From Sinohyriopsis cumingii (taxonomy: Eukaryota > Mollusca > Bivalvia > Unionida > Unionidae): DNA of 64,000 bases. The stretch spans positions 50,789,074 to 50,853,073 of the forward strand of contig CM068842.1 of assembly GCA_028554795.2 (NCBI GenBank), in the 5' to 3' direction. A program made the position numbers and the translations under genes. Shown piece by piece: positions 1 to 64,000 of this stretch (position 1 is its first letter; each line of letters opens with the position of its first letter). Under the pieces are notes generated by a model. The model saw nothing but the letters and a program-made list of their open reading frames with translations. It was not told the DNA's origin and searched no databases.

Positions 1-295
1 TAAAAATGTTTTTTGCCCATCTAATAAAATCTGCACCGAAACTGAAACCAAATGAAGATGTTTGGAGCCAGTTGTCTTTTTGAAATTGATTTGAAGTATC
101 AAACCTGGCAGATGATTTTCTTCTGTAAAATAGACGATGTCCTACAATAAACGTGTATTTAGGCAATATCTCTTTGGATATTTTTATGAAAAATTTATAT
201 ACTTTTGTCTCAGATGTCTTATGAAAAGATACACGAGTTGCTTTGCCAAGATAGTGAAGCAAGCAAATTTTATAATCATATTAAATGTGTATCAC

Positions 296-724
296 CTACC
301 TTCGAATTATACTTCTTGTTCTTTTGGTGAAAAGCAATTTTCCTTTCATCGTCTTCCAAACATTCCAAACGATAGAATTTATGCGACCATGAGTCAACTT
401 CGATGATAAATAAAATATGATAAGCGGATATAATATGCATAGGAAAATACTTCCAGGTGGATCAAATGTGATAGAAAATGATAGATAGACTGTTATTCCA
501 ATTATTGAGAGGACGTATATCATTCTTTGGACAAAAATACACACTTTCATCTTTACATTTTGTAGCTTCCGTTGTAATAACGAAGCCTTCTTTCTTTCCG
601 GTTCGTCTGTGCTGTATTTGTCTGTCGGAACTTGACCGTTCAACTCAACGTCATTTAATGGAACACAAACTACATTATCGTCGTCGCATGTGCTGCATTT
701 GTCGCTTCGTGATTTCTCCTCCAT
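296..724 (-). CDS. hypothetical two-helix membrane protein (host flank)
   Basis: An open frame of 142 codons. The first ~60 residues are polar and contain a small Cys cluster (around residues 10-20). Two hydrophobic segments follow at about residues 62-83 and 91-107, then a basic tail rich in Lys/Arg. I do not recognise the family. It is longer than expected by chance in this AT-rich flank and the hydrophobic pattern is protein-like, but no splice sites, TATA box or poly(A) signal were established. It could be a terminal exon or a pseudogene rather than a complete gene. Confidence 0.35.
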   Translation of the reverse strand: MEEKSRSDKCSTCDDDNVVCVPLNDVELNGQVPTDKYSTDEPERKKASLLQRKLQNVKMKVCIFVQRMIYVLSIIGITVYLSFSITFDPPGSIFLCILYPLIIFYLSSKLTHGRINSIVWNVWKTMKGKLLFTKRTRSIIRR

Positions 725-2255
725 CTTTTGTCAATAAATCTAGGTCAATAAAAAGAATGAATACATTAGAGACTTCATGGACCTTATTTTAGAAACATGG
801 TAAAACAGATCATGCCAGTTTTTTTACGGTGTCATGACATGAGGAGTTACATCATGACGCCGCCTTTGTGTATTTCTAATTTACTGTAACATCCGTGAAA
901 AATTCACATTCGGTAAAGTGACTGTCCTAAGAAAAAAAACTGTTAAGTACTAGCAACTTTAAAGGAAGGAAATAAATTATACGATCATCAGATATCTTAA
1001 AGGCAATCACAATATTAGTATACACAAATTACATCATTATTAGAAAGGTCAGTATGTTCCACTTAATGTTTAATTTCATTCTTCCAACGGTTAAGGGGCA
1101 AAAATGATTTCATCATAAACTGTTGATAATTGTGGAGGTAAAGTTTCATCCCGTATCCAAGAAATGGTGTTGTGCCTTAGGGTTTATTTCATTTTAATCT
1201 TAGCGTATGACAGTAAACAGAGGGTATGACAGAGACAGATACAGAGGGTATGAGAAATGGAGCTTAGATTACTAATGGCTTTGCTAAAGCTGCGTCATGC
1301 GAACCATTCCAATGGAACTTTAGGATCTCTATGATTGTTTAATTTCCCTGTCGTTAGGGTGATAATAACAATATAAGTGTGATCTTGCATAGAAGAATCA
1401 GAGCAAGATGGATTCGTTTCAGACAAAAAAGGAAACTTTCCTAAATATGACCAGTTCCTTCGAGCGACCAGAAGATAAAAATTATATGGTTTGTTTCAAT
1501 TTATTTTTATAGATAATAATCATACAGAAATTAATAGACAATAAAGTAAATAATTCAAAGACTTTTATTTCGACTAATTTAGAAAGGATATCAAGACGGA
1601 TGCGAAGTTTATATTGTCAAGTAAGAATCCTAAAGCTATTATGGGTTGAAAAAGGGGTTAGGCAGGATCGTTGAGAATAGCAAAAGCTTTGACTTTGCAA
1701 GTATAATAACTGTTGCACAAGAAGGGATGAAAGACTACATCGATCGTGCTAAGGCAATTGGGTGATGGGCTTTGCCCAGGATCGCACCAAGGCGACCAAC
1801 CCAATATGGTCTGGTCCAGATACGAAACCCGTCCCCTTCTGATGGAGACTTCGGCAGGCTATCTACTGGACCACAGCGTTTTCTTCTAGAATGTACGAAT
1901 CCTATGAAAGGATATAGGTATCATCGAATAAACCATGGCATAGTAAAGGTGATATATAAGAACTTAATATTGGTGGTTATCAACTATTGGTGGTTTGTAA
2001 TATGACAGGGGTGAAACGGTCAAAAACAAATTACAAGAAGGCACGATGGTTTAAATCATAAATCCAATGGCATCGTTCAGATGCATGCAACCTGTAATGT
2101 GACATAAAACTGTTTGCTTTATAATCACTTCAGAATCACAGTCACTATGAGTCGGGTGTCATAAGTATGAAAGGCTGTTGTAACAGACTTATTGTAGATA
2201 GGACAAGAACAGTATCAACAGAATTAAGACATGTAACATATACTGCAAGATAAGC
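725..2255. other. host flank without recognised gene
   Basis: AT-rich non-coding sequence. Short open frames here have no recognisable domain. I see no RNA gene or complete mobile element. Confidence 0.5.
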
Positions 2256-2605
2256 ATTGATGAAAACACACTAATACACGCATATAAACAAAACAAAAAA
2301 TACACACATGTACACAAATTGCAAGACAAACAATGATGAAAACATCAATACACACATGCACACTAACATTAAGACCAGCAATGATGAAAACACACGGAGA
2401 CACGCATGCACACAAACTGTAAGACAAGCAATGTTGAAAACAGTGATATACATATGTACCAAAATTGTAAGACAAACAATGACGAAAACAGACAGATACA
2501 CACATGCACACAAACTGGTAAAATAACAATGAAAACAAGAATACATACATGTACACACTCTGTAAGACAAGTAACAATGAAAGCATACGGATATACACAG
2601 GCATA
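2256..2605. repeat. minisatellite, ~55-60 bp degenerate tandem repeat
   Basis: About six degenerate copies of a unit containing CACACATGCACACAAACTG and AAGACAAACAATGATGAAAA. The repetition makes several artificial open frames on both strands (all Tyr/Cys/Val or Asn/Thr rich); these are not genes. Confidence 0.75.
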
Positions 2606-3213
2606 ACTAAAATTGTATAGGCTTAAAAACCTATGGTCACATTTTTTTTTAAAGATTCTGCTAAGAACCTTTCATTATGAATGTATAATGTACAACATAA
2701 CTAAATGACCATACTACCATGAATACTAACAATTTTTCCAATAAGTATAATATTGACAACATTTTCCAGTTTCTTTCTTAATGGTCAAAGCTGAGTACGC
2801 TCCAATAATAATTAACGAATACTTTTCCCTAGTTGATTCTAGATATAATTAATTGTGTGGTACAAAAATAGTTACATATTCCAGAATTAAGAAAGAGCAA
2901 CTATTCTTTTATGTTGATAATATACTGTTATTTTTGTCATTCGTTAATCTTCCTTTGTCTTGTCATTTTTTCAGCAAGCTGTTAACACTAATTATTATAT
3001 GTTGTGTTCGCGACAGAGAAAATACTTATTTTAATAGCGACAAAAATACAAATGTGAAAATATTTAAAATTTAAATGTTCTCTAAATTAGATTTAAAAGT
3101 TATTTTGAAGTACAAATATTGGAATTTGTGCTTTGAGAACGACCATTGTGTCCGATGTAACAGCTTCTGCAGGGAAGAAGGTTCACTGAATCTGAGCAAC
3201 AGAATACTAGGAA
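2606..3213. other. AT-rich host flank up to the Polinton insertion site
   Basis: No gene, RNA or repeat recognised. The insertion site is an AT-rich tract. Confidence 0.5.
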
Positions 3214-3219
3214 TATGTA
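3214..3219. repeat. target-site duplication, left copy (TATGTA)
   Basis: TATGTA directly precedes the left end AGTAGTGAAG and is repeated at 23359-23364 directly after the right end. Six-bp duplications are the hallmark of Polinton/Maverick integrase. Confidence 0.95.
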
Positions 3220-3238
3220 AGTAGTGAAGTAGGCCACC

Positions 3239-3421
3239 CTAGGGACAATGGGACAAAGCATTAAAAAAAAACCTGGGCCACTCTAGGGACAATGGAAATT
3301 TAACATGGAGAAAAATCGTGGGCCACTCTAGGGACAATGGGAATTTAACATAGAGTTTGGGCTTGTCTAGGGACAAGGGAAATTAACATGAGGAATATAG
3401 TTTGGGCTTGTCTAGGGACAA
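3239..3421 (+). repeat. five iterons CTAGGGACAA in the left TIR
   Basis: CTAGGGACAA occurs at 3239, 3283, 3328, 3367 and 3412, spaced 44, 45, 39 and 45 bp. The outer three are preceded by GGCCAC and the inner two by GGGCTTGT. The same array is mirrored in the right TIR. Such regular repeats are candidates for integrase or replication-initiator binding; that role is inferred. Confidence 0.85.
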
Positions 3422-3520
3422 GGGGAATTAAATATGGGATTTTTTTTTTTTTAAAAAGTTTTTTAAATTTAAATTTAAATTTAAATTTAAATTTAAAAAA
3501 GGGTAGGCAATTGAAAGGCT

Positions 3521-3559
3521 ATCTCTTTTCGAGAAATATGGCTGGCCCTGAAAAGGGCC
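3521..3559 (-). terminator. histone-type 3'-end signal 1 (stem-loop plus downstream element), in left TIR
   Basis: On the minus strand, GGCCCTTTTCAGGGCC (3559-3544) forms a 6-bp stem with UUUC loop, preceded by AAA and followed by AGCCA. The purine-rich CGAAAAGAGAT (3531-3521) begins 12 nt after the stem, where U7 snRNA pairs in histone pre-mRNAs. It starts 21 nt after the stop of the 3581-4177 gene. Confidence 0.85.
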
Positions 3560-3580
3560 TTTCGCTTTCTTCTGCTTCTT

Positions 3581-4177
3581 CTATTTCCTCCATTTCCTCA
3601 TCCAGCCCCTAATCTTTCCCCAAATTCCTTTGTTCTTCCTCTTTTCTTTTTCAGGTAACCAGTCTGGGTGACCCATAGCCCTGAACTTCTCTTGTATCTT
3701 GATCCAATTTTGATTGACTTTGTCAAAGGCCTCTTTCTTCTTTATTGTTTCCTTATCCTGTTTTTCTTGACTCCATTTTTCTTTTATCTTTTTCACCTCT
3801 TCAGTCATCACTTGTTTCATTATTTCTTCTCCTTTTTTCAACCTGTTCAGTCCCCTCTTCATATATGACAACTCCGTCCAATACACTATATGTTCTAGGA
3901 AGCACCGGACTTGGATGACATAATCCAGTGCTTCCTTCAAACTCCCCACTCTGACATAAGGTGGGTCAATAAATCCTCTTGATTTGTTGACTTCATCTTC
4001 TATCATTCCTTCTATTATATGTCTGGCGGTTTTTATACGTTCGACTTGCCTGGTTACCAAGTATTCTTTATCTTCATACTCCCATTCCTTTTGTATCCTT
4101 TCTATAGCATATTCTGCATCTATTATCCAGAAATAGATATGCCTCAATTGATTAAATAAATCAGTCACTTGCGTCAT
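3581..4177 (-). CDS. outer gene A: coiled-coil protein with histone-type 3' end
   Basis: 198 codons from the ATG at 4177. The frame stays open up to 4333, but a TATA-like TATAAGAA (4235-4228) lies between, so the downstream ATG is preferred. The protein is charged and helical, with basic Lys/Glu-rich coiled coil over the last ~80 residues. The N-terminal helix region (motif around LRHIYFWIIDAEYAIERIQ and a later IIEGMIEDEVN) resembles the N-termini of the two neighbouring genes, which I read as tandem paralogues. Upstream lie two copies of the GCGCGGACGTGA module. Function unknown; position, small size and separate promoter suggest an early or regulatory gene. No homologue recognised. Confidence 0.75.
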   Translation of the reverse strand: MTQVTDLFNQLRHIYFWIIDAEYAIERIQKEWEYEDKEYLVTRQVERIKTARHIIEGMIEDEVNKSRGFIDPPYVRVGSLKEALDYVIQVRCFLEHIVYWTELSYMKRGLNRLKKGEEIMKQVMTEEVKKIKEKWSQEKQDKETIKKKEAFDKVNQNWIKIQEKFRAMGHPDWLPEKEKRKNKGIWGKIRGWMRKWRK

Positions 4178-4227
4178 CTTGTTTAGATTATTCTTTGTAG
4201 AATGGTTTGAACGACGAATACTGTGGG

Positions 4228-4338
4228 TTCTTATACGAAAAGCGCGGACGTGATGGAAAACATCCCTCAATACATAAAAATTGATCTTACCTAGATCATG
4301 ACCAAAACAACGCGCGGACGTGAAGGAAAACATCCCCC
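4228..4338 (-). promoter_or_regulatory. promoter of outer gene A
   Basis: Minus-strand order: distal module copy (4338-4312), a spacer with palindromic GATCTTACCTAGATC-like core, proximal copy (4267-4242), then TATAAGAA (4235-4228), about 50 nt before the ATG. The module GCGCGGACGTGAAGGAAAAC is repeated before the next two genes. Confidence 0.7.
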
Positions 4339-4419
4339 ACTTTTCTCATTTCATATAATAAAACCCAAACTATACTCTCCACATACGCTAAGAAACAATA
4401 AAAAAACCCATAATCTACT

Positions 4420-4590
4420 ATTCACACAAACTTACGCAAGTGCTTACAAACACAAACACACAAACACATACACTCACACTATAAAAAAAGAGTTAGTGTT
4501 TATATTCACACTACTCTACCTACACACATTGGCAAATTGATGGTTATTTCTTTTCTAGAGTATTGGGTAGCCCTGAAAAGGGCTGTTTTT
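4420..4590. repeat. segmental direct repeat, copy 1 (partner 5264-5440)
   Basis: Two near-identical blocks share the stretch with CTTACAAACACAAACACACA, GAGTTAGTGTTTATATTCAC and the stem-loop region. With the repeated promoter modules, this shows that the A, B, C gene units arose by tandem duplication of roughly 0.85-kb units. Confidence 0.85.
4546..4584 (-). terminator. histone-type 3'-end signal 2
   Basis: Minus strand: AGCCCTTTTCAGGGCT (4584-4569), UUUC loop, preceded by AAAC and followed by the canonical ACCCA, then CTAGAAAAGAAAT (4558-4546) as the purine-rich downstream element. It lies 30 nt after the stop of the gene at 4615. Confidence 0.88.
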
Positions 4591-4614
4591 TTTTTGAACT
4601 TCATGGACACCTGG

Positions 4615-4968
4615 TTAATGGTGGCACCTTCCAGGCCTGGCGCCACATACACATCTTGTCCCCCAGTTACTTTTTACCTTTTGGGGGGAGAGAGCAGAGG
4701 CAGGATATGTGGCTTCAGAATCCCAATTTTCGCTCTCTGGGATTCTGAAATTTCTTGTTCTTCTCTCCTTTTCCTCTTCCTCTTCTTTGTTTCTTCTCTT
4801 CTCCTCCTCTTCTTTGTATTTTCTCTCCTCCTCTTCTTTATTTCTTCTTTCCTCCTCCTCTCTCATCCTTCCGTCTTCCACAATGGCTTCCGCGGCCAGT
4901 TCATTCAACAGGCGCCTGGCATATTCCAGATGCACATGAAGTTCCAGTTTCGCCAGTCTCGTGTTCAT
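4615..4968 (-). CDS. outer gene B: Glu/Arg-rich coiled-coil protein with histone-type 3' end
   Basis: 117 codons. The N-terminus (LAKLELHVHLEYARRLL) is clearly related to gene C (LAKLNEAYVNLHRVRHSL). The middle (about residues 35-72) is an almost uninterrupted Glu/Arg/Lys single helix or coiled coil. The C-terminus contains a CVCGARPGRC Cys cluster. TATAAAT at 5026-5020 lies about 50 nt upstream of the ATG, leaving a short 5' leader. The function is unknown. The short coding region, TATA box and histone-type 3' end mimic the architecture of replication-dependent histone genes. Confidence 0.75.
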   Translation of the reverse strand: MNTRLAKLELHVHLEYARRLLNELAAEAIVEDGRMREEEERRNKEEEERKYKEEEEKRRNKEEEEEKERRTRNFRIPESENWDSEATYPASALSPQKVKSNWGTRCVCGARPGRCHH

Positions 4969-5019
4969 TTTTGGTGTTGATCAATCAACAAGGGTAGCTA
5001 GACTGCCCAGCGAGTTTCA

Positions 5020-5129
5020 ATTTATAGTGAAAGCGCGGACGTGAAGGAAAACATCCCCCTAAAAACATAAAATTGATCTTACCTAGATCATGACCAAAAG
5101 AAACAACGCGCGGACCTAAAAGAAACACT
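5020..5129 (-). promoter_or_regulatory. promoter of outer gene B
   Basis: TATAAAT (5026-5020) preceded by module GCGCGGACGTGAAGGAAAAC plus CATCCCCC (5059-5033), the GATCTTACCTAGATC palindromic spacer and a partial second module copy (5129-5108). The arrangement is the same as before gene A. Confidence 0.75.
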
Positions 5130-5263
5130 CACTCACTTTTTATGCTACCCATCACTATTTTAAAATTTTTTCATAAATCACTTCAATAGACTATCCACAT
5201 ACCCAAAGCAATCCAATCTAACCCCAAATCTAAACCTCAAACACCAAAAAAGACATCATTTTA

Positions 5264-5440
5264 ATCTACTATCCATACCAACATACTTTAGCACTTACAA
5301 ACACAAACACACAAACACATACCCTCACATTTTTAAAAAAAGAGTTAGTGTTTATATTCACACTACTCTACCTACACACATTGGCAAATTAATCGTTATT
5401 TCTTTTCTAGAGTATTGGGTAGCCCTGAAAAGGGCTGTTT
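5264..5440. repeat. segmental direct repeat, copy 2 (partner 4420-4590)
   Basis: Near-identical to 4420-4590 through the stem-loop and its flanks; see the partner entry. Confidence 0.85.
5398..5436 (-). terminator. histone-type 3'-end signal 3
   Basis: Minus strand: AGCCCTTTTCAGGGCT (5436-5421) followed by ACCCA and CTAGAAAAGAAAT (5410-5398); 28 nt after the stop of the gene at 5465. Confidence 0.88.
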
Positions 5441-5464
5441 CTTTGTTTGCCTTGGCAATCTTTT

Positions 5465-5824
5465 TTAGTTTCTAAGAATGCGATGTCCTCTGAGGATAGA
5501 CTTTCTGGCGATAGGTCTGCTTCTTCGGAAAGAGAAGTAGAACTCTTTGGTGTCGATACGGCAATCTACAAAGCCTCTGTCAGGTTCAGGTTGCTGCTGC
5601 TGTTGCTGTTGTTGCTGCTGTTGTTGCTGTCTCTGAAGTCTGTACTTCTCTGTCCATTCTTCTTTCTCCCTGTTCATTTCTTCTCTGAAGAGCTCTTCTA
5701 TCAGGTCTTCAGTGACTTTTAGCATTCTCACATTCTCTATTTCTTCTGGCTTCGGTATCAGACTGTGTCTGACCCTATGCAAATTCACGTAGGCTTCGTT
5801 GAGCTTAGCTAGTTTGGAGCACAT
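5465..5824 (-). CDS. outer gene C: coiled-coil, polyGln protein with histone-type 3' end
   Basis: 119 codons from the ATG at 5824. The open frame extends to 5944 but passes through the promoter module, so the downstream ATG is preferred. The N-terminus is paralogous to genes A and B. A helical Glu/Arg segment (motif LIEELFREEMNREKEEW) precedes a run of about 13 Gln, followed by a short tail. A weak TATA-like TTTAAGAA (5884-5877) and one GCGCGGACGTGA module (5917-5891) lie upstream. Role unknown; probably regulatory by position. Confidence 0.75.
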   Translation of the reverse strand: MCSKLAKLNEAYVNLHRVRHSLIPKPEEIENVRMLKVTEDLIEELFREEMNREKEEWTEKYRLQRQQQQQQQQQQQQQPEPDRGFVDCRIDTKEFYFSFRRSRPIARKSILRGHRILRN

Positions 5825-5876
5825 CTTCTTAGGAGGATGAGTCGACAATGGATGGTTAGACTGGAAACAACCCCGG

Positions 5877-5917
5877 TTCTTAAAGCCAAAGCGCGGACGT
5901 GAAGGAAAACATCCCCC
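5877..5917 (-). promoter_or_regulatory. promoter of outer gene C
   Basis: Single copy of module GCGCGGACGTGAAGGAAAAC (5917-5891, minus orientation) followed by a weak TATA-like element at 5884-5877. Unlike genes A and B there is no second distal module. Confidence 0.6.
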
Positions 5918-6044
5918 ACACGGTTTTCGAGCCGCAACGTTCAATGAGTGTCATGAGAGGGATAGTAAGAAATGAAAGAGCATCAATCCAACATTCTTAT
6001 AGTTAAACAAACCACAAAGGCATTTTTTTCAAAACACAACATTT

Positions 6045-6050
6045 TTTATT
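6045..6050 (-). terminator. poly(A) signal AATAAA for the capsid block
   Basis: AATAAA on the minus strand about 90 nt after the protease stop. It is the only minus-strand AATAAA I noticed between here and 14476, so transcripts of the 6.1-14.4 kb block may be 3' coterminal here. Confidence 0.6.
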
Positions 6051-6140
6051 CAAAAATCACTTAACACTAAACAATAACTCTAACATTTTTAACAATAATC
6101 CAACACTATAACATCAAACAATTTTTTCTCCATTGACAAT

Positions 6141-6737
6141 CTACTTTAAACAGGGCTGACAACGTTGTGAATGAAATTGTGATTTCCACTGTTGGAAATC
6201 ATTAGGCCATTGATGGACACTACGTTTCCTAGCTTGAGACAAAAGATAAGCATAATGGTCACAAAACCATCGATCTACTTTCGCATCGTTTCTAGAAGAA
6301 GAACGAGGATCAAAATGAGTCACTAAATGTTCTAAGGAATAGCCCAGGCTGCGATGATGCAGAAAATACACACAGTACTGTCCACACACCAAGGAATCTG
6401 TGCCTTGTAATGTCACATTATTGAATCGGGTGGTCTGAGCATTTCTTCTCATAAAGTCGATGATATCGTCTTCCAAAGGTGGCAATCCGTACGAATCGAA
6501 ATATTCCACACATCCTTCTTGAGGAAAGTAGACGGCTACCCAGTGGGTTCCTGGGAGATGACTGTCGTCCGTGTTGATCACGTAAGCTTGATGGTCTTTA
6601 GGTTTGCGATGAGGGAGTTCATCTTTAGCACAGACGACAGGATTCCAAGAAGCCGTATACGAACTGTGGTTCAAAAGGTAATAAAGTTCCCAGGTATCCA
6701 TTGTTTTGTGTGGTTTTTTCTTCTTCACAGGTAACAA
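6141..6737 (-). CDS. PRO: adenovirus-type (Ulp1-like) maturation cysteine protease
   Basis: 198 codons; an ATG 12 codons further in (6701) is an alternative start. The catalytic set is visible: His65 in GTHWVA, Asp81 in EYFDSYG, Gln111 and Cys118 in the segment QGTDSLVCG, matching the His-acid-Gln-Cys order and spacing of the adenain/Ulp1 family. In adenoviruses and Polintons this enzyme cleaves capsid and core precursors during virion maturation. The length is typical for the family. It is the most promoter-distal gene of the capsid block, and its first ATG overlaps the upstream gene by 13 bp. Nothing in the active site looks damaged. Confidence 0.93.
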   Translation of the reverse strand: MLPVKKKKPHKTMDTWELYYLLNHSSYTASWNPVVCAKDELPHRKPKDHQAYVINTDDSHLPGTHWVAVYFPQEGCVEYFDSYGLPPLEDDIIDFMRRNAQTTRFNNVTLQGTDSLVCGQYCVYFLHHRSLGYSLEHLVTHFDPRSSSRNDAKVDRWFCDHYAYLLSQARKRSVHQWPNDFQQWKSQFHSQRCQPCLK

Positions 6738-7231
6738 TAAGTCGTCAATTCGATCCTGACTTTTTGCTTGAAAATGTCTGACGAATAAACGGTTATTCGT
6801 TCTGTTTCCTCACTCTGATTCAGGAGAGCTTCGATACGATGGATCTCTTGAGTGGTTAATGGTGGACAAGAATGTTCACGCAAGTCTTTATACCACTGGT
6901 GCAACACGTCTTTGTTCGAGATGAGACTCCAAGCTTCGTCCAGATACTCGTCCAATTTTTCTTCTTGACTCAACATCAGGCATTTATCATGTTGAATTTG
7001 ACTGGGATGATCGTTTTGACATCCATAGCAATTTTTCTTGATCAATTCCGTCATTTTATCGACCAAGTGTTTGGCAAAACAGGAGACTAAATGGGCTTCT
7101 TGTTCTGGCCATCTTGACTTCATCATGACAACTTCTTCGTCTTTGTCTTGGGATTCTTCTTTTTCCACGGTCTCCTCACATTCCATGTCCAAAGTTTCTC
7201 CACTAGGCAAAGAGGGATAACAGTCTTCCAT
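6725..7231 (-). CDS. conserved Polinton protein with Cys/His cluster
   Basis: 168 codons. The N-terminal ~35 residues are acidic. The centre has a putative zinc site C68-x2-C71-x3-H75-x5-H81-x2-C84 inside a helical region. It sits between capsid protein and protease in the presumed late block, overlapping the protease ATG by 13 bp and starting 5 bp after the capsid gene. I recall similar Cys/His proteins at this position in other animal Polintons but know no function. A structural or assembly role is a guess from context. Confidence 0.75.
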   Translation of the reverse strand: MEDCYPSLPSGETLDMECEETVEKEESQDKDEEVVMMKSRWPEQEAHLVSCFAKHLVDKMTELIKKNCYGCQNDHPSQIQHDKCLMLSQEEKLDEYLDEAWSLISNKDVLHQWYKDLREHSCPPLTTQEIHRIEALLNQSEETERITVYSSDIFKQKVRIELTTYCYL

Positions 7232-7236
7232 GGCTT

Positions 7237-8565
7237 CTAGTAATCTAGAATGACTTCTCTCAAACTGTTGATTTCTATGGTATTATCGAATTCTGCATAC
7301 AGGATGACGTTCACCGTTACATCAGGGTCTCGGTTTGCAAACTGAATTTCCACACGAATCTGACCGGATTTTATAGGGTGGAAATGTCCCTCGTCGCTGC
7401 CTTGGTCAGGAGTGAAATCGAAAGCCCACAAAACATAGACTCCTACATAATCGTCGTACGTAATACCGTGACTGGTGTTGGTTCCTAACTGTCCCGTGGC
7501 TTCGTACAGGGACAAGTACGATCTCAAGTAATTCTTCTTGGTAAAGTCAGGTTCGAAAGGTCGGGTACACAAGGTCTTGCCATCGCGACTGACTTCGATC
7601 TTGGACACGCCAAAGTGTTGAAAGTAGAAAGGATTTTTACCCAAAGCTCCGTTGAAGGCTTCATTCTCGACGATACCAACGATCAAACGTTTGGGTAACT
7701 GTCCTTGGAACAAATGATCTTCGATCATGGATCGCTGTCCCTTGGGAATGGTGAAGGTTTTCACTTCCACGCGTCGTATGGGATACTTAGCGGTCGTTCT
7801 GCTCAATGTTTGACTGATGTCGTTACCCACTTTAGGTAACACTTCCACGCGTCGTACGTAGAGCCTGGCTTCCTCGATGACAGTTTTGCAAGCAGTAGTA
7901 CCTATCAAATGGAAAGTGGCACTGCTACGATTCAGTCTCAGGCGAACATTCACCCCGTTTAGCAAATATTTCTCTTGTAACCACATGTCCAAATGCAAAC
8001 GATCCATCAGTTCTAAACTCTGTTCATCTTTGATTCTGTTTCTTCGTTCTACAAATCCGTCATTGTTTTCTTTCTTTTCATCAGTTTCGAAATTTTTAAA
8101 CTTTTCAGCTTCGTCAACTTCCCATAGTACAGAGGCATTGAGATGAGTGTTCTTGGCGTCTATTTCGTACGTCAAGAGATTTTCCAGGTACGCTCGATAA
8201 GGGTAAGTATCCATGCTGCTGCTGACCAGTTTGTTGTTCAAGTACAAGTCCACTCCGCTAAACAAGGAATGCATGAAATTGTTGACGGGAGCTATTACCT
8301 CATCGCCATCTAGGGTCGAATTGTCCTCATCGACAACTTTGACTTTCAAGTACAAGTAACTGCTATTCAGATCGATGTAATCTTCGGGCTGTCCTTTGAT
8401 TTCAAACTCGATGGGAGCTGAGGCTGTCAATGAGGAGACGGGGTGAAATTCCACCCATTGGGATTCTTGCATGGTCATCATGGTGGGGGGCATGGCAAAC
8501 AGATCCAGTTCCGTCTTGGAACAAGCGCAAGATTCTCGGTGCATCATTTTTTTTCTGTGTTTCAA
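7237..8565 (-). CDS. MCP: major capsid protein (double jelly-roll, F54H12.2-like)
   Basis: 442 codons. The beta-rich sequence with the segments VNNFMHSLFSGVDLYLNN and YPYRAYLENLL is the recognisable N-terminal jelly-roll signature of the Polinton major capsid family, annotated in animal genomes as F54H12.2-like. The family folds as a double jelly roll, forms pseudo-hexagonal trimers and builds the icosahedral shell, as in adenovirus hexon and other bamfordviruses. Length is at the short end for the family. The start overlaps the stop of the pX-like gene by 4 bp, suggesting coupled translation. A TATAAATG at about 8708-8701 could drive it separately. The frame is intact. Confidence 0.9.
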   Translation of the reverse strand: MKHRKKMMHRESCACSKTELDLFAMPPTMMTMQESQWVEFHPVSSLTASAPIEFEIKGQPEDYIDLNSSYLYLKVKVVDEDNSTLDGDEVIAPVNNFMHSLFSGVDLYLNNKLVSSSMDTYPYRAYLENLLTYEIDAKNTHLNASVLWEVDEAEKFKNFETDEKKENNDGFVERRNRIKDEQSLELMDRLHLDMWLQEKYLLNGVNVRLRLNRSSATFHLIGTTACKTVIEEARLYVRRVEVLPKVGNDISQTLSRTTAKYPIRRVEVKTFTIPKGQRSMIEDHLFQGQLPKRLIVGIVENEAFNGALGKNPFYFQHFGVSKIEVSRDGKTLCTRPFEPDFTKKNYLRSYLSLYEATGQLGTNTSHGITYDDYVGVYVLWAFDFTPDQGSDEGHFHPIKSGQIRVEIQFANRDPDVTVNVILYAEFDNTIEINSLREVILDY

Positions 8566-8978
8566 TAATCGAAAACGTCTAAGACTCGAACGGTTCTTTT
8601 TTTCTTCGCCTTTCTAGCTTGAAGTCTGGTGAAAGGGTGTTTTCTTCGTCGTCTCTTTCTGCCTTGTCCTTGCTGAATGCCTGACTCGGTAGTGTGCAGG
8701 GCATTTATAGGTGTGTCTCGTCGACCCAAAATGTCTTTGCCCGTTTGCAGCAAGACATTATTGCCTTCTCTCATGAAGGTTTCTTTAGGGTTTTGTTTGT
8801 CGATGATGACATTTTGGAGAAATTCTTTGCCTTGCGTCAGTGCCGCATCTTTCAAGGCGTGCAATCCGCGTGTCACCATCGGTTTCAACACCGGGGCCAC
8901 CGAACGAAAGGCCGATTTCAGCATGTCTCCTAAACCGTGTCCTCGCTGTCGAGCAACCCCTCGGTACACTGGATACAT
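8562..8978 (-). CDS. pX/pVI-like basic minor core or capsid peptide
   Basis: 138 codons. An N-terminal Gly-rich amphipathic region (GHGLGDMLKSAFRSVAPVLKP) resembles the membrane-active helix of adenoviral pVI/pX-like proteins of adintoviruses. The C-terminus carries a strongly basic stretch (KRRRRKHPF and KAKKKR) suited to DNA or nuclear import. It lies directly upstream of the major capsid gene, overlapping it by 4 bp, the usual Polinton order. A TATAAAAGG at 9078-9070 lies about 95 nt upstream of the ATG, inside the penton gene. The assignment rests on pattern and position. Confidence 0.75.
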   Translation of the reverse strand: MYPVYRGVARQRGHGLGDMLKSAFRSVAPVLKPMVTRGLHALKDAALTQGKEFLQNVIIDKQNPKETFMREGNNVLLQTGKDILGRRDTPINALHTTESGIQQGQGRKRRRRKHPFTRLQARKAKKKRTVRVLDVFDY

Positions 8979-8985
8979 GATTTAC

Positions 8986-9925
8986 TTACGAGTCGTGAGA
9001 GAACCGTTTTCGAAAATGGAGTTTCACCGTGACTTTTCCTTTGGTGAATGGAATATTTTGTCCCAAATCTCCTTTTATAGTAATGTTGACCGTATCCAAA
9101 TACGACTTGCTGACAGGCAAATAGTGAGGATGGTCAAAATTCGCGGTGGACGTGGTAAGTGTTTCCACCTTCCTCGTCAGCGTTCGTGGCAGAATCCACT
9201 TTGAAAGGAATGACACGCAGTAACGGCACAGAGGTGTGTCCCACCACGTTGTACTCCACCACATCGGAATACACGAACATCAAATTCAGTCCTTGATTCA
9301 GTTCTACTGGGGTACGAAAGAACTTGCTAAAAGACTCGTTGTCGTAAATGATTGCTAGCTCAACTTTTTGCTCAAATTTCTTTCTCATCTCCATGTCTCC
9401 GCCCAACATGTCAAACAATTCAGGACAAAATAAGAAAGACATCATTTTACGCCCCTCAGGAAATTTCATTAGGAAGCGACGAGCTGTTTTGTGGTACTCC
9501 AGGGTGACGACACCTTTTTTGACTTCCTCCAAAGCTTTCAGAAACACGCCATTAAACCTGGTGGCTATGGTACTGACCAATTGTTGACCACTAAAATAAT
9601 AGCCTGGGGGAATGAACAAGTGATAGGTGGTGTACTTTTGATTTTTTGTGCCAAGGGTTTTCTTGTCATATTTGCCATGGCTATCCAACCACTGTTGCAA
9701 TTGTTCGTCATAAACTACCACATCAAATTTATTTTGATTGGGAAGGACATTGAGGACTTGGGTCGGGTGAATCATTTCTACTAAAGCCACTTCCCAATGG
9801 GCTTCGTGATCTAAGGGGATGGCCTGAGGTAATTTGGCCGTGTAACAGCACAACGTGTTGTGGGGAAACACCTCCATGGAACTGTCACTGGGTAAGGTTA
9901 AGTAAAATTGGTTGTCGTGACTCAT
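8986..9925 (-). pseudogene. penton-like single jelly-roll minor capsid protein, frame broken
   Basis: The first 263 codons (9925-9134) carry the beta-rich N-terminal and central parts (MSHDNQFYLTLPSDSS..., GYYFSGQQLVSTI) seen in Polinton minor capsid (PX/penton-like) proteins. The frame ends at 9134. The characteristic C-terminal strand region (PHYLPVSKSYLDTVNI ... KVTVKLHFRKRF) continues in another frame up to 8986. The two frames overlap at about 9134-9264 and joining them requires one +1 shift near 9140-9160. Penton proteins occupy the icosahedral vertices. This may be a genuine indel, an assembly error or, less likely, programmed frameshifting. Confidence 0.85.
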
Positions 9926-10347
9926 AATTCCAGAGTTCTGTGGCTGTCCGAGGGGTTACTGGACGTCAGAGGCGTGTCTCCGCCCAAAATGGGGTTCTGA
10001 TTGTGGTTGGAGTGGTGACTGCCACTGGCACTGGACACAAGGTTCCCGGGGTTCCCGTTCGAGGAGAATTTCAGGGAGGGATTGGGAAGCAGGTAACCGA
10101 TGCAACTGCTCAATAAAATGGTCCACAATTGTTTGTCTCCTTGTTGCAAACTCAAATTGGCGATGGCTGCCCCGATGACACAATACACCACGAAGATTTG
10201 GCAGAAAAAGACGATTTGCGTTTTAGGCACACGTTCTCCGCACCACATCCACAAGGGTTGTTTTTGTAAATCTTGCACAGAAGAACTAGGTGAAGGAGGA
10301 GTGGTCGACGTAGCTGCGTCTGCTGTGTGAAAGGGCATGCTGGTCAC
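9922..10347 (-). CDS. conserved Polinton membrane protein
   Basis: 141 codons. The N-terminus is Ser/Thr/Pro-rich. A clear transmembrane helix lies at about residues 44-66, a conserved loop and second hydrophobic stretch at about 74-87 (LWTILLSSCIGYLLPNP), then a Ser/Asn/Gly-rich tail. I associate the second motif with a small two-helix protein common in animal Polintons; its function is unknown to me, with an inner membrane or capsid-membrane role plausible. It overlaps the integrase stop region by 4 bp upstream and the penton ATG by 4 bp downstream. TATAAAAAG (10357-10349) sits only about 10 nt before the first ATG, so transcripts from it may start inside this gene. Confidence 0.8.
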   Translation of the reverse strand: MTSMPFHTADAATSTTPPSPSSSVQDLQKQPLWMWCGERVPKTQIVFFCQIFVVYCVIGAAIANLSLQQGDKQLWTILLSSCIGYLLPNPSLKFSSNGNPGNLVSSASGSHHSNHNQNPILGGDTPLTSSNPSDSHRTLEL

Positions 10348-11453
10348 TTCTTTTTATAGTCGATGACTTGCGAAGCGTCGATCCAAGAATCGAAACTGGG
10401 TGGATATCCTTTCCAACGTACTTTGACTTCTTTGACACGTCGTTTGCCCACTTTACGGGTGCTGCGTTCGAGAATGCTTTCGATGTCGTACACGTCGTCT
10501 TCTTTTTTGGTGACACGTTGTAACTCGGGCAAATAAAACGTTCCTTTGAGCACTTCTCCGTTCATGTCTTCCAATTTATAGACGGCAGGATGACGGCCAT
10601 GCACTCGTCCAGTGACGCGAAACAATTCGGTCGTCCAGTTAGGTAAGTAACCTTTGTCGAAAGTGCGTTTGGTTTTGCCAATGCGCACCCAATCTCCTAC
10701 GGCCAACTCTCCACTTTTCTTGGGGACAGCCCTCGTCGGGGACGTACCGAACAGACGCTTAAACACCAACACTTCGTTGTCGGGAGTCACGTCTTGCGGG
10801 GCACGTCCGATGCTTCGATGGTAAGATTGGTTGTACGCTTGCACCAGGTGCGGCAAGATGTCGATGTACTTCAGAGTGTGATGATGCGTAAAATATTTCC
10901 ACATGCGTTCTTTCAAAGTGCGTTGAAAACGTTCCACGATGCTGGCTTTGGTTTCGGGATTCTCGGTGGTAAAAAAATGAATGTCACGTTTCTTTAATTC
11001 TTTTTGGAAAGTTTGGTTCAGAAATTCGGTGCCTTTGTCCGTTTGCCATCGAAGAGGGTGACGACCGCTTTGTTTCAACACCCGTTGCAGGGCTCGCACT
11101 AACTCGCTGCTCGATTTGGAAGTCAAGGGCACGACCCAGGCAAATTTGGAAAAGACGTCGATGACACAAAACAAATATTTGTAGCCACGATTGTAGCTGG
11201 CCAAATGAGAGACATCGGCTAAATCGGCTTGCCATTGATGATCGATGCCTTCCACTCGGGTGCGCCTTCTGGCAAACTTGCGTCGAATGGGTTTGTGTAA
11301 AGTGTAGGTAGGTTGTTCTTGTAACCATCGTTGCACTTGAGGTAAACGGAGACTTTTCAGTCGAGTTTTAGCAGCACGATACAATTTTTGAACTCCTGCG
11401 TAACCTGCAGGATGGGAGGGATCGTAGTAAATGCTGGCTAAGACTTTTTCCAT
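10344..11453 (-). CDS. INT: retroviral-type DDE integrase with C-terminal chromodomain
   Basis: 369 codons. The N-terminal part precedes a catalytic rve core with Asp77 (WQADLAD), Asp139 (QTDKGTEF) and Glu174 (SIVERFQRT), giving DD(34)E spacing. An SH3-like region (VGDWVRIGK) is followed by a chromodomain at about residues 320-369 (YDIESILE ... VRWKGYPPSFDSWI) with conserved aromatic cage-type residues. It joins element ends to target DNA with a 6-bp stagger, consistent with the TATGTA duplication. The chromodomain may guide insertion to methylated-histone chromatin. The frame and catalytic residues are intact. Confidence 0.96.
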   Translation of the reverse strand: MEKVLASIYYDPSHPAGYAGVQKLYRAAKTRLKSLRLPQVQRWLQEQPTYTLHKPIRRKFARRRTRVEGIDHQWQADLADVSHLASYNRGYKYLFCVIDVFSKFAWVVPLTSKSSSELVRALQRVLKQSGRHPLRWQTDKGTEFLNQTFQKELKKRDIHFFTTENPETKASIVERFQRTLKERMWKYFTHHHTLKYIDILPHLVQAYNQSYHRSIGRAPQDVTPDNEVLVFKRLFGTSPTRAVPKKSGELAVGDWVRIGKTKRTFDKGYLPNWTTELFRVTGRVHGRHPAVYKLEDMNGEVLKGTFYLPELQRVTKKEDDVYDIESILERSTRKVGKRRVKEVKVRWKGYPPSFDSWIDASQVIDYKKK

Positions 11454-11463
11454 TTTTTGTGTG

Positions 11464-12165
11464 TTAATAAGTCACCCACTCTTCGGTGATGCTACTTTGG
11501 GTGGGACGGAAGGGTGGTTTAGAAACGGATTTACGTGTCCGATGGGCTACGGGAGTAGAAGTCGAAGGTAGTGGTGGTGGAGGTGGCAATGGAATGGCTT
11601 TGGTTTTCTTTTCTTTTTTCACTTCTGGTTTCCCTTCTTTCTTTTTCACTTCTGTCGAAGGAGGCGTGGACATCATCTTTTTAACCCAAGCTTTCATTTC
11701 TTCTCGTTGGGGTGTGGGGGACGGGGTCAACAAGGATGCTGCAATCTTACTCGAAATTGGAGCTGCTGACGGTGTTTGAAACACTTCTCGCATCTCTTCT
11801 TCCTCAGGCCTTCGTGGGGTAGCATTTCTGGTGACCCCTGGGGATGGTAGTAGTGGTGGTGGTGGTAATGATGATGGTGCTGGACTTTTCATCAAGGTCT
11901 TAAAATCTTTCAGAGTGGGTAAAGCTGTTTCGTCTAAAGCTTTCTGGTGAAAGAGTTGCAGTCGTTGCAAGAGTTGACCGTACTTTTGCGATTTTTCTGT
12001 TTCGGACAAATCTTGGCGATCCATCAAGGACTGCAATTCGTGTTGTAACTGGGACATCTCGCTCAAATTGGGATTGGGAGGTAAATACGGGGTACGTTGT
12101 TCTTGCCACCGATGGTATTCCATCCGTCGTTTGTAAGGCACTAAAGCTAGTTTTCGTCCTTCCAT
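11464..12165 (-). CDS. Pro/Lys-rich conserved Polinton protein
   Basis: 233 codons. A conserved N-terminus (RKLALVPYKRRMEY) and a helical segment (about residues 35-75, with YGQLLQRLQLF) are of a type I recognise as recurrent in animal Polintons but without known function. The remainder is low-complexity Pro/Ser/Lys with polyproline runs (PPPPLL, PPPPPPLP) and lysine clusters, ending in a short aromatic tail. A TATA variant GATAAAAAGG lies near 12216-12207, about 45 nt upstream. By position it belongs to the virion block. Confidence 0.7.
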   Translation of the reverse strand: MEGRKLALVPYKRRMEYHRWQEQRTPYLPPNPNLSEMSQLQHELQSLMDRQDLSETEKSQKYGQLLQRLQLFHQKALDETALPTLKDFKTLMKSPAPSSLPPPPLLPSPGVTRNATPRRPEEEEMREVFQTPSAAPISSKIAASLLTPSPTPQREEMKAWVKKMMSTPPSTEVKKKEGKPEVKKEKKTKAIPLPPPPPLPSTSTPVAHRTRKSVSKPPFRPTQSSITEEWVTY

Positions 12166-12214
12166 GGGGTTGTCAGCGGTCGATTCTGAGATCTTGGGAC
12201 TTCCGAGGGCCTTT

Positions 12215-12601
12215 TTATCTTGCTCCCACCAGTCCTCCCAACATGGTTCCCAAGACTCCTTTCAGTATGGGGCCTAACAAGAGATGTAAAATACCTCCAC
12301 GTTGCACTAACATCTTCTTCTTTTGACGAATGGGAATTTTCTTTTGAACCATTTTCCGAAGAACGTGACGATGTTCGCCTAAGCATTGTTTCTGGTGTTT
12401 GGACAAAGGGATTGTGCCTTTCAAAACGTTCAAACAACATTCGCACACAGTATCGATGACCTCTTTGGAGGCCGTTTGAATGAGTTTTTTTCGTAGGGGT
12501 GGAGAAGCTTTGGACAGGACAGATAACATGTCCCCATGTTTGGCTAAACGTGGTGGCAGTCCTTTCCTTTTCTTTCCTTGGGGTTTTCTGGAGGGTGACA
12601 T
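12215..12601 (-). CDS. small conserved capsid-block protein
   Basis: The open frame extends to 12631, but a strong TATAAAAAAGG at 12663-12653 places transcription start near 12632, so the second ATG (12601, giving 128 codons) is preferred. The basic N-terminus is followed by a helical domain with CECCLNVLKGTIPLSKHQK and KKMLVQRGGILHLLLGPIL. The same LxG and GGxL layout occurs in the larger neighbouring protein at 12660-13616, suggesting one family with different tails. The hydrophobic C-terminus (LLLGPILKGVLGTMLGGLV) could associate with a membrane or capsid interior. Common in animal Polintons; function unknown. Confidence 0.75.
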   Translation of the reverse strand: MSPSRKPQGKKRKGLPPRLAKHGDMLSVLSKASPPLRKKLIQTASKEVIDTVCECCLNVLKGTIPLSKHQKQCLGEHRHVLRKMVQKKIPIRQKKKMLVQRGGILHLLLGPILKGVLGTMLGGLVGAR

Positions 12602-12652
12602 CTTTGAGTCTTCAGGAGCACCAAAAAACACTGATACCCTACTTGGTCACAG

Positions 12653-12663
12653 GCCTTTTTTAT
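12653..12663 (-). promoter_or_regulatory. TATA box (TATAAAAAAGG)
   Basis: Minus-strand TATAAAAAAGG about 52 nt upstream of the preferred ATG at 12601 and overlapping the 3' end of the upstream coding region. Confidence 0.65.
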
Positions 12664-13616
12664 ACTGGAACGCGTCGCCACTGATTGTCTTTACGTCGTA
12701 TCAGTTTGAGGACATGCATGACACGTCGTGCAGGGGTACGTAACGGACTAAATTGAGCCAGTTCTTGTTTGGACAAATCCAGTAAACTTTGTAATATGCC
12801 CGATCTTTCATGGACTTTGATTTTGGGAGAAGGTACTTTGTGAGCAGCAGCCACTGCCACTAAATTGGAGGGTCCTGCCACTGGGGAAGTTCTTTTTGGG
12901 GTCATCAACGGAGAAGTTCTTGGTGTGATCAACGTCTCCAAGTACTCTTCAGTTCCTGGTGTCATCAACGGAGAAGTGGACAAACGTGAGGGTGCCGGAG
13001 ACGCAGTCACCGCTGTGGCAGGTCGTGGTTTACGAGTGTAAGGTTGCGTCCTAGCCAAAGTGCCTCTCTTGCGACTAGTTTTCTTCTGTGGACTTTTCTT
13101 TTTCTGGGGACTTTTTTTCTGTTTCTTTTTCTGGGGGCTTCTTTTCTTTTTCCGGGGTGGTGTCTGGTAAGAGGAGGGTCCTGCCACTGGAGAAGATCTC
13201 CTTGGGGACCTGGTCTTTTTCTTTTTCTTCTTGGGGCTTCGTTGGACTTTTTTCTTGGGGATAACTTTGGGGGTATTAGGATCCCATCTTAAGAGTGAGC
13301 GAATGATGACCCCTCCTAGAGTACCGCTCCCTCCAGGTTTCAAAATGATTTGTTTTTTGGTTTGAGTGTCGATGCGGGGATCGGCCAGTTGGACCAAAGC
13401 TACTTTGTTTCGATCGAAAAAGCGTTTGGTTTGATGAGGAATCTGAATGATTCCTTGGAGTATTTGACGTGCCGTCACCGTGAACCATCGTAAGACTTCT
13501 TTGAGACTAGCTTCTAAGACACGGGCTCGTATTTGTGGATTTTTTTCTCGACTGATGCCATACAAAGCACGAATCAATTTGACGGGAAGATGCGACTGAA
13601 GGGACGTCATGTTCAC
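12660..13616 (-). CDS. H1-like Lys-rich protein with SPKK motifs
   Basis: 318 codons. Residues 1-110 form a domain resembling the neighbouring 12215-12601 protein (ILQGIIQIP, GGSGTLGGVII). Residues 120-190 are a lysine tail with SPKK (127), SPRR (137) and SPQKK-type repeats (160, 169, 175), the minor-groove-binding, cyclin-dependent-kinase-type motifs of H1 and sperm histones. Two later repeats carry TSPLMTP and SPVAGPS. A role in condensing packaged DNA is a plausible inference. TATAAAAACC (13656-13647) lies about 30-40 nt upstream of the ATG. The frame is intact. Confidence 0.75.
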   Translation of the reverse strand: MNMTSLQSHLPVKLIRALYGISREKNPQIRARVLEASLKEVLRWFTVTARQILQGIIQIPHQTKRFFDRNKVALVQLADPRIDTQTKKQIILKPGGSGTLGGVIIRSLLRWDPNTPKVIPKKKVQRSPKKKKKKTRSPRRSSPVAGPSSYQTPPRKKKRSPQKKKQKKSPQKKKSPQKKTSRKRGTLARTQPYTRKPRPATAVTASPAPSRLSTSPLMTPGTEEYLETLITPRTSPLMTPKRTSPVAGPSNLVAVAAAHKVPSPKIKVHERSGILQSLLDLSKQELAQFSPLRTPARRVMHVLKLIRRKDNQWRRVPV

Positions 13617-13661
13617 ACTGTGTGAGACAGACGAAAAAGGGTCTGAGGTTTTTATAGATTT

Positions 13662-14405
13662 TTATGGGGAGTGAAATGAAGTCGAGGACGGAGACGTGTA
13701 GAGGACAGGCCCTCCGTCTTGGCACCAGTGGTGAAACAAGTGGGTACGAAATCGCAAATCCTCGGGGCTTGTTGGTTTCAAATCGACGAGTAAATAGGCG
13801 TGTGGCGTTTGAGTGGCATCGTCGTACGCCTGAGTCAGCCAAGGCGTTCCTAACTGTTTGGCTAAGACTTGCACTTGCGATTTATCTCGAGGGCTTTTAA
13901 ACAAGACCACGTAATGCGCATTGAGACAGATGGTGCGATGGACTTTACTTTGTTGAAACAAATTTTGGGTGATGTAAACGACACTGGCATTACGGTGATG
14001 CCCTTTGCGCGTGAACCACAGTTTAATTTCTTCTTCGTCTTCTCCTAACATGTCGTCGAAAATGACCAAATGGGTTTGACGGGAGTCAGAGACGATGCCG
14101 TCGTCTTCTTTAGGAATGCCTTCCACAAACAAGATGGAATCGCCTTGACTTTCTCGCAAGAGGTTGTACGCCGATTGCCACTCTTTGTAACACCACACGA
14201 TCCGTTGAGGTGGCCGATCGATCAAATGATGTTTATGTTCGATCAAACGTTTGACGAATTCGGTTTTGCCTGAACCGCTAGGTCCAGCAATGAGCATGTT
14301 AAAGGGATGGCGAAGATACAAAGCCTCCCAACTGGCACGATCTAAGTGTTCGTCGACGACTTTGACAGTAGAGGAATAGGGAGCAGAGACAGCAGAGGTA
14401 GCCAA
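13662..14405 (-). CDS. ATP: A32/FtsK-HerA-type genome packaging ATPase
   Basis: 247 codons. Walker A is GPSGSGKT at residues 41-48, Walker B LVIFDD at 113-118, followed by the sensor-like VVYITQNLFQ segment typical of A32-type packaging ATPases. It pumps genomic DNA into preformed capsids in Polintons, adintoviruses and nucleocytoviruses. The length is normal for the family. A TATATAAA at 14459-14452 lies about 47 nt upstream of the ATG, so it is probably transcribed from its own start. It begins the capsid block. Confidence 0.95.
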   Translation of the reverse strand: MATSAVSAPYSSTVKVVDEHLDRASWEALYLRHPFNMLIAGPSGSGKTEFVKRLIEHKHHLIDRPPQRIVWCYKEWQSAYNLLRESQGDSILFVEGIPKEDDGIVSDSRQTHLVIFDDMLGEDEEEIKLWFTRKGHHRNASVVYITQNLFQQSKVHRTICLNAHYVVLFKSPRDKSQVQVLAKQLGTPWLTQAYDDATQTPHAYLLVDLKPTSPEDLRFRTHLFHHWCQDGGPVLYTSPSSTSFHSP

Positions 14406-14451
14406 TGTGTGAGAAATGTCACTTGTGACACGAAAACAAACAAGACAAGAG

Positions 14452-14459
14452 TTTATATA
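14452..14459 (-). promoter_or_regulatory. TATA box of the packaging ATPase gene
   Basis: TATATAAA on the minus strand, 47 nt before the ATG at 14405. Confidence 0.7.
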
Positions 14460-14475
14460 CTTTTTTCAGAACACG

Positions 14476-14481
14476 TTTATT
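14476..14481 (-). terminator. poly(A) signal AATAAA for the replication block
   Basis: Minus-strand AATAAA 16 nt after the stop of the 14497 gene; candidate common 3' end for the 14.5-21.1 kb genes. Confidence 0.6.
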
Positions 14482-14496
14482 GAATGTTTTTTTTTT

Positions 14497-14841
14497 TCAA
14501 ACATGAATACGAAAGACAAAAATACATAAAAGCCAAAGGCTTAAGTACAAGGATAAAAGGCACATGATAACCATGAACGTGGAATAAAAACAAGTGTCTG
14601 TACAACCACATTTTTTGGGTAATGTTCTAACCAGTTCAACAGGGGATAAAGTTACACAAGTGTCCTCCCGAAAGGGTCTTTCAGGCCTGTCCACGACAGT
14701 CCTGTCCTGGGTGACGGGTTCTTCTGGCACCGTCACTAACACGGGTTGAAAAGTAACTTTTTTCCTTGAACAACTCTCGTGCATACTGGGCCACTTCTTG
14801 GGTCCAAGCCTCAAAACCCCATTCTTTCCAGGCACGGACAT
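14497..14841 (-). CDS. single-pass membrane protein, C-terminal anchor
   Basis: Up to 114 codons. An ATG at 14784 (95 codons) is an alternative start. The soluble part is followed by a KKCGCTDTC cluster and a strong hydrophobic helix (FMVIMCLLSLYLSLWLLCIFVF) at the extreme C-terminus, a tail-anchor layout. The first ~55 codons overlap the upstream gene in another frame, so either the shorter start is used or the overlap is real. Family not recognised. Confidence 0.55.
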   Translation of the reverse strand: MSVPGKNGVLRLGPKKWPSMHESCSRKKVTFQPVLVTVPEEPVTQDRTVVDRPERPFREDTCVTLSPVELVRTLPKKCGCTDTCFYSTFMVIMCLLSLYLSLWLLCIFVFRIHV

Positions 14842-15004
14842 CTGTCCAATGAGGATGTAAGTCGCAAGCTACACACACATCGTCATACACGTCTTGGGTA
14901 GCTAAAAGTTGACGAATCTTTTTTTCCTGTTGAGGTCGAGAAGTATCCAGATGAAAACGCAAGGCTTTGAGCAAAAGGAGTTTTTCGTGACCATTTAAGG
15001 CCAT
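14681..15004 (-). CDS. hypothetical helical protein
   Basis: 107 codons from the ATG at 15004; the open frame reaches 15088 but overlaps the upstream gene. The sequence is helical with Trp-rich C-terminal half and a CVACDLHPHW segment. The ATG overlaps the last codons of the upstream gene, giving a compact overlapping gene chain. Not recognised. Confidence 0.5.
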   Translation of the reverse strand: MALNGHEKLLLLKALRFHLDTSRPQQEKKIRQLLATQDVYDDVCVACDLHPHWTDVRAWKEWGFEAWTQEVAQYARELFKEKSYFSTRVSDGARRTRHPGQDCRGQA

Positions 15005-15207
15005 TGAGGTGGTAAGTACTGATCGTAAAGAGTCCACAAAGAATCGGCTGGTAAACGAAATCCCAGAAAACAAGTCACTAAGACACACACCACTTGTCGT
15101 CCCAAATTGAATGGATACAGTTCTTGTAATAATTGATGGTAATGATCCACGGTTTGAATATGGTCATTGAGTACCTTCCACGGAATCTGTTCAATGATAT
15201 GTGACAT
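14995..15207 (-). CDS. hypothetical small protein
   Basis: 70 codons from the ATG at 15207. TATAAAA at 15236-15230 puts a transcription start near 15208, favouring this ATG over the one at 15219. It contains a hydrophobic VVCVLVTCFLGF segment and Trp-containing tail. It overlaps both neighbours by short stretches. Not recognised. Confidence 0.5.
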   Translation of the reverse strand: MSHIIEQIPWKVLNDHIQTVDHYHQLLQELYPFNLGRQVVCVLVTCFLGFRLPADSLWTLYDQYLPPQWP

Positions 15208-15688
15208 AATCCGTGGCATGGCAACTTGATTTTATAGTGTCTTTGTTTCGGAAGCAATAAAGGTAATTTCTAACCAAACATGTTCGTTCTCCAGTAGGGA
15301 ATTTAAATGTTACATACTGTAACTGAAACGTCAGAGTTTGTCTAGATGTTTCGTCTTTTTCTAAGCAGATTCCATGTAACAAATGTTGGTAATCCTTTAA
15401 CTCGTTTTCCTCAATACGTTGCAGTAAGGGAATCTCGAAGTAACCAAAATTACGAACGTCTGGTCCATCATCATTCACAAACTGAAAGTGTTCAACAAGG
15501 TCTGACCACTGAAAAAATTTCTGACGAATCAGTCCTCTTATACCATTCAGGTACCAGTGGTTAAAGATCTGGTGACGTAACGGATGCAATTGTTCTTTAC
15601 GTTTCACTTGTATTTTTACCAGCTCTCGGTAAATCCTTTCTCTCAACTCCTCAGGCAAGCCCAAAATGTACTCTTGTAAAGTATCCAT
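15191..15688 (-). CDS. F-box-like protein 3 of a tandem trio
   Basis: 165 codons from the ATG at 15688, chosen because the product then aligns with its neighbour from residue 1. The N-terminal GLPEELRERIYREL (about residues 10-23) fits the start of an F-box helix (LPxEL..xI). The remainder is beta-rich and unrecognised (FNHWYLNGIRGLIRQKFFQW, then a Cys/Tyr segment). F-box proteins recruit Skp1-Cullin1 ubiquitin ligase, so redirecting host ubiquitination is plausible but only inferred. Coding overlaps the second trio member by about 38 bp. Confidence 0.65.
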   Translation of the reverse strand: MDTLQEYILGLPEELRERIYRELVKIQVKRKEQLHPLRHQIFNHWYLNGIRGLIRQKFFQWSDLVEHFQFVNDDGPDVRNFGYFEIPLLQRIEENELKDYQHLLHGICLEKDETSRQTLTFQLQYVTFKFPTGERTCLVRNYLYCFRNKDTIKSSCHATDYVTYH

Positions 15689-15923
15689 AGTTATATACAC
15701 TGTTTTTGGAATCGTTGGGTGGTGACCAATAGCCTCGTTTAACTTTGTGCCTAATGTAATATCCACTCATAATCAGTCTTCTTGTACTTTGGAACAGAGC
15801 ATAATTTAAAAACGGATGAATCACTTTGAGTTTGCGTTTCACTTGTATTTTGATCAGTTCTCGGTAAATGCGTTCTCTCAACTCCACAGGCAAAGCACGA
15901 ATGTTCTCTTGTAAAGTATTCAT
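15651..15923 (-). CDS. F-box-like protein 2 of a tandem trio
   Basis: 90 codons. The N-terminus (MNTLQENIRALPVELRERIY) is nearly the same as in protein 3, followed by a divergent basic and aromatic region. Its ATG overlaps the stop of protein 1 in an ATGA arrangement (15920-15923), suggesting reinitiation. It is shorter than its neighbours and may be a decaying duplicate. Confidence 0.6.
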   Translation of the reverse strand: MNTLQENIRALPVELRERIYRELIKIQVKRKLKVIHPFLNYALFQSTRRLIMSGYYIRHKVKRGYWSPPNDSKNSVYNYGYFTRVHFGLA

Positions 15924-16321
15924 GAATATGTCAGTCCGTACAATTCACAAAAGTAATCCACATAGTGAGTAATTTCTGACCACTGCCATTCAGGGTAACG
16001 TCCAAGAATGTCACTGAACTCTTTTGATGTAAACGGTCTAAAACGATATAATAGGATGAATGCACCCTTGACCCAAAGAAATCTAACACACTGGTTGACC
16101 TTTTTCACTTTCCTCTTATGAATTTCTCGACACAAAAGTTCTACAGTGACCCATTGAGATTTCACTCTGGCAAACCCCTGCCAAACTTCCTTGTAAATCT
16201 TCTCTTGCAGTTCTTTAGGTAATGATTCAATATCGTTTTTGAAATGAAGTTTAAATACTGGTCTCGGTGATGTCCAACATTTGACTCCTAGCCAATCTGG
16301 TTTCTTCTTCGTCAACGACAT
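15920..16321 (-). CDS. F-box-like protein 1 of a tandem trio
   Basis: 133 codons. The motif SLPKELQEKIYKEV (about residues 33-46) is equivalent to that of the two downstream paralogues, followed by a Trp/Tyr-rich domain (FLWVKGAFILLYRFRPFTSKEF). Three tandem, translationally overlapping copies point to local duplication under diversifying pressure. Lies downstream of the BIR gene in the same orientation. Confidence 0.6.
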   Translation of the reverse strand: MSLTKKKPDWLGVKCWTSPRPVFKLHFKNDIESLPKELQEKIYKEVWQGFARVKSQWVTVELLCREIHKRKVKKVNQCVRFLWVKGAFILLYRFRPFTSKEFSDILGRYPEWQWSEITHYVDYFCELYGLTYS

Positions 16322-16332
16322 GGTAAATTACT

Positions 16333-16971
16333 TCAATGTTTCGGTCCCACTAAGGGTAAGTAATGACAATTCGGTGACCATCGAGCATGTTCAACGTAGG
16401 ACGAATCTTGCGGTTCCCAGTGGTGAAGTGACACACCGCAACTGAAGCACTTGACTTTATCTCCTTCGCCCAAAAAGAAAAATCCGGCTCTGGCTAATTC
16501 TTCGGGGGTCGGTCCTCCAAGATACTTAGGCCATTTTCCTTTGAACGATTGAAGACGATTTTCAAAGTCGCAGTATTCCGACAAACGCACAGGAAACGAA
16601 TATTCGTCTTTCACAGGTTCGTTTCGATGAGGGCTGGGTGACATGAACAGGAGTTTGCACAGGGCTGGATGACATCCGTAGGGGGGTAGACGTGAAGGTG
16701 AACATTCCCCTTTAAAACGAAACCCAGTAAAATGTCCAAGAGGACGAGCGGCATCGCTTTCGCATCCCTCAGGTTTGACACGCACAGCATCACTTTCCAT
16801 GACAGGGGTAGTGAGAACAAAGTTCCCATGATGCTTTACGCCATCGCTCAGGTCACAAGGTACAGCATCGTACCCATCGCAAGGCTCACAATCGCATTCC
16901 ACTTCCGAAGTCTCACACTTGAATTGTGCCTTTCTAAACAACTTGTTTCGTGTTTCTCTGAAAGTATTCAT
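16333..16971 (-). CDS. BIR-domain (IAP-like) protein
   Basis: 212 codons from the first ATG; Met110 (16644) is an alternative start giving a 103-residue, BIR-only product. The C-terminal half is one BIR domain: conserved Arg and Trp-Pro, LARAGFFFLGEGDKVKCFSC, then a His and final Cys (EHARWSPNCHYL) complete the CCHC zinc site. No RING or second BIR is present. BIR proteins bind caspases or IAP antagonists and baculoviruses use them to delay apoptosis; here that is inference. The N-terminal half is Cys/Gly-rich and unrecognised. TATATAAAAAGG at 17035-17024 lies about 55-65 nt upstream of the first ATG. Confidence 0.85.
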   Translation of the reverse strand: MNTFRETRNKLFRKAQFKCETSEVECDCEPCDGYDAVPCDLSDGVKHHGNFVLTTPVMESDAVRVKPEGCESDAARPLGHFTGFRFKGECSPSRLPPYGCHPALCKLLFMSPSPHRNEPVKDEYSFPVRLSEYCDFENRLQSFKGKWPKYLGGPTPEELARAGFFFLGEGDKVKCFSCGVSLHHWEPQDSSYVEHARWSPNCHYLPLVGPKH

Positions 16972-17016
16972 CTTGTTCGCTCGGTCTTGGTAGTCACAAT
17001 GAACTATCGATCTTGC

Positions 17017-20000
17017 CTAGGGTTCCTTTTTATATACAGACCAATACCGACGTGTCCATAGGGTAAGGTGAAATGATTGGGAAGTCTGGTACACGATTTG
17101 ATAGACTTTTTCCAAGGGCCGACTGACGATGTGGTGAGTGGGTAAACTTACAATCTTGTTCGGTTGATAGGTGGTCACTTTAAAGTTTCCATCCTCTCCC
17201 GATTGCAAGGCTTCTTTCAATACCCCAAAGTTGACCACTCGACTGGTACGATAATTCAGAGTCAGTCCTTTCACTTTGCACGTCGTGTGCACTTCTCCTT
17301 GTTTGTCCCGGTATTTGTAGCCGTAATTTTTGGGACCGCCACTGACGAAACTTAGAATCTTGTCGTCGGGATGCTCGTCTGTCCAGGCTCCTAAACGGTC
17401 TCCTTCGATGTCAGGGTGATGTTGAATCGAGTGATGGATGTAAATGCAACTGTCCGTGTCAAAGTACAGGACGCGTTCCCCTAACAGTTCTAAAGCTTCG
17501 TACAATTTTAAGCGAGCATGGGCTGTCACGTAAGCCGCAATGATGACATTTCCAAAAGGGTCGTCTTGTACAAAGTTCAGATCTTCTTCGTAATTGACCA
17601 AGATCAAATCCTCTCGAACGACGTCCACGTGTTTCATGTATTTGGTTTTGTCGTGAATCATCTGGAAGTAGCGGGAAGGTTCTGTCAAATATTCCGTCTT
17701 GGGTAAACACGGTCGTTGTGCCATTTTACCCCACAAGCAATTTAACATCACTTTGGCAAACGATCGCCTGCCTTCGTTTTTCTCGATGTGGTCTAAAGTG
17801 ATGCCTTCTTGTTCCCGGTATTTCTCTTTGAATTTTATTTGGTCTTCGGGAGTGTGACACCAGGAAGGATAGCCGCTGGCTTCTTGCTTCAGTTTCAAAA
17901 ATGCATCCACGTAGTCAGCGAAAATGCCTTTCTGAATAGGGTCACCCTTGTGGTATTGTTGTGTCTTGGGAAAGTGGCAAATTTCGTACACTTCTAACAG
18001 TTGGTATCCCATGTCCAGAGCTTTGAACAATTCTACGCTGACCCAGGTTCCCGTCAAGGCACGTTCTTCCTGGGTGTGCTGACAAGGTTGGTCTTGGTTG
18101 CACGTTTCGGCACAAGTACGGCACAAGGGAAACATCAGTTTGCCTTGACAATGATGAGGTAAGACGGGATGGTATAGGTTCGTGGGAGGTAAAACTTTGC
18201 ACTTGATCAAGCCTTCGTATTGTCAAATGTTTTTCAGGTGGATGTGTTCCGTCAGCAATTGCGGGTGCCCTACAGGAAAGCGACAATATTTGCACACGTA
18301 GGGATACAGCGAACACACGTCCAAGTATTTGATTTCTTCTCCTTTCTCTTCGTCGGCTTGGTACAGCAAACAGGTGGCATTGGTCCTTCCTCCGTACAAA
18401 CTATCCCTCGGGTTCAGCGGGTCCATGAACTGGTAACTTTCCACGAGGCGTTTAAACTCGGGATCGGTTTTCATACGGTGATCGTACTCGTGTTCCCACA
18501 TTTCCACCACTTGGTATCCTTGCTGTTCCAACTTTAGGTGTCGCTGACAAGTGTCCTGGTACAGGTCTTCCATGGTCCGTTGCAAAAACTGATTTCTAGT
18601 GCCACGGTCAGGGTAACAGACGGGACATCCGTGAAATAAGCAACCGTTAAATTCGTACACGATCTTGGGGTTTTCTAAGTCCCAGCCATCGACTGAATAC
18701 GTTCCGATGGTCTTTTCGCCCCCTCCGTTGCGGGCATGCTGAATCCACTTGTCTTCCTTGTCGCACAAGTAATGTAACCAACGTAGGGCTTTGACCGAGT
18801 ATTGACGCTTGACAAAGTGGGTAGTTTGAGGGCTAATGACAGCCACGGTGTTTTCAGGCATGAATCGTTGTCGGTACACTAAGGAACACGCTTTGGCAAT
18901 GGTGCAAGCTTCTTTCAAAGGATCGACCCCTCCGTGTTCCATGAACAGTTCTCGAAATTTTCCACAGCAACGCCGTAAAATGTCCTCGTCGGAACGACAA
19001 TACTTTAGCATTTCTTCCTGAAAATCGAAAGGGTCCGAGGCGTGAGCCTGGTACCAAGCGTAGAAAGCTTCTCGTTGTTCGGTACGCATGTTGTCGGGGT
19101 CGTAATAGTGAGCCTCAGGTAAATGGGGTAGAACGGCATGTTGATTGGCTTCCGTATTGAAAAAGTGTGGAAAATAACCTTTAGCCATTTCTGTCATTCC
19201 AAACGTTTTAGGCATTCGACTCAAAGGCATGGCCAAGTAACTCATCGAATCCTTAAACTGCACTTGTCCCACTTGCATGAAAATGATTTTGGCTCCGTTC
19301 AAAGTGACTTTAGGACGTTCGGTGCCATGTTTTGTATAGTAGCTCAAAAGAAACTGTCCATCGTATCCGGAGAAATTGTGAGCCATCACCGTGGCATGAC
19401 GATGACAATCTCCGTAACGTTCGACGTCCTCTTGGCTCCACGTCTTGTCGATGGGGTCTAAAACCCATTGGGCAAAATCGGCTAACGTGTTCGGTCCCCG
19501 AAAGATTTTTTCACGCCCTCCAGGAATTTTGCTGCAGTGAGGGCAATAACTGAAGATAGGTTCTTGAATGCACTTCTCGCACGCTCGATGAGCCACGCAG
19601 AAATTAGGAATGTGAATGCCGGTCTCTTGCATGCATTCGAAATCGAAAAAGATGAAATTGCCTTTCTTCTTGTGACCGTCCTCTTTCTCTGGTGGGGGTT
19701 GGTATTTTTGCACGTAGCATTGGTGTTCCAAGTCCACGATGTGGTGACAAATGTGACATTTTTTCTTTCCTGAACATACGTGTGCCTTGGCATTATTGGT
19801 AAGTATGCCTTGTCCACACGTAGGGCACAATCTCAGGAGTTGACAAGCACATTTCTTCTGTGAACCTTGAGTTTTCAAATGCTGTTGGTAACAGGTAGGG
19901 CTGACAAACGTGCGCAGACAAGTTGAACAAGGCACTGGTTCTTCGCTCAGACAGGGTGGAGAGGCCAAACATCCTGAGCATTTCCATCCACAATGTTTGT

Positions 20001-21066
20001 GTTGCTCTCGATTATTATAACCATAGTCACATTTCTCACAGTAATATCTGTATCCCAGGAATCCGGTGATGCTGGTAATGGTATCGAAATGTTCATCGTG
20101 ATGATAGACATGAATGTATTTTCCGTCCTTAAAATGTTGGCCTCGAAACAACAGAGGCCCGCGCATTTCTTGAGGGTGCACTTTCAAGGTGTAGCGTGGA
20201 TCTAGGGCATCTTGCAATTTTTGCATCTCAGGAATGCCACAGGGTGTGTCTTTGGACAGGCCAGCTTGTTGCAACAGGAGTTCTGCTTCGTTTCGTTGTT
20301 TGGTTCGGTTCGATTTTCGAATGTTCTCCCAGGTTCTTTTCCATTCTACCGTGTCGTTCTTGTTGGCATAGGTTCGTCCCACCACGATGGCACGGGCTAA
20401 ACACATCTAGTCTTGAGGGTTGTTAATTCGGACGAGACTTGTTTTGGTGTTGCGAAGGTCGTCCACCAATAACATCTTTTTGCGTCCTGTCCCTTGAGGA
20501 AGAGATACGCGGGCCATTTTCAGTGTGGCTTTACCATCGATGATGTCAAACTGGTCATTAGATTGTTGTACGTGTTGAATCTTGTCCATGACTTTGGAAG
20601 GGGTTAGTTCTGCGGGTCTGCTAAACTCGATCCAAACAGGGAATTTCAAACCGTCGTGATCTATGGATAGTGTCAAGCGATCGTCTTCTTTGGGTTGACA
20701 TTGTCGCTTGAGTGCGGTGAGCAAAGAATCCCACATCTCGGTGATAAACCCTTCTGCTTTCTCCAATGGTACGTCGGCCTTGAAATCTTTAAACTTCACC
20801 GTGTAGGTGTAAGCCGTGGTTCTAAATTTTCTAGAGGAGCGCTTTTCCGTCTCTCGAATGGAATAGTATTTTTCAGGGTTGACTAAGGTTGGCGAACTTG
20901 GTTTAGAGGTTTCAAATTCTGGTTCACTCATGTCCTCTTCAAAATCACTGGCATGAATTTGTGCCAAGATTTTAGCTCTGGTACGAGGCGATAGATCACG
21001 TTTCTGCCTCTTACTTTCTTCTTCTTCTTCTTCTTCTTTCTTCTCGAATGAATAGGATCGTTTCAT
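17017..21066 (-). pseudogene. PolB: protein-primed-type family B DNA polymerase, interrupted by two in-frame stops
   Basis: One continuous frame of about 1,349 codons broken by TAG at 20407-20409 and TGA at 18223-18225. Segment 1 (21066-20407, 219 codons) matches the N-terminal domain usual in Polinton PolB. Segment 2 (20406-18223, 727 codons) has a Cys-rich region (123-230), ExoI DFE (D255, E257), ExoII NFSGYD, ExoIII YCRSDEDIL and polymerase motif A DVCSLYP. Segment 3 (18210-17017) has motif B (KVMLNCLWGKM) and motif C (YFDTDS). The enzyme replicates the linear genome, probably with protein priming. Each stop falls exactly between conserved stretches with no shift. TATAAATT (21120-21113) precedes the ATG. 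Segment 1 could instead be a separate small gene. Confidence 0.93.
17024..17035 (-). promoter_or_regulatory. TATA box of the BIR gene
   Basis: TATATAAAAAGG on the minus strand, overlapping the 3' end of PolB. Confidence 0.65.
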
Positions 21067-21112
21067 CTTGAGTGCAAAACGTCAAATGACTCAAGTGTAA
21101 ACACCATAAACT

Positions 21113-21148
21113 AATTTATAGTCATGGCAGACCAAAGTATATAAAAGG
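21113..21148. promoter_or_regulatory. divergent promoter between PolB and the zinc-knuckle gene
   Basis: TATAAATT on the minus strand (21120-21113) faces PolB, and TATATAAAAGG on the plus strand (21138-21148) faces the gene at 21201. The two TATA boxes are only about 18 bp apart, so the core promoters overlap. Confidence 0.75.
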
Positions 21149-21200
21149 GTGCGTGTCTTGTCCTTTCACTATTCATTTCACTCTCAAGCCAAGCACAACG

Positions 21201-21668
21201 ATGGAAGACACTAACCAAATCGAACGTTTCGTCAGAGCTTTGCGAGGGGTCATTAGAAAATTCTCTTCAGACCAGCCGACGGACTATTCTCCTTCCTTTC
21301 GAGATAAAAGTCAAGATACTTATTATATCTGTCAGAAGAAAGGGCATTGGTCTTCAGAGTGTCCAGACCGTCAAAAAAGAACAAAAACAGGGGCTAAAAA
21401 AGACAAAAGTCAAGATACCTGTTATTATTGTAAAGAAAAAGGACATTGGTCTCCAGATTGCCCCAAAAAGAAACAAGAGGAGTCAGAAGAAAAGGATTCT
21501 TCAGAAGAAGAGAGGGATTCTTCGGGAGAAGAGAGGGATTCTTCAGAGGAAGAAGAGGAAGAAAGAAGACAATTCTACTTACAAGAGGCAAAGAAACAGG
21601 AGAAGAAAAGAAGAAGGGAAGAAAATGAGGAAAAGACGGTGAAGAAATTCAAAAAACAGAGAGACTAA
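21201..21668 (+). CDS. CCHC zinc-knuckle protein
   Basis: 155 codons from the ATG at 21201, about 53 nt after the TATA box; the frame is open from 21153 but that ATG is at the expected transcription start. The second zinc knuckle is canonical (C74-x2-C77-x4-H82-x4-C87 in CYYCKEKGHWSPDC). The first has the same spacing but Tyr41 in place of the first Cys. A Ser/Glu-rich stretch with DSSEEER-type repeats (likely casein kinase 2 sites) and a basic tail follow. CCHC knuckles bind single-stranded nucleic acid, as in retroviral Gag. It is the only inner plus-strand gene. Poly(A) signals ATTAAA (21701) and AATAAA (21754) follow. Confidence 0.8.
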   Translation: MEDTNQIERFVRALRGVIRKFSSDQPTDYSPSFRDKSQDTYYICQKKGHWSSECPDRQKRTKTGAKKDKSQDTCYYCKEKGHWSPDCPKKKQEESEEKDSSEEERDSSGEERDSSEEEEEERRQFYLQEAKKQEKKRRREENEEKTVKKFKKQRD

Positions 21669-21700
21669 ATAAGGAGATAGAAGAAGTTAATGAACTTTTT

Positions 21701-21759
21701 ATTAAAGTGTTGTGTTGTGAATTGTGAATTGGATTGTAAACAATGGATAAAAGAATAAA
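21701..21759 (+). terminator. poly(A) signals of the zinc-knuckle gene
   Basis: ATTAAA at 21701-21706 and AATAAA at 21754-21759 lie 30-90 nt after the stop. No histone-type stem-loop is present here, in contrast to the outer genes. Confidence 0.6.
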
Positions 21760-21898
21760 TTAATGATATAAGGTAAGTGTCTTTGAGTTTTGATTTTAAA
21801 ATAAGAACGTAAACTCATGCACTCATACACAGAAACGTACTATAAGGGTAAAATGGGTGGGTTTATTTTTTTTTTGAGTTATTGGCAATTGAAATTAT

Positions 21899-21937
21899 AT
21901 TTCTTTTCGAGAAATGTGGGTGGCCCTGAAAAGGGCC
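21899..21937 (-). terminator. histone-type 3'-end signal 4
   Basis: Minus strand: AAA, then GGCCCTTTTCAGGGCC (21937-21922), then ACCCA, then CGAAAAGAAAT (21909-21899). This is the closest of the five to the textbook histone signal. It lies 28 nt after the stop of the gene at 21966. Confidence 0.9.
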
Positions 21938-21965
21938 TTTTTTTCTTTATGGTGTAGGGGTGAGT

Positions 21966-22538
21966 TTAAGCAATCAACTTTAACTGCCTTAAGCCTTTGC
22001 CACGGCCAAGGCCTACTTCTGGACTGCGTAATGTTGATGATGATGATTGGGTTGAAATCACTAAGGGTGGTACGGTAGGCTTAGTCACAGGGTTGACGTG
22101 TTTAGCTCGGGAAGGTCGTATTCTCTTCGGTCGTAATAAAGAAGTCTGATACATTTGTTTCAGACTTCTTAACTCCGCTAAAATGTCCAACAGTACCGTG
22201 ACCGTTTGATTTTCACCCTCTTGTTTCTTTGCTGCTACTTCTTCTTGCTGTTGTTTTTTTTTTCTTAGCTCTTCTTCTTGCTGCTGTTGCTGTAGGAGAA
22301 AAGCTTGTTCCGCTTCCTTTTGTCGTTGTATAAATTTCTCCAATTCTTCTTTCTGTCTCTGTCTAAAATTCTCCACTTGCGGTAATGAAGAAGGTAACGC
22401 TGGTTCCGGAACAAATTCTTGCGAGGAGAGAAAATCCACAAAATCCCAATTCACCTCTTCTGAAAGTAAGTCCGGGTTCCCTTGGGCAGTCTCCCCTGTT
22501 GGTGCACCCCAATGGATCGTTTTCTGAATTTCCGTCAT
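21966..22538 (-). CDS. outer gene D: coiled-coil Gln/Glu-rich protein with histone-type 3' end
   Basis: 190 codons. An acidic N-terminus (NWDFVDFL around residues 30-37, resembling a short acidic activation motif) is followed by a long Gln/Glu/Lys coiled coil (about 55-105), a leucine-rich helix (VTVLLDILAELRSLKQMY) and a basic Ser/Thr tail. Its size and architecture resemble genes A-C without clear sequence similarity. It is driven by a TATA box and CRE and ends in a histone stem-loop. Function unknown; a transcriptional or scaffold role would fit but is a guess. Confidence 0.75.
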   Translation of the reverse strand: MTEIQKTIHWGAPTGETAQGNPDLLSEEVNWDFVDFLSSQEFVPEPALPSSLPQVENFRQRQKEELEKFIQRQKEAEQAFLLQQQQQEEELRKKKQQQEEVAAKKQEGENQTVTVLLDILAELRSLKQMYQTSLLRPKRIRPSRAKHVNPVTKPTVPPLVISTQSSSSTLRSPEVGLGRGKGLRQLKLIA

Positions 22539-22585
22539 GTTGAATCACTGTCGCATAGATTGACTGCACACAAGCGCTAGCGAAT

Positions 22586-22607
22586 CTATATAGACTACGT
22601 GACGTCA
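22586..22607 (-). promoter_or_regulatory. TATA box and CRE/ATF site of outer gene D
   Basis: CTATATAG (22593-22586) lies about 50 nt before the ATG. A perfect palindromic CRE, TGACGTCA (22600-22607), sits 6 bp further upstream. CRE sites bind CREB/ATF factors and are common in early promoters of adenoviruses. Confidence 0.75.
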
Positions 22608-22705
22608 CAGACTGCTCTCTTCAGATTGGATGCGGGCTGACTGAATTTTGTAACGCGTGTTCGGATTGGTGAATGAACTCAATCCGTTTCAATCCTACCT
22701 CTACC

Positions 22706-22713
22706 TATAAATA
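22706..22713 (+). promoter_or_regulatory. TATA box of outer gene E
   Basis: TATAAATA 52 nt upstream of the first ATG at 22758, diverging from the gene D promoter. Confidence 0.7.
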
Positions 22714-22757
22714 AGCGCAGTTCACTGCATTGATTCACCTGTTCTCATCGCTTCAAG

Positions 22758-22991
22758 ATGTGGACCGATGTGCAATCTTCTACGCTTGTGTCTTCCATGA
22801 TGTTCAGGACGGACATACTCATGTATGTCCGATCCAAGTGGACCGTTGTCCACAGGACAAACACCAGCCTGTGGATACGTGGGATCTACGTTGAAAGACA
22901 AGGATGCCTGAAAAGAGTGCTAATTTACGGGCCAACAGTGAGACGCAGCCTAAGGACAAGAAGAAGACCAATGCGGTGCCATTTATGTTAA
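22758..22991 (+). CDS. outer gene E: small protein of uncertain frame, histone-type 3' end
   Basis: 77 codons from the first ATG after the TATA box, product basic and without recognisable domain. A second frame over the same DNA (from about 22757 to 22895) reads a Cys/His-rich segment (CAIFYACVFHDVQDGHTHVC) but lacks an ATG. After a TGA it continues as a Lys-rich, hydrophilic stretch to a TAA just past 23001. That frame looks more protein-like, so the gene may carry an indel or be spliced or frameshifted. The transcription unit is better supported than either reading frame: TATA upstream, histone stem-loop 24 nt after the 22991 stop. Confidence 0.45.
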   Translation: MWTDVQSSTLVSSMMFRTDILMYVRSKWTVVHRTNTSLWIRGIYVERQGCLKRVLIYGPTVRRSLRTRRRPMRCHLC

Positions 22992-23012
22992 TGAATACAT
23001 TAACATAAACCC

Positions 23013-23358
23013 AAAGGCCCTTTTCAGGGCCCCCATATTTCTCGAAAAGAGATAGCCTTTCAATTGCCTACCCTTTTTTAAATTTAAATTTAAATTTAAA
23101 TTTAAATTTAAAAAACTTTTTTTAAAAAAAAAAAAAAAATCCCATATTCAATTCCCCTTGTCCCTAGACAAGCCCAAACTCTATTCCTCATGTTAATTTC
23201 CCTTGTCCCTAGACAAGCCCAAACTCTATGTTAAATTCCCATTGTCCCTAGAGTGGCCTACGATTTTTCTCCATGTTAAATTTCCATTGTCCCTAGAGTG
23301 GCCCAGGTTTTTTTTAATGCTTTGTCCCATTGTCCCTAGGGTGGCCCACTTCACTACT
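23013..23358 (-). repeat. right terminal inverted repeat
   Basis: Reverse complement of 3220-3562 with few differences, including the mirrored CTAGGGACAA iterons, homopolymer tract, (AAATTT)n tract and histone stem-loop. Confidence 0.95.
23016..23053 (+). terminator. histone-type 3'-end signal 5, in right TIR
   Basis: Plus strand: CCAAA, then GGCCCTTTTCAGGGCC (23016-23031), CCCCA, then CGAAAAGAGAT (23043-23053), 11 nt after the stem. It is the TIR counterpart of signal 1 and serves outward transcription of gene E. Confidence 0.87.
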
Positions 23359-23364
23359 TATGTA
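23359..23364. repeat. target-site duplication, right copy (TATGTA)
   Basis: Identical to 3214-3219, directly after the right end. Confidence 0.95.
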
Positions 23365-23769
23365 TAAGAATCGTTTGGGGTTTAAATTGTACAAAAGGGA
23401 AAATTTCTGATTTTGTCTAAATTTAAAACCTTTGAGGTATAGGTCGTCTGATGGATAGACAGAAATGTAACAGATACCTTTGCAATCTGGTTAGTCTGAT
23501 AGGGTCTGTGCGGGTCCCAAACACAAGAGATATATTCCATTTTTTTCTGATTAAAAACTGATCTGTTGTTACCTTGTTGAAGTTAATCTTTTGTTAGCGT
23601 AATGATTCCTCAGAATTTTAAAAATTTGCTATTTGTTTGGGCTAATTATGAAGGACATAACTGTATTTTGTTAAATCATCTATATTACACGGGGTAGATA
23701 GCGTTTATCTGTGTGAAAGGACATAAGCCAGTCATTTTTCCATAATGAATCTGTGTGTACGGTTTGTTT

Positions 23770-24240
23770 TAATTTGAGGTTTCATCTATTGATGAAAAGC
23801 ACCGATGGGTATAAGTTAAGGAAAAGAACTGGAGCCAAAGTTGTTCCTTGTGATAAGCGCAAAGAGATTGGAATGATGTCTGTGTTTTGCATCCTGTTAT
23901 GAGGAAATTTTGAAATCCAGTTGAAAATATTTTTGTGAACAATATATTAATTGAGTTTAAAATGTAGATTTTTATGATGTACCTTTTGAACTGCTTTTGC
24001 AAAAGTCTATGATTAGACACTAAAACCAATGTCTTTGGCTAATTCATAAATAAATTCTGCTAAGTAAGTTTGGGATGATTTTGCTGCTCCAAAGCTGTGT
24101 TGTTTATCATCAGGAATAGAAATGATATTTATGTGATTCATAATGTTTCTACCGATGATATGTTCTAAAAGTTGGTTTGTAATCTTTGTAAGATGGATCG
24201 GTTTGTAATCCGTGATCATATTTTTGTCATTATGAAATCC
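23770..24240 (-). pseudogene. non-LTR retrotransposon reverse transcriptase fragment
   Basis: The frame 24219-24013 carries the PI-L-T start and KITNQLLEHIIGRNIMNHI segment typical of Jockey/CR1-like reverse transcriptases, followed by a DxQHSFG-type block. A second frame further down (to about 23770) continues with the region around NWIS..FPHNRMQ. Frameshifts and stops interrupt it and the YxDD catalytic region is not seen. A short decayed LINE remnant. Confidence 0.75.
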
Positions 24241-24890
24241 AGTGGCAGATTCCCCCTTAAACAGACAATGCAGCTTGTTAGTATGAATATCGTTTCAGAA
24301 GGACCAAATGTTCAAGATCGCTGTTATGTTGATGATCAAATGTGAACCATTTTCCGACAACCGACAACGTATTACAAAAATAATACGATAAAAACCTCAT
24401 GGATGTCATCTCTGATTCCCCCATGTGATGAACTAAGCTAATAAAATAGGTTGTAATGTGACGATAACTGCATTACGAACGAAGTGGTGGGTAATAGTAC
24501 GTATTAGATACTCTATTTAAAGTCTCCGTTTTTACAACTCATATCGGCACCATTTGTGTTTATGACCAACTGCATATCGTAAGAACTTGGTCAATGAAGA
24601 TCCATTGTAAATATATCATCCGTTCAGGTGAAGCAACGATAATCGGATGCTCAAGATGGCCGCCATGACGTTCAGATTGTCATTAATCTCATGGTGCACA
24701 ACGAAAACTGCAAGCCAACAAGATAACCGATTGAGGAAGAAAAGCTATGACATGATGATCAAGGTGGTGGCCATATTAGGAGGTTAGATCCGTGCCGTTT
24801 TTTGTTTAGGGTCAAACACAGATGCCAAGATTTTTATTGCAAATTCTTATAAGCCATATTTTCAAAAATCGTGGCGATAACTAGATTTGT
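24241..24890. other. no gene recognised
   Basis: Non-coding host sequence between the LINE remnant and a SINE. Confidence 0.45.
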
Positions 24891-24901
24891 AAGAGTGCAG
24901 A

Positions 24902-25153
24902 TAGGGGCCCTGAGTGGCCGAGTGGTCTAAAGCGCTCTCCGTTAAGGATCACTGCTACCTCACCTCTGTCTTCGTAGGTTCGAGTCTCGGATTCGGCCAA
25001 TGTGGGTATGTGAGAAAGCTTGCCAGTAGCTTCTCGAGGGTCGGTGGTTCTTTCCCGGGTTTTCCAGGGTTCTTCCTCCACCATTAATACTGGCCTCCAT
25101 GTATAGCCTATCGTGTGCTGAAAAATGGCGTTAAGCCCAATAACAACCATAAC
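24902..25153 (+). mobile_element. tRNA-derived SINE, copy 1 (full length)
   Basis: The tRNA-like head has an A box (TGGCCGAGTGG) and B box (GGTTCGAGTC at about 24977), then a central domain (AATGTGGGTATGTGAGAAAG ... TTCTTCCTCCACCATTAATA) and an AAC-rich tail. Flanked by an 11-bp duplication AAGAGTGCAGA/AAGAGTACAGA (24891-24901 and 25154-25164, one mismatch). The head resembles a tRNA with a long variable arm (Leu/Ser type). The central domain is shared by the four other copies and fits what I know of molluscan SINEs. Confidence 0.88.
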
Positions 25154-25164
25154 AAGAGTACAGA

Positions 25165-27905
<2,741 letters not shown>

Positions 27906-27908
27906 CAA

Positions 27909-27910
<2 letters not shown>

Positions 27911-27992
<82 letters not shown>

Positions 27993-28190
27993 GTATACGT
28001 ATGTATATGTATGTGTATCTATATGTATATATGTTTATTGACAAATAAATATATATACTTATACACGTGAATACATCTAGACACACATGCGTATGCACAC
28101 GTATACACGTGCATACATCTATATACACATACGTATACATACGTATACACGTGTATACATATTTATACACATAGATATACATACATATAC

Positions 28191-28258
<68 letters not shown>

Positions 28259-28659
28259 CGATATACATACATATACACGCGCATGCATATAGATACACAC
28301 CGATATACATACATATACATGCGCAGACATATAGATACAGATAAAAAATACGTATACACGCGCATACATATTTATATACATCGATATACATACATATACA
28401 CGCGCATACATATATATCCAGATCAATATACATCCATATGCACACGTGGACATATGCATGCAGATCGATATACATCCATATTCACGCGCGGGCATATCTA
28501 TGCAGATCGATATACATCCCTATGCAAACGCGTGGACATATACATGCAGATCGACATACATCCATATGCACGCGCGGACATACATTTGCACATCGATATA
28601 CATGCATATGCACACGCAGACGAACATATACACATACATATACACACACAGACATACAT

Positions 28660-28744
<85 letters not shown>

Positions 28745-28815
28745 CATATACATACGCAGAGATATATATACACATAGATATAAAAACATATACATACGCA
28801 TATATATATATATAT

Positions 28816-28900
<85 letters not shown>

Positions 28901-28902
28901 TA
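27911..28902. repeat. compound TA / TACA microsatellite, ~1 kb
   Basis: Four long (TA)n blocks (about 27911-27981, 28197-28252, 28676-28741, 28828-28898) separated by degenerate ATACATATACACGCGCATAC-type repeats. All long Tyr/Ile and His/Thr open frames here are artefacts of the repeat. Confidence 0.95.
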
Positions 28903-28904
28903 CA

Positions 28905-29565
28905 TTTAAATAAAATAAATTCCAGTAAGCTTTTTAATGTAATATTATTTTGCAACAACTGTAAAAAAAAAATTAATGAAAGCGTTTCAATTGAATTTGC
29001 TTTTTCTTTCATAATGTTTAATGCTTCTCTATACATTTTGCATTTATTCGTGCATTATTTGCATTTTATGCATATTCTTCCTTTAGTTGTCTTGATTCGG
29101 ATAACTATTTAGAAATACGTGATTCCTTCTTAATAAATTCTTGTTTAAGACGTCGTTTATCTTGCTTTAATGCATACTTACTTGGATGAAGACAGAATAA
29201 ATGACAAATGAAGCCTTTGGATAAATCCAAATATTTTAAAGTAATGTGTAAAGACGAGTAACATTTAATGACGGAGGACATGAAAACAATCTGAACACAA
29301 AATTTGTACCGATGCCTCAACTCACGAATCTCGTATAGATTTGCATCAACAAAAAGAGTTAGATTACTCACACAAATTTAAATGATTTCTAATTGTTTGC
29401 ATTTCTACATATACGCCAATTGTCAACGTGTTTCGACAATTATAAATATGAAGTTGTAATTTTTGAAGCTTTCATAATTTTTTCCTATACAATTTCTTGA
29501 CTATGTGCTGAGCTCTTGATATGCCCTAATAATCCTCATTTTGGGTTACCTCGTTTGAGGGGCTG
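28905..29565. other. no gene recognised
   Basis: AT-rich host DNA. A short minus-strand frame at 29105-29371 has no recognisable domain. Confidence 0.4.
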
Positions 29566-29568
29566 ACG

Positions 29569-29818
29569 TGGGTTGGGGAGGCTAAGTGGTCTAAGGTTGC
29601 GCTCGCATTTACAGCTCCCTGACATCTTACCTTTGTCCATGTGGGTTCAAGTTTCGGGCTCGACTAATGTGGGTATGTGAGACAGATTACTAATAGCTTC
29701 TCTTGGTTCGGTGGTTCTTGCCGGGGTTTTCCGGGGTTCTTCCATCAACAAATATACTTGCCGCCATGTATAGCATATCATGTGCTGAAAAATGGCGTTA
29801 ATCCCATAACAACAACGA
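29569..29818 (+). mobile_element. tRNA-derived SINE, copy 2
   Basis: Same family as 24902-25153, more diverged; head, central domain and AAC-rich tail all recognisable. Confidence 0.85.
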
Positions 29819-29819
29819 C

Positions 29820-32280
29820 CTCCTTCGGTTAGGATAATCTGGTTGCCTGTGAAGAGCATGGCATGCCGCATGTAAGGTGAATGCATGGTATTTATTGTCA
29901 TCGTTATCAGCGTTGATAATTAACATTAAAGTGATTCATGCACCAGTCTGACGCAGTAAATTTCCAACCACTCTAATCGGTTATGTGTGTTTTCTTTTAT
30001 ATTATTTTATTTTTCATATCTGAAAAACTGCGTCTGACCACAATACTGTAATTTGTCTATCCATTTAACTAGGAGTAAAACGTTTACGGATGAGTGCTTG
30101 TGTAATGCTTGCGTCCGAAGTAATATACTATTTAGATAAATAAGTTTGCGAATAGTGGCAGAGTGCAACGCCATTTATGCTCTCATCTTTCCCACTAAAT
30201 TCACACAGCTGTAATTAGTTATATATGAATTACTGATTGCAATGGAAAATATTTAAGCAACCTTATTATATATACATTTCGAAATTAACTAATATAAATT
30301 TTCATATGGAGTTTTTCGAATTTTAATTCTTGTAATTGAGTGTCGTCTTCATTTTTACTTTTAAGACAAAATATTGATTGGACATGTCCTGTCTTAATTA
30401 AATTATTCAATACTGCTTCTCAATAGAAATTTCAAAATATCTTCTGGGTGATAAATTTGACTACACATTTTATAAGATTTTGAGAATGTACAGCAGAAGG
30501 AAAGAGGTCTGTATTGTTAAAATGGTACACGCGACAATCTGTTGTCGCCTTTTAAAAAGAAAACAAAACAAAAACAAGAGTTGTAGAATTTGTCAAAACT
30601 GAGAAAGTCATAAAAAAGTTATTTTGTACTTAAGGTTAAATTTTGAATTAATTTAAGACATTACGACTGCCTTTTTGCCCTTTTTGTCAGCTAAATATTT
30701 GTTTGTTGGTGGTTTCTATTTTTCTTTGTTTTTTGGGGGGAGGGTTTGTCAAAGTATATTCTATAAATAAAGCAGCAAGAGAGATATTGAATAATATTAA
30801 AATGGTGAAGAAAGTTTGAGGTATTTTTTCTATAATAAAGAAATAGTTATTTTCAGAATATTAGTGACAAGATGTTTTAGTTCAAGAAATCAGTATGTTA
30901 AAAAATATTTATATATAGATTGCATATAACATCGAGTTCCTCTTACACAAATACATTGGTCCCCTATTTTCAGTCATACCACTCTCACGTGTAATTCCCT
31001 GTTGATATATCTTGCTAATCGTTTCATTTCGTCCATTGTAAGATCAACTTATTTTCGTTTCGTTTGTACTAGGTCTGTACCTCTGTACTTCGTGTTTTGT
31101 TTTTCCAAATCCTTTATCAATTTATCTTTCTTGGATTTGTCAAAATATACAAGAACTTGATTCTACTTCGCACACATGCATTCTTATGTACGTTTTCTTT
31201 GGCAGGCTGATCCTTTGGAACACCAGCCTCTGTCGACGATTGGACTTCATCAACAACATCCTATGTTACTTGTACATCGAATTATGTGGTTCAATTTCAA
31301 TTACTGCTAAATCTCAAGAAGGCAACAACTGAATATCTAATTAACAATGTGAAAGGTTTAATATTTGGTTTTAAAAGTCTTCCATTTCAGCTGAGTTTAG
31401 TTACTTTCTGTAGTTCGTTTGACACAAGGTTTTATGGAAGCATTCAATTGTATAATGTAAACATCTTTTTTATAGGACAAATGCAAAATTGAGTGGTTGC
31501 GATCACTGCAATGTATTCTTCCAATAAAACTTGAGCGACAGACATTTACTTGTTTTAGCAATTGCATCAACGAATATGTGATTTTATTACCCTATAAGAT
31601 GTTAGAAGACACATTGTGTATCAGCTTGTAGTCTTTAACATATTTTTACCTTTTTTAAAATGTAGTAAAATTCAATTTCATATGATTCAATGCTTTATCT
31701 TTTCATTTCTTTTGTGATATCATTTGTTACCCACCTTTGCAAATATTGATTTATATTTCGTAATTCTCATTCGTCGATTTTATGTTTTGAGTAATAAATT
31801 AATCAGCTGTTTCATAAACAAATTCACCGATCCATACTAATGATCTACTTCTTCATTGCATGTTTCAGTTTGAGTCATGTCCATTGATTTGAACATCCTG
31901 AACTTGTTTTTGTTCTAAAACCTCTTTCCTCATAAAACTATATATTTTCAGGCTTTCTTTATTTCAAGATTTCTTTGAAAGTGTCGTGAATATCATCTCC
32001 AATTTTTAATTTTTTATGTTCTATGCCCACTCGTGGTGTTAGATTAGTGTCTAGATGTATTTATGTCAATTGTGTAATTCTAATTTCGTGCATATCAATG
32101 ATGCCTGTCTGTAACTGATCAGCCATATGGCTTTGCATACATCCTTCTGTATTTCTATCGCTTGCGTGTGTAGATTGTTTTGTTTGCCATAATATTAATT
32201 CAACGTATTTTAGTTTCTTTTTATCAGGTTTAAAAAATCGCTACCACAACTTACTGATCATCGTGTAAGCAAGTGGAGCA
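29820..32280. other. no gene recognised
   Basis: AT-rich non-coding host DNA; nothing supported. Confidence 0.45.
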
Positions 32281-32282
32281 GC

Positions 32283-32655
32283 AGACGACGCGAATCCGAC
32301 AAGCTTTGGAGCAAGTCTTTTCTGAAAATAACCCTTCCTTCGAGGTCGAAAGATTTATTTTTGAGATTTGGCTGTCTGGTACCTCTAAGGAGAAAAAGTA
32401 TACGATTTCTCAATAACATGTTTTAGTCGACCATGAATTGTCCGAAATCTTGTAGGGTTCGCGAAATTCAATTTAACAAGATGCTCTGCGCAGAGTAGGC
32501 GAATCTGAAAAGATTTCCAGCAATTCTTTTTCCGAAAATACCCCTTCCTCTGAGGCCTACAAAATTCCTTTTAAGATTTGACTGTCTGGTATCTCTGCAG
32601 AGAAAAAATATTTTGGTCGACCATGGACTTTCCAGAATCCTAATGGGTTCTTTTC
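32283..32655. repeat. two diverged direct repeats of ~190 bp beside a viral remnant
   Basis: Blocks at about 32283-32465 and 32480-32655 share GCGAATC.GA.AAG, CGAAAATA.CCCTTCC, TTTGACTGTCTGGTA and TTTGGTCGACCATG-type segments. Because they abut the viral fragment that follows, they may be the subterminal part of its terminal repeat; no inverted partner was found. Confidence 0.6.
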
Positions 32656-32753
32656 ATAAAAGACTTACTCGAAATCTGATTGGTTCGCGAATTCAATTAA
32701 ACAATCTGTCATATATGACCTCGTGTCAAAATTGAATGGTTGTTTAAACGAAA

Positions 32754-33116
32754 ATGTTATGTGGCGGTGGATTATATATAGAACAAATTGCACGGTCTGT
32801 AGAAAAATTCATGAAATTATGTTACAAAATAATTCCTCAAGAGGAAACAACAATATTGTGCTTAAATCTGACAAAGAGACAAATTATGGAATTTGATTCG
32901 AAGAAAAGGGCAGCTAAGACGTTAAATATGACGTACGATGTCTTTCACAAGGATTACTTGCGCATGTTAGATGGTTCATTTTGGATTGTTTCTCAGGTGG
33001 ATAATGATAAATTAGAAGAGTTGACATCTGATCCTTTCACAGATATATTTGAACACGCGGTATCAAATCTTCCGGAAGATGCGAGATTACAACTCCATCG
33101 GTATAATTCTGCGTAG
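32754..33116 (+). CDS. hypothetical protein of the viral remnant
   Basis: An intact 120-codon frame converging on the helicase remnant; stop overlaps the helicase C-terminal region. Balanced composition, with a helical middle (RQIMEFDSKKRAAKTLNMTY) and acidic C-terminal half. Its intactness inside an otherwise decayed element is noteworthy. Family not recognised. Confidence 0.5.
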   Translation: MLCGGGLYIEQIARSVEKFMKLCYKIIPQEETTILCLNLTKRQIMEFDSKKRAAKTLNMTYDVFHKDYLRMLDGSFWIVSQVDNDKLEELTSDPFTDIFEHAVSNLPEDARLQLHRYNSA

Positions 33117-35385
33117 CTGAGACATTCTTCTGACTCGAGACATTGTAAGATAAACTAAATTCGACCAGTCGATTTTATTGTCGACGATCCAAATAAAAGT
33201 ATCCGAAATAGTTAATCCTTGTGATGAATGAATCGTTAAGGCGTATCGTAGCGTCAAAATTTTATTTGGTTTTAGTATTTCATCGACTACACTTAATGGA
33301 ACTAAAACAATATCGTTCATCACAAAAGTCTGTCTACCACCGCTTGGTATATCAACTTCAATATTCTGTCGTCGTGAATCCACCGGTCGATGACATAATA
33401 GTAAAGGTAATTTTTGAAATTTTATTTATGTAATGAAAGTATTTGTAGTTGAAGTTTTCACGTATATTTTTTAAACTCGACACTATTAAATCACCAGGTT
33501 TCCATAATTCTGTAAAGTTTTCATATAGCGTCAATGGAATTACTCCGCGCATTATTTCGTGTCGAATATTATTTGGTTATGGTCTGATTAGTCTCTCTTA
33601 AGTTCTCTTAATTCCGGGTCAAGTGTTCTGAAATCATTATTTATTTCCTCACAATAATCAACAACAGACCGTAATTATTTGTGTGGAGACACTCCAATAA
33701 ATGGTGGTGGCTGACCATGATCCCCTGTTGTATCAGAATCTGGTATAGGTCCTTTTATCGCAACTCTGGTCATCTCGTGTGTTGGATGTCCAAATCGCTT
33801 TAAATATTCCGAAAACTCGTATTTGGTATTCCATTATCCACCGTGTCCATATTCAACATAACTTTATATTATATCAGCGAGAAAATCAAACTGAGTTGGT
33901 TTTCATGCATTTTTCTCTCTTGCAAAATGAGCCTCGACCGATGGAATCGTAAAAGAATTACTGAGTAACTTTTCATGGTCGTTAGTGTATTTTGAGCCAA
34001 GATCTTTCATTTTTGTGTTAAGAAATTATGTTCGATAATTTTTCACCATTCGGTCTTACAAATTGATCACATTTATTTTCTTCTGTACAAATTCTTCCGT
34101 TGGGTCTTATTAACTCATCATAATTATCGTCAGAACTTTGAAACAGCCACCTAAATACAGGATCATTTTTAATAATCTAATTAATATAATCAAATATATT
34201 TCCTTGATAAAATCTGACAGTTCTATCTCGTGGAAATATTGTTACTGTATTTGTCCAAGCGTACGCGTTGTGATCAATAATCTCTATAGGCGCTCCATTA
34301 TCCATGTATTTCGGCGAGTGTAAGATCTTTCCGGTCAGTGTTTTCACTAATATCGTAAATCGTATTTTTTTTTTTCAAGATCAGCAACTGCATCGATCGT
34401 TGCTCCTGTATCCTTAACCAGTTCAGACCACTTTTCTTTCGCTTCGCAAATCTGTTAGTTTGTTCCCTCGCGCTGCATTTATAAAATTTTCCTTGATTCG
34501 TTCGGCTACACACTTTATTTTTGAAAATTTCATTGGCATGAGATGATCAACATCTGGATTCTCATTCAGCGGATACATAGCATAGATAACATCAGATACT
34601 GGGTACGCTTGTCTATATTATGGTTTATCAATTCCGGTCAGTATTCCTGGACTTGAATTTTTATCTACCAGTACGAAAGATGTAGAATTTATTGTAATCG
34701 AACTGGATCGTTTTTATCAATAATAATGCAATCGTCATTAACAAATTCTACGAAGTTTATTATAAAATAATATTTTAGGTCGTCGAGATAAATGACGATT
34801 ATCACTGCTCGATTATTATTCATTGTAGCATAAACAACAATTTCTCCTTTCTTATCAACGATCTGAAAAGTTGACCAAGAATGAGTTGCACCATCTCTCC
34901 GAAAATATTTGTTTTGCGTCTTTGATTTTCTTCTTTAAATCTTTAACTGTTTTCTTGAACAGAGCCTTCCTCTGTAACTTTGGTGTCAATCTATCCAGAT
35001 CGAATCTATGTTTCGTCGGATTTATCGTCAATTGCGGAAATTTTGCCTAGATTTTTATTGTATTCATCAGTGATTTTTTTTGCGAGAATTCGTAAGTCCG
35101 CATTTGATCTTGGATATTTTATTTTCTTGCCCGTGATATTTTTATGATCATCAATCAATTGTTTAGCAAAAATATATGGACAGGTATACGCTTTCTTAGT
35201 AATCGTGACATACTCAATTTTCTCTATTCGCGATGATTAATCTATTATTGCTGAAATATCATCAATTATTTTTTTTTTAGCTGAATGTCAGTCTCTCGCT
35301 TGAACATTAAATAGTTTTAAATATATTTTCTAGCTCGATCGAGAACATCCTGATTGAGCGAATGGTCAATTTCGTTATTTTTCAT
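33087..35385 (-). pseudogene. superfamily 1 helicase/replication protein remnant
   Basis: A start at 35385 (MKNNEIDHSLNQDVLDRAR) leads through several frameshifts and stops to a C-terminal helicase part: a GDHGQ-type motif III near 33700, RRQNIEVDIP ... MNDIVLVPLS, then TIHSSQGLTI and LVYLTMSRV (motifs V and VI of SF1 helicases). The Walker A part is absent: the sequence jumps from a GPIPDSD segment straight to GDHGQPPPF, whereas the sister copy has ~1 kb between these points. The long N-terminal region (~400 codons) is unrecognised and could be primase-like. Confidence 0.7.
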
Positions 35386-35414
35386 GATTTGAGATATTTT
35401 ATAGTGGTTACCTA

Positions 35415-35615
35415 TTGGCTCCATACAAAACTGTAACAAAAGTTGATACGGTGAATACTGCGGGATTCATAATTTTAAGTAAAATAAGGTTGCACGGATC
35501 GAAAACATGTCTCGGTTGCAAAAAAGGAATGCGAGGCATGTTAGATATATGTACAAACTGCGCCGGAAATAATTATAGAACATTGATTGAGTATTACCAG
35601 AAGAGGAATCCTTGA
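35415..35615 (+). CDS. small zinc-ribbon-like protein
   Basis: 66 codons with a CLGC ... CTNC four-cysteine pattern (Cys-x2-Cys, 11 residues, Cys-x2-Cys). It diverges from the helicase remnant, whose start lies 30 bp away. A second short acidic frame follows at 35744-35959. Both are probably pieces of the viral remnant; functions unknown. Confidence 0.4.
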   Translation: MAPYKTVTKVDTVNTAGFIILSKIRLHGSKTCLGCKKGMRGMLDICTNCAGNNYRTLIEYYQKRNP

Positions 35616-35743
35616 TTTTATACAGCAAAAACCGCGCCATTCTCGTTAGAGGAGTGCATGAACAAAAATAAGTTTGTTCAAGCTAACAATCACGCGCTGA
35701 ATATATTGAAAAGCCATCATGAAAACAATCATAATCATTATTT

Positions 35744-35959
35744 TTGGAGAAACAAATCGATGGCCCAAACGACGAAGAATATTATTTACCACCAGCATCG
35801 CTCATTGTCGACTTTATCATAGACAACAATGAAATAAAACCGTTTCTTACCAACAAGCGAGAAAACCCTAGCGAACTCATTGATGATATATTCGAAAACC
35901 TCGAGAACGACTTCTATAAAGAAATTATCCGCCGTCTTCTTTCTGAAACCATCGAGTAA
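35744..35959 (+). CDS. hypothetical acidic protein fragment
   Basis: 71 codons, rich in Asp/Glu/Ile with predicted helices (LIDDIFENLENDFYKEIIRRLL). The protein-like composition suggests it is part of the same viral remnant. Not recognised. Confidence 0.4.
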   Translation: MEKQIDGPNDEEYYLPPASLIVDFIIDNNEIKPFLTNKRENPSELIDDIFENLENDFYKEIIRRLLSETIE

Positions 35960-35979
35960 TCTTTGTGAAGTCAAATATT

Positions 35980-37770
35980 AGTGTTGGAATAATGGATAAA
36001 TCTCGTACTAGCCACTGAGTAAGTAAATTCGACATCATTTAGCGAAATGTGATTTCAAATGGTCACAACCGCAGGTATAAGAGTTATTATGCAAACGTGA
36101 TTTTATCTGTGTGAACTAATGACCTTCGTGACTGCAGTCTGAAACTATAAATTTGTAACGTGTGCTATTGAAGACTTCCATGATGATGTAAACAAAACAT
36201 AGTGCCTAGCGATAAGATATTGACTGACGTCATGATCTTTTAAAATGGTTCCAAAAAGGGGCCTGTAAAAATTGAGACATTAGCGAGAGACTAAATATCA
36301 TGAGCAAAATGGGTGATCATGTACTTTCTCATTTTTTTTATTGTAGTTTCTGACAATCGTAGCAGTATCTGGCCGTAGTTTTTAAACCAATCCCCGTGAG
36401 CGTTCTTTTATAGGAGTGTGTCAACAGACAGAAGATTAAAGAGTTTAGTATTCAAAAGATGCACTAGCGAAGCGAAATATGATTTTTCGACATAATCTGG
36501 CGTCGTGTATTAAGTTATATTTTAAGGATAGACAATACTGGACAGTTTAAATCTAGTTGTCATGAGTAAGTTTTCGCGATCAAGCAAACGGGCGAAATGG
36601 AAATTTTATGTATGAATACAACCCAATGAAGAATGCCAGCCAGTGTTTATGTCTCTATAGTACACACTGGCCATTCAAAAATATTTCAGCCATTTTTAAG
36701 TAGTGCATTACTTTCACTGTTGTTGGAATCTAGACCCATTGGTGGGAAATTGACTATGGAAACTGAATAAAAATTCTTTAATGAAATATTTTTTGACAAA
36801 TATTACAAAAGAGTGTCCAAATAAGGAACGGACCCTGAAGGGAGGTTTGTTTAGTCTATATTCTCACGGAGAAAAATAATATAAAATTTTAAAACGACGA
36901 ACTCCTGATGTGGCCATCGTAGACCCTGGACCTCAATATTATTGAGAATATATATATATGACAAACAATTAAATCCAAGCCTGAGAACAGACTACATGAA
37001 ATCAAATCTACGTGTGATCTTTCAGTCATCTTAACAAGAGGAATGGTGCAGTCTGAAAGATCACACCTAAATTTCACACTCAATACCTAAACAATTACAT
37101 GCTATGATGGCAGCCAACGTCAACGCTACTCTTCTTTATCACCAGTGGATGCCTCGTCTTTCATTAGTGCAGATAAGCGAAAATATGTCATCAAAAAGGA
37201 ATGAAATACTCTTCATCGTATCAATGAATGTTCCCGTTTTATCGATCAATAAGTGACTGTGCTTGGAAAAGAAACTCATCCAAACAGACTGAAAGGTCAT
37301 AATGGCGAGAACATTTAATCGTGACATTAGAGTTGATTAATTTAGCAGGTTTATGCATATTCACAAGAAACGGGTGATAAAGGGGATTTACATCTTTTTC
37401 AAACGGCAAAACTGAAGTGCATTACTGTTGTGCATTGAATGTACGTACTTGTAAAGAAAAGAAGTTTGTTCTGAATCACTCAAACACCGACTCTAACACA
37501 GATCCCAACCCTAAAATCCCACGTACAACCATACGTATATACACCACCAATAGCCAAAAGTGGAAGAGGTACAAATCCTCATACATACATACATACATAC
37601 ATACGTTAGGATAGTCATTTGTTGGTATTAAGGATTTTATCTCTTTGGGAATTAAACAGTAAAGCTTTCAAGAGACATTAAACTAGATGGAAATAAAACA
37701 AAGACAAAGATAATGACAAACAAACACCAGCTTATAGAATCCAACACACGTTAATATATTATTCAACCAT
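35980..37770. other. no gene recognised
   Basis: Host-like AT-rich DNA. It includes a short inverted repeat (GTGTGATCTTTCAG at about 37010, complement near 37055) and a (CATA)n run near 37580. Confidence 0.45.
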
Positions 37771-37775
37771 AGGAC

Positions 37776-38027
37776 GATTGTTGTTGTGGGGTTTAACGAC
37801 ATTTTGCAGCACATCATATCCTATACATGGCAGTCAGTATCAATGGTGGAGAAAGAACCCGGAAAAACACCAGAAAGAACCACAGAGCCACGATAAGCTA
37901 CTGGCAAGCTTTCTCACGTACCCACATTGGCCGAACCCCAGACTTGAACCCATGCAGACAGCGGTGAGAGGGCAGTGATCCGTAACAGTGAGAGCTTTAG
38001 ACCACTCGGCCACTCGTACGCACCCCA
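37776..38027 (-). mobile_element. tRNA-derived SINE, copy 3
   Basis: Reverse orientation: tail at the left, tRNA head at the right, central domain conserved. Confidence 0.85.
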
Positions 38028-38425
38028 CACGAAGGGATGAAAGCCAATTTACATTTTCAAGAGTTTCAAAGTACACAACGTCTATGCCATATGGCGCATG
38101 GATGGTTCTTCACTCTTGTTACATATATAATGGAGTGTTTTTCTTGTCAATAATAAGTTAATAGTCCTGTGCATTGCTGTGATAAAAAAAGAGAAGGAAC
38201 GGTTCACATCGCATACACATTCGCTGTTTCTGTGTTTTATGTTGTTTTTCTTTAAAAGTTTGAGAGCAAACAAACATAGATGTGCTTGCACGAAAAAAAA
38301 CTGCTTATGCCCTCTATAAAAAAAATCAACATTACGGTTTTCACTATCGGAGGGACTATGACATTTTAACATTCCGGACTATGGGGGCCTATGTATTTTA
38401 TAATACCGATGTCACTATGGGGATC

Positions 38426-38790
38426 GAATGCAATTCAAAATTTTAGGTTGGTATAGCCCTCTATATGAATTCAAAATTTTAGGTTGGCATAGCCCTCTAT
38501 ATGAATTCAAAATTTTAGGTCGATGTTGCCCTCTATTGGAATTTAAAATCATAGGTCGTTGTTGCCCTCTATTGGAATTTAAAATCATCGGTCGATATTG
38601 CCCTCTATGGGAATTTAAAATTATAGAACGATATTACCTTTTGTAGGAATTTAAAATTATAGGTTGATGTTGCCCTCTATGGGAATTTAAAATTATAGGT
38701 CGATATTACGCTTTGTAGGAATTTAAATTAGAAGGCAGTTTGAAATTATAGATTGGTATTGCCCTCAATGAGAATTTAAAATTCAAGTTT
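38426..38790. repeat. ~39-bp tandem repeat, about 9 copies
   Basis: Units of the type GAATTTAAAATTATAGGTCG followed by a TATTGCCCTCTATGG block, gradually degenerating to the right. The open frame across it is a repeat artefact. Confidence 0.85.
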
Positions 38791-38882
38791 TATGGTTGCA
38801 CATTATAATTAAACATGAGGGTTATTCTAGAGTTTTTAATTTTTGTTATAAACATTGATCTTTTCAACATAATGGAGAGAAG

Positions 38883-38930
<48 letters not shown>
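38883..38930. repeat. (AC)n microsatellite
   Basis: About 22 AC units. Confidence 0.95.
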
Positions 38931-39329
38931 CAGACATTAATTTACTTTTACAATCAAACTGCAAATTTAATGTTAGATCGAATTTCAATGGCGACTCTAT
39001 TCCAATTTTTCAATTCCCAACCTTGTCTCGGGTCACAATTAGTCCAGTTTTTATTGTTAAGTTTGCTTGATACATCAGTTGACCATGTTCGGCGTTGTAT
39101 CATAAACTGATGTCACACTCTGATGAACCATTCTATTCAATGATTGTCAACTAAAATTATAAAAAAATACAACATAAATGTTCAGATTGTTTATATTGAC
39201 ATACTATAATTGAGCTAAGTTCATAATTACTTATCCCCCATGTGCATATGTCTGTCCTTCTTTATTTAGCTAATGGTATAGGATCTTACTGTACCTATAA
39301 CTTGATCTGTCAGACACATAATTGGCTGT

Positions 39330-39580
39330 TGTTGTTGTTGTTGTTGTGGGGCTTAACGCCATTTTTCAGCACACGATAGGCTATGCATGGCGGCCAGTAT
39401 TAATGGTGGAGGAAGAACAAGGGAAAACCCCGCGAAGAACCACCGACCCACGAGAAGCTACTGTCAAGCTTTCATATACCCACATTGGCCGAATCCTAGA
39501 CTCGAACCCACGCAGAAATAGGTGAGATGGCAGTGATCCGTAACGGAGAGCTCTAGACCACTCGGCCACTCGGGGCCCCC
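39330..39580 (-). mobile_element. tRNA-derived SINE, copy 4, with perfect target duplication
   Basis: Full-length minus-orientation copy flanked by the 12-bp direct repeat ATAATTGGCTGT at 39318-39329 and 39581-39592, proving retroposition. Confidence 0.9.
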
Positions 39581-39594
39581 ATAATTGGCTGTAT

Positions 39595-42500
39595 TCACTT
39601 GAAATATCCAAAAGTTGATATTATCTTCTGTACGGAATTATCTTTTAGTTCAGGACATTGCCACTTAATTTCCCTGTAAACTGTTTTATATTAAGTGTTG
39701 CATAAATGATAAAACATCACTTACCCACATTGCCTGAAGCTTTATGATAGCTAGCGTACATTATCAGTTATATATCCTTAAAATAACTGACCATAATCTG
39801 ATAAAAGTACGCCTGTAAACCTGACATTGTGGGGATGAAAAGTCACTTTAATCCATATCCATTGCTTCCCATTTCTAAGTATCAATATGTCAAGTTTAAT
39901 TGGGGGGGGGGGAGGGGAAGGTCCCCGTGCTTGCACGTATAATGTCATTTTAATACTTCCATCATTCCACTTAATTTATATCTTACTGATCTATGAGATT
40001 AAATACAGATATGATATCTCTGTTCAGGTCTCGTCTGGTATTTAGAACAAGGTGGAAGAGTTAGAGTAGCATTGTGCCCTCCAGCAGTCAGGTCTCAATA
40101 GGGGTTTCACGGTTGCAATGGAGTTAGTGATCGTAGCGAATAAAATTAACTCCCTTAGCTCCAATGCGCATGCCCACAAACAATTTCCAGTTCCGGATAG
40201 TTCACCGTTCTACACTTATTTAGCGAAACATAAAGTCAACAAAGTAAGGTATCTTAGCTGTACTACAGATCATTATGGTTAAACCAATTAATCAATTATA
40301 TATGACATGAAGCAACCAGACTTAAGACAGCAAAGCTGACGAATGAATGATATTTAAAGAAAACATGTTAAGTTTATTTATTGTATTTCAATTTAATTTT
40401 GTCTTTAAAGTTGTATTAAAATTAAATTGATCATTTTTTCTATGTCAAACATATTCTCAGATATAAATTGTATTGCATTATAAATAAGTTCCTTCTAATT
40501 TAAAGATTCATATAATTAATGAAGAAAGAGCAAATTTAGTTTTAGTGTCTCAATGGCATTTGGTCCAAAATTTGCACCTTGCTGAATACAAGTATTACGA
40601 ATCAGTTGTTACAGTCATTACTTGCCATGAAAATCCATAAGTTGTGGCGTAAAACTCCACAGATATAAGTAAAATGATACAGCTTACCTAGAATATGTCA
40701 GATGGTCTTTGCACTGTCACAACCTACTGTTATGTGGATGCTGTATATAAGACGTCTGATTACCTTGAAATTGTTAAGAGGGTCAGACATTGATAATCTG
40801 CTAACAAGCTAGAAGATTTTCTATGTTACTACTTCTACATACAGTGTTGCAGTGCTACGATTATTTATTATCGTACATGAGAATGGGTGTATTATACATC
40901 TGATGTAGTCAACTTGCTTGCAAATATTGCACATGCGCAAGTGCTATGCAATTAAAGTAAAAGTTACTTAGATACCTTCCTGAGTGGTTCGCATTAAATG
41001 CATGTAATGCACCTCCTAAAGACACAAGTGTACTCTGTGCTTTTGCATGCAATACAAAAATTAAGGCCAGTTCAAATAATGATGCAATAATGTAATACTG
41101 TATGTTTGTTTTTAGGGTTGGAACGATCTCTAAACAAAATCCCGGTTGGAACGATTTCTAAAAAAATATCATGAAACCCACCTTTGAAGGAAAATATGTT
41201 ATAGTTACTGTAGCATTGGTTTTCGTCCTCACACATAATTACACGCTCTAATTTGTGGAAGAAAAAGTAAGTTATTAAAACGTTTGAATTGTAAAACATG
41301 CTTTTTGACTAAGTATTCTTTCTTATATGTTCCTTCTTAGAGGTTTCTTTAAATAGGTATACAACTTCCTAATAGTGCAAGAGTGTCAAATTGGATGAGG
41401 GGTCAGCGTTTCCACCACATCATTTAAGGTGCTATGTTATTCGTGCATGTATGACTGTTTCTGCACATAAGGCCAGTGCAGTGGAAACATCTCAGTTGTA
41501 AAGTGTAGTCTGAGATTTTGCGTTTTCTCAGACAAGACGTGTTTCACATGTCGTACTGTAAATGTGCACGTAATATATGTCTCTCCGACAATGAAATAAT
41601 TTATGTTGCTAATTTATATTTTAACCACAAACATAGGATAATTCTCAAAGATGAACGTTTACCTTTTAAAGGCACAAAAAAGAACCAGGCCAAATTTATA
41701 TTGGATAGCATTCTACCAGGTAGGTCACATCCCTGCCATTTTGTTATTAACGGTGATTTGTTTGTAGATACAATGTATATGTGTTAGACCTTTTATAAAA
41801 AAAAATTGGGGATATATTCATTTAATGATTACTTTCAAAGATAAAAAGGTATCTTTATCTATTCTTGTCACAGCTTGATATTTACCTTGTCGATGCTACT
41901 TCAGAGTTACTCCACTGTATCATGAAAAAATTTCATTATGCCAATAATTATGCGGAACATGTTCGGCCTTTTCCCTGGCATGGTAGCTGAAGATATTGCA
42001 TGTATTTCTCGCTAAAAGCATCAATTTGGAAAGTATTACTACGATCCTTTGAGTTTATTTTAAGAAGTCGAAGTTATTCAACTGGCGTCGGAAACAAATG
42101 AGAATGTTCCAAAGGGCCAATAATAGTTCAGCCGACGGAGAACAGATTATGCTCGTTTTGCCAGCTGGGATTTGTGTTTTAGATCCTTATCTTTATCAAG
42201 GCTATATTATAATCTAAAACATCAACAGAGGGCGTTTTTACTGCTTCGAACTTCCTCACAGTCCTTTACTGTAAGACATTAGTGTCGTAGAAATGTGTAT
42301 TTTATTACAATCATAAGCAAATTATTAGCTCGTTTCATCTTCTAATAGCAAATATCTGCAACAATTTATGTAAAGCATAATTACTCCTTTTGTGCCTAAC
42401 TTGAGTGCAACTGGAGCATTTGAAACCCATATTATGCAAACAAATGTCCCATTTTTCGATAAGATAAATCCGTCGTAAACGATTATACATTTAACATGCT

Positions 42501-42855
42501 CTCATTATCAGCCCGAAGTCCAAAAATGCAACAAGTCTTTTCTTTGATGATTTTCCTATCAAGGTATAAAATGGAACAGCACATGACAACCACAGTTCAA
42601 ACTTCAATTAGCTGCAAATTTTCACAAAAGCGATATTTTCAAATAGATCAGTCAATTACTTATAAAGTGTTTTAAACTTATGATGCTTTTGCAGAAAAAG
42701 TTAACGTTTTGAGAGACAAAAGAGGATGAAAACTCTGTAAAAACCGTATACGGGTACTAAAACTATTGGTTTCTTATGCGGGTTGGAAAAACTATTGTTT
42801 TCTTTGCCACTTTTTTGGAAACAGAAATCTACGTCTGCTTAGGAAGCATTTCTGT
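39595..42855. other. no gene recognised
   Basis: Host DNA without supported genes. The 41518-41787 open frame has no recognisable domain. A poly(G) run sits at about 39901. Confidence 0.45.
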
Positions 42856-42858
42856 TTT

Positions 42859-43074
42859 AAAACAATGAGGCATGACAATTTATAAATCTAATAAACACAA
42901 ACCGTCTGATTAAAAACAATGAGGCATGACAATGGGTAAATCTAATAAACACAAACCGTCTGAATGAAAACAATGAGGCATGATAATGGGTAAATCTAAT
43001 AAACACAAACCGTCTGATTAAAAACAATGAGGCATGACAATGGGTAAATCTAATAAATACAAACCGTCTGATTG
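42859..43074. repeat. 54-bp tandem repeat, 4 copies
   Basis: Unit containing AACAATGAGGCATGACAATG, GGTAAATCTAATAAACACAA and ACCGTCTGAT, with very few differences between copies. Confidence 0.9.
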
Positions 43075-43476
43075 AATGCTATAAAATAGACAAATGAAAT
43101 CAATGAAATGCTTCCTCGAATTATAGGTGTTTACACGTTTGATGATCATGTCGTTTTGGTTGCTCATAATGTTGAATATATAACGTTACTTAATATAAAT
43201 TAAAATTATGACCATAGTAAACAATCTTTTATTTGCATGGCCAAAGTGAACATTTTTTAAATATATAATTGATTAGGATTTATATGGACGATTGCATTTG
43301 CCTACTTTAAGTGTCAGATGAACGCCATACAATTTTCTTTATGTCACCGGGTTTAATTAACACCGTAATAGTTCATGATGGTCTACTGAGACTATATTTT
43401 GTTGGCATATGCTCAGAGAATGCTGAAATTGTAGCCTATCTGTGTCAGTTTCAAACAGGTAATTTAGAAATGCGGG

Positions 43477-43510
<34 letters not shown>

Positions 43511-44000
43511 TACAAACACACACAAACACACACGAATCGGTTAATGTCTTTATTCAAAGAGTTAGATGTATTGAATATAGGATACAAACATGCATGATGG
43601 TTGTTTTATCTCGCAGAGCATTTGACTTCTTAAAGGAGATAACAGAACTACTAAAAACACACATTCAGAACACCGTATGTTTGTTAATCTTAAATTACGT
43701 ACGGATCTAACCATATGTCCCAATGCTCATCAAGCGAAGTTTTGTCTGTTTTCTGTCTGTTTGGATTTTTTAAAATTGTTTATTGTCTATTTTTCATTTT
43801 TATTTATTGATTTTTTGAGACGGAGACGGGTCTTTCTTTTACAATGAATTCAAACCTTTGCGCAAGAATAACAAGAAATTATTACTTCGTAAATTGTCTT
43901 CCATTGTACACAGGCAAAAATTAACTTTAACAATCTTTTAAAAGTCAATTAGACTTTCTTAGATTATTTTTCTTAGCTTCTTTTGTGTGTGTGCGTGCGT

Positions 44001-45370
44001 GTGTGTGAGTGTTGGGAAGGATGCATTCTAAGATGAACATGCATTATGCAAAAAATGTTTTATCGTACTCAGAGGCATTTCCTGCGTACAAGAAAATTCC
44101 TATATCTTTCATTTTGCATAACATGAAACATTACATTCCTAGTAATAGTCCGCTGCTTAAGATTTGGGAGATGTAATTCATAATATGTAATTAAGAATAC
44201 TCAAATCGTCTGACTGGTGTGTTTTGATTGATATGACGCTTGTACGAAAGTGATGCTGCCATATAAACTTTGCAAATGTAATAAAACTTTCAAGGAAATC
44301 GCTTTTTGAAGGTAATCACAACGTAACCCATGGACAGTATTTACAACGTAGCCAATGGACCATAATAACAACGTTACAAATGGATCACGCTCACAAGGTA
44401 ACCAATGGAACATGTCCGAATGTGGGATGATGATGTGTGATCTTCCACTCTATATGTTACTTTGGTTATCGCTATCTAGGAATTTAAACAAGACTGATGA
44501 ATGATTCACTTTCTCTTAGAAATAAAGTTAAAAATTTATGCAAAATTCAATTAAACTTTCTGTTATACCGAAACCACAGATTTCATCATATAATCGAATG
44601 ACTGGTCAAACTCAAATTGCTTGCATGCCAGCACCACCTGGTTGCTATCGGTCTTTTCCAATTCATTGATGGTGATAGGTCAGCGTTGCCATATTGCTTC
44701 ATTCTCTCTCTGTCTCTGTCTCGGTCTGTCTCTCTCTTTGTCTCTGTCTCTGTCTGTATGTCTGTCTCTCTATATATCTATCTTTGGGTCATAATCATCT
44801 CGGTTGCAGACTGTGCTCTCTTCCTCTTTGCAGTACAGATATGGAGCTATTTTTTCTTCAAATAAAAATATAATTCCTCATCTAAATTTTGATCAGGAAT
44901 TTTCTTCTCCTGGGATCAACACTATTCCCACTCTTTTAAGTCAAATATCGTCTATCTTAATTCAACATAACTTAGCTATGGTCAGGTTGCAATCTAATGC
45001 ACACTCACAACCCTCATACAATAAATTATTGTCTGGCTGTAAATCAATTGCTGAATACAACAGTCGACACACGTTCCTAATGCTAACACCATCGATTGTC
45101 GGTTGAAAAAAATTCACAGCTTAATTACACATCGAAGTAATGAACTTCACTCCTAGTCCTAACAACGTTTCTTTGATAATTAGCGATTCATTGACGTACA
45201 TTTCCCCATAAAAAATAAATTATTTGCATAAATGATACAAATCATTTTCATTTAAGACAGATAATTTACTTCTCATAATTCGTATCAGAAGAAATGCTTG
45301 AAATTCTTACATTTTTTTGCATAATACATGTTCATCTTAGAATGCATCCTTCCCAACACTCACACACATG
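44001..45370. mobile_element. 1.37-kb inverted-repeat (foldback/MITE-like) element
   Basis: About 57 bp at 44001-44060 (GTGTGTGAGTGTTGGGAAGG, then ATGCATTCTAAGATGAACAT) recurs as its reverse complement at 45310-45370. No transposase is visible in between. Target duplications were not resolved because the left end abuts a GT-rich run. It may be a non-autonomous DNA transposon. Confidence 0.65.
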
Positions 45371-46011
45371 ATTTCTATTGCATACAAAACTGCTAAATTC
45401 GAACACATTTATATCAGTGAAATTTTGATCACATGGATACGATCTGACCAATGGATATATTCGCAAAATTTACCAGCCAATACAATTGCAGTTATTGGAA
45501 CCTAATCGCAACGTAGCCAATGGAACGTAATCGTCGCAACATAACCAGTGGAACGTAATTTATAAAACCGGTAATATAGAAGTCGTTTTCCGTTCCTACA
45601 GTAATACCAGATATATTTCAACGCGTGATACAAAACAACAAAACACCGTATTTATACAGTTGGAAAAGCTACGAGTTCAAAATTTATGTAATGCACCAAA
45701 AGACGAAATATATCCAGTATTTACACGTTAAAATGTTTTTTGTTAAGCACGGATATTTAACAAGGTTAATTTAAAAAAGAGTTTAAAATATCATATATAT
45801 TCATCCCCTATAAGACAGTCACATAAAAGGAAGAGTAATCAGTAGAACAAACAACACAGACACAAAACTGCAGGCTTATTATATTATGGCAGATAAGGGT
45901 CTAATAAACCGTACAATGAAAAATAAATTGGTCAGCGTCGGTTTTAGAGCTGTGCGGGTCGCTTGCGAAATGAGGACAACGATTCCCCAAAATCAAACTT
46001 ATATATTACTG

Positions 46012-46183
46012 ATCCGGTTAATGTGAGTATGTGAGAAAGCTTGCCAGTAGCTTCTCGTGGGTCCGTGGTTCTTACGTGGGTTTCCCGGGTTCTTCCTCCA
46101 CCATTAATACTGCCCGCCATGTATAGCCTATCGTGTGCTGAAAAATGGCGTTAAACCCTACAACAACAGCAACAACAACATAT
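46012..46183 (+). mobile_element. SINE, copy 5 (5'-truncated)
   Basis: Central domain and AAC-rich tail are present; the tRNA head is missing or replaced. Confidence 0.8.
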
Positions 46184-46472
46184 ATCACTGAATAAATTCT
46201 GTGAAATATTCATAGAAAAATACAGGCTTGTTTTCTAAATAAATTTTATTTTTAAATCATCTTCTTTCATTATAATCCTTTTGAAACTCCCAAATTTTCG
46301 ACTCCCCTCCCCTCACCTAACCCTGATTTCGGGCTCGGTGCACCTTCCGCACCTCGCTAAGGCCGCTTGTGATGTGCTGCATATGTTTTGCCCTGTTTCA
46401 TAAGCTTATTCCAAAAGTACTATAAAAAACTTGGGATATATAAACGGATAGTTTTATCTTTTTGTCTTTTTT

Positions 46473-46477
<5 letters not shown>

Positions 46478-46564
<87 letters not shown>
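46478..46564. repeat. (TA)n microsatellite
   Basis: About 43 TA units. Confidence 0.95.
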
Positions 46565-46565
<1 letters not shown>

Positions 46566-46829
46566 CGACTTAATGGCATTAAACTAAGTAATAGAAAAGT
46601 TCGAAAATCAACAAGTTTTGTCAAACTCAAATAATAATTTAATAATTTATTTCCCTAGAAATCAAAATGTAAAATTAAAAAAGACCTTACAGTAATGAGA
46701 ATTAAATCCCAAATAGTCATAGACTTTCTCACACAATTCCTAATGAATAAAGTTCAGAATAAACTTTAAAATCCAACGCTGAAGGTGTTGACGTGTCTGT
46801 ATTGGTCTGTAGTATCGAATGTACTAATG

Positions 46830-46916
<87 letters not shown>
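46830..46916. repeat. (TA)n microsatellite
   Basis: About 42 TA units. Confidence 0.95.
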
Positions 46917-46918
<2 letters not shown>

Positions 46919-47407
46919 CCGAGCGGACATCAAGGAGACATCCTGATATCATGTTTCACACAATGGCTGGATTGTTTTTGATATACAAATATGAGTTTCT
47001 TATGTTAAACTAAACAGTTGATATCTCATTAATTAGTTGTCGAGAAGATGTTTAGAAAAATTGTAAATGATTGCTACATATCTGATCAGACTCACACTCA
47101 TTTTCAACCTCTGCCTCAAAATATAAAAATGTACTTTAGGTGTAAAGGGCTAGAAAAGATTGTCAGAGTTCAAATATAAAAGATAAATTTCCTTTAAGTC
47201 TATATAAAAGTTGATGTTGCTAATTATAGCCACTTAATCTACTATCTGGTCTCTAATATCACCAGTATTTTCGAAATCTAAAACTAATTATAAGTCCTGT
47301 AAATATTCGTTAAATTAATTTACATAAACACAAACGCCTGTTGTTTTCACTTATTACATAAACCATCTAGACAATTAAACAGTATGATTACTGTTTATAA
47401 GATCCTG

Positions 47408-47435
<28 letters not shown>
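47408..47435. repeat. (GT)n microsatellite
   Basis: About 14 GT units. Confidence 0.9.
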
Positions 47436-47438
<3 letters not shown>

Positions 47439-47934
47439 AAAGACTCTGTAAATGTTTTTAAAACTACAGATTGAAGCAGAACATTGCTTGAAATGTAGAT
47501 TCTATTCAACATGACTACTGGAAAATTGGAAACAGTGTAATCATATCAACTGTTCCTACTACACTACATCTGTTAAAATAATGGATCAAAACCGCTTTCT
47601 CTATTTGGTTTCAGATGTTTATACAAATGACCAATTTACAGTTTCAAAGCCATGTTTTACTGCGAACAACGAGTTTAATCTAAGACGCAACATGCCTTCT
47701 AAGAGAGAATATTTTTCTTTTCATTAAACCGTTGATTGGTTTCTCTTGAGGCTGGAAGTGTTTGTGCTCGCCATGGAATGATATCCAATTTCGTCCAAAT
47801 TGATGGATAGCTATACCAAAGTACAGTTATATGATTTTCCTCGCAACGTGCTACTACGACGTCTTAACGCTCTTCTGATGAATACAATCAGAGTGAACTT
47901 TAATCTACGGTAAGTTACAGAGCCTCGTTCAGCG

Positions 47935-48165
47935 GTTATGTTCAAGTGACTATTTTCCTTACGTACGGCAAGGTGGAAGACGATAGTCATCTGTTGTGTT
48001 CAAGTGACGATTGTCCTTGTGTACAGAAAGGTAGAAGACGAAAGTCAACTACTGTGTTCAAGCGATGATTGTTCTTTTGTACTGCAATTCAGAAGACGAC
48101 AGCCAACTGTTGTGTTCAAGTGAAGGGTATAATTCTTTCTGCGCCGCAAGGTGAAATACTTCATT
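47935..48165. repeat. ~60-bp tandem repeat, 3-4 copies
   Basis: Units with TGTTGTGTTCAAGTGACGAT and GAAGACGA.AGTCA segments. Confidence 0.8.
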
Positions 48166-48466
48166 AAGCGGATTCGATCTCATCCTTGTTCTCACTTTAC
48201 AATGAGAATATGTGCAGATCATTTAAAAGAAATTCAGAATATTGCATTTGAAATGCATCACCGTAAATATATATTCAAATTTTGAACAGAGAACTTCATT
48301 CTGGTACATAGTTGTGATTAAGACGATAGCTTTAATGTGTGATTTTTGAAATTTAGTCAGAGAACAATACATAAATGGAAGGATGTGATGCTGACCAAAT
48401 CAAAGGAGTACATGGTTCTCCTGCGTAAAGCAATTCAATTGCCTCGAATCTACTTGCCTAATTACG

Positions 48467-48472
48467 TACGTC
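48467..48472. repeat. target duplication of Polinton 2, left (TACGTC)
   Basis: TACGTC directly before AGTAGTATAGG; the right partner at 56812-56817 is TACGTA, five of six identical. Confidence 0.75.
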
Positions 48473-48710
48473 AGTAGTATAGGAAAATGGAGGTTCTGGG
48501 TCATGTTTATTACTTTGTGACTAAGGGAAGCCAGAAGAACTCCAATAGACCTATACTACAGGGTGACGGGGATTCCGAGCCAATTCGAAAAAAGGGGTGA
48601 GGGTGGGTTCTTGTTTGCTCCCACCTATAGGTTTTTGGATCACCTTCATCACCAAGTGGCCACGGGTCTTTACCGCTGAGGAATGGGGGATTTGAGCCAG
48701 TGGCTCACTT
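48473..48710 (+). repeat. left TIR of Polinton 2
   Basis: The outer 32 bp and the inner boundary block (GTGGCCACGGGTCT ... CAGTGGCTCACT) match the reverse complement of 56440-56811; the middle is diverged with indels. Confidence 0.75.
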
Positions 48711-48962
48711 TGTTTCTTTTGTGTCTTTGTGCCTTAAGCGAGTGTGTGAATGCCATCGTTGGAGTAATGCTTATCATGAAAGGGACAGAGTTCTTTTTTG
48801 TTGATGAGTAGGGTAGATATTTTGTGCAGTTGTGACCGGAGAATTCTCATAGAGTAGTTATTCATGTATCCGTGTAGTGAGTGTGTATAATGTTGGTGTG
48901 TGACTATCTTGGAAGTGACCTTTTTTTAATCCTTTGGTTTTTTTCTATGACAGTGTCATTGT

Positions 48963-51933
48963 CTAGAGTAATACAATACATTTTAGCTCGAAATCCAATG
49001 AATTCCGTGATGGGTATGCCATGAGTTTCAGCTTTGAATTTTCCGGGTGCTTTTTAATGTCGTCAGGGTGGAAGGGACTGTGTGGTGGATACTCGCTAAG
49101 ATCGAAGAGGTGTTTGTAATGCAACAGGTATGTGTAAACGTCGCCGGTGTGCATTTCATAGACGAGCGAGCCGGTGTCAGTCATGAGTAGCGTGGTTTTG
49201 TCTCCATAGTGTCGTTTGATGAAGTCATAATGAAACTCGAGCATTTTAGAAAGCTCGAGAGCAGCTGCTCTGACGTAGATGGGTTTGCACAGCGTGCGAT
49301 TGGTTTTTCTAGATTCGATGGGGACGAGTTCGTCAACAAAGATTTTCATGCTAACAATGGCATCGTTGGCAACGAGCTTATCTCGTCGTTGCTGGTTATT
49401 GACGATTTAGATTTTTTTGCGATGTCTGATGTTTTCCATGGTTTATCCGAAGGCGCTATTGTTCATGAGTTTCAAGAAGTCTTTGTCAAAGTTGCTATGA
49501 GCACTGGCTCGTAATGTCGTGTTGAAGTCGATGTAGGGTTCCATCCAAGGCGACTGTTTAAATTTGAGTACTCACCAAGTTTGGTGAAGAACGAGTCCAT
49601 GGTGAAGAGCTTGTTGGAGCAGTCGATGATGCAATTTGTAGTGGGTTTGTGGTTGATATTAGGTATTAGTTTTTTTACCTTCGTATCTCAGAGTCGGAAT
49701 TGGTGTTTTTGTTGGAGTTGCAATGGAGAGCATCGAGTGGATGACAAGAATCGATTCAGTGCAGAAGGAATAATCGTCATAAGCGTCGCTGAGATGTGAG
49801 GGGTACTCCAGATCGACTTCGACGAAATAGCCCCAGTCGTTGTGGTATCCCGCTTGACTTTTCTCAAGAAATTGTTCTCCGGTGATCAGTGAAAATCTCC
49901 TGTGGGAAAGGGTTGTGACATAACCCAATCATATAGGTTATTGGCTTAGATGCAGAGGATGTACGTGGATGATTTGCTGAGATCATAGTGTTTCATGGAT
50001 TTATGGTTGGCGACGGCATGATTTTTTTTTACTGATGACGCAGATGCCTCTTCGTACCATATACTCGGTAAACATGAATATGTCTGGATCCGTGAATATT
50101 TCTAGGGTCATTCCAGATTGTTTGAGGAAAGCGTCCCAGGAGAGCGCTGGTGAGGAGAAATACCAGAGGCGATCGAGTTGGTAATGGTTTATGCACGTGC
50201 GTCTGTAATCTTCGAACGTGTCTGTGAGTAGGAGTACGTCCGTTTTCACGTACAGGTCGTGATAATCTCCGAGGGTGTGACAGTTCAGCTTTTTCCATAT
50301 ATTGCACGTGTACTGGTATTCGTCGTCTGTGATGTTGGAAAGATGCAGTTGGGAACGAAAGGTTTCTTGATGTGGCAGCTAAGTATCGTCGAATCTAGAC
50401 TATGCATCGATGTATTCGTGGGGGTAAACTCCTTCTCGTTTGAACAAGTATGCTTGGTCTCCAAATTCTTTTTAGAGGTGGCTGAGGACAGTGTTTGGAG
50501 AGTTATTTCAGCTATCGACATGATCTGAAACGAATCGATAAATCGGATGGTACAATCGAGCCCGACATGTATTTTTCAAAATTGTTAGGATGCACTAGAT
50601 GTGAGATCCTACTTCAGCGAGAAGGATTTTGACTCGTGGATGATCAAGGGCTACTTTGATAAGATTATGTGCGATGACTGGAAGGAAGTCTGGGTCTTTG
50701 AAACACAGATGATGGAGATCATGAGCGGCTCCTCGATAACGTCCAGTGACATGACAATGGTCTCTGACTTTGTGATCATGAGACTGAAAGTACCCATCGC
50801 AGATGTGACATCGCTCCGCTGCTTTTTGTTGTCGCAGGTGTGATGGTGTGAGTGAAATCATCTTGGCTGGATTTAGTTTTTTCGTCGGGCTTGGATGGGT
50901 TTACACTCATCTACGAGTTGCTCAAAGAACCAGGGAATGAAATCCTCACCTCGATGCTGTCGATTGGGTGAGGACAAACATTCATCGACGAAGCAACAGG
51001 ATTTATAGCCATTTACGCAGGGGATATGTTTGCGCTCCACCTGAGTAAAATAACGGCTTGGACTAGGTGAAGGTCATTGTTCTTTTTCCAGGATGCATTC
51101 TGAGTCAGAGACGATGTAAAACATCTGTGTGTATTTTTTGTGTGGGTGCTCGAACTGTAATGTTCTCTCGCGTGGCATCTGAACAGTTTGCAATTCTTGG
51201 CAGTATCACGAGGAGACACGATCGTGCAGTCGTTGATGCTGAGGAAAGCATTGTAAGCAACGATATCATAAATAACCGTGATTCTGATGCTGTGTGTACT
51301 GAGATCGGCACAATCGGCTCAAGTCTTTGATGTACGCGAAATACTTTTGGTAATACAGTAAATTGATATTGCGTTGTGCGGCTGTTTTGGAGATGAACAC
51401 GAGATAGACGTCGAACTGCTTATCGCCTACCTTCCTGTCATCCAGTGCAAACACGTTGAGGTAGAGTCCATCACTGAGCTCTTCCAGTTTAGGAACGTCT
51501 TTGACTGAGGCTGGAAAGGTGATTCCGGTGGCTTTAATGGTATCAAAATGTGGCTTGTAGTGGGAGATGCGATAAACACGATCTTTAGCGGGATGTAACG
51601 CGGAGAGGATAGTCCATTAGAGACAGTAGTCATAATTGTTTCTTTTACTCTGATGCAGGCTTTGGTAGCCACAATTTTCTTGGGCAGTAGCACGTACTTA
51701 CTTCCACTCAGGGGTGTGAATTTGGAAGCTTGAAACTAGATACAATGGAATCCAGCGAAGAACCAGGCTGATCTTAACTCTTGATACTCTTCGAGCCGAT
51801 TTTGGATAAACGACATGGCGATGTCAATGATGCGAATGAAATCATCACTGCGAAACTCGATGAGTGATTTGGCTCTGATCCACATGTGGATGCTCTTTAT
51901 TGCTTTCCTTGACCAGACGAATATTGCGAGCAA
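48963..51933 (-). pseudogene. PolB: PolB of Polinton 2 with endonuclease-VII-like region, many frame breaks
   Basis: Pieces in order from the N-terminus: 51933-51736; 51693-51427 (KIVATKACIRVKE); 51454-51013 (YYQKYFAYIKDLSRL); a Cys/His endonuclease-VII-like block CHICDGYF ... VRDHCHVTGRYRGAAH at 50861-50595; an exonuclease-to-polymerase part with DVLLLTDTFEDYR and YMVRRGICVI (50249-50001); and a C-terminal part with LLMTDTGSLVYEM (49349-48963). In the last, the Asp expected as the second acidic residue of motif C reads Gly. The gene is clearly dead. Confidence 0.85.
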
Positions 51934-52505
51934 CTCCCAGTTTGATGGCCGTGTGGGTGCGTATTTATGTCATTACGGTAGGGTGTAGACTGTGCTGGGT
52001 CCACTCCGCGCTGAAGGATATGGGAATGACCGTAAATGAATCCTTTGTTAGTACCTCCATAAGCTTTTTCAATACCATGAGGGGGTAGAAGACGTGATGT
52101 GATCGCGGTGTCGTTGAATGGGTTGTTAATCGATTTTGGGTAGTTTTGTCTCGATATCAGCTCGAGTGATTGACTGAGGATGTCTTGCTGAAGTCGAAGA
52201 AGTTTGGCAGTCTGAGCAGCTGTTCCAGTGAGTGCTTTGTATTGGTCTCCCAGGTGCTTCATGTACTTCTGCATGGTGATGATTTTTCGTCCTGCTATCA
52301 CATTGTTCTCGTTCATGAGCTTATAGCAGGAAGTTCCTCTGTGTCTCGCCTTGAGGTCTCTTCTGACTCGTTCGATGAAATCTTGCAGGGCGGCATTCCA
52401 GCTGGGATACGGCAACATTGTTGCTGACAACGGCTGAACGAATCCTCTGAGTCGACGAGCAAGACCTTGCCGAATGATAAACCCTCTTCCTGGATCAGAT
52501 TCCAT
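51897..52505 (-). CDS. hypothetical 202-residue protein of Polinton 2
   Basis: The longest intact frame of the decayed element. Mostly helical (RKIITMQKYMKHLGDQYKAL ... RLQQDILSQSLELISRQ) with a Gly/His-rich C-terminus, and an Arg-rich N-terminus. It lies directly upstream of PolB on the same strand, overlapping it. Family not recognised; could be a minor structural or core protein. Confidence 0.5.
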   Translation of the reverse strand: MESDPGRGFIIRQGLARRLRGFVQPLSATMLPYPSWNAALQDFIERVRRDLKARHRGTSCYKLMNENNVIAGRKIITMQKYMKHLGDQYKALTGTAAQTAKLLRLQQDILSQSLELISRQNYPKSINNPFNDTAITSRLLPPHGIEKAYGGTNKGFIYGHSHILQRGVDPAQSTPYRNDINTHPHGHQTGSCSQYSSGQGKQ

Positions 52506-52509
52506 AGAT

Positions 52510-53240
52510 TTTAGTCTATCCTTGCAATGATAGAGATGTAATATAATATAATCCCATATTGTATGTCTTTAATTGCTTGTTTGTTTTGTTATTTCTCTAA
52601 CTGTATATCAAGACAAAAAATAATTTATATTATAAAACACAATGCCAAGATTAAGGATGACGTAGTAGAAAGTGCATACCGTGTTTAGTGGTTATGATTC
52701 TAACATTATCATGGAAGGAGGGGTATGTAGCGTATTTACAAAGATAAGACACGTGGTGAGATTTAGATCGACGGGTTATTCCATCATTTATATGTTTTTT
52801 TATGGAACGAGGGCCGCGATGTACCGTCATCATTTTGTGTTTGAAGCTCATTGGGGAGTAGTTCCCATAGGATATTCCGTCTTTCATCTCAACTGAGATA
52901 CATTCGATAATCGGGTGTGCAATTTAGAGATCAGACCTGAACGATGGCAAAAACATATCTCAAAAACCATGTTTTCACTCCTTTTTTTGTTATTGTACTG
53001 TCCTGCACAGCAACTCGAGGAGTTATTCTCGATGCATGCAGGAGAGGCAGTGCTTGAAAAGGAGATCTGTATCGTAGGAGATGTTGAGCAAGCCACTGGC
53101 GTAGAGATTTGTTCTGCTGTGCCGCTGTGAGGAATACGAGACCGTTTCCTTTGCCCACGACTTTGATGAGCATGAGATCCAAGCTGATAGTGAGAATTGT
53201 AGTGCAACTTCACTGATTCTACCCGAAATTATGCTTGCGA
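52510..53240 (-). other. degenerate viral coding sequence, unrecognised
   Basis: Several overlapping minus-strand frames (52887-52651, 53213-52884, 53277-53023) have protein-like composition but no recognisable motif. Probably the decayed capsid region, which is inferred from position only. Confidence 0.35.
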
Positions 53241-53526
53241 CTGCATGATTATGGTGAAAGTCATACAGAAGTATCAAGGCGTGGTAACGGACACGCAGAT
53301 TTCACTGAACAATTTCGCTAACTTATATATCCCATCTTCCATTTCGAAAGTCTCAAAGACTCTCCTGCCTACATCGGAATCCGATGGACTATCAATATTG
53401 AGGCTGGTGATCCCAATTACGTCTGTTATGCGATGGTCACCACCGACTGATTAATGATTTTGGACATGCTCAATGTAAAAATGAATATCCTTGTATAGAT
53501 AACCACAAATATGTCACGGTGAAAAG

Positions 53527-53718
53527 GTGGCTCCGTTGCTCCCTTTCCTCAAGACCAATGATCCCACGTTATTTGCTTCTGTCCTTCCACCGTTAGGACT
53601 GTCCTCAGCCACAGGGGCTATTACCTCAGCTGATCAAATGTCAGTCATAGGCTACGGAAACAAAGTTTTCAGAAGCAGAGTTTATGGAAGAGGACAGAAG
53701 AGAAAACAAACAAAATAA
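53527..53718 (+). CDS. small hydrophobic-basic protein fragment of Polinton 2
   Basis: 63 codons: a hydrophobic Leu/Ala/Pro stretch, a Gly/Ser region and a terminal basic cluster (RGQKRKQTK). This resembles small capsid-associated peptides found upstream of the protease in Polintons; function unproven. The upstream frame 53245-53454 may belong to the same protein. Confidence 0.35.
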   Translation: MAPLLPFLKTNDPTLFASVLPPLGLSSATGAITSADQMSVIGYGNKVFRSRVYGRGQKRKQTK

Positions 53719-54099
53719 AACATTTCCTATAACGTCATGTCGTACATTTCATTCGAAGTCAATCTGTCCCCACAGAGAATATCGCTTTGGCAGCTACGCA
53801 CAAAAGACCTACATCCGTTCGAATGAAAGCGTCGGCACCCATCGTACTCGATTGGGTCATGCTGACCCATCGTCAAGCGACTTCTGTCGCTGAACATAAG
53901 ACAGCTAGGAAAGGCATCGTTCTGAACTTGTCTGCCTCTTAACTCTCCAAACAATGATGATTTATCGGACCTCTGTCAGCAGAAATCGCTATATTGTTAC
54001 TGCCAAGATTGCTCGGCTTCGGAAAAGGACTTCAGATGCCGGGGACCAAGCGGATCAAAGACATGAGAAAAAATGGTGTTAAGCAGCTTCAACCTGGAG

Positions 54100-54470
54100 A
54101 ATCTCTTAGGATCCAGTTTTCCCCATTTCCGAGGTGTGTTTTCTAACGACCAGCTATCTGACCTGATCACTTCTGACGAGACCTGCGTCATTAATTTGCA
54201 AAATTATTAACATGGACAGGTGGCCATCGTCAACCATCCTCATTCGGGTGATGTGGAGAATTTTGATTTATTTGGGTCGTCTCCTCCCGATGACGTCGTG
54301 CTATATCTCAACACAGTGAATACAGGATCTGTGTATAACTCGATTCAACTTCAAAACGTCGTTGATAGCGCCTGTGGATGGTACTGACTCGACTACATCC
54401 AGAATAGGCATAAAGACAATCCCCTGTTTAAGTAATTTTACACCTTTCATGACGGTGTTGTTGCTTCCAA
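54100..54470 (+). pseudogene. PRO: adenovirus-type protease of Polinton 2
   Basis: The frame reads FRGVFSNDQL, then VAIVNHPHSGDVENFDLFG, SSPPDDVVLYLN, YNSIQLQN and SACGWY, the order of the Polinton protease: Asp in FDLFG, Gln in IQLQN, Cys in ACGWY. The catalytic His position (before VAIV) reads Gly and stops interrupt the frame before VAIV and right after ACGWY. Confidence 0.75.
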
Positions 54471-54718
54471 AATAATATAAACTCCTCTTATAACCACCAT
54501 CACGTACTCGTTGTGCCTGAAGTGTAAAACCAAAACGGAGAGCGTCTCCCCGTCGAAGTTGTTACCCAAAGTGAACATCGCATGCTCAAATCGATGTGTG
54601 ATGTGAGTGGGTCTAACAAGCACACATCGTCGCCAGTAAAGCTTAGTGTTATGACTTTGTATCCCAAAAGCATCACTGCAGATACTGCGAGCTCAATACG
54701 AGCCGTAAAGTCCTTCGT

Positions 54719-55085
54719 ATGGAAATAAATCTGTGCATGGGAGACTGTAAAGGATGTGGATGTGGAAATCTACACATTCTCGGGGGAGCCATTGATGTCT
54801 CTGCTGTCATCGAAAAACTTCCCAGACCTCGTGGTGGATGGACGCTGCCAGGAAATAAACATACAGGGCCATGGAATCCCATAGAACATCAACTGGAGAA
54901 ACAAGATTAGCCACTGCCAGGTTAGGAGCCCTACAACAGTGTCGATGCCATCGCGGTGCACCACGATAACTGTTCCAAAATCAAGTTATGCTGAAGGACT
55001 TAAAAGAACTCAAGCCTAAAAATGTCAGAGAACGTGTAGACCAAGCTCTCGTGCGTGGCATCATTGGCACTAAACATAAGTTGCG
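54719..55085 (+). pseudogene. parvovirus-VP1-type phospholipase A2 domain protein, interrupted
   Basis: A Cys/Gly-rich start (MGDCKGCGCGNLH) leads to a calcium-loop-like YTGPWNP equivalent (HTGPWNPIEHQL, 54868-54900) and, in the same frame after two TAG codons, to NSVDAIAVHHDNC with the His-Asp pair of the PLA2 active site. A basic helical tail (KNVRERVDQALVRGIIGTK) follows. In parvoviruses this domain breaches endosomal membranes; some adintoviruses carry it in a virion protein. Two in-frame stops and a shift make this copy dead. Confidence 0.75.
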
Positions 55086-55109
55086 CATTGGCGTACACAT
55101 TATATCTGA

Positions 55110-55945
55110 GAATCCGGCAATGAAATTGCTGGCAGAGGAACTGCATAAACCCGCACGCAAGCATTTTCCACAACGTAGAGTCATCGCCTTAGATATGGTC
55201 AGCATATCGTTTCGATATGAGAGATTATAGCGCGTACAACGATCGTTTCGATTATTTCATGACCGTCATCAATGCCTTTAGTAAATATACCCAGGTCATT
55301 CCTCTCAAAAAGAAAAAAGGAACTTATATTGTGGAAGCTCTGGATAGCCTCATAGGTATACAAAAGCCTCTTAAACTCTGGGTGTTTCATGAGAGTGGAT
55401 TTTATAGCAAAATCGTCTCAGACTGGCATAAAAAACATAACACCACCTTGTACAGCACCCATAATCCTCTCAAGGCCTCTATCGTCGAACGGTTTAACAG
55501 AACTCTCAAAAATCGATGTGGAAAAAATATCACCAGCAATAATATTAATCGTTTCTTAGATTTCCTTCCAGACCTCGTCGACCAGTACAATTATACCTGG
55601 CATCGAAGCATTCGAATGACTACCGCAGATGCCTTCTCCGAGGATAAAAAACAACGGGTCGCAAAGGCCATACTTTTTATATCGAAATTCAAAATATGGG
55701 ATCAAGTCAGAATCAGCCGACAAAATCCACCTTTGAAACAGGATGAAAGATAAAACCATTTCAGTCACCTACGCGCTCAAATATTCTTCAGGAGAACCCA
55801 TCCAATGTTTTTCTTACGAGCAGGAATTACAAAAAATAAGCTAAAATGTTTTCAGAGTTGAACAAAGTCTCATTACCAAAAGGACAAAATTACTCATCAA
55901 GTTGTTTGGCTATCCTGAACCATTCAACTCGTGGATTCCCATTGC
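55110..55945 (+). pseudogene. INT: chromodomain integrase of Polinton 2
   Basis: Starts with LLAEELHKPARKHFPQRRV. After a frameshift near 55195-55215 it continues through the rve core (FDYFMTVINAFSKYTQVIPL, then SIVERFNRTLKNRCGKN). The second catalytic Asp is lost: the WVFHESGFY segment stands where an acidic residue is expected. The C-terminal chromodomain is readable at about 55850-55945 (VFRVEQSLITKRTKLLIKLF, then GYPEPFNSWIP) in another frame. Confidence 0.88.
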
Positions 55946-55977
55946 TTCCCAGGCTACGATACTCCTCCGATATAATC

Positions 55978-56244
55978 TTATCGTACTCCTCTATCAAGCT
56001 CTTCCCGTAAACTGTCTTGCATCTCGTGAGGATCCATTTTCTCAAATATACGCTTAAACACACACTGAAATTTTATGAATTTCGCATGATCCAACAACTG
56101 AACACGATTCATTTTATGCAACCAGTAATAAAACTCATTTCGCTGAGACTCCGACAAATGAAAATGCTTCAACTTATTTTTGATGTAATACTGGTGATTG
56201 TATCTCTGCACTGGACGCTGATGACTGTGACTACGCTTCACCAA
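55978..56244 (-). CDS. hypothetical protein at the right end of Polinton 2
   Basis: 88 codons, basic N-terminus and aromatic helices (NEFYYWLHKMNRVQLLDHAK). Convergent with the integrase. Not recognised; the opposite-strand frame over the same DNA looks like a shadow. Confidence 0.4.
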   Translation of the reverse strand: MVKRSHSHQRPVQRYNHQYYIKNKLKHFHLSESQRNEFYYWLHKMNRVQLLDHAKFIKFQCVFKRIFEKMDPHEMQDSLREELDRGVR

Positions 56245-56439
56245 CTACTCCTCCTCCACTTCACTCTCTTCACAATAGATTATCTCATATACATATCTCA
56301 GATCGTATTTGCGTATGCTATCAACTCCTTCGCATGCTTCAAAGCCCGGATCATTGATCCCCTATCTCAGTCCCAACTTACCTCCATTTCAGGGATAACA
56401 TGGAAAAAACATTCTATTACAGAAACACATCTCTAATAC

Positions 56440-56811
56440 AGTGAGCCACTAGTTCAGAACACCCATCGATCAGCAGTATAGACCCATGGCCACGTTGTGA
56501 TAAAGATGGCCCGTTTTCCTATAGGTCGGACGAAGTTCCATGTTTTAAGTGGCTCAGAACCGCCATGACCCAGATCCTGAGGGCTCCTCTGGATACACTT
56601 TTATCACGTAAAAGTGACATAGAACCCCCATTTTCCAATAAGTCGGGCTGGTCAGGAACACCCATTGTTTTCTGCAACACAGCGATACATTATTTTAACA
56701 CCTAAAATGTGACTCAGAACCTTCACACCTCAGTAGTACAAACACATGGGAATCTCTCTGGACACCCATTTGTCACATAGTGGCCCAGAACTCCCATTTT
56801 CCTATACTACT
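56440..56811 (-). repeat. right TIR of Polinton 2
   Basis: Complement of the left TIR, longer (372 versus 238 bp) because it contains extra copies of a TCAGAAC / CCAGAAC-containing subrepeat. Confidence 0.75.
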
Positions 56812-56817
56812 TACGTA
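56812..56817. repeat. target duplication of Polinton 2, right (TACGTA)
   Basis: Five of six bases identical to 48467-48472. Confidence 0.75.
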
Positions 56818-58837
56818 TTCTGACCAATACACAAAGTTACCTTTCATCTACTTATCAACCTACCTTTATAAATAGGTATCCTCCTATCCACCTACCTTCC
56901 TTCGTTCAATGAATGAATCATAAGCAGCCAATTCCACTTTGTAGACTTATTTTTTAAAATATCTTATATGCAATTTGCCATATAAATGAGAAACAAGTTA
57001 GTAATCCGTTTGTAAGCGTGAATGATGTAAACAAAACATTTTTGTATTATTAAATCGACTAAAGGTTTGGCCTGCAATTGAACGGATTATTAGGTAAACC
57101 TTTAGTTTATTTTCATTATCTCTGCAGAAAATCGTTTGTTGCAACCTGACGTGATCTATTCTGAACGATTGTTGTAAATTGTCGAATTATTGATTAATTT
57201 TTGCTTTTAATATATAATGTACATGCCGACAAAAGTTGCGTGAATGCCTGAGAAGGGATTAAGATGTTTATAATTCGATACGTTGCAGGCAATACGTACG
57301 TAACCAACATGCCTATATTCGCGGCGTTGCATTAATATACAAATATTAAAAATAATACCGTAGGAAGCATGTTACACACAAAAAACCCTAAAACAAACGT
57401 AGTCATGAATGGTCTTCTAACATGGAATTCAAAGTGCATTCTAATAAAAACAATTATATTTTTAGTGTTCACTGCAGTCAAAATGTCCTCAAATTATGTA
57501 TGCACGCCAAAGTTCAATTATTAGTAGATCTTATTTCAAAACGTCTTGCTTCTAATACACGTTAATTTGGATTATATGCAATGACGTTTATATGCAGGTG
57601 AAATGCAATGACGTTTATATGCAGGTGAAATACGTTTTAAATTTCATACCAGTTTTATATCAACAAAGGACACTCGCCTCCTTTACAATCATATAATTCA
57701 ATATTATCATGCAATAATCTCAATAATATTAAACATCATTCAATAATAATAAACAATATTTCACACTGGAACAGTTTTATATGTTATGGTTAAGTAACGT
57801 TTTTGTCAATGTATTGTAAACAGTTTTCAGTTGACGTAAAAGGTTGATATTGTTTTTGTTGTCTAAGATAGACCAATATTTGAATATTTTTAGAAACTAA
57901 ACTTTATTCATATAGATTTATAACCCCATAAATAGTAAAATTGCATATCGAAAATTTTAAACTGAGTGAATAGTTCATAGTAAATGGAAAAGATGATTAC
58001 TTTTCATGTTTTTTTTATAGTGTTTCGACAACCAGTAACCATGGCAACGGACACGTGAACATAAAACTGATTTCAGAAATAAATGTTAACCATCTCCTAC
58101 GTGCAGTATACATCACATATTGACATTTGGAAATGGGGACAGGAAATGACCCTCCTTTGTGGTACAGTTTGATCGTAAATTATTTGCTAACTGAACATGA
58201 TATAATGAAATCTGCGTCTCCCTTTATCATTTCAATCAACGTTTTGCTTTCAAAAAGACTGGAATATTACCACCTTAAGACAAAGTAAACGTGAGTATAA
58301 AAGCAATTTTCATTTAGTTGTGTGATGATGGAAATTAAATTTACTAGGTAAATACATATTAAATATACCAGGTGAATAATATCATTTAATATGAGAATTC
58401 GAAAGCGAACAAACAGGGAATTCGAGAGTTTAATGTCCAAGTAGGAAAGGAAATGAGCAGCACAGAGGGTGAACAAACCTTTTGCTGAAACATCATTTAT
58501 GAAAACTAAAACCTCATACGAAAAAATTGAAAAATATAAGGTCACCTGCGCCAAACCATAACATCTAACTCTAATTATTTTTCTAAATTTGTATTTGTGT
58601 TTTAGTTTACCCACCGGACATTTTATTAAAGTCGCACCCTCTCTGCTGCTATAATTAAATCATTATTATATCAACCCAACTTTTTATCCAATCCAATACG
58701 TTATCTTGTTCTGGGATCGTGCAAATTTATTTTATAAATCCGTGCGGAGCAGATTGTGCTTTTGAAAAGAAATTTTTGAACTTAATCCTGTCCACGTCCC
58801 CACTAAACCAAGTCTGATGAATATTACGCAAAGTCCA
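56818..58837. other. no gene recognised
   Basis: AT-rich host DNA; contains a 29-bp tandem duplication (ATGCAATGACGTTTATATGC unit) at about 57577-57634. The 58267-58614 open frame is composition-driven. Confidence 0.45.
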
Positions 58838-59425
58838 TTAAACAACTAAAATATTACAATTATCTCTGATCACTTTAGGTATTTGTGTGTATCGTTGAGT
58901 AACATAAATCACATCTGTATTTTTATGCATTCCACTAGAAAATATTCTTGCTGGATTTGTTTGTTCGTTTGACAAGCATAACATCATCATACAAACTAAA
59001 TTATTAATAAATCCATCGAGGTCGTTTGACAAGCATAACATCATCATACAAACTAAATTATTAATAAATCCATCGAGGTCATCTACAGTTGAGGCTTCAT
59101 CAATATCGGTGATAAAATTAATAATTTCATTGCCGTTATTGTCTAACAATTTTGAATTTTCATTAAAATCTTTAAGCACTTCGTGGCATCGCTGATCATC
59201 AACTGACGGAGCTACTGAAGACAACTTACCCCATTTGATCCATCTCATTATCAGATTAAGTACTAATTGCGTCTTACCAGACCAAGATCGACCTATGATA
59301 ATTGCTGTGATAGAATTTGGTAGAGCTGGATGATGTTTGACTGGTTCTTGTTTTCGTGTCGCTGATAATTCAATTACATCCATATACCTATAATCTGAAT
59401 CTATATTGTGTTCGATGCAGAGCAT
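58838..59425 (-). CDS. ATP: A32-type packaging ATPase with internal 19-residue duplication
   Basis: 195 codons. Walker A GRSWSGKT at about residue 45-52, and the C-terminal VIYVTQRYTQIPKVIRDNCN typical of A32 ATPases. A block of 57 bp is duplicated in tandem (58967-59023 and 59024-59080), inserting a second copy of DLDGFINNLVCMMMLCLSN in frame, over the expected Walker B region. The frame is open but shorter than usual between motifs, so its activity is doubtful. ATG at 59383 (MDVIEL) is an alternative start. Confidence 0.8.
   Translation of the reverse strand: MLCIEHNIDSDYRYMDVIELSATRKQEPVKHHPALPNSITAIIIGRSWSGKTQLVLNLIMRWIKWGKLSSVAPSVDDQRCHEVLKDFNENSKLLDNNGNEIINFITDIDEASTVDDLDGFINNLVCMMMLCLSNDLDGFINNLVCMMMLCLSNEQTNPARIFSSGMHKNTDVIYVTQRYTQIPKVIRDNCNILVV
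58967..59080. repeat. 57-bp perfect tandem duplication inside the ATPase gene
   Basis: GTTTGACAAGCATAACATCA begins each copy; both are identical and preserve frame (19 codons). Confidence 0.95.
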
Positions 59426-59533
59426 TCTCTTTCACAAGTGGATTAACAACGATAACAACGAAAAACAACAAACATGCACTTTCAGGTAAATGTATAACAT
59501 GTGGTACAAACATATAAATTTATTTCGTCTCGT

Positions 59534-59870
59534 ATGAAGACAGGTGGTGATATCGCTGCTTCGTTAGGAAAATTACCAGGAACTCTATGGGCAAAATACT
59601 CAGGCGATAAATACATTCCTGGATATAATTAATGTGGTCATGGAACTCGACTTGCTATTCGACATGATAAACAATATCAACCAAAGCCTGGTGAATATCC
59701 GATAAACGCTATTGATAAAGCATGTCACATTCATGATGTTGTTTTTAAAGTAATGATCTGCAACAAAGCCATATTACAGATGTGAAGTCAATTCACTCGT
59801 TAAATTCTATATAAAAAACCTTTCAAAGAATCATTAGCTAAATTGTTAATAAATCTGCAATGAAAGGCAA
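59534..59870 (+). pseudogene. PLA2-like (parvovirus VP1-type) domain protein, interrupted
   Basis: ATG at 59534; the N-terminus is Gly/Ala/Leu, then PGYN, a TAA stop, CGHGTRL (calcium-loop position) and NAIDKACHIHDVVF with the His-Asp pair. Similar in layout to the domain at 54719 in Polinton 2 but clearly different in sequence. The stop inside the loop and later stops make it dead. Confidence 0.7.
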
Positions 59871-59914
59871 ATTATTATTCGGAGCCGGTAGTTAATCAAC
59901 CGATTATTGAACTA

Positions 59915-60817
59915 ATGGACTCGATTTATTATAGCCCAAGAAGATATTGGAGGGGTAGATCAACGATTATTAAACTCGCTGATGCAGCAAATGTTACACG
60001 TTCTGTTGATGCAAATTGGTTAGCACGATAGGCAATATGGCAATTTTATATATCACCACCTAAAACAATTCAGCATGGATATTTTGATGTCAGCGTGCCA
60101 AATGAAGTTGATCAGATGGATATATTATTTTTACCACATGATACTTTTAAAGTGGAAGACGTTAATTAACATATAAATTCGCGTTAAGTCTCGTTGACGT
60201 TGCAGATATCAATTAAAACAGCAACTGAAGTTTATTCTGCTTTTGAACGAATTTATCAACGAGGACCCTTACGCTGGCCACAACTATTACAGGTTGATCC
60301 TGGCAAAGAATTTCTTGGTGCAGTATCATCTCTGATGAAAAAACATAACGTCAAAATTAGAGAAGGACATACTGTAATTCATTGTAAACAGGCAATTGTT
60401 GAACGATTTAATCAAACACTTTTTGAGCGGTTATTTGGATATCAAAATGCAAAGGAAATAATTCAGAAGGATACGAGATCTCGCGAATTGGTTGCAAGAT
60501 TACCAAGTGTGATTGCTGCGTTAAATAATGAAATTACTCGACAAACCACTATGAAACCCATTAATGCAATTATAAAAAAATATATACCAATAGAACGATA
60601 TGAATTTTTAGAACAACCATGAATAGGTAATGTTACTGTCAGGCATTTATATGAACCCGGTGAACTTGAAGGCGGTACAAAAAGAGTGACTCATCCTATT
60701 TGGAGTATTACGAAACATACAATTTCTAGCATGGTAAGATCTACGGGTAGACCTGCAATATAGAGACTAGATTAAACTGCTCCTCAGCGTGAATTTGTAC
60801 GTGAACAACTCAAATAA
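59915..60817 (+). pseudogene. INT: integrase of the third lineage
   Basis: Reads YYSPRRYWRG, then a TAG stop in LAR*AIWQFYISPPK, VPNEVDQMDILFLPHD, then after a frameshift near 60165-60195 the core (RWPQLLQVDPGKEFLGAV, then AIVERFNQTLFERLFGYQ). Candidate catalytic Asp, Asp and Glu are all still present (QMDI, QVDPGKEF, AIVERF). A stop at 60620 separates the C-terminal VRHLYEPGELEGG region. No chromodomain seen, unlike the other two integrases. Confidence 0.85.
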
Positions 60818-61090
60818 TTCCTGAAGACACACAATTACCACCGCATTCACTTTTGAAAATCTAGCACATCGACGTCGTTTACATTCAAGCCAGGTCAGCA
60901 ACACATTCTCGCGTGTATAGCAAAAATTACTATTAATTCTGTCTACAGTATATTGTCGTGGATTATTATTTGAATACTGCCACAACAGTACTGTGTTACA
61001 GCTCGCACAATGATTATTTTGCTGTTGTTTCAATATCTTGACAAATTCAGCATCGAGATAAAAGTCGCGCTTTTTTGTCACACTGTTCAT
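60767..61090 (-). CDS. HNH-type endonuclease
   Basis: 107 codons. A CASC zinc pair, VDRINSNFCYTRENVLLTW and ECKRRRC form a treble-clef HNH/endonuclease-VII-like core. The frame is open. The C-terminal ~50 bp overlap the integrase end on the opposite strand. It might be a nicking nuclease for replication or a homing-type passenger. Confidence 0.7.
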   Translation of the reverse strand: MNSVTKKRDFYLDAEFVKILKQQQNNHCASCNTVLLWQYSNNNPRQYTVDRINSNFCYTRENVLLTWLECKRRRCARFSKVNAVVIVCLQELFELFTYKFTLRSSLI

Positions 61091-61164
61091 AACTAATTTT
61101 TTCTTACTATATCATTGTCAATAACATCGCTATTACCAGTAGTTTCTGTGAAGTCTATGACAAT

Positions 61165-64000
61165 TCTCCGCAGCTGATAACATTCGTCTGACTCGAGACA
61201 CTGCGAGATGAACTAAATTTGACCTTTCAGTACGATCATCGACGATCAAAATATTTATATCAGAGATGGTTAAGTCTTGTGATGAATGAATTGTCATTGC
61301 GTGTCCTATCGTCCATAGAGTTTGTTGATTCCATGGTTAACGCACTCTGAACAAAACTGACAGGAACTAAGACAATATCATTTAATGCTAGATTTTGTTT
61401 TTCTGATGATCCTGGTATATCAATGTCGATATTCTGCCGTCGCGTAGTAACCGGTCGATAACACAATGGCACGGGTAGATTTGACTTTTTTCTTTATGTA
61501 ACATAAATAATTGTTGCTGAAGTGTATCACGAACTATCTTTCTACTTGCAACTATCAAAACATTTGGTCTCCATGAGTTCCAAAAGTTGTTAATAGGAGT
61601 TTCTAAAATATTTTCAAGCATTATTTCACATTGAATTTTTTTCGGTTGTATTCTGATTAATTTCTTAAACTCTCTTTTTTTCTGGATCAAGTGCTCTATG
61701 ATCATCAGTTATTTCTTCAAAATAATCCGCAAAATTAATTACCCATTCATGTGGAGATAATCCAACAAAATGTGGAGGTTAACCATAATCGCCGCACATT
61801 ATCACAGCAGTATTTTTTGTCAATCAAGAAACATTTTTAACATTTCTAATGAAACGGTGCATATTTCATCCCAATCAATAATCTTTGGAATATATTTCTC
61901 TCCCATTCGTTCTGGAGTCCATTTATCTCCCTTCCATCGAAAGAATTTATAAGTTCATGATTTAATATTTCTTTCTTTCATTTCGCATGCTAGTCTATGT
62001 GTAGTTGTTAATACAACTATTTCTGAACAACTGTTCAAGATTTATTTAATCACACGAGTTGTTTTACCAGAACACCCAGACCCATTGAGATAAACTGTTT
62101 TATGCCTAGTACCATGATCAAATACAGATGGTGATGATAACAATTTTGATATTTCATCTTTTTGGTAATAAATACCCTTAATTTCAACGTTGGCGGATGC
62201 AGAATTATTAAGTATATTTTCTTGTTTTAGTCTCCATTCACCCCATGATGCACATTTTGTTGTTGCGGAAATGTAGTTGTTCTGGCAATCCTGAATTTTT
62301 TATTGATATAAAATGAATCAGTAGCGAGTCTGACAGCAAACTCAGAAACTCTATTTATCATCGATAATTATTTATCGAAACGCACGCGAGCATTAAAGAT
62401 CTTAAATGAGTAAACTGCGGTGACTCACCATCAATATAACTCACAGTTGTTCCTAATTTAGTGTCGCCTGATAAATTGTCATTACTTCGACTCATAAACG
62501 TATTTCCATTCGTTGTATTAGCAATTATAAAATCTAGTTCAGCATCATCTATAATCAATCTTGTACAATGTCGTTTATGATCATATGATCCTCCTTGGGT
62601 GCATTTTATTCTCAAAATCAGTGATATCGGGATTTTGATCATCGGATTATTTCTTTTATTGTGGTAACCAAATTTCTTTCTGCCGACGATATGATATAAT
62701 TGCTTCACTTACAACCAACGATATTATGTTTTTTACAACGAGCATATACCGTAATAAAAATGTTGGTGCCTACATTTTTTCTAAAAATGTTTGCCAAACC
62801 AGACAATAAATCGGATAAAGATTTTTGGCAAACTTAAATGATTCGATACAAGCGAATCCAGTCAAATCAAAATCCGGCAATGGTCCATTTATCGATACTC
62901 TGGTCATTTCGTGTGTGGGATGTCCAAATCGCTCAAAATACTCAAACACTCTCCCATACCAAGAAAACGTCCCGGATAATACGCAACTATGTCAACCGAA
63001 ATAACATCTCTATTATTGTATTCTTTATTCCATAACCCACCTTCTCCATATTCGACACAACTGCGTTGTATTTCTTCAAGAAAATCTAATCGTGTTGGTT
63101 TCCACGAATTTTTCTCTCGCGCAAAATGAGCAGCAAATAATGGGTGTATTTGACGTACGATTTTTTCATTTCTTCATGTAGAGATTTTGTACGATAAACA
63201 ACGCCATTAGCCCGTACAAACTGATCATAATTTCCATTATATGAACTTTGAAAAATGCATGCTGATACCTGATCATTCTTACATATTTCGTTAATAAAAT
63301 CAAATATATCTCCGTGGTAAAATTTAACAGTTAGATTTCATGGAAGTATTGTTACTGTATTAGTCGACGCATGTGCAGTATGATCAATAATTTCAATTGA
63401 AGCTCATTTCTATTTATACCTTGATTCGTACAATATCTCTACTGTTATCGTTCTTACGGTTATCGGGAATTTGTATTTCTTTCATAGCTAAGCAACGTCC
63501 TTGACAGATGCTCCGGTATCTTTGACTATTTCTCACCACTCTTTTATTATTTTACGTTTTTTATCCATTAAACCATTTCCACGTATTGCGTTTGAAAAAT
63601 GTTCCGTTACTCGTTCGGCTACACAATTTATTTTTGAAATTTCATCGGTTTTAGATTTTTAACGCTGGGTTTATCATGTATCGGATAAATTTCATAAATA
63701 ACCAGGGTTATAGGATATGCTCTTTCATAATACAGTTTGACAATACCAGACAACAGGTTTGGAATTATTACTTAATACAGCAATTTTTCATTATGAAGGA
63801 CAGGGTCACGTTTGTCACTGATAATCCAAGTATTGTTTGTTTCTGCTAATATAATAAACTTTACTCTAAAAAAATATCTTTGATCGTCGAGACAATTAAT
63901 AATCGTTGCCGCTTGTTTGTCGTTCATTGTAGCAAGACGACGTTGTCGACACCATCGGTTTTGCGTATGATTTTGAACGTCGATCATACATGAGATGAAC
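61165..64000 (-). pseudogene. superfamily 1 helicase/replication protein, continues beyond the window
   Basis: In several broken frames: a Walker A-like G-x-G-x-x-x-K-x-x near 62060-62100, a Walker B-like IDWDEICTVS near 61870-61890, a GDYG-type motif III near 61770, then ALDPEKKR and RRQNIDIDIP ... ALNDIVLVPVSF. Upstream (62340-64000) lies a long unrecognised region homologous to 33700-34880 of the fragment above. Together they suggest a large helicase-primase-like replication protein replacing or supplementing PolB. Confidence 0.65.

Follow-up and report, generated by a model that had tools for sequence, protein, structure and literature searches.

Histone-type mRNA 3' end signals follow five short genes of a Polinton element in the genome of the bivalve Sinohyriopsis cumingii

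The window analysed here, a 64,000-nt stretch of the Sinohyriopsis cumingii genome, contains a Polinton/adintovirus-type provirus of 20.1 kb (Table 1). An earlier note on this DNA had drawn the element too small; its extent, 3220-23358, is set by the terminal repeats and the TATGTA target-site duplication. With PolB, an rve integrase carrying a chromodomain, terminal inverted repeats and a 6-bp target-site duplication, it has features by which Polinton/Maverick (adintovirus) elements are recognised, and it further resembles them in its weakly matched ATPase and protease and in a protein homologous to bivalve F54H12.2-like proteins, which we take to be the major capsid protein. Pfam searches gave no match for this capsid candidate or for the E1 protein. 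The protease gene adjoins E3 in the leftward gene series. Three of the short genes near the ends of the element, E1, E2 and E3, are under purifying selection, with dN/dS among copies of 0.08, 0.20 and 0.11, respectively (estimated from open frames of at least 95 aa only), and in all 12 E5 loci examined, a set that includes the window's own locus and two loci overlapping within one copy, the frame is open and 76-78 aa long. The element must be one of thousands of related copies in this 2.9-Gb genome.

Table 1. Features of the Polinton element, with positions in the window.
Feature	Position	Strand	Basis or remark
Target-site duplication TATGTA, left	3214-3219		Read from sequence; same as 23359-23364
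Left terminal inverted repeat	3220-3561		Repeat arms 3213-3270, 3264-3452, 3440-3561; E1 hairpin at inner edge
E1 downstream element (HDE) CTCGAAAAGA	3524-3533	-	Sequence; aligned with host HDEs
E1 hairpin GGCCCTTTTCAGGGCC	3544-3559	-	Histone3 32.8 bits; model R1 45 bits
E1 gene, ORF	3581-4333	-	250 aa as listed; likely start at internal Met (MTQVTDLF)
E2 HDE CTAGAAAAGA	4549-4558	-	Identical to HDE of host H3, H4, H2B and H1
E2 hairpin AGCCCTTTTCAGGGCT	4569-4584	-	Histone3 31 bits; model R1 57 bits
E2 gene	4615-4968	-	117-aa ORF
E3 HDE CTAGAAAAGA	5401-5410	-	Read from sequence
E3 hairpin AGCCCTTTTCAGGGCT	5421-5436	-	Histone3 29 bits; model R1 55.5 bits
E3 gene	5465-5824	-	119-aa ORF
AATAAA of protease gene	6045-6050	-	Protease gene without hairpin
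Adenain-like protease (weak)	6141-6701	-	PF00770, 16.8 bits, under curated cut-off
Major capsid protein (presumed)	7237-8547	-	Homology to bivalve F54H12.2-like proteins
rve integrase with chromodomain	10344-11453	-	PF00665, PF00385
Packaging ATPase (weak)	13662-14297	-	PF04665 and PF01580, both under cut-off
DNA polymerase B	17017-20406	-	Two open frames in this copy; PF03175 on both pieces
CCHC zinc-knuckle gene	21201-21668	+	Without hairpin; AATAAA at 21754
E4 HDE CTCGAAAAGA	21902-21911	-	Read from sequence
E4 hairpin GGCCCTTTTCAGGGCC	21922-21937	-	Histone3 43.4 bits; model R1 56.6 bits
E4 gene	21966-22538	-	190-aa ORF
E5 gene	22758-22991	+	77 aa
Right terminal inverted repeat	23013-23358		Repeat search; E5 hairpin at inner edge
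E5 hairpin GGCCCTTTTCAGGGCC	23016-23031	+	Histone3 32.2 bits; model R1 42.6 bits
E5 HDE CTCGAAAAGA	23041-23050	+	Read from sequence
Target-site duplication TATGTA, right	23359-23364		Read from sequence; 6 bp

Each of the genes E1 to E5 is followed by a 16-nt hairpin, at exactly the positions that the earlier note had reported and, as it had also stated, always on the coding strand and 21-30 nt past the stop codon (21 nt for E1, 30 for E2, 28 for E3, 28 for E4 and 24 for E5 at the window's own locus). A scan of the window listed no other perfect 6-bp stem with a UUUC loop, and the wider loop class in the same scan consisted of AT-repeat stems plus a few others. The 3' flank, which the earlier note had given as ACCCA or close to it, is exactly ACCCA at three of the five sites, AGCCA at 3544 and CCCAT at 23016. 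The five sites do not represent independent events, since two of them lie in the terminal inverted repeats and two, the E2 and E3 hairpins, fall within a 114-nt duplicated block that is 96% identical.

The five hairpins score better than expected by chance with covariance models of histone 3' ends. The Rfam Histone3 model (RF00032), proposed in the earlier note as a check, matches all five sites (E-values 1.4e-9, 1.3e-5, 2.1e-5, 6.4e-5 and 3.4e-4), while only the E4 match at 21897-21942 exceeds the gathering score of 34 bits, the other four reaching 29-32.8 bits. A second model, R1, which was built solely from six host histone ends, returned exactly the five Polinton sites from the 64-kb window (42.6-57 bits, E 3e-11 to 1.1e-7), and its next best match scored 15.1 bits (E 0.7).

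Host histone genes have 3' ends of this kind too. H3, H4, H2B, H2A and H1 carry the same kind of hairpin 27-38 nt past the stop, of the form GGCCCT-UUU(C/U/A)-AGGGCC, or GGUCCU-UUUC-AGGACC in H1, and the identical 16-mer is present in host H2B and in a separate H2B-like array. In four of the five host genes CTAGAAAAGA follows 10-11 nt past the hairpin, and H2A has CCCGAAAAGG. A purine-rich HDE lies 9-10 nt past the hairpin at all five Polinton sites, compared with 10-11 nt in host core histone genes, and the HDE alignment places the Polinton element with the host's own histone type, so that hairpin, spacing and HDE all agree between the two. As in metazoan histone mRNA 3' ends generally (SLBP hairpin plus U7 HDE), the Polinton signals consist of a 6-bp stem with a 4-nt U-rich loop, an A-rich 5' flank and an HDE about 10 nt downstream, shortly past the stop codon. 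They differ from those ends in belonging to a mobile element's non-histone genes, in the A-U outer pair of E2 and E3, and in the four sites that score under the Rfam gathering threshold.

The trans-acting partners were also sought in the host genome. An Rfam search for U7 snRNA, in which 65 of 801,960 first-look candidates were scored, gave three sub-threshold and unconvincing matches (best 29.3 bits), and the best candidate was rejected because it reads like an intron 3' end. A U7 pattern search found 31 places, fewer than the 43 of the reversed control; none of the eight that were read was U7-like, six of them being without convincing U7 features and the two best-looking proving to be decayed E2/E3 ends of Polintons read on the opposite strand. 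The SLBP domain PF15247 had no match in the host, and the same search matched no control genome either.

The signal is extremely abundant. The host genome has 34,230 matches to the exact GGCCCT hairpin, and 31,490 of these have CTNGAAAAGA 8-12 nt downstream of it; the reversed-pattern control gave 0 in both cases. We rejected the idea that the exact 16-mer mostly marks host histone genes, as the first eight loci sampled were all Polinton and the CTNG-form HDE at most of the matches also counters it. An odd-looking tandem array of the 16-mer turned out to be the host H2B-like array.

As the earlier note's reading requires, the hairpins are kept in the related copies sampled. All 28 of 28 E4 loci, picked by the E4 protein alone and including the window's own, retain it, although this agreement is weak evidence of constraint because all of these loci are at least 94% identical in protein. 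A further 39 E2/E3 hairpins were taken from 20 copies, which had been picked because their E1 hairpin was intact and which all lie within the initial 5.3 Mb of a single contig; in these hairpins only 5 of 624 positions differ from the majority, at a median pairwise dS among copies of 0.15 (E3) and 0.64 (E2). The hairpin in the sampled copies thus changes far less than synonymous sites. Conservation at E2/E3 reaches to about +100 nt, and part of it may therefore reflect neighbouring promoters. The outer pair shows compensatory change: of 69 distinct aligned signals from host and element, 39 have G-C there, 30 have A-U and none has a broken pair. The second pair is G-C in 68 of the 69. A shuffle comparison used five measures, two of which do not strongly favour structure, namely pair types (500 of 500 shuffles as high) and pairs with two-sided change (10 of 500 shuffles).

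Other genes of the element carry a different end signal. The protease gene has an AATAAA 87-119 nt past the stop, and no hairpin, in every one of the 10 copies in which the gene end was found (20 loci examined), whereas in the window no AATAAA is present within 300 nt of E1, E2, E3 or E5. The window copy has an ATTAAA 199 nt past the stop of E3 and an AATAAA 98 nt past that of E4, and of the loci listed, 5 of 23 for E4 and 2 of 8 for E5 have AATAAA or ATTAAA at most about 100-140 nt downstream. As at least the protease and CCHC genes carry AATAAA, the element seems to run two classes of mRNA 3' end. The AATAAA class resembles the adenovirus-like pattern of DNA viruses whose mRNAs are polyadenylated in the ordinary manner; the separate set of terminal genes with a histone signal sets the Polinton apart from them.

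Relatives were sought in other datasets as well. A search of viral contigs with PolB, the capsid protein and a capsid alignment turned up no relatives, and neither of two hairpin patterns matched there. Genome contigs yielded five partial Polinton contigs, contaminants that stem from other hosts, in which Histone3 gave no match and the best R1 score was 16.1 bits (E 0.96); no terminal repeats were detected in the two of these checked, which are hence hardly informative on the ends of genes. Metagenome relatives exist for E3 and E4, those of E4 at 58-68% protein identity. The portions of the literature covered by our search contain no description of histone-type mRNA ends in Polinton/Maverick (adintovirus) elements.

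The Histone3 matches, the retention of the hairpins among copies and the host-type downstream element support the main proposal of the earlier note, that these genes carry metazoan histone-type 3' signals at their ends. We conclude, with a probability of roughly 0.85, that five short genes at the ends of the Polinton carry the host's replication-dependent histone 3' signal and are most likely processed histone-style, a mode of processing that the sequence evidence strongly supports for E1-E5. That both hairpin and downstream signal are shared with host histone genes suggests borrowed use of the host machinery for histone mRNA, which is linked to the cell cycle. The E1-E5 transcripts would most likely be cleaved between hairpin and HDE by the U7 snRNP/SLBP machinery, leaving mRNAs that end in the hairpin and have no poly(A) tail. 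Expression of the hairpin genes may then track S phase, the period of high SLBP abundance, and outward transcripts may end at the border of the terminal repeats.

It is possible, if rather doubtful, that the histone machinery is used mainly for the second of these benefits, a compact poly(A)-free termination before the terminal repeats that avoids sense/antisense read-through (dsRNA), and not for S-phase timing. E1 and E5 do point outward, each with its hairpin directly at the inner boundary of a repeat, but the internal E2, E3 and E4 are left unexplained by this. Very improbable, in our view, is that the hairpin serves the transposon at the DNA level, for instance as a replication, terminal-repeat or packaging signal, and only resembles a histone 3' end: the two hairpins at the repeat edges and the retention of the signal in sampled copies would fit, whereas three sites are internal, all five keep their strand and distance relative to a stop codon, and downstream element and spacing match host histone genes. 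We likewise give little credence to a histone 3' end that was captured once, duplicated together with the genes and is now functionless. Such a history would account for the duplicated block at E2 and E3 and for a 68-nt cassette common to the E1-E4 ends (69-94% against a reference copy), but not for a hairpin that is near-invariant in diverged copies, for the two-sided change of its outer pair or for a host-type HDE at 31,490 of 34,230 exact hairpins. That the hairpin RNAs are decoys occupying SLBP or U7 and disturbing host histone production, as their very high copy number might suggest, is hardly credible given that an open coding gene precedes 52 of 60 sampled signals.

If histone-style processing of E1-E5 is correct, these genes would give rise to non-histone metazoan protein-coding mRNAs ending in an SLBP hairpin, and a mobile element carrying them at tens of thousands of sites would do away with the exclusivity of the signal. 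Standard poly(A) RNA-seq would miss transcripts processed in this way, which could instead turn up in studies of host histone processing or of non-poly(A) RNA, and they would provide natural non-histone SLBP/U7 substrates with which the effects of the signal can be separated from those of histones. We think it likely that an animal Polinton lineage has placed a gene set of its own under the host histone mRNA pathway, and that the division into histone-type and poly(A) ends couples some of its expression to DNA synthesis in the host, which would offer a hint as to how S phase is sensed by a nuclear element resembling a DNA virus.

First, the comparison with the host's own histone genes strongly supports the reading that five short Polinton genes, E1 to E5, end in histone-type 3' processing signals. 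The earlier note had claimed that each gene is followed by a 16-nt SLBP-type hairpin and a U7 site, and all five hairpins were found after stop codons at the places and on the strands it named. Rfam model Histone3 (RF00032) matched all five sites (E-values 1.4e-9 to 3.4e-4) and gave no further match in the 64-kb window at E up to 10, but only the site at 21897-21942 passed the gathering cut-off (43.4 versus 34 bits), the other four scoring 29-32.8 bits. Since host histone ends reach 35.0-39.4 bits on the same model, the cut-off missed by four Polinton sites is one that host genes barely exceed. Across the 2.90 Gb of host genome searched, the core histones are arranged in tandem with a unit of 8.3 kb (H3-H4-H2B-H2A-H1). 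Each of these genes carries a histone hairpin 27-38 nt past its stop codon, of the form GGCCCT-UUUU/UUUC/UUUA-AGGGCC in the core genes and GGUCCU-UUUC-AGGACC in H1. The sequence CTAGAAAAGA lies 10-11 nt past the hairpin in H3, H4, H2B and H1, with CCCGAAAAGG at 11 nt in H2A instead; an H2B-like tandem array with a 1.85-kb unit shares its 16-mer with the Polinton and continues into a divergent histone downstream element (HDE), CTGTAAAAGA. A covariance model built from six host histone ends alone (R1) gave scores of 57.0, 56.6, 55.5, 45.0 and 42.6 bits for the five Polinton sites and of 15.1 bits or less for everything else in the window, which together with the host comparison indicates that the Polinton signal matches the histone ends of this host in its hairpin, its spacing and its downstream element. 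The processing signal itself is known; its place, on Polinton genes, is new. The H2B-like array lies apart from the main histone cluster (host genome G000:C1:5072500-5086500, loci L009 and L010), and a decayed sequence at C3:152151411-152151711 (L074), which may be a former histone gene or a different element, resembles on its reverse strand an H3/H4-type hairpin (UUUU loop) with CTAGAAAAGA.

Second, the hairpin appears to be maintained as a structure. In a pooled set of 69 distinct host and element signals (E up to 1e-4, the E1 site of locus L026 falling outside), 98.8% of pair cells are paired; at the outer position 39 signals have a G-C pair, 30 have A-U and none is unpaired, and the third pair changes from C-G to U-A in host H1 only. 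Paired cells and covariation score lay above all 500 shuffles; 10 of the 500 shuffles reached the observed number of pairs with two-sided changes, and all 500 reached that of pair types. The relatedness of the sequences weakens this control, and the alignment was fitted to the structure.

Third, the signals recur in large numbers in a family that has apparently undergone a very large expansion in this host. Counted over both strands, there are 34,230 exact GGCCCT hairpins (reversed pattern, 0), and CTNGAAAAGA 8-12 nt past the hairpin gave 31,490 matches (reversed control, 0). All eight first-sampled loci, some being two ends of one copy, belong to this Polinton family, and their flanks align over long stretches at about 71-91% identity; a first look at E4 yielded 27,728 candidates, which with the exact hairpins implies thousands of copies. 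The related copies sampled keep the hairpins, with 39 E2/E3 hairpins in 20 left ends and the E4 signal at 28 of 28 loci. The left ends, all within the initial 5.3 Mb of contig C1, were picked by an intact E1 hairpin. That choice did not depend on the E2/E3 hairpins, which number two in 19 ends and one in the other. This set demanded an HDE-like motif, and a separate scan free of that demand gave the same sites. Only 5 of 624 hairpin positions deviate from the majority, two of them through the UUUA loop also used by host H2A. Median pairwise dS is 0.146 for E3 (17 sequences) and 0.635 for E2 (19 sequences; window included in both), with dN/dS of 0.11 and 0.20, respectively, and of 0.08 for E1 (11 sequences), in a sample of frames open for at least 95 aa that favours intact copies and from which a distance filter removed 6 of 171 E2 and 6 of 55 E1 pairs. 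An ORF of at least 70 aa ends 16-50 nt upstream of 52 of 60 hairpins (window included) and is absent for eight, and two of the 20 E1 ends (L016, L026) have no readable HDE. The 28 E4 loci, one of them the window, were picked by protein alone (the 8 best and 20 lowest of 150 listed, 94-100% identical); the E5 signal was present at all eight examined among them, and 143 of the 150 listed E4 frames lack an internal stop.

The element extends over 3220-23358, as its terminal inverted repeats and a 6-bp target duplication indicate, so that the interval drawn by the earlier note was too narrow. The protein that we take to be its capsid has bivalve F54H12.2-like proteins (Mercenaria, Crassostrea, Ostrea, Saccostrea) as its animal-named relatives among the 120 listed of 867, which makes a bivalve the probable host.

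Features of the Polinton element and its hairpin-ended genes
Feature	Position	Strand	Hairpin	Stop to hairpin (nt)	Basis
TATGTA duplication	3214-3219 and 23359-23364				read in sequence
E1 gene	3581-4333	-	3544-3559	21	
E2 gene	4615-4968	-	4569-4584	30	
E3 gene	5465-5824	-	5421-5436	28	
E4 gene	21966-22538	-	21922-21937	28	
E5 gene	22758-22991	+	23016-23031	24	
DNA polymerase B (two open frames)					PF03175
Integrase and chromodomain					profile matches
Protease, ATPase					profile matches below cut-off only

The hairpin genes sit at both ends of the element, and from this position and their small size only we infer that they are early genes. Because the E2 and E3 ends belong to a duplicated block (96% identical) and a looser 68-nt cassette links the ends of E1-E4, the five sites may descend from one captured or evolved end that was duplicated later. 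A motif around CGCGGACGTGAAGGAAAACATCCCCC, probably a shared promoter element, recurs upstream of E1, E2 and E3 (4231-4350, 5022-5140 and 5880-5929). By eye, the divergent E4/E5 intergenic region (22538-22758) shows two CCAAT-type motifs together with a TGACGTCA site and TATAAATA, a set that in our view resembles promoters of cell-cycle or histone genes. The E4 protein combines an acidic/hydrophobic N-terminal motif, NWDFVDFLSSQEFVPEP, with a basic PKR(K/I)RPSRAK stretch, both largely kept in metagenome relatives, and looks like a transcription regulator. Elsewhere the Polinton carries a gene with a BIR (inhibitor of apoptosis) domain (16333-16971, PF00653) and, at 15191-16321, three neighbouring ORFs that have no Pfam match, share the motif LP.EL.E.IY.E and, in two cases, a 93-nt direct repeat, and look like a small duplicated family.

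The genes compared here seem to fall into two 3'-end classes, hairpin and AATAAA. In the window, AATAAA lies 90 nt past the stop of the protease gene, the neighbour of E3 in the leftward series, and 85 nt past that of the CCHC gene; in all 10 copies with a protease gene end found (20 loci examined), AATAAA lies 87-119 nt past the stop with no hairpin. No AATAAA occurs within 300 nt past the stops of E1, E2, E3 and E5 in the window, where E3 has ATTAAA at +199 and E4 AATAAA at +98; elsewhere, AATAAA or ATTAAA follows within about 100-140 nt of the hairpin at 5 of 23 E4 and 2 of 8 E5 loci listed.

No such signal was seen in Polintons of other hosts, represented by five partial contigs with a capsid 29-43% identical; this is weak evidence, since neither of the two contigs checked yielded terminal repeats. 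Public relatives, mostly from metagenomes, comprise 20 proteins for E4 and nine for E3. The open-access literature matches listed include no description of histone-type mRNA ends on Polinton or adintovirus genes; two passages of PMC11071296 concern viral histone-like genes and neither treats such ends, and a term search of PMC11071308 returned no mention of them.

In histone pre-mRNA, SLBP binds the hairpin and the HDE base-pairs with the U7 snRNP; during S phase the transcript is cut between these two elements and receives no poly(A) tail (in part after PMC9756948 and PMC6303110). The Polinton 3' ends show the sequence features of such an end that were tested, and E1-E5 transcripts would be predicted to bind SLBP at the hairpin and U7 at the HDE and to be cleaved without poly(A) addition. 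Searches of the host assembly found neither U7 nor SLBP genes, which we take as a search failure because the host histones carry the same signals. For E1 and E5, whose hairpins mark the inner edges of both terminal repeats, termination at the edge of these repeats is a serious second explanation of the benefit; our first choice is that the signal would benefit the element by coupling it to S phase.
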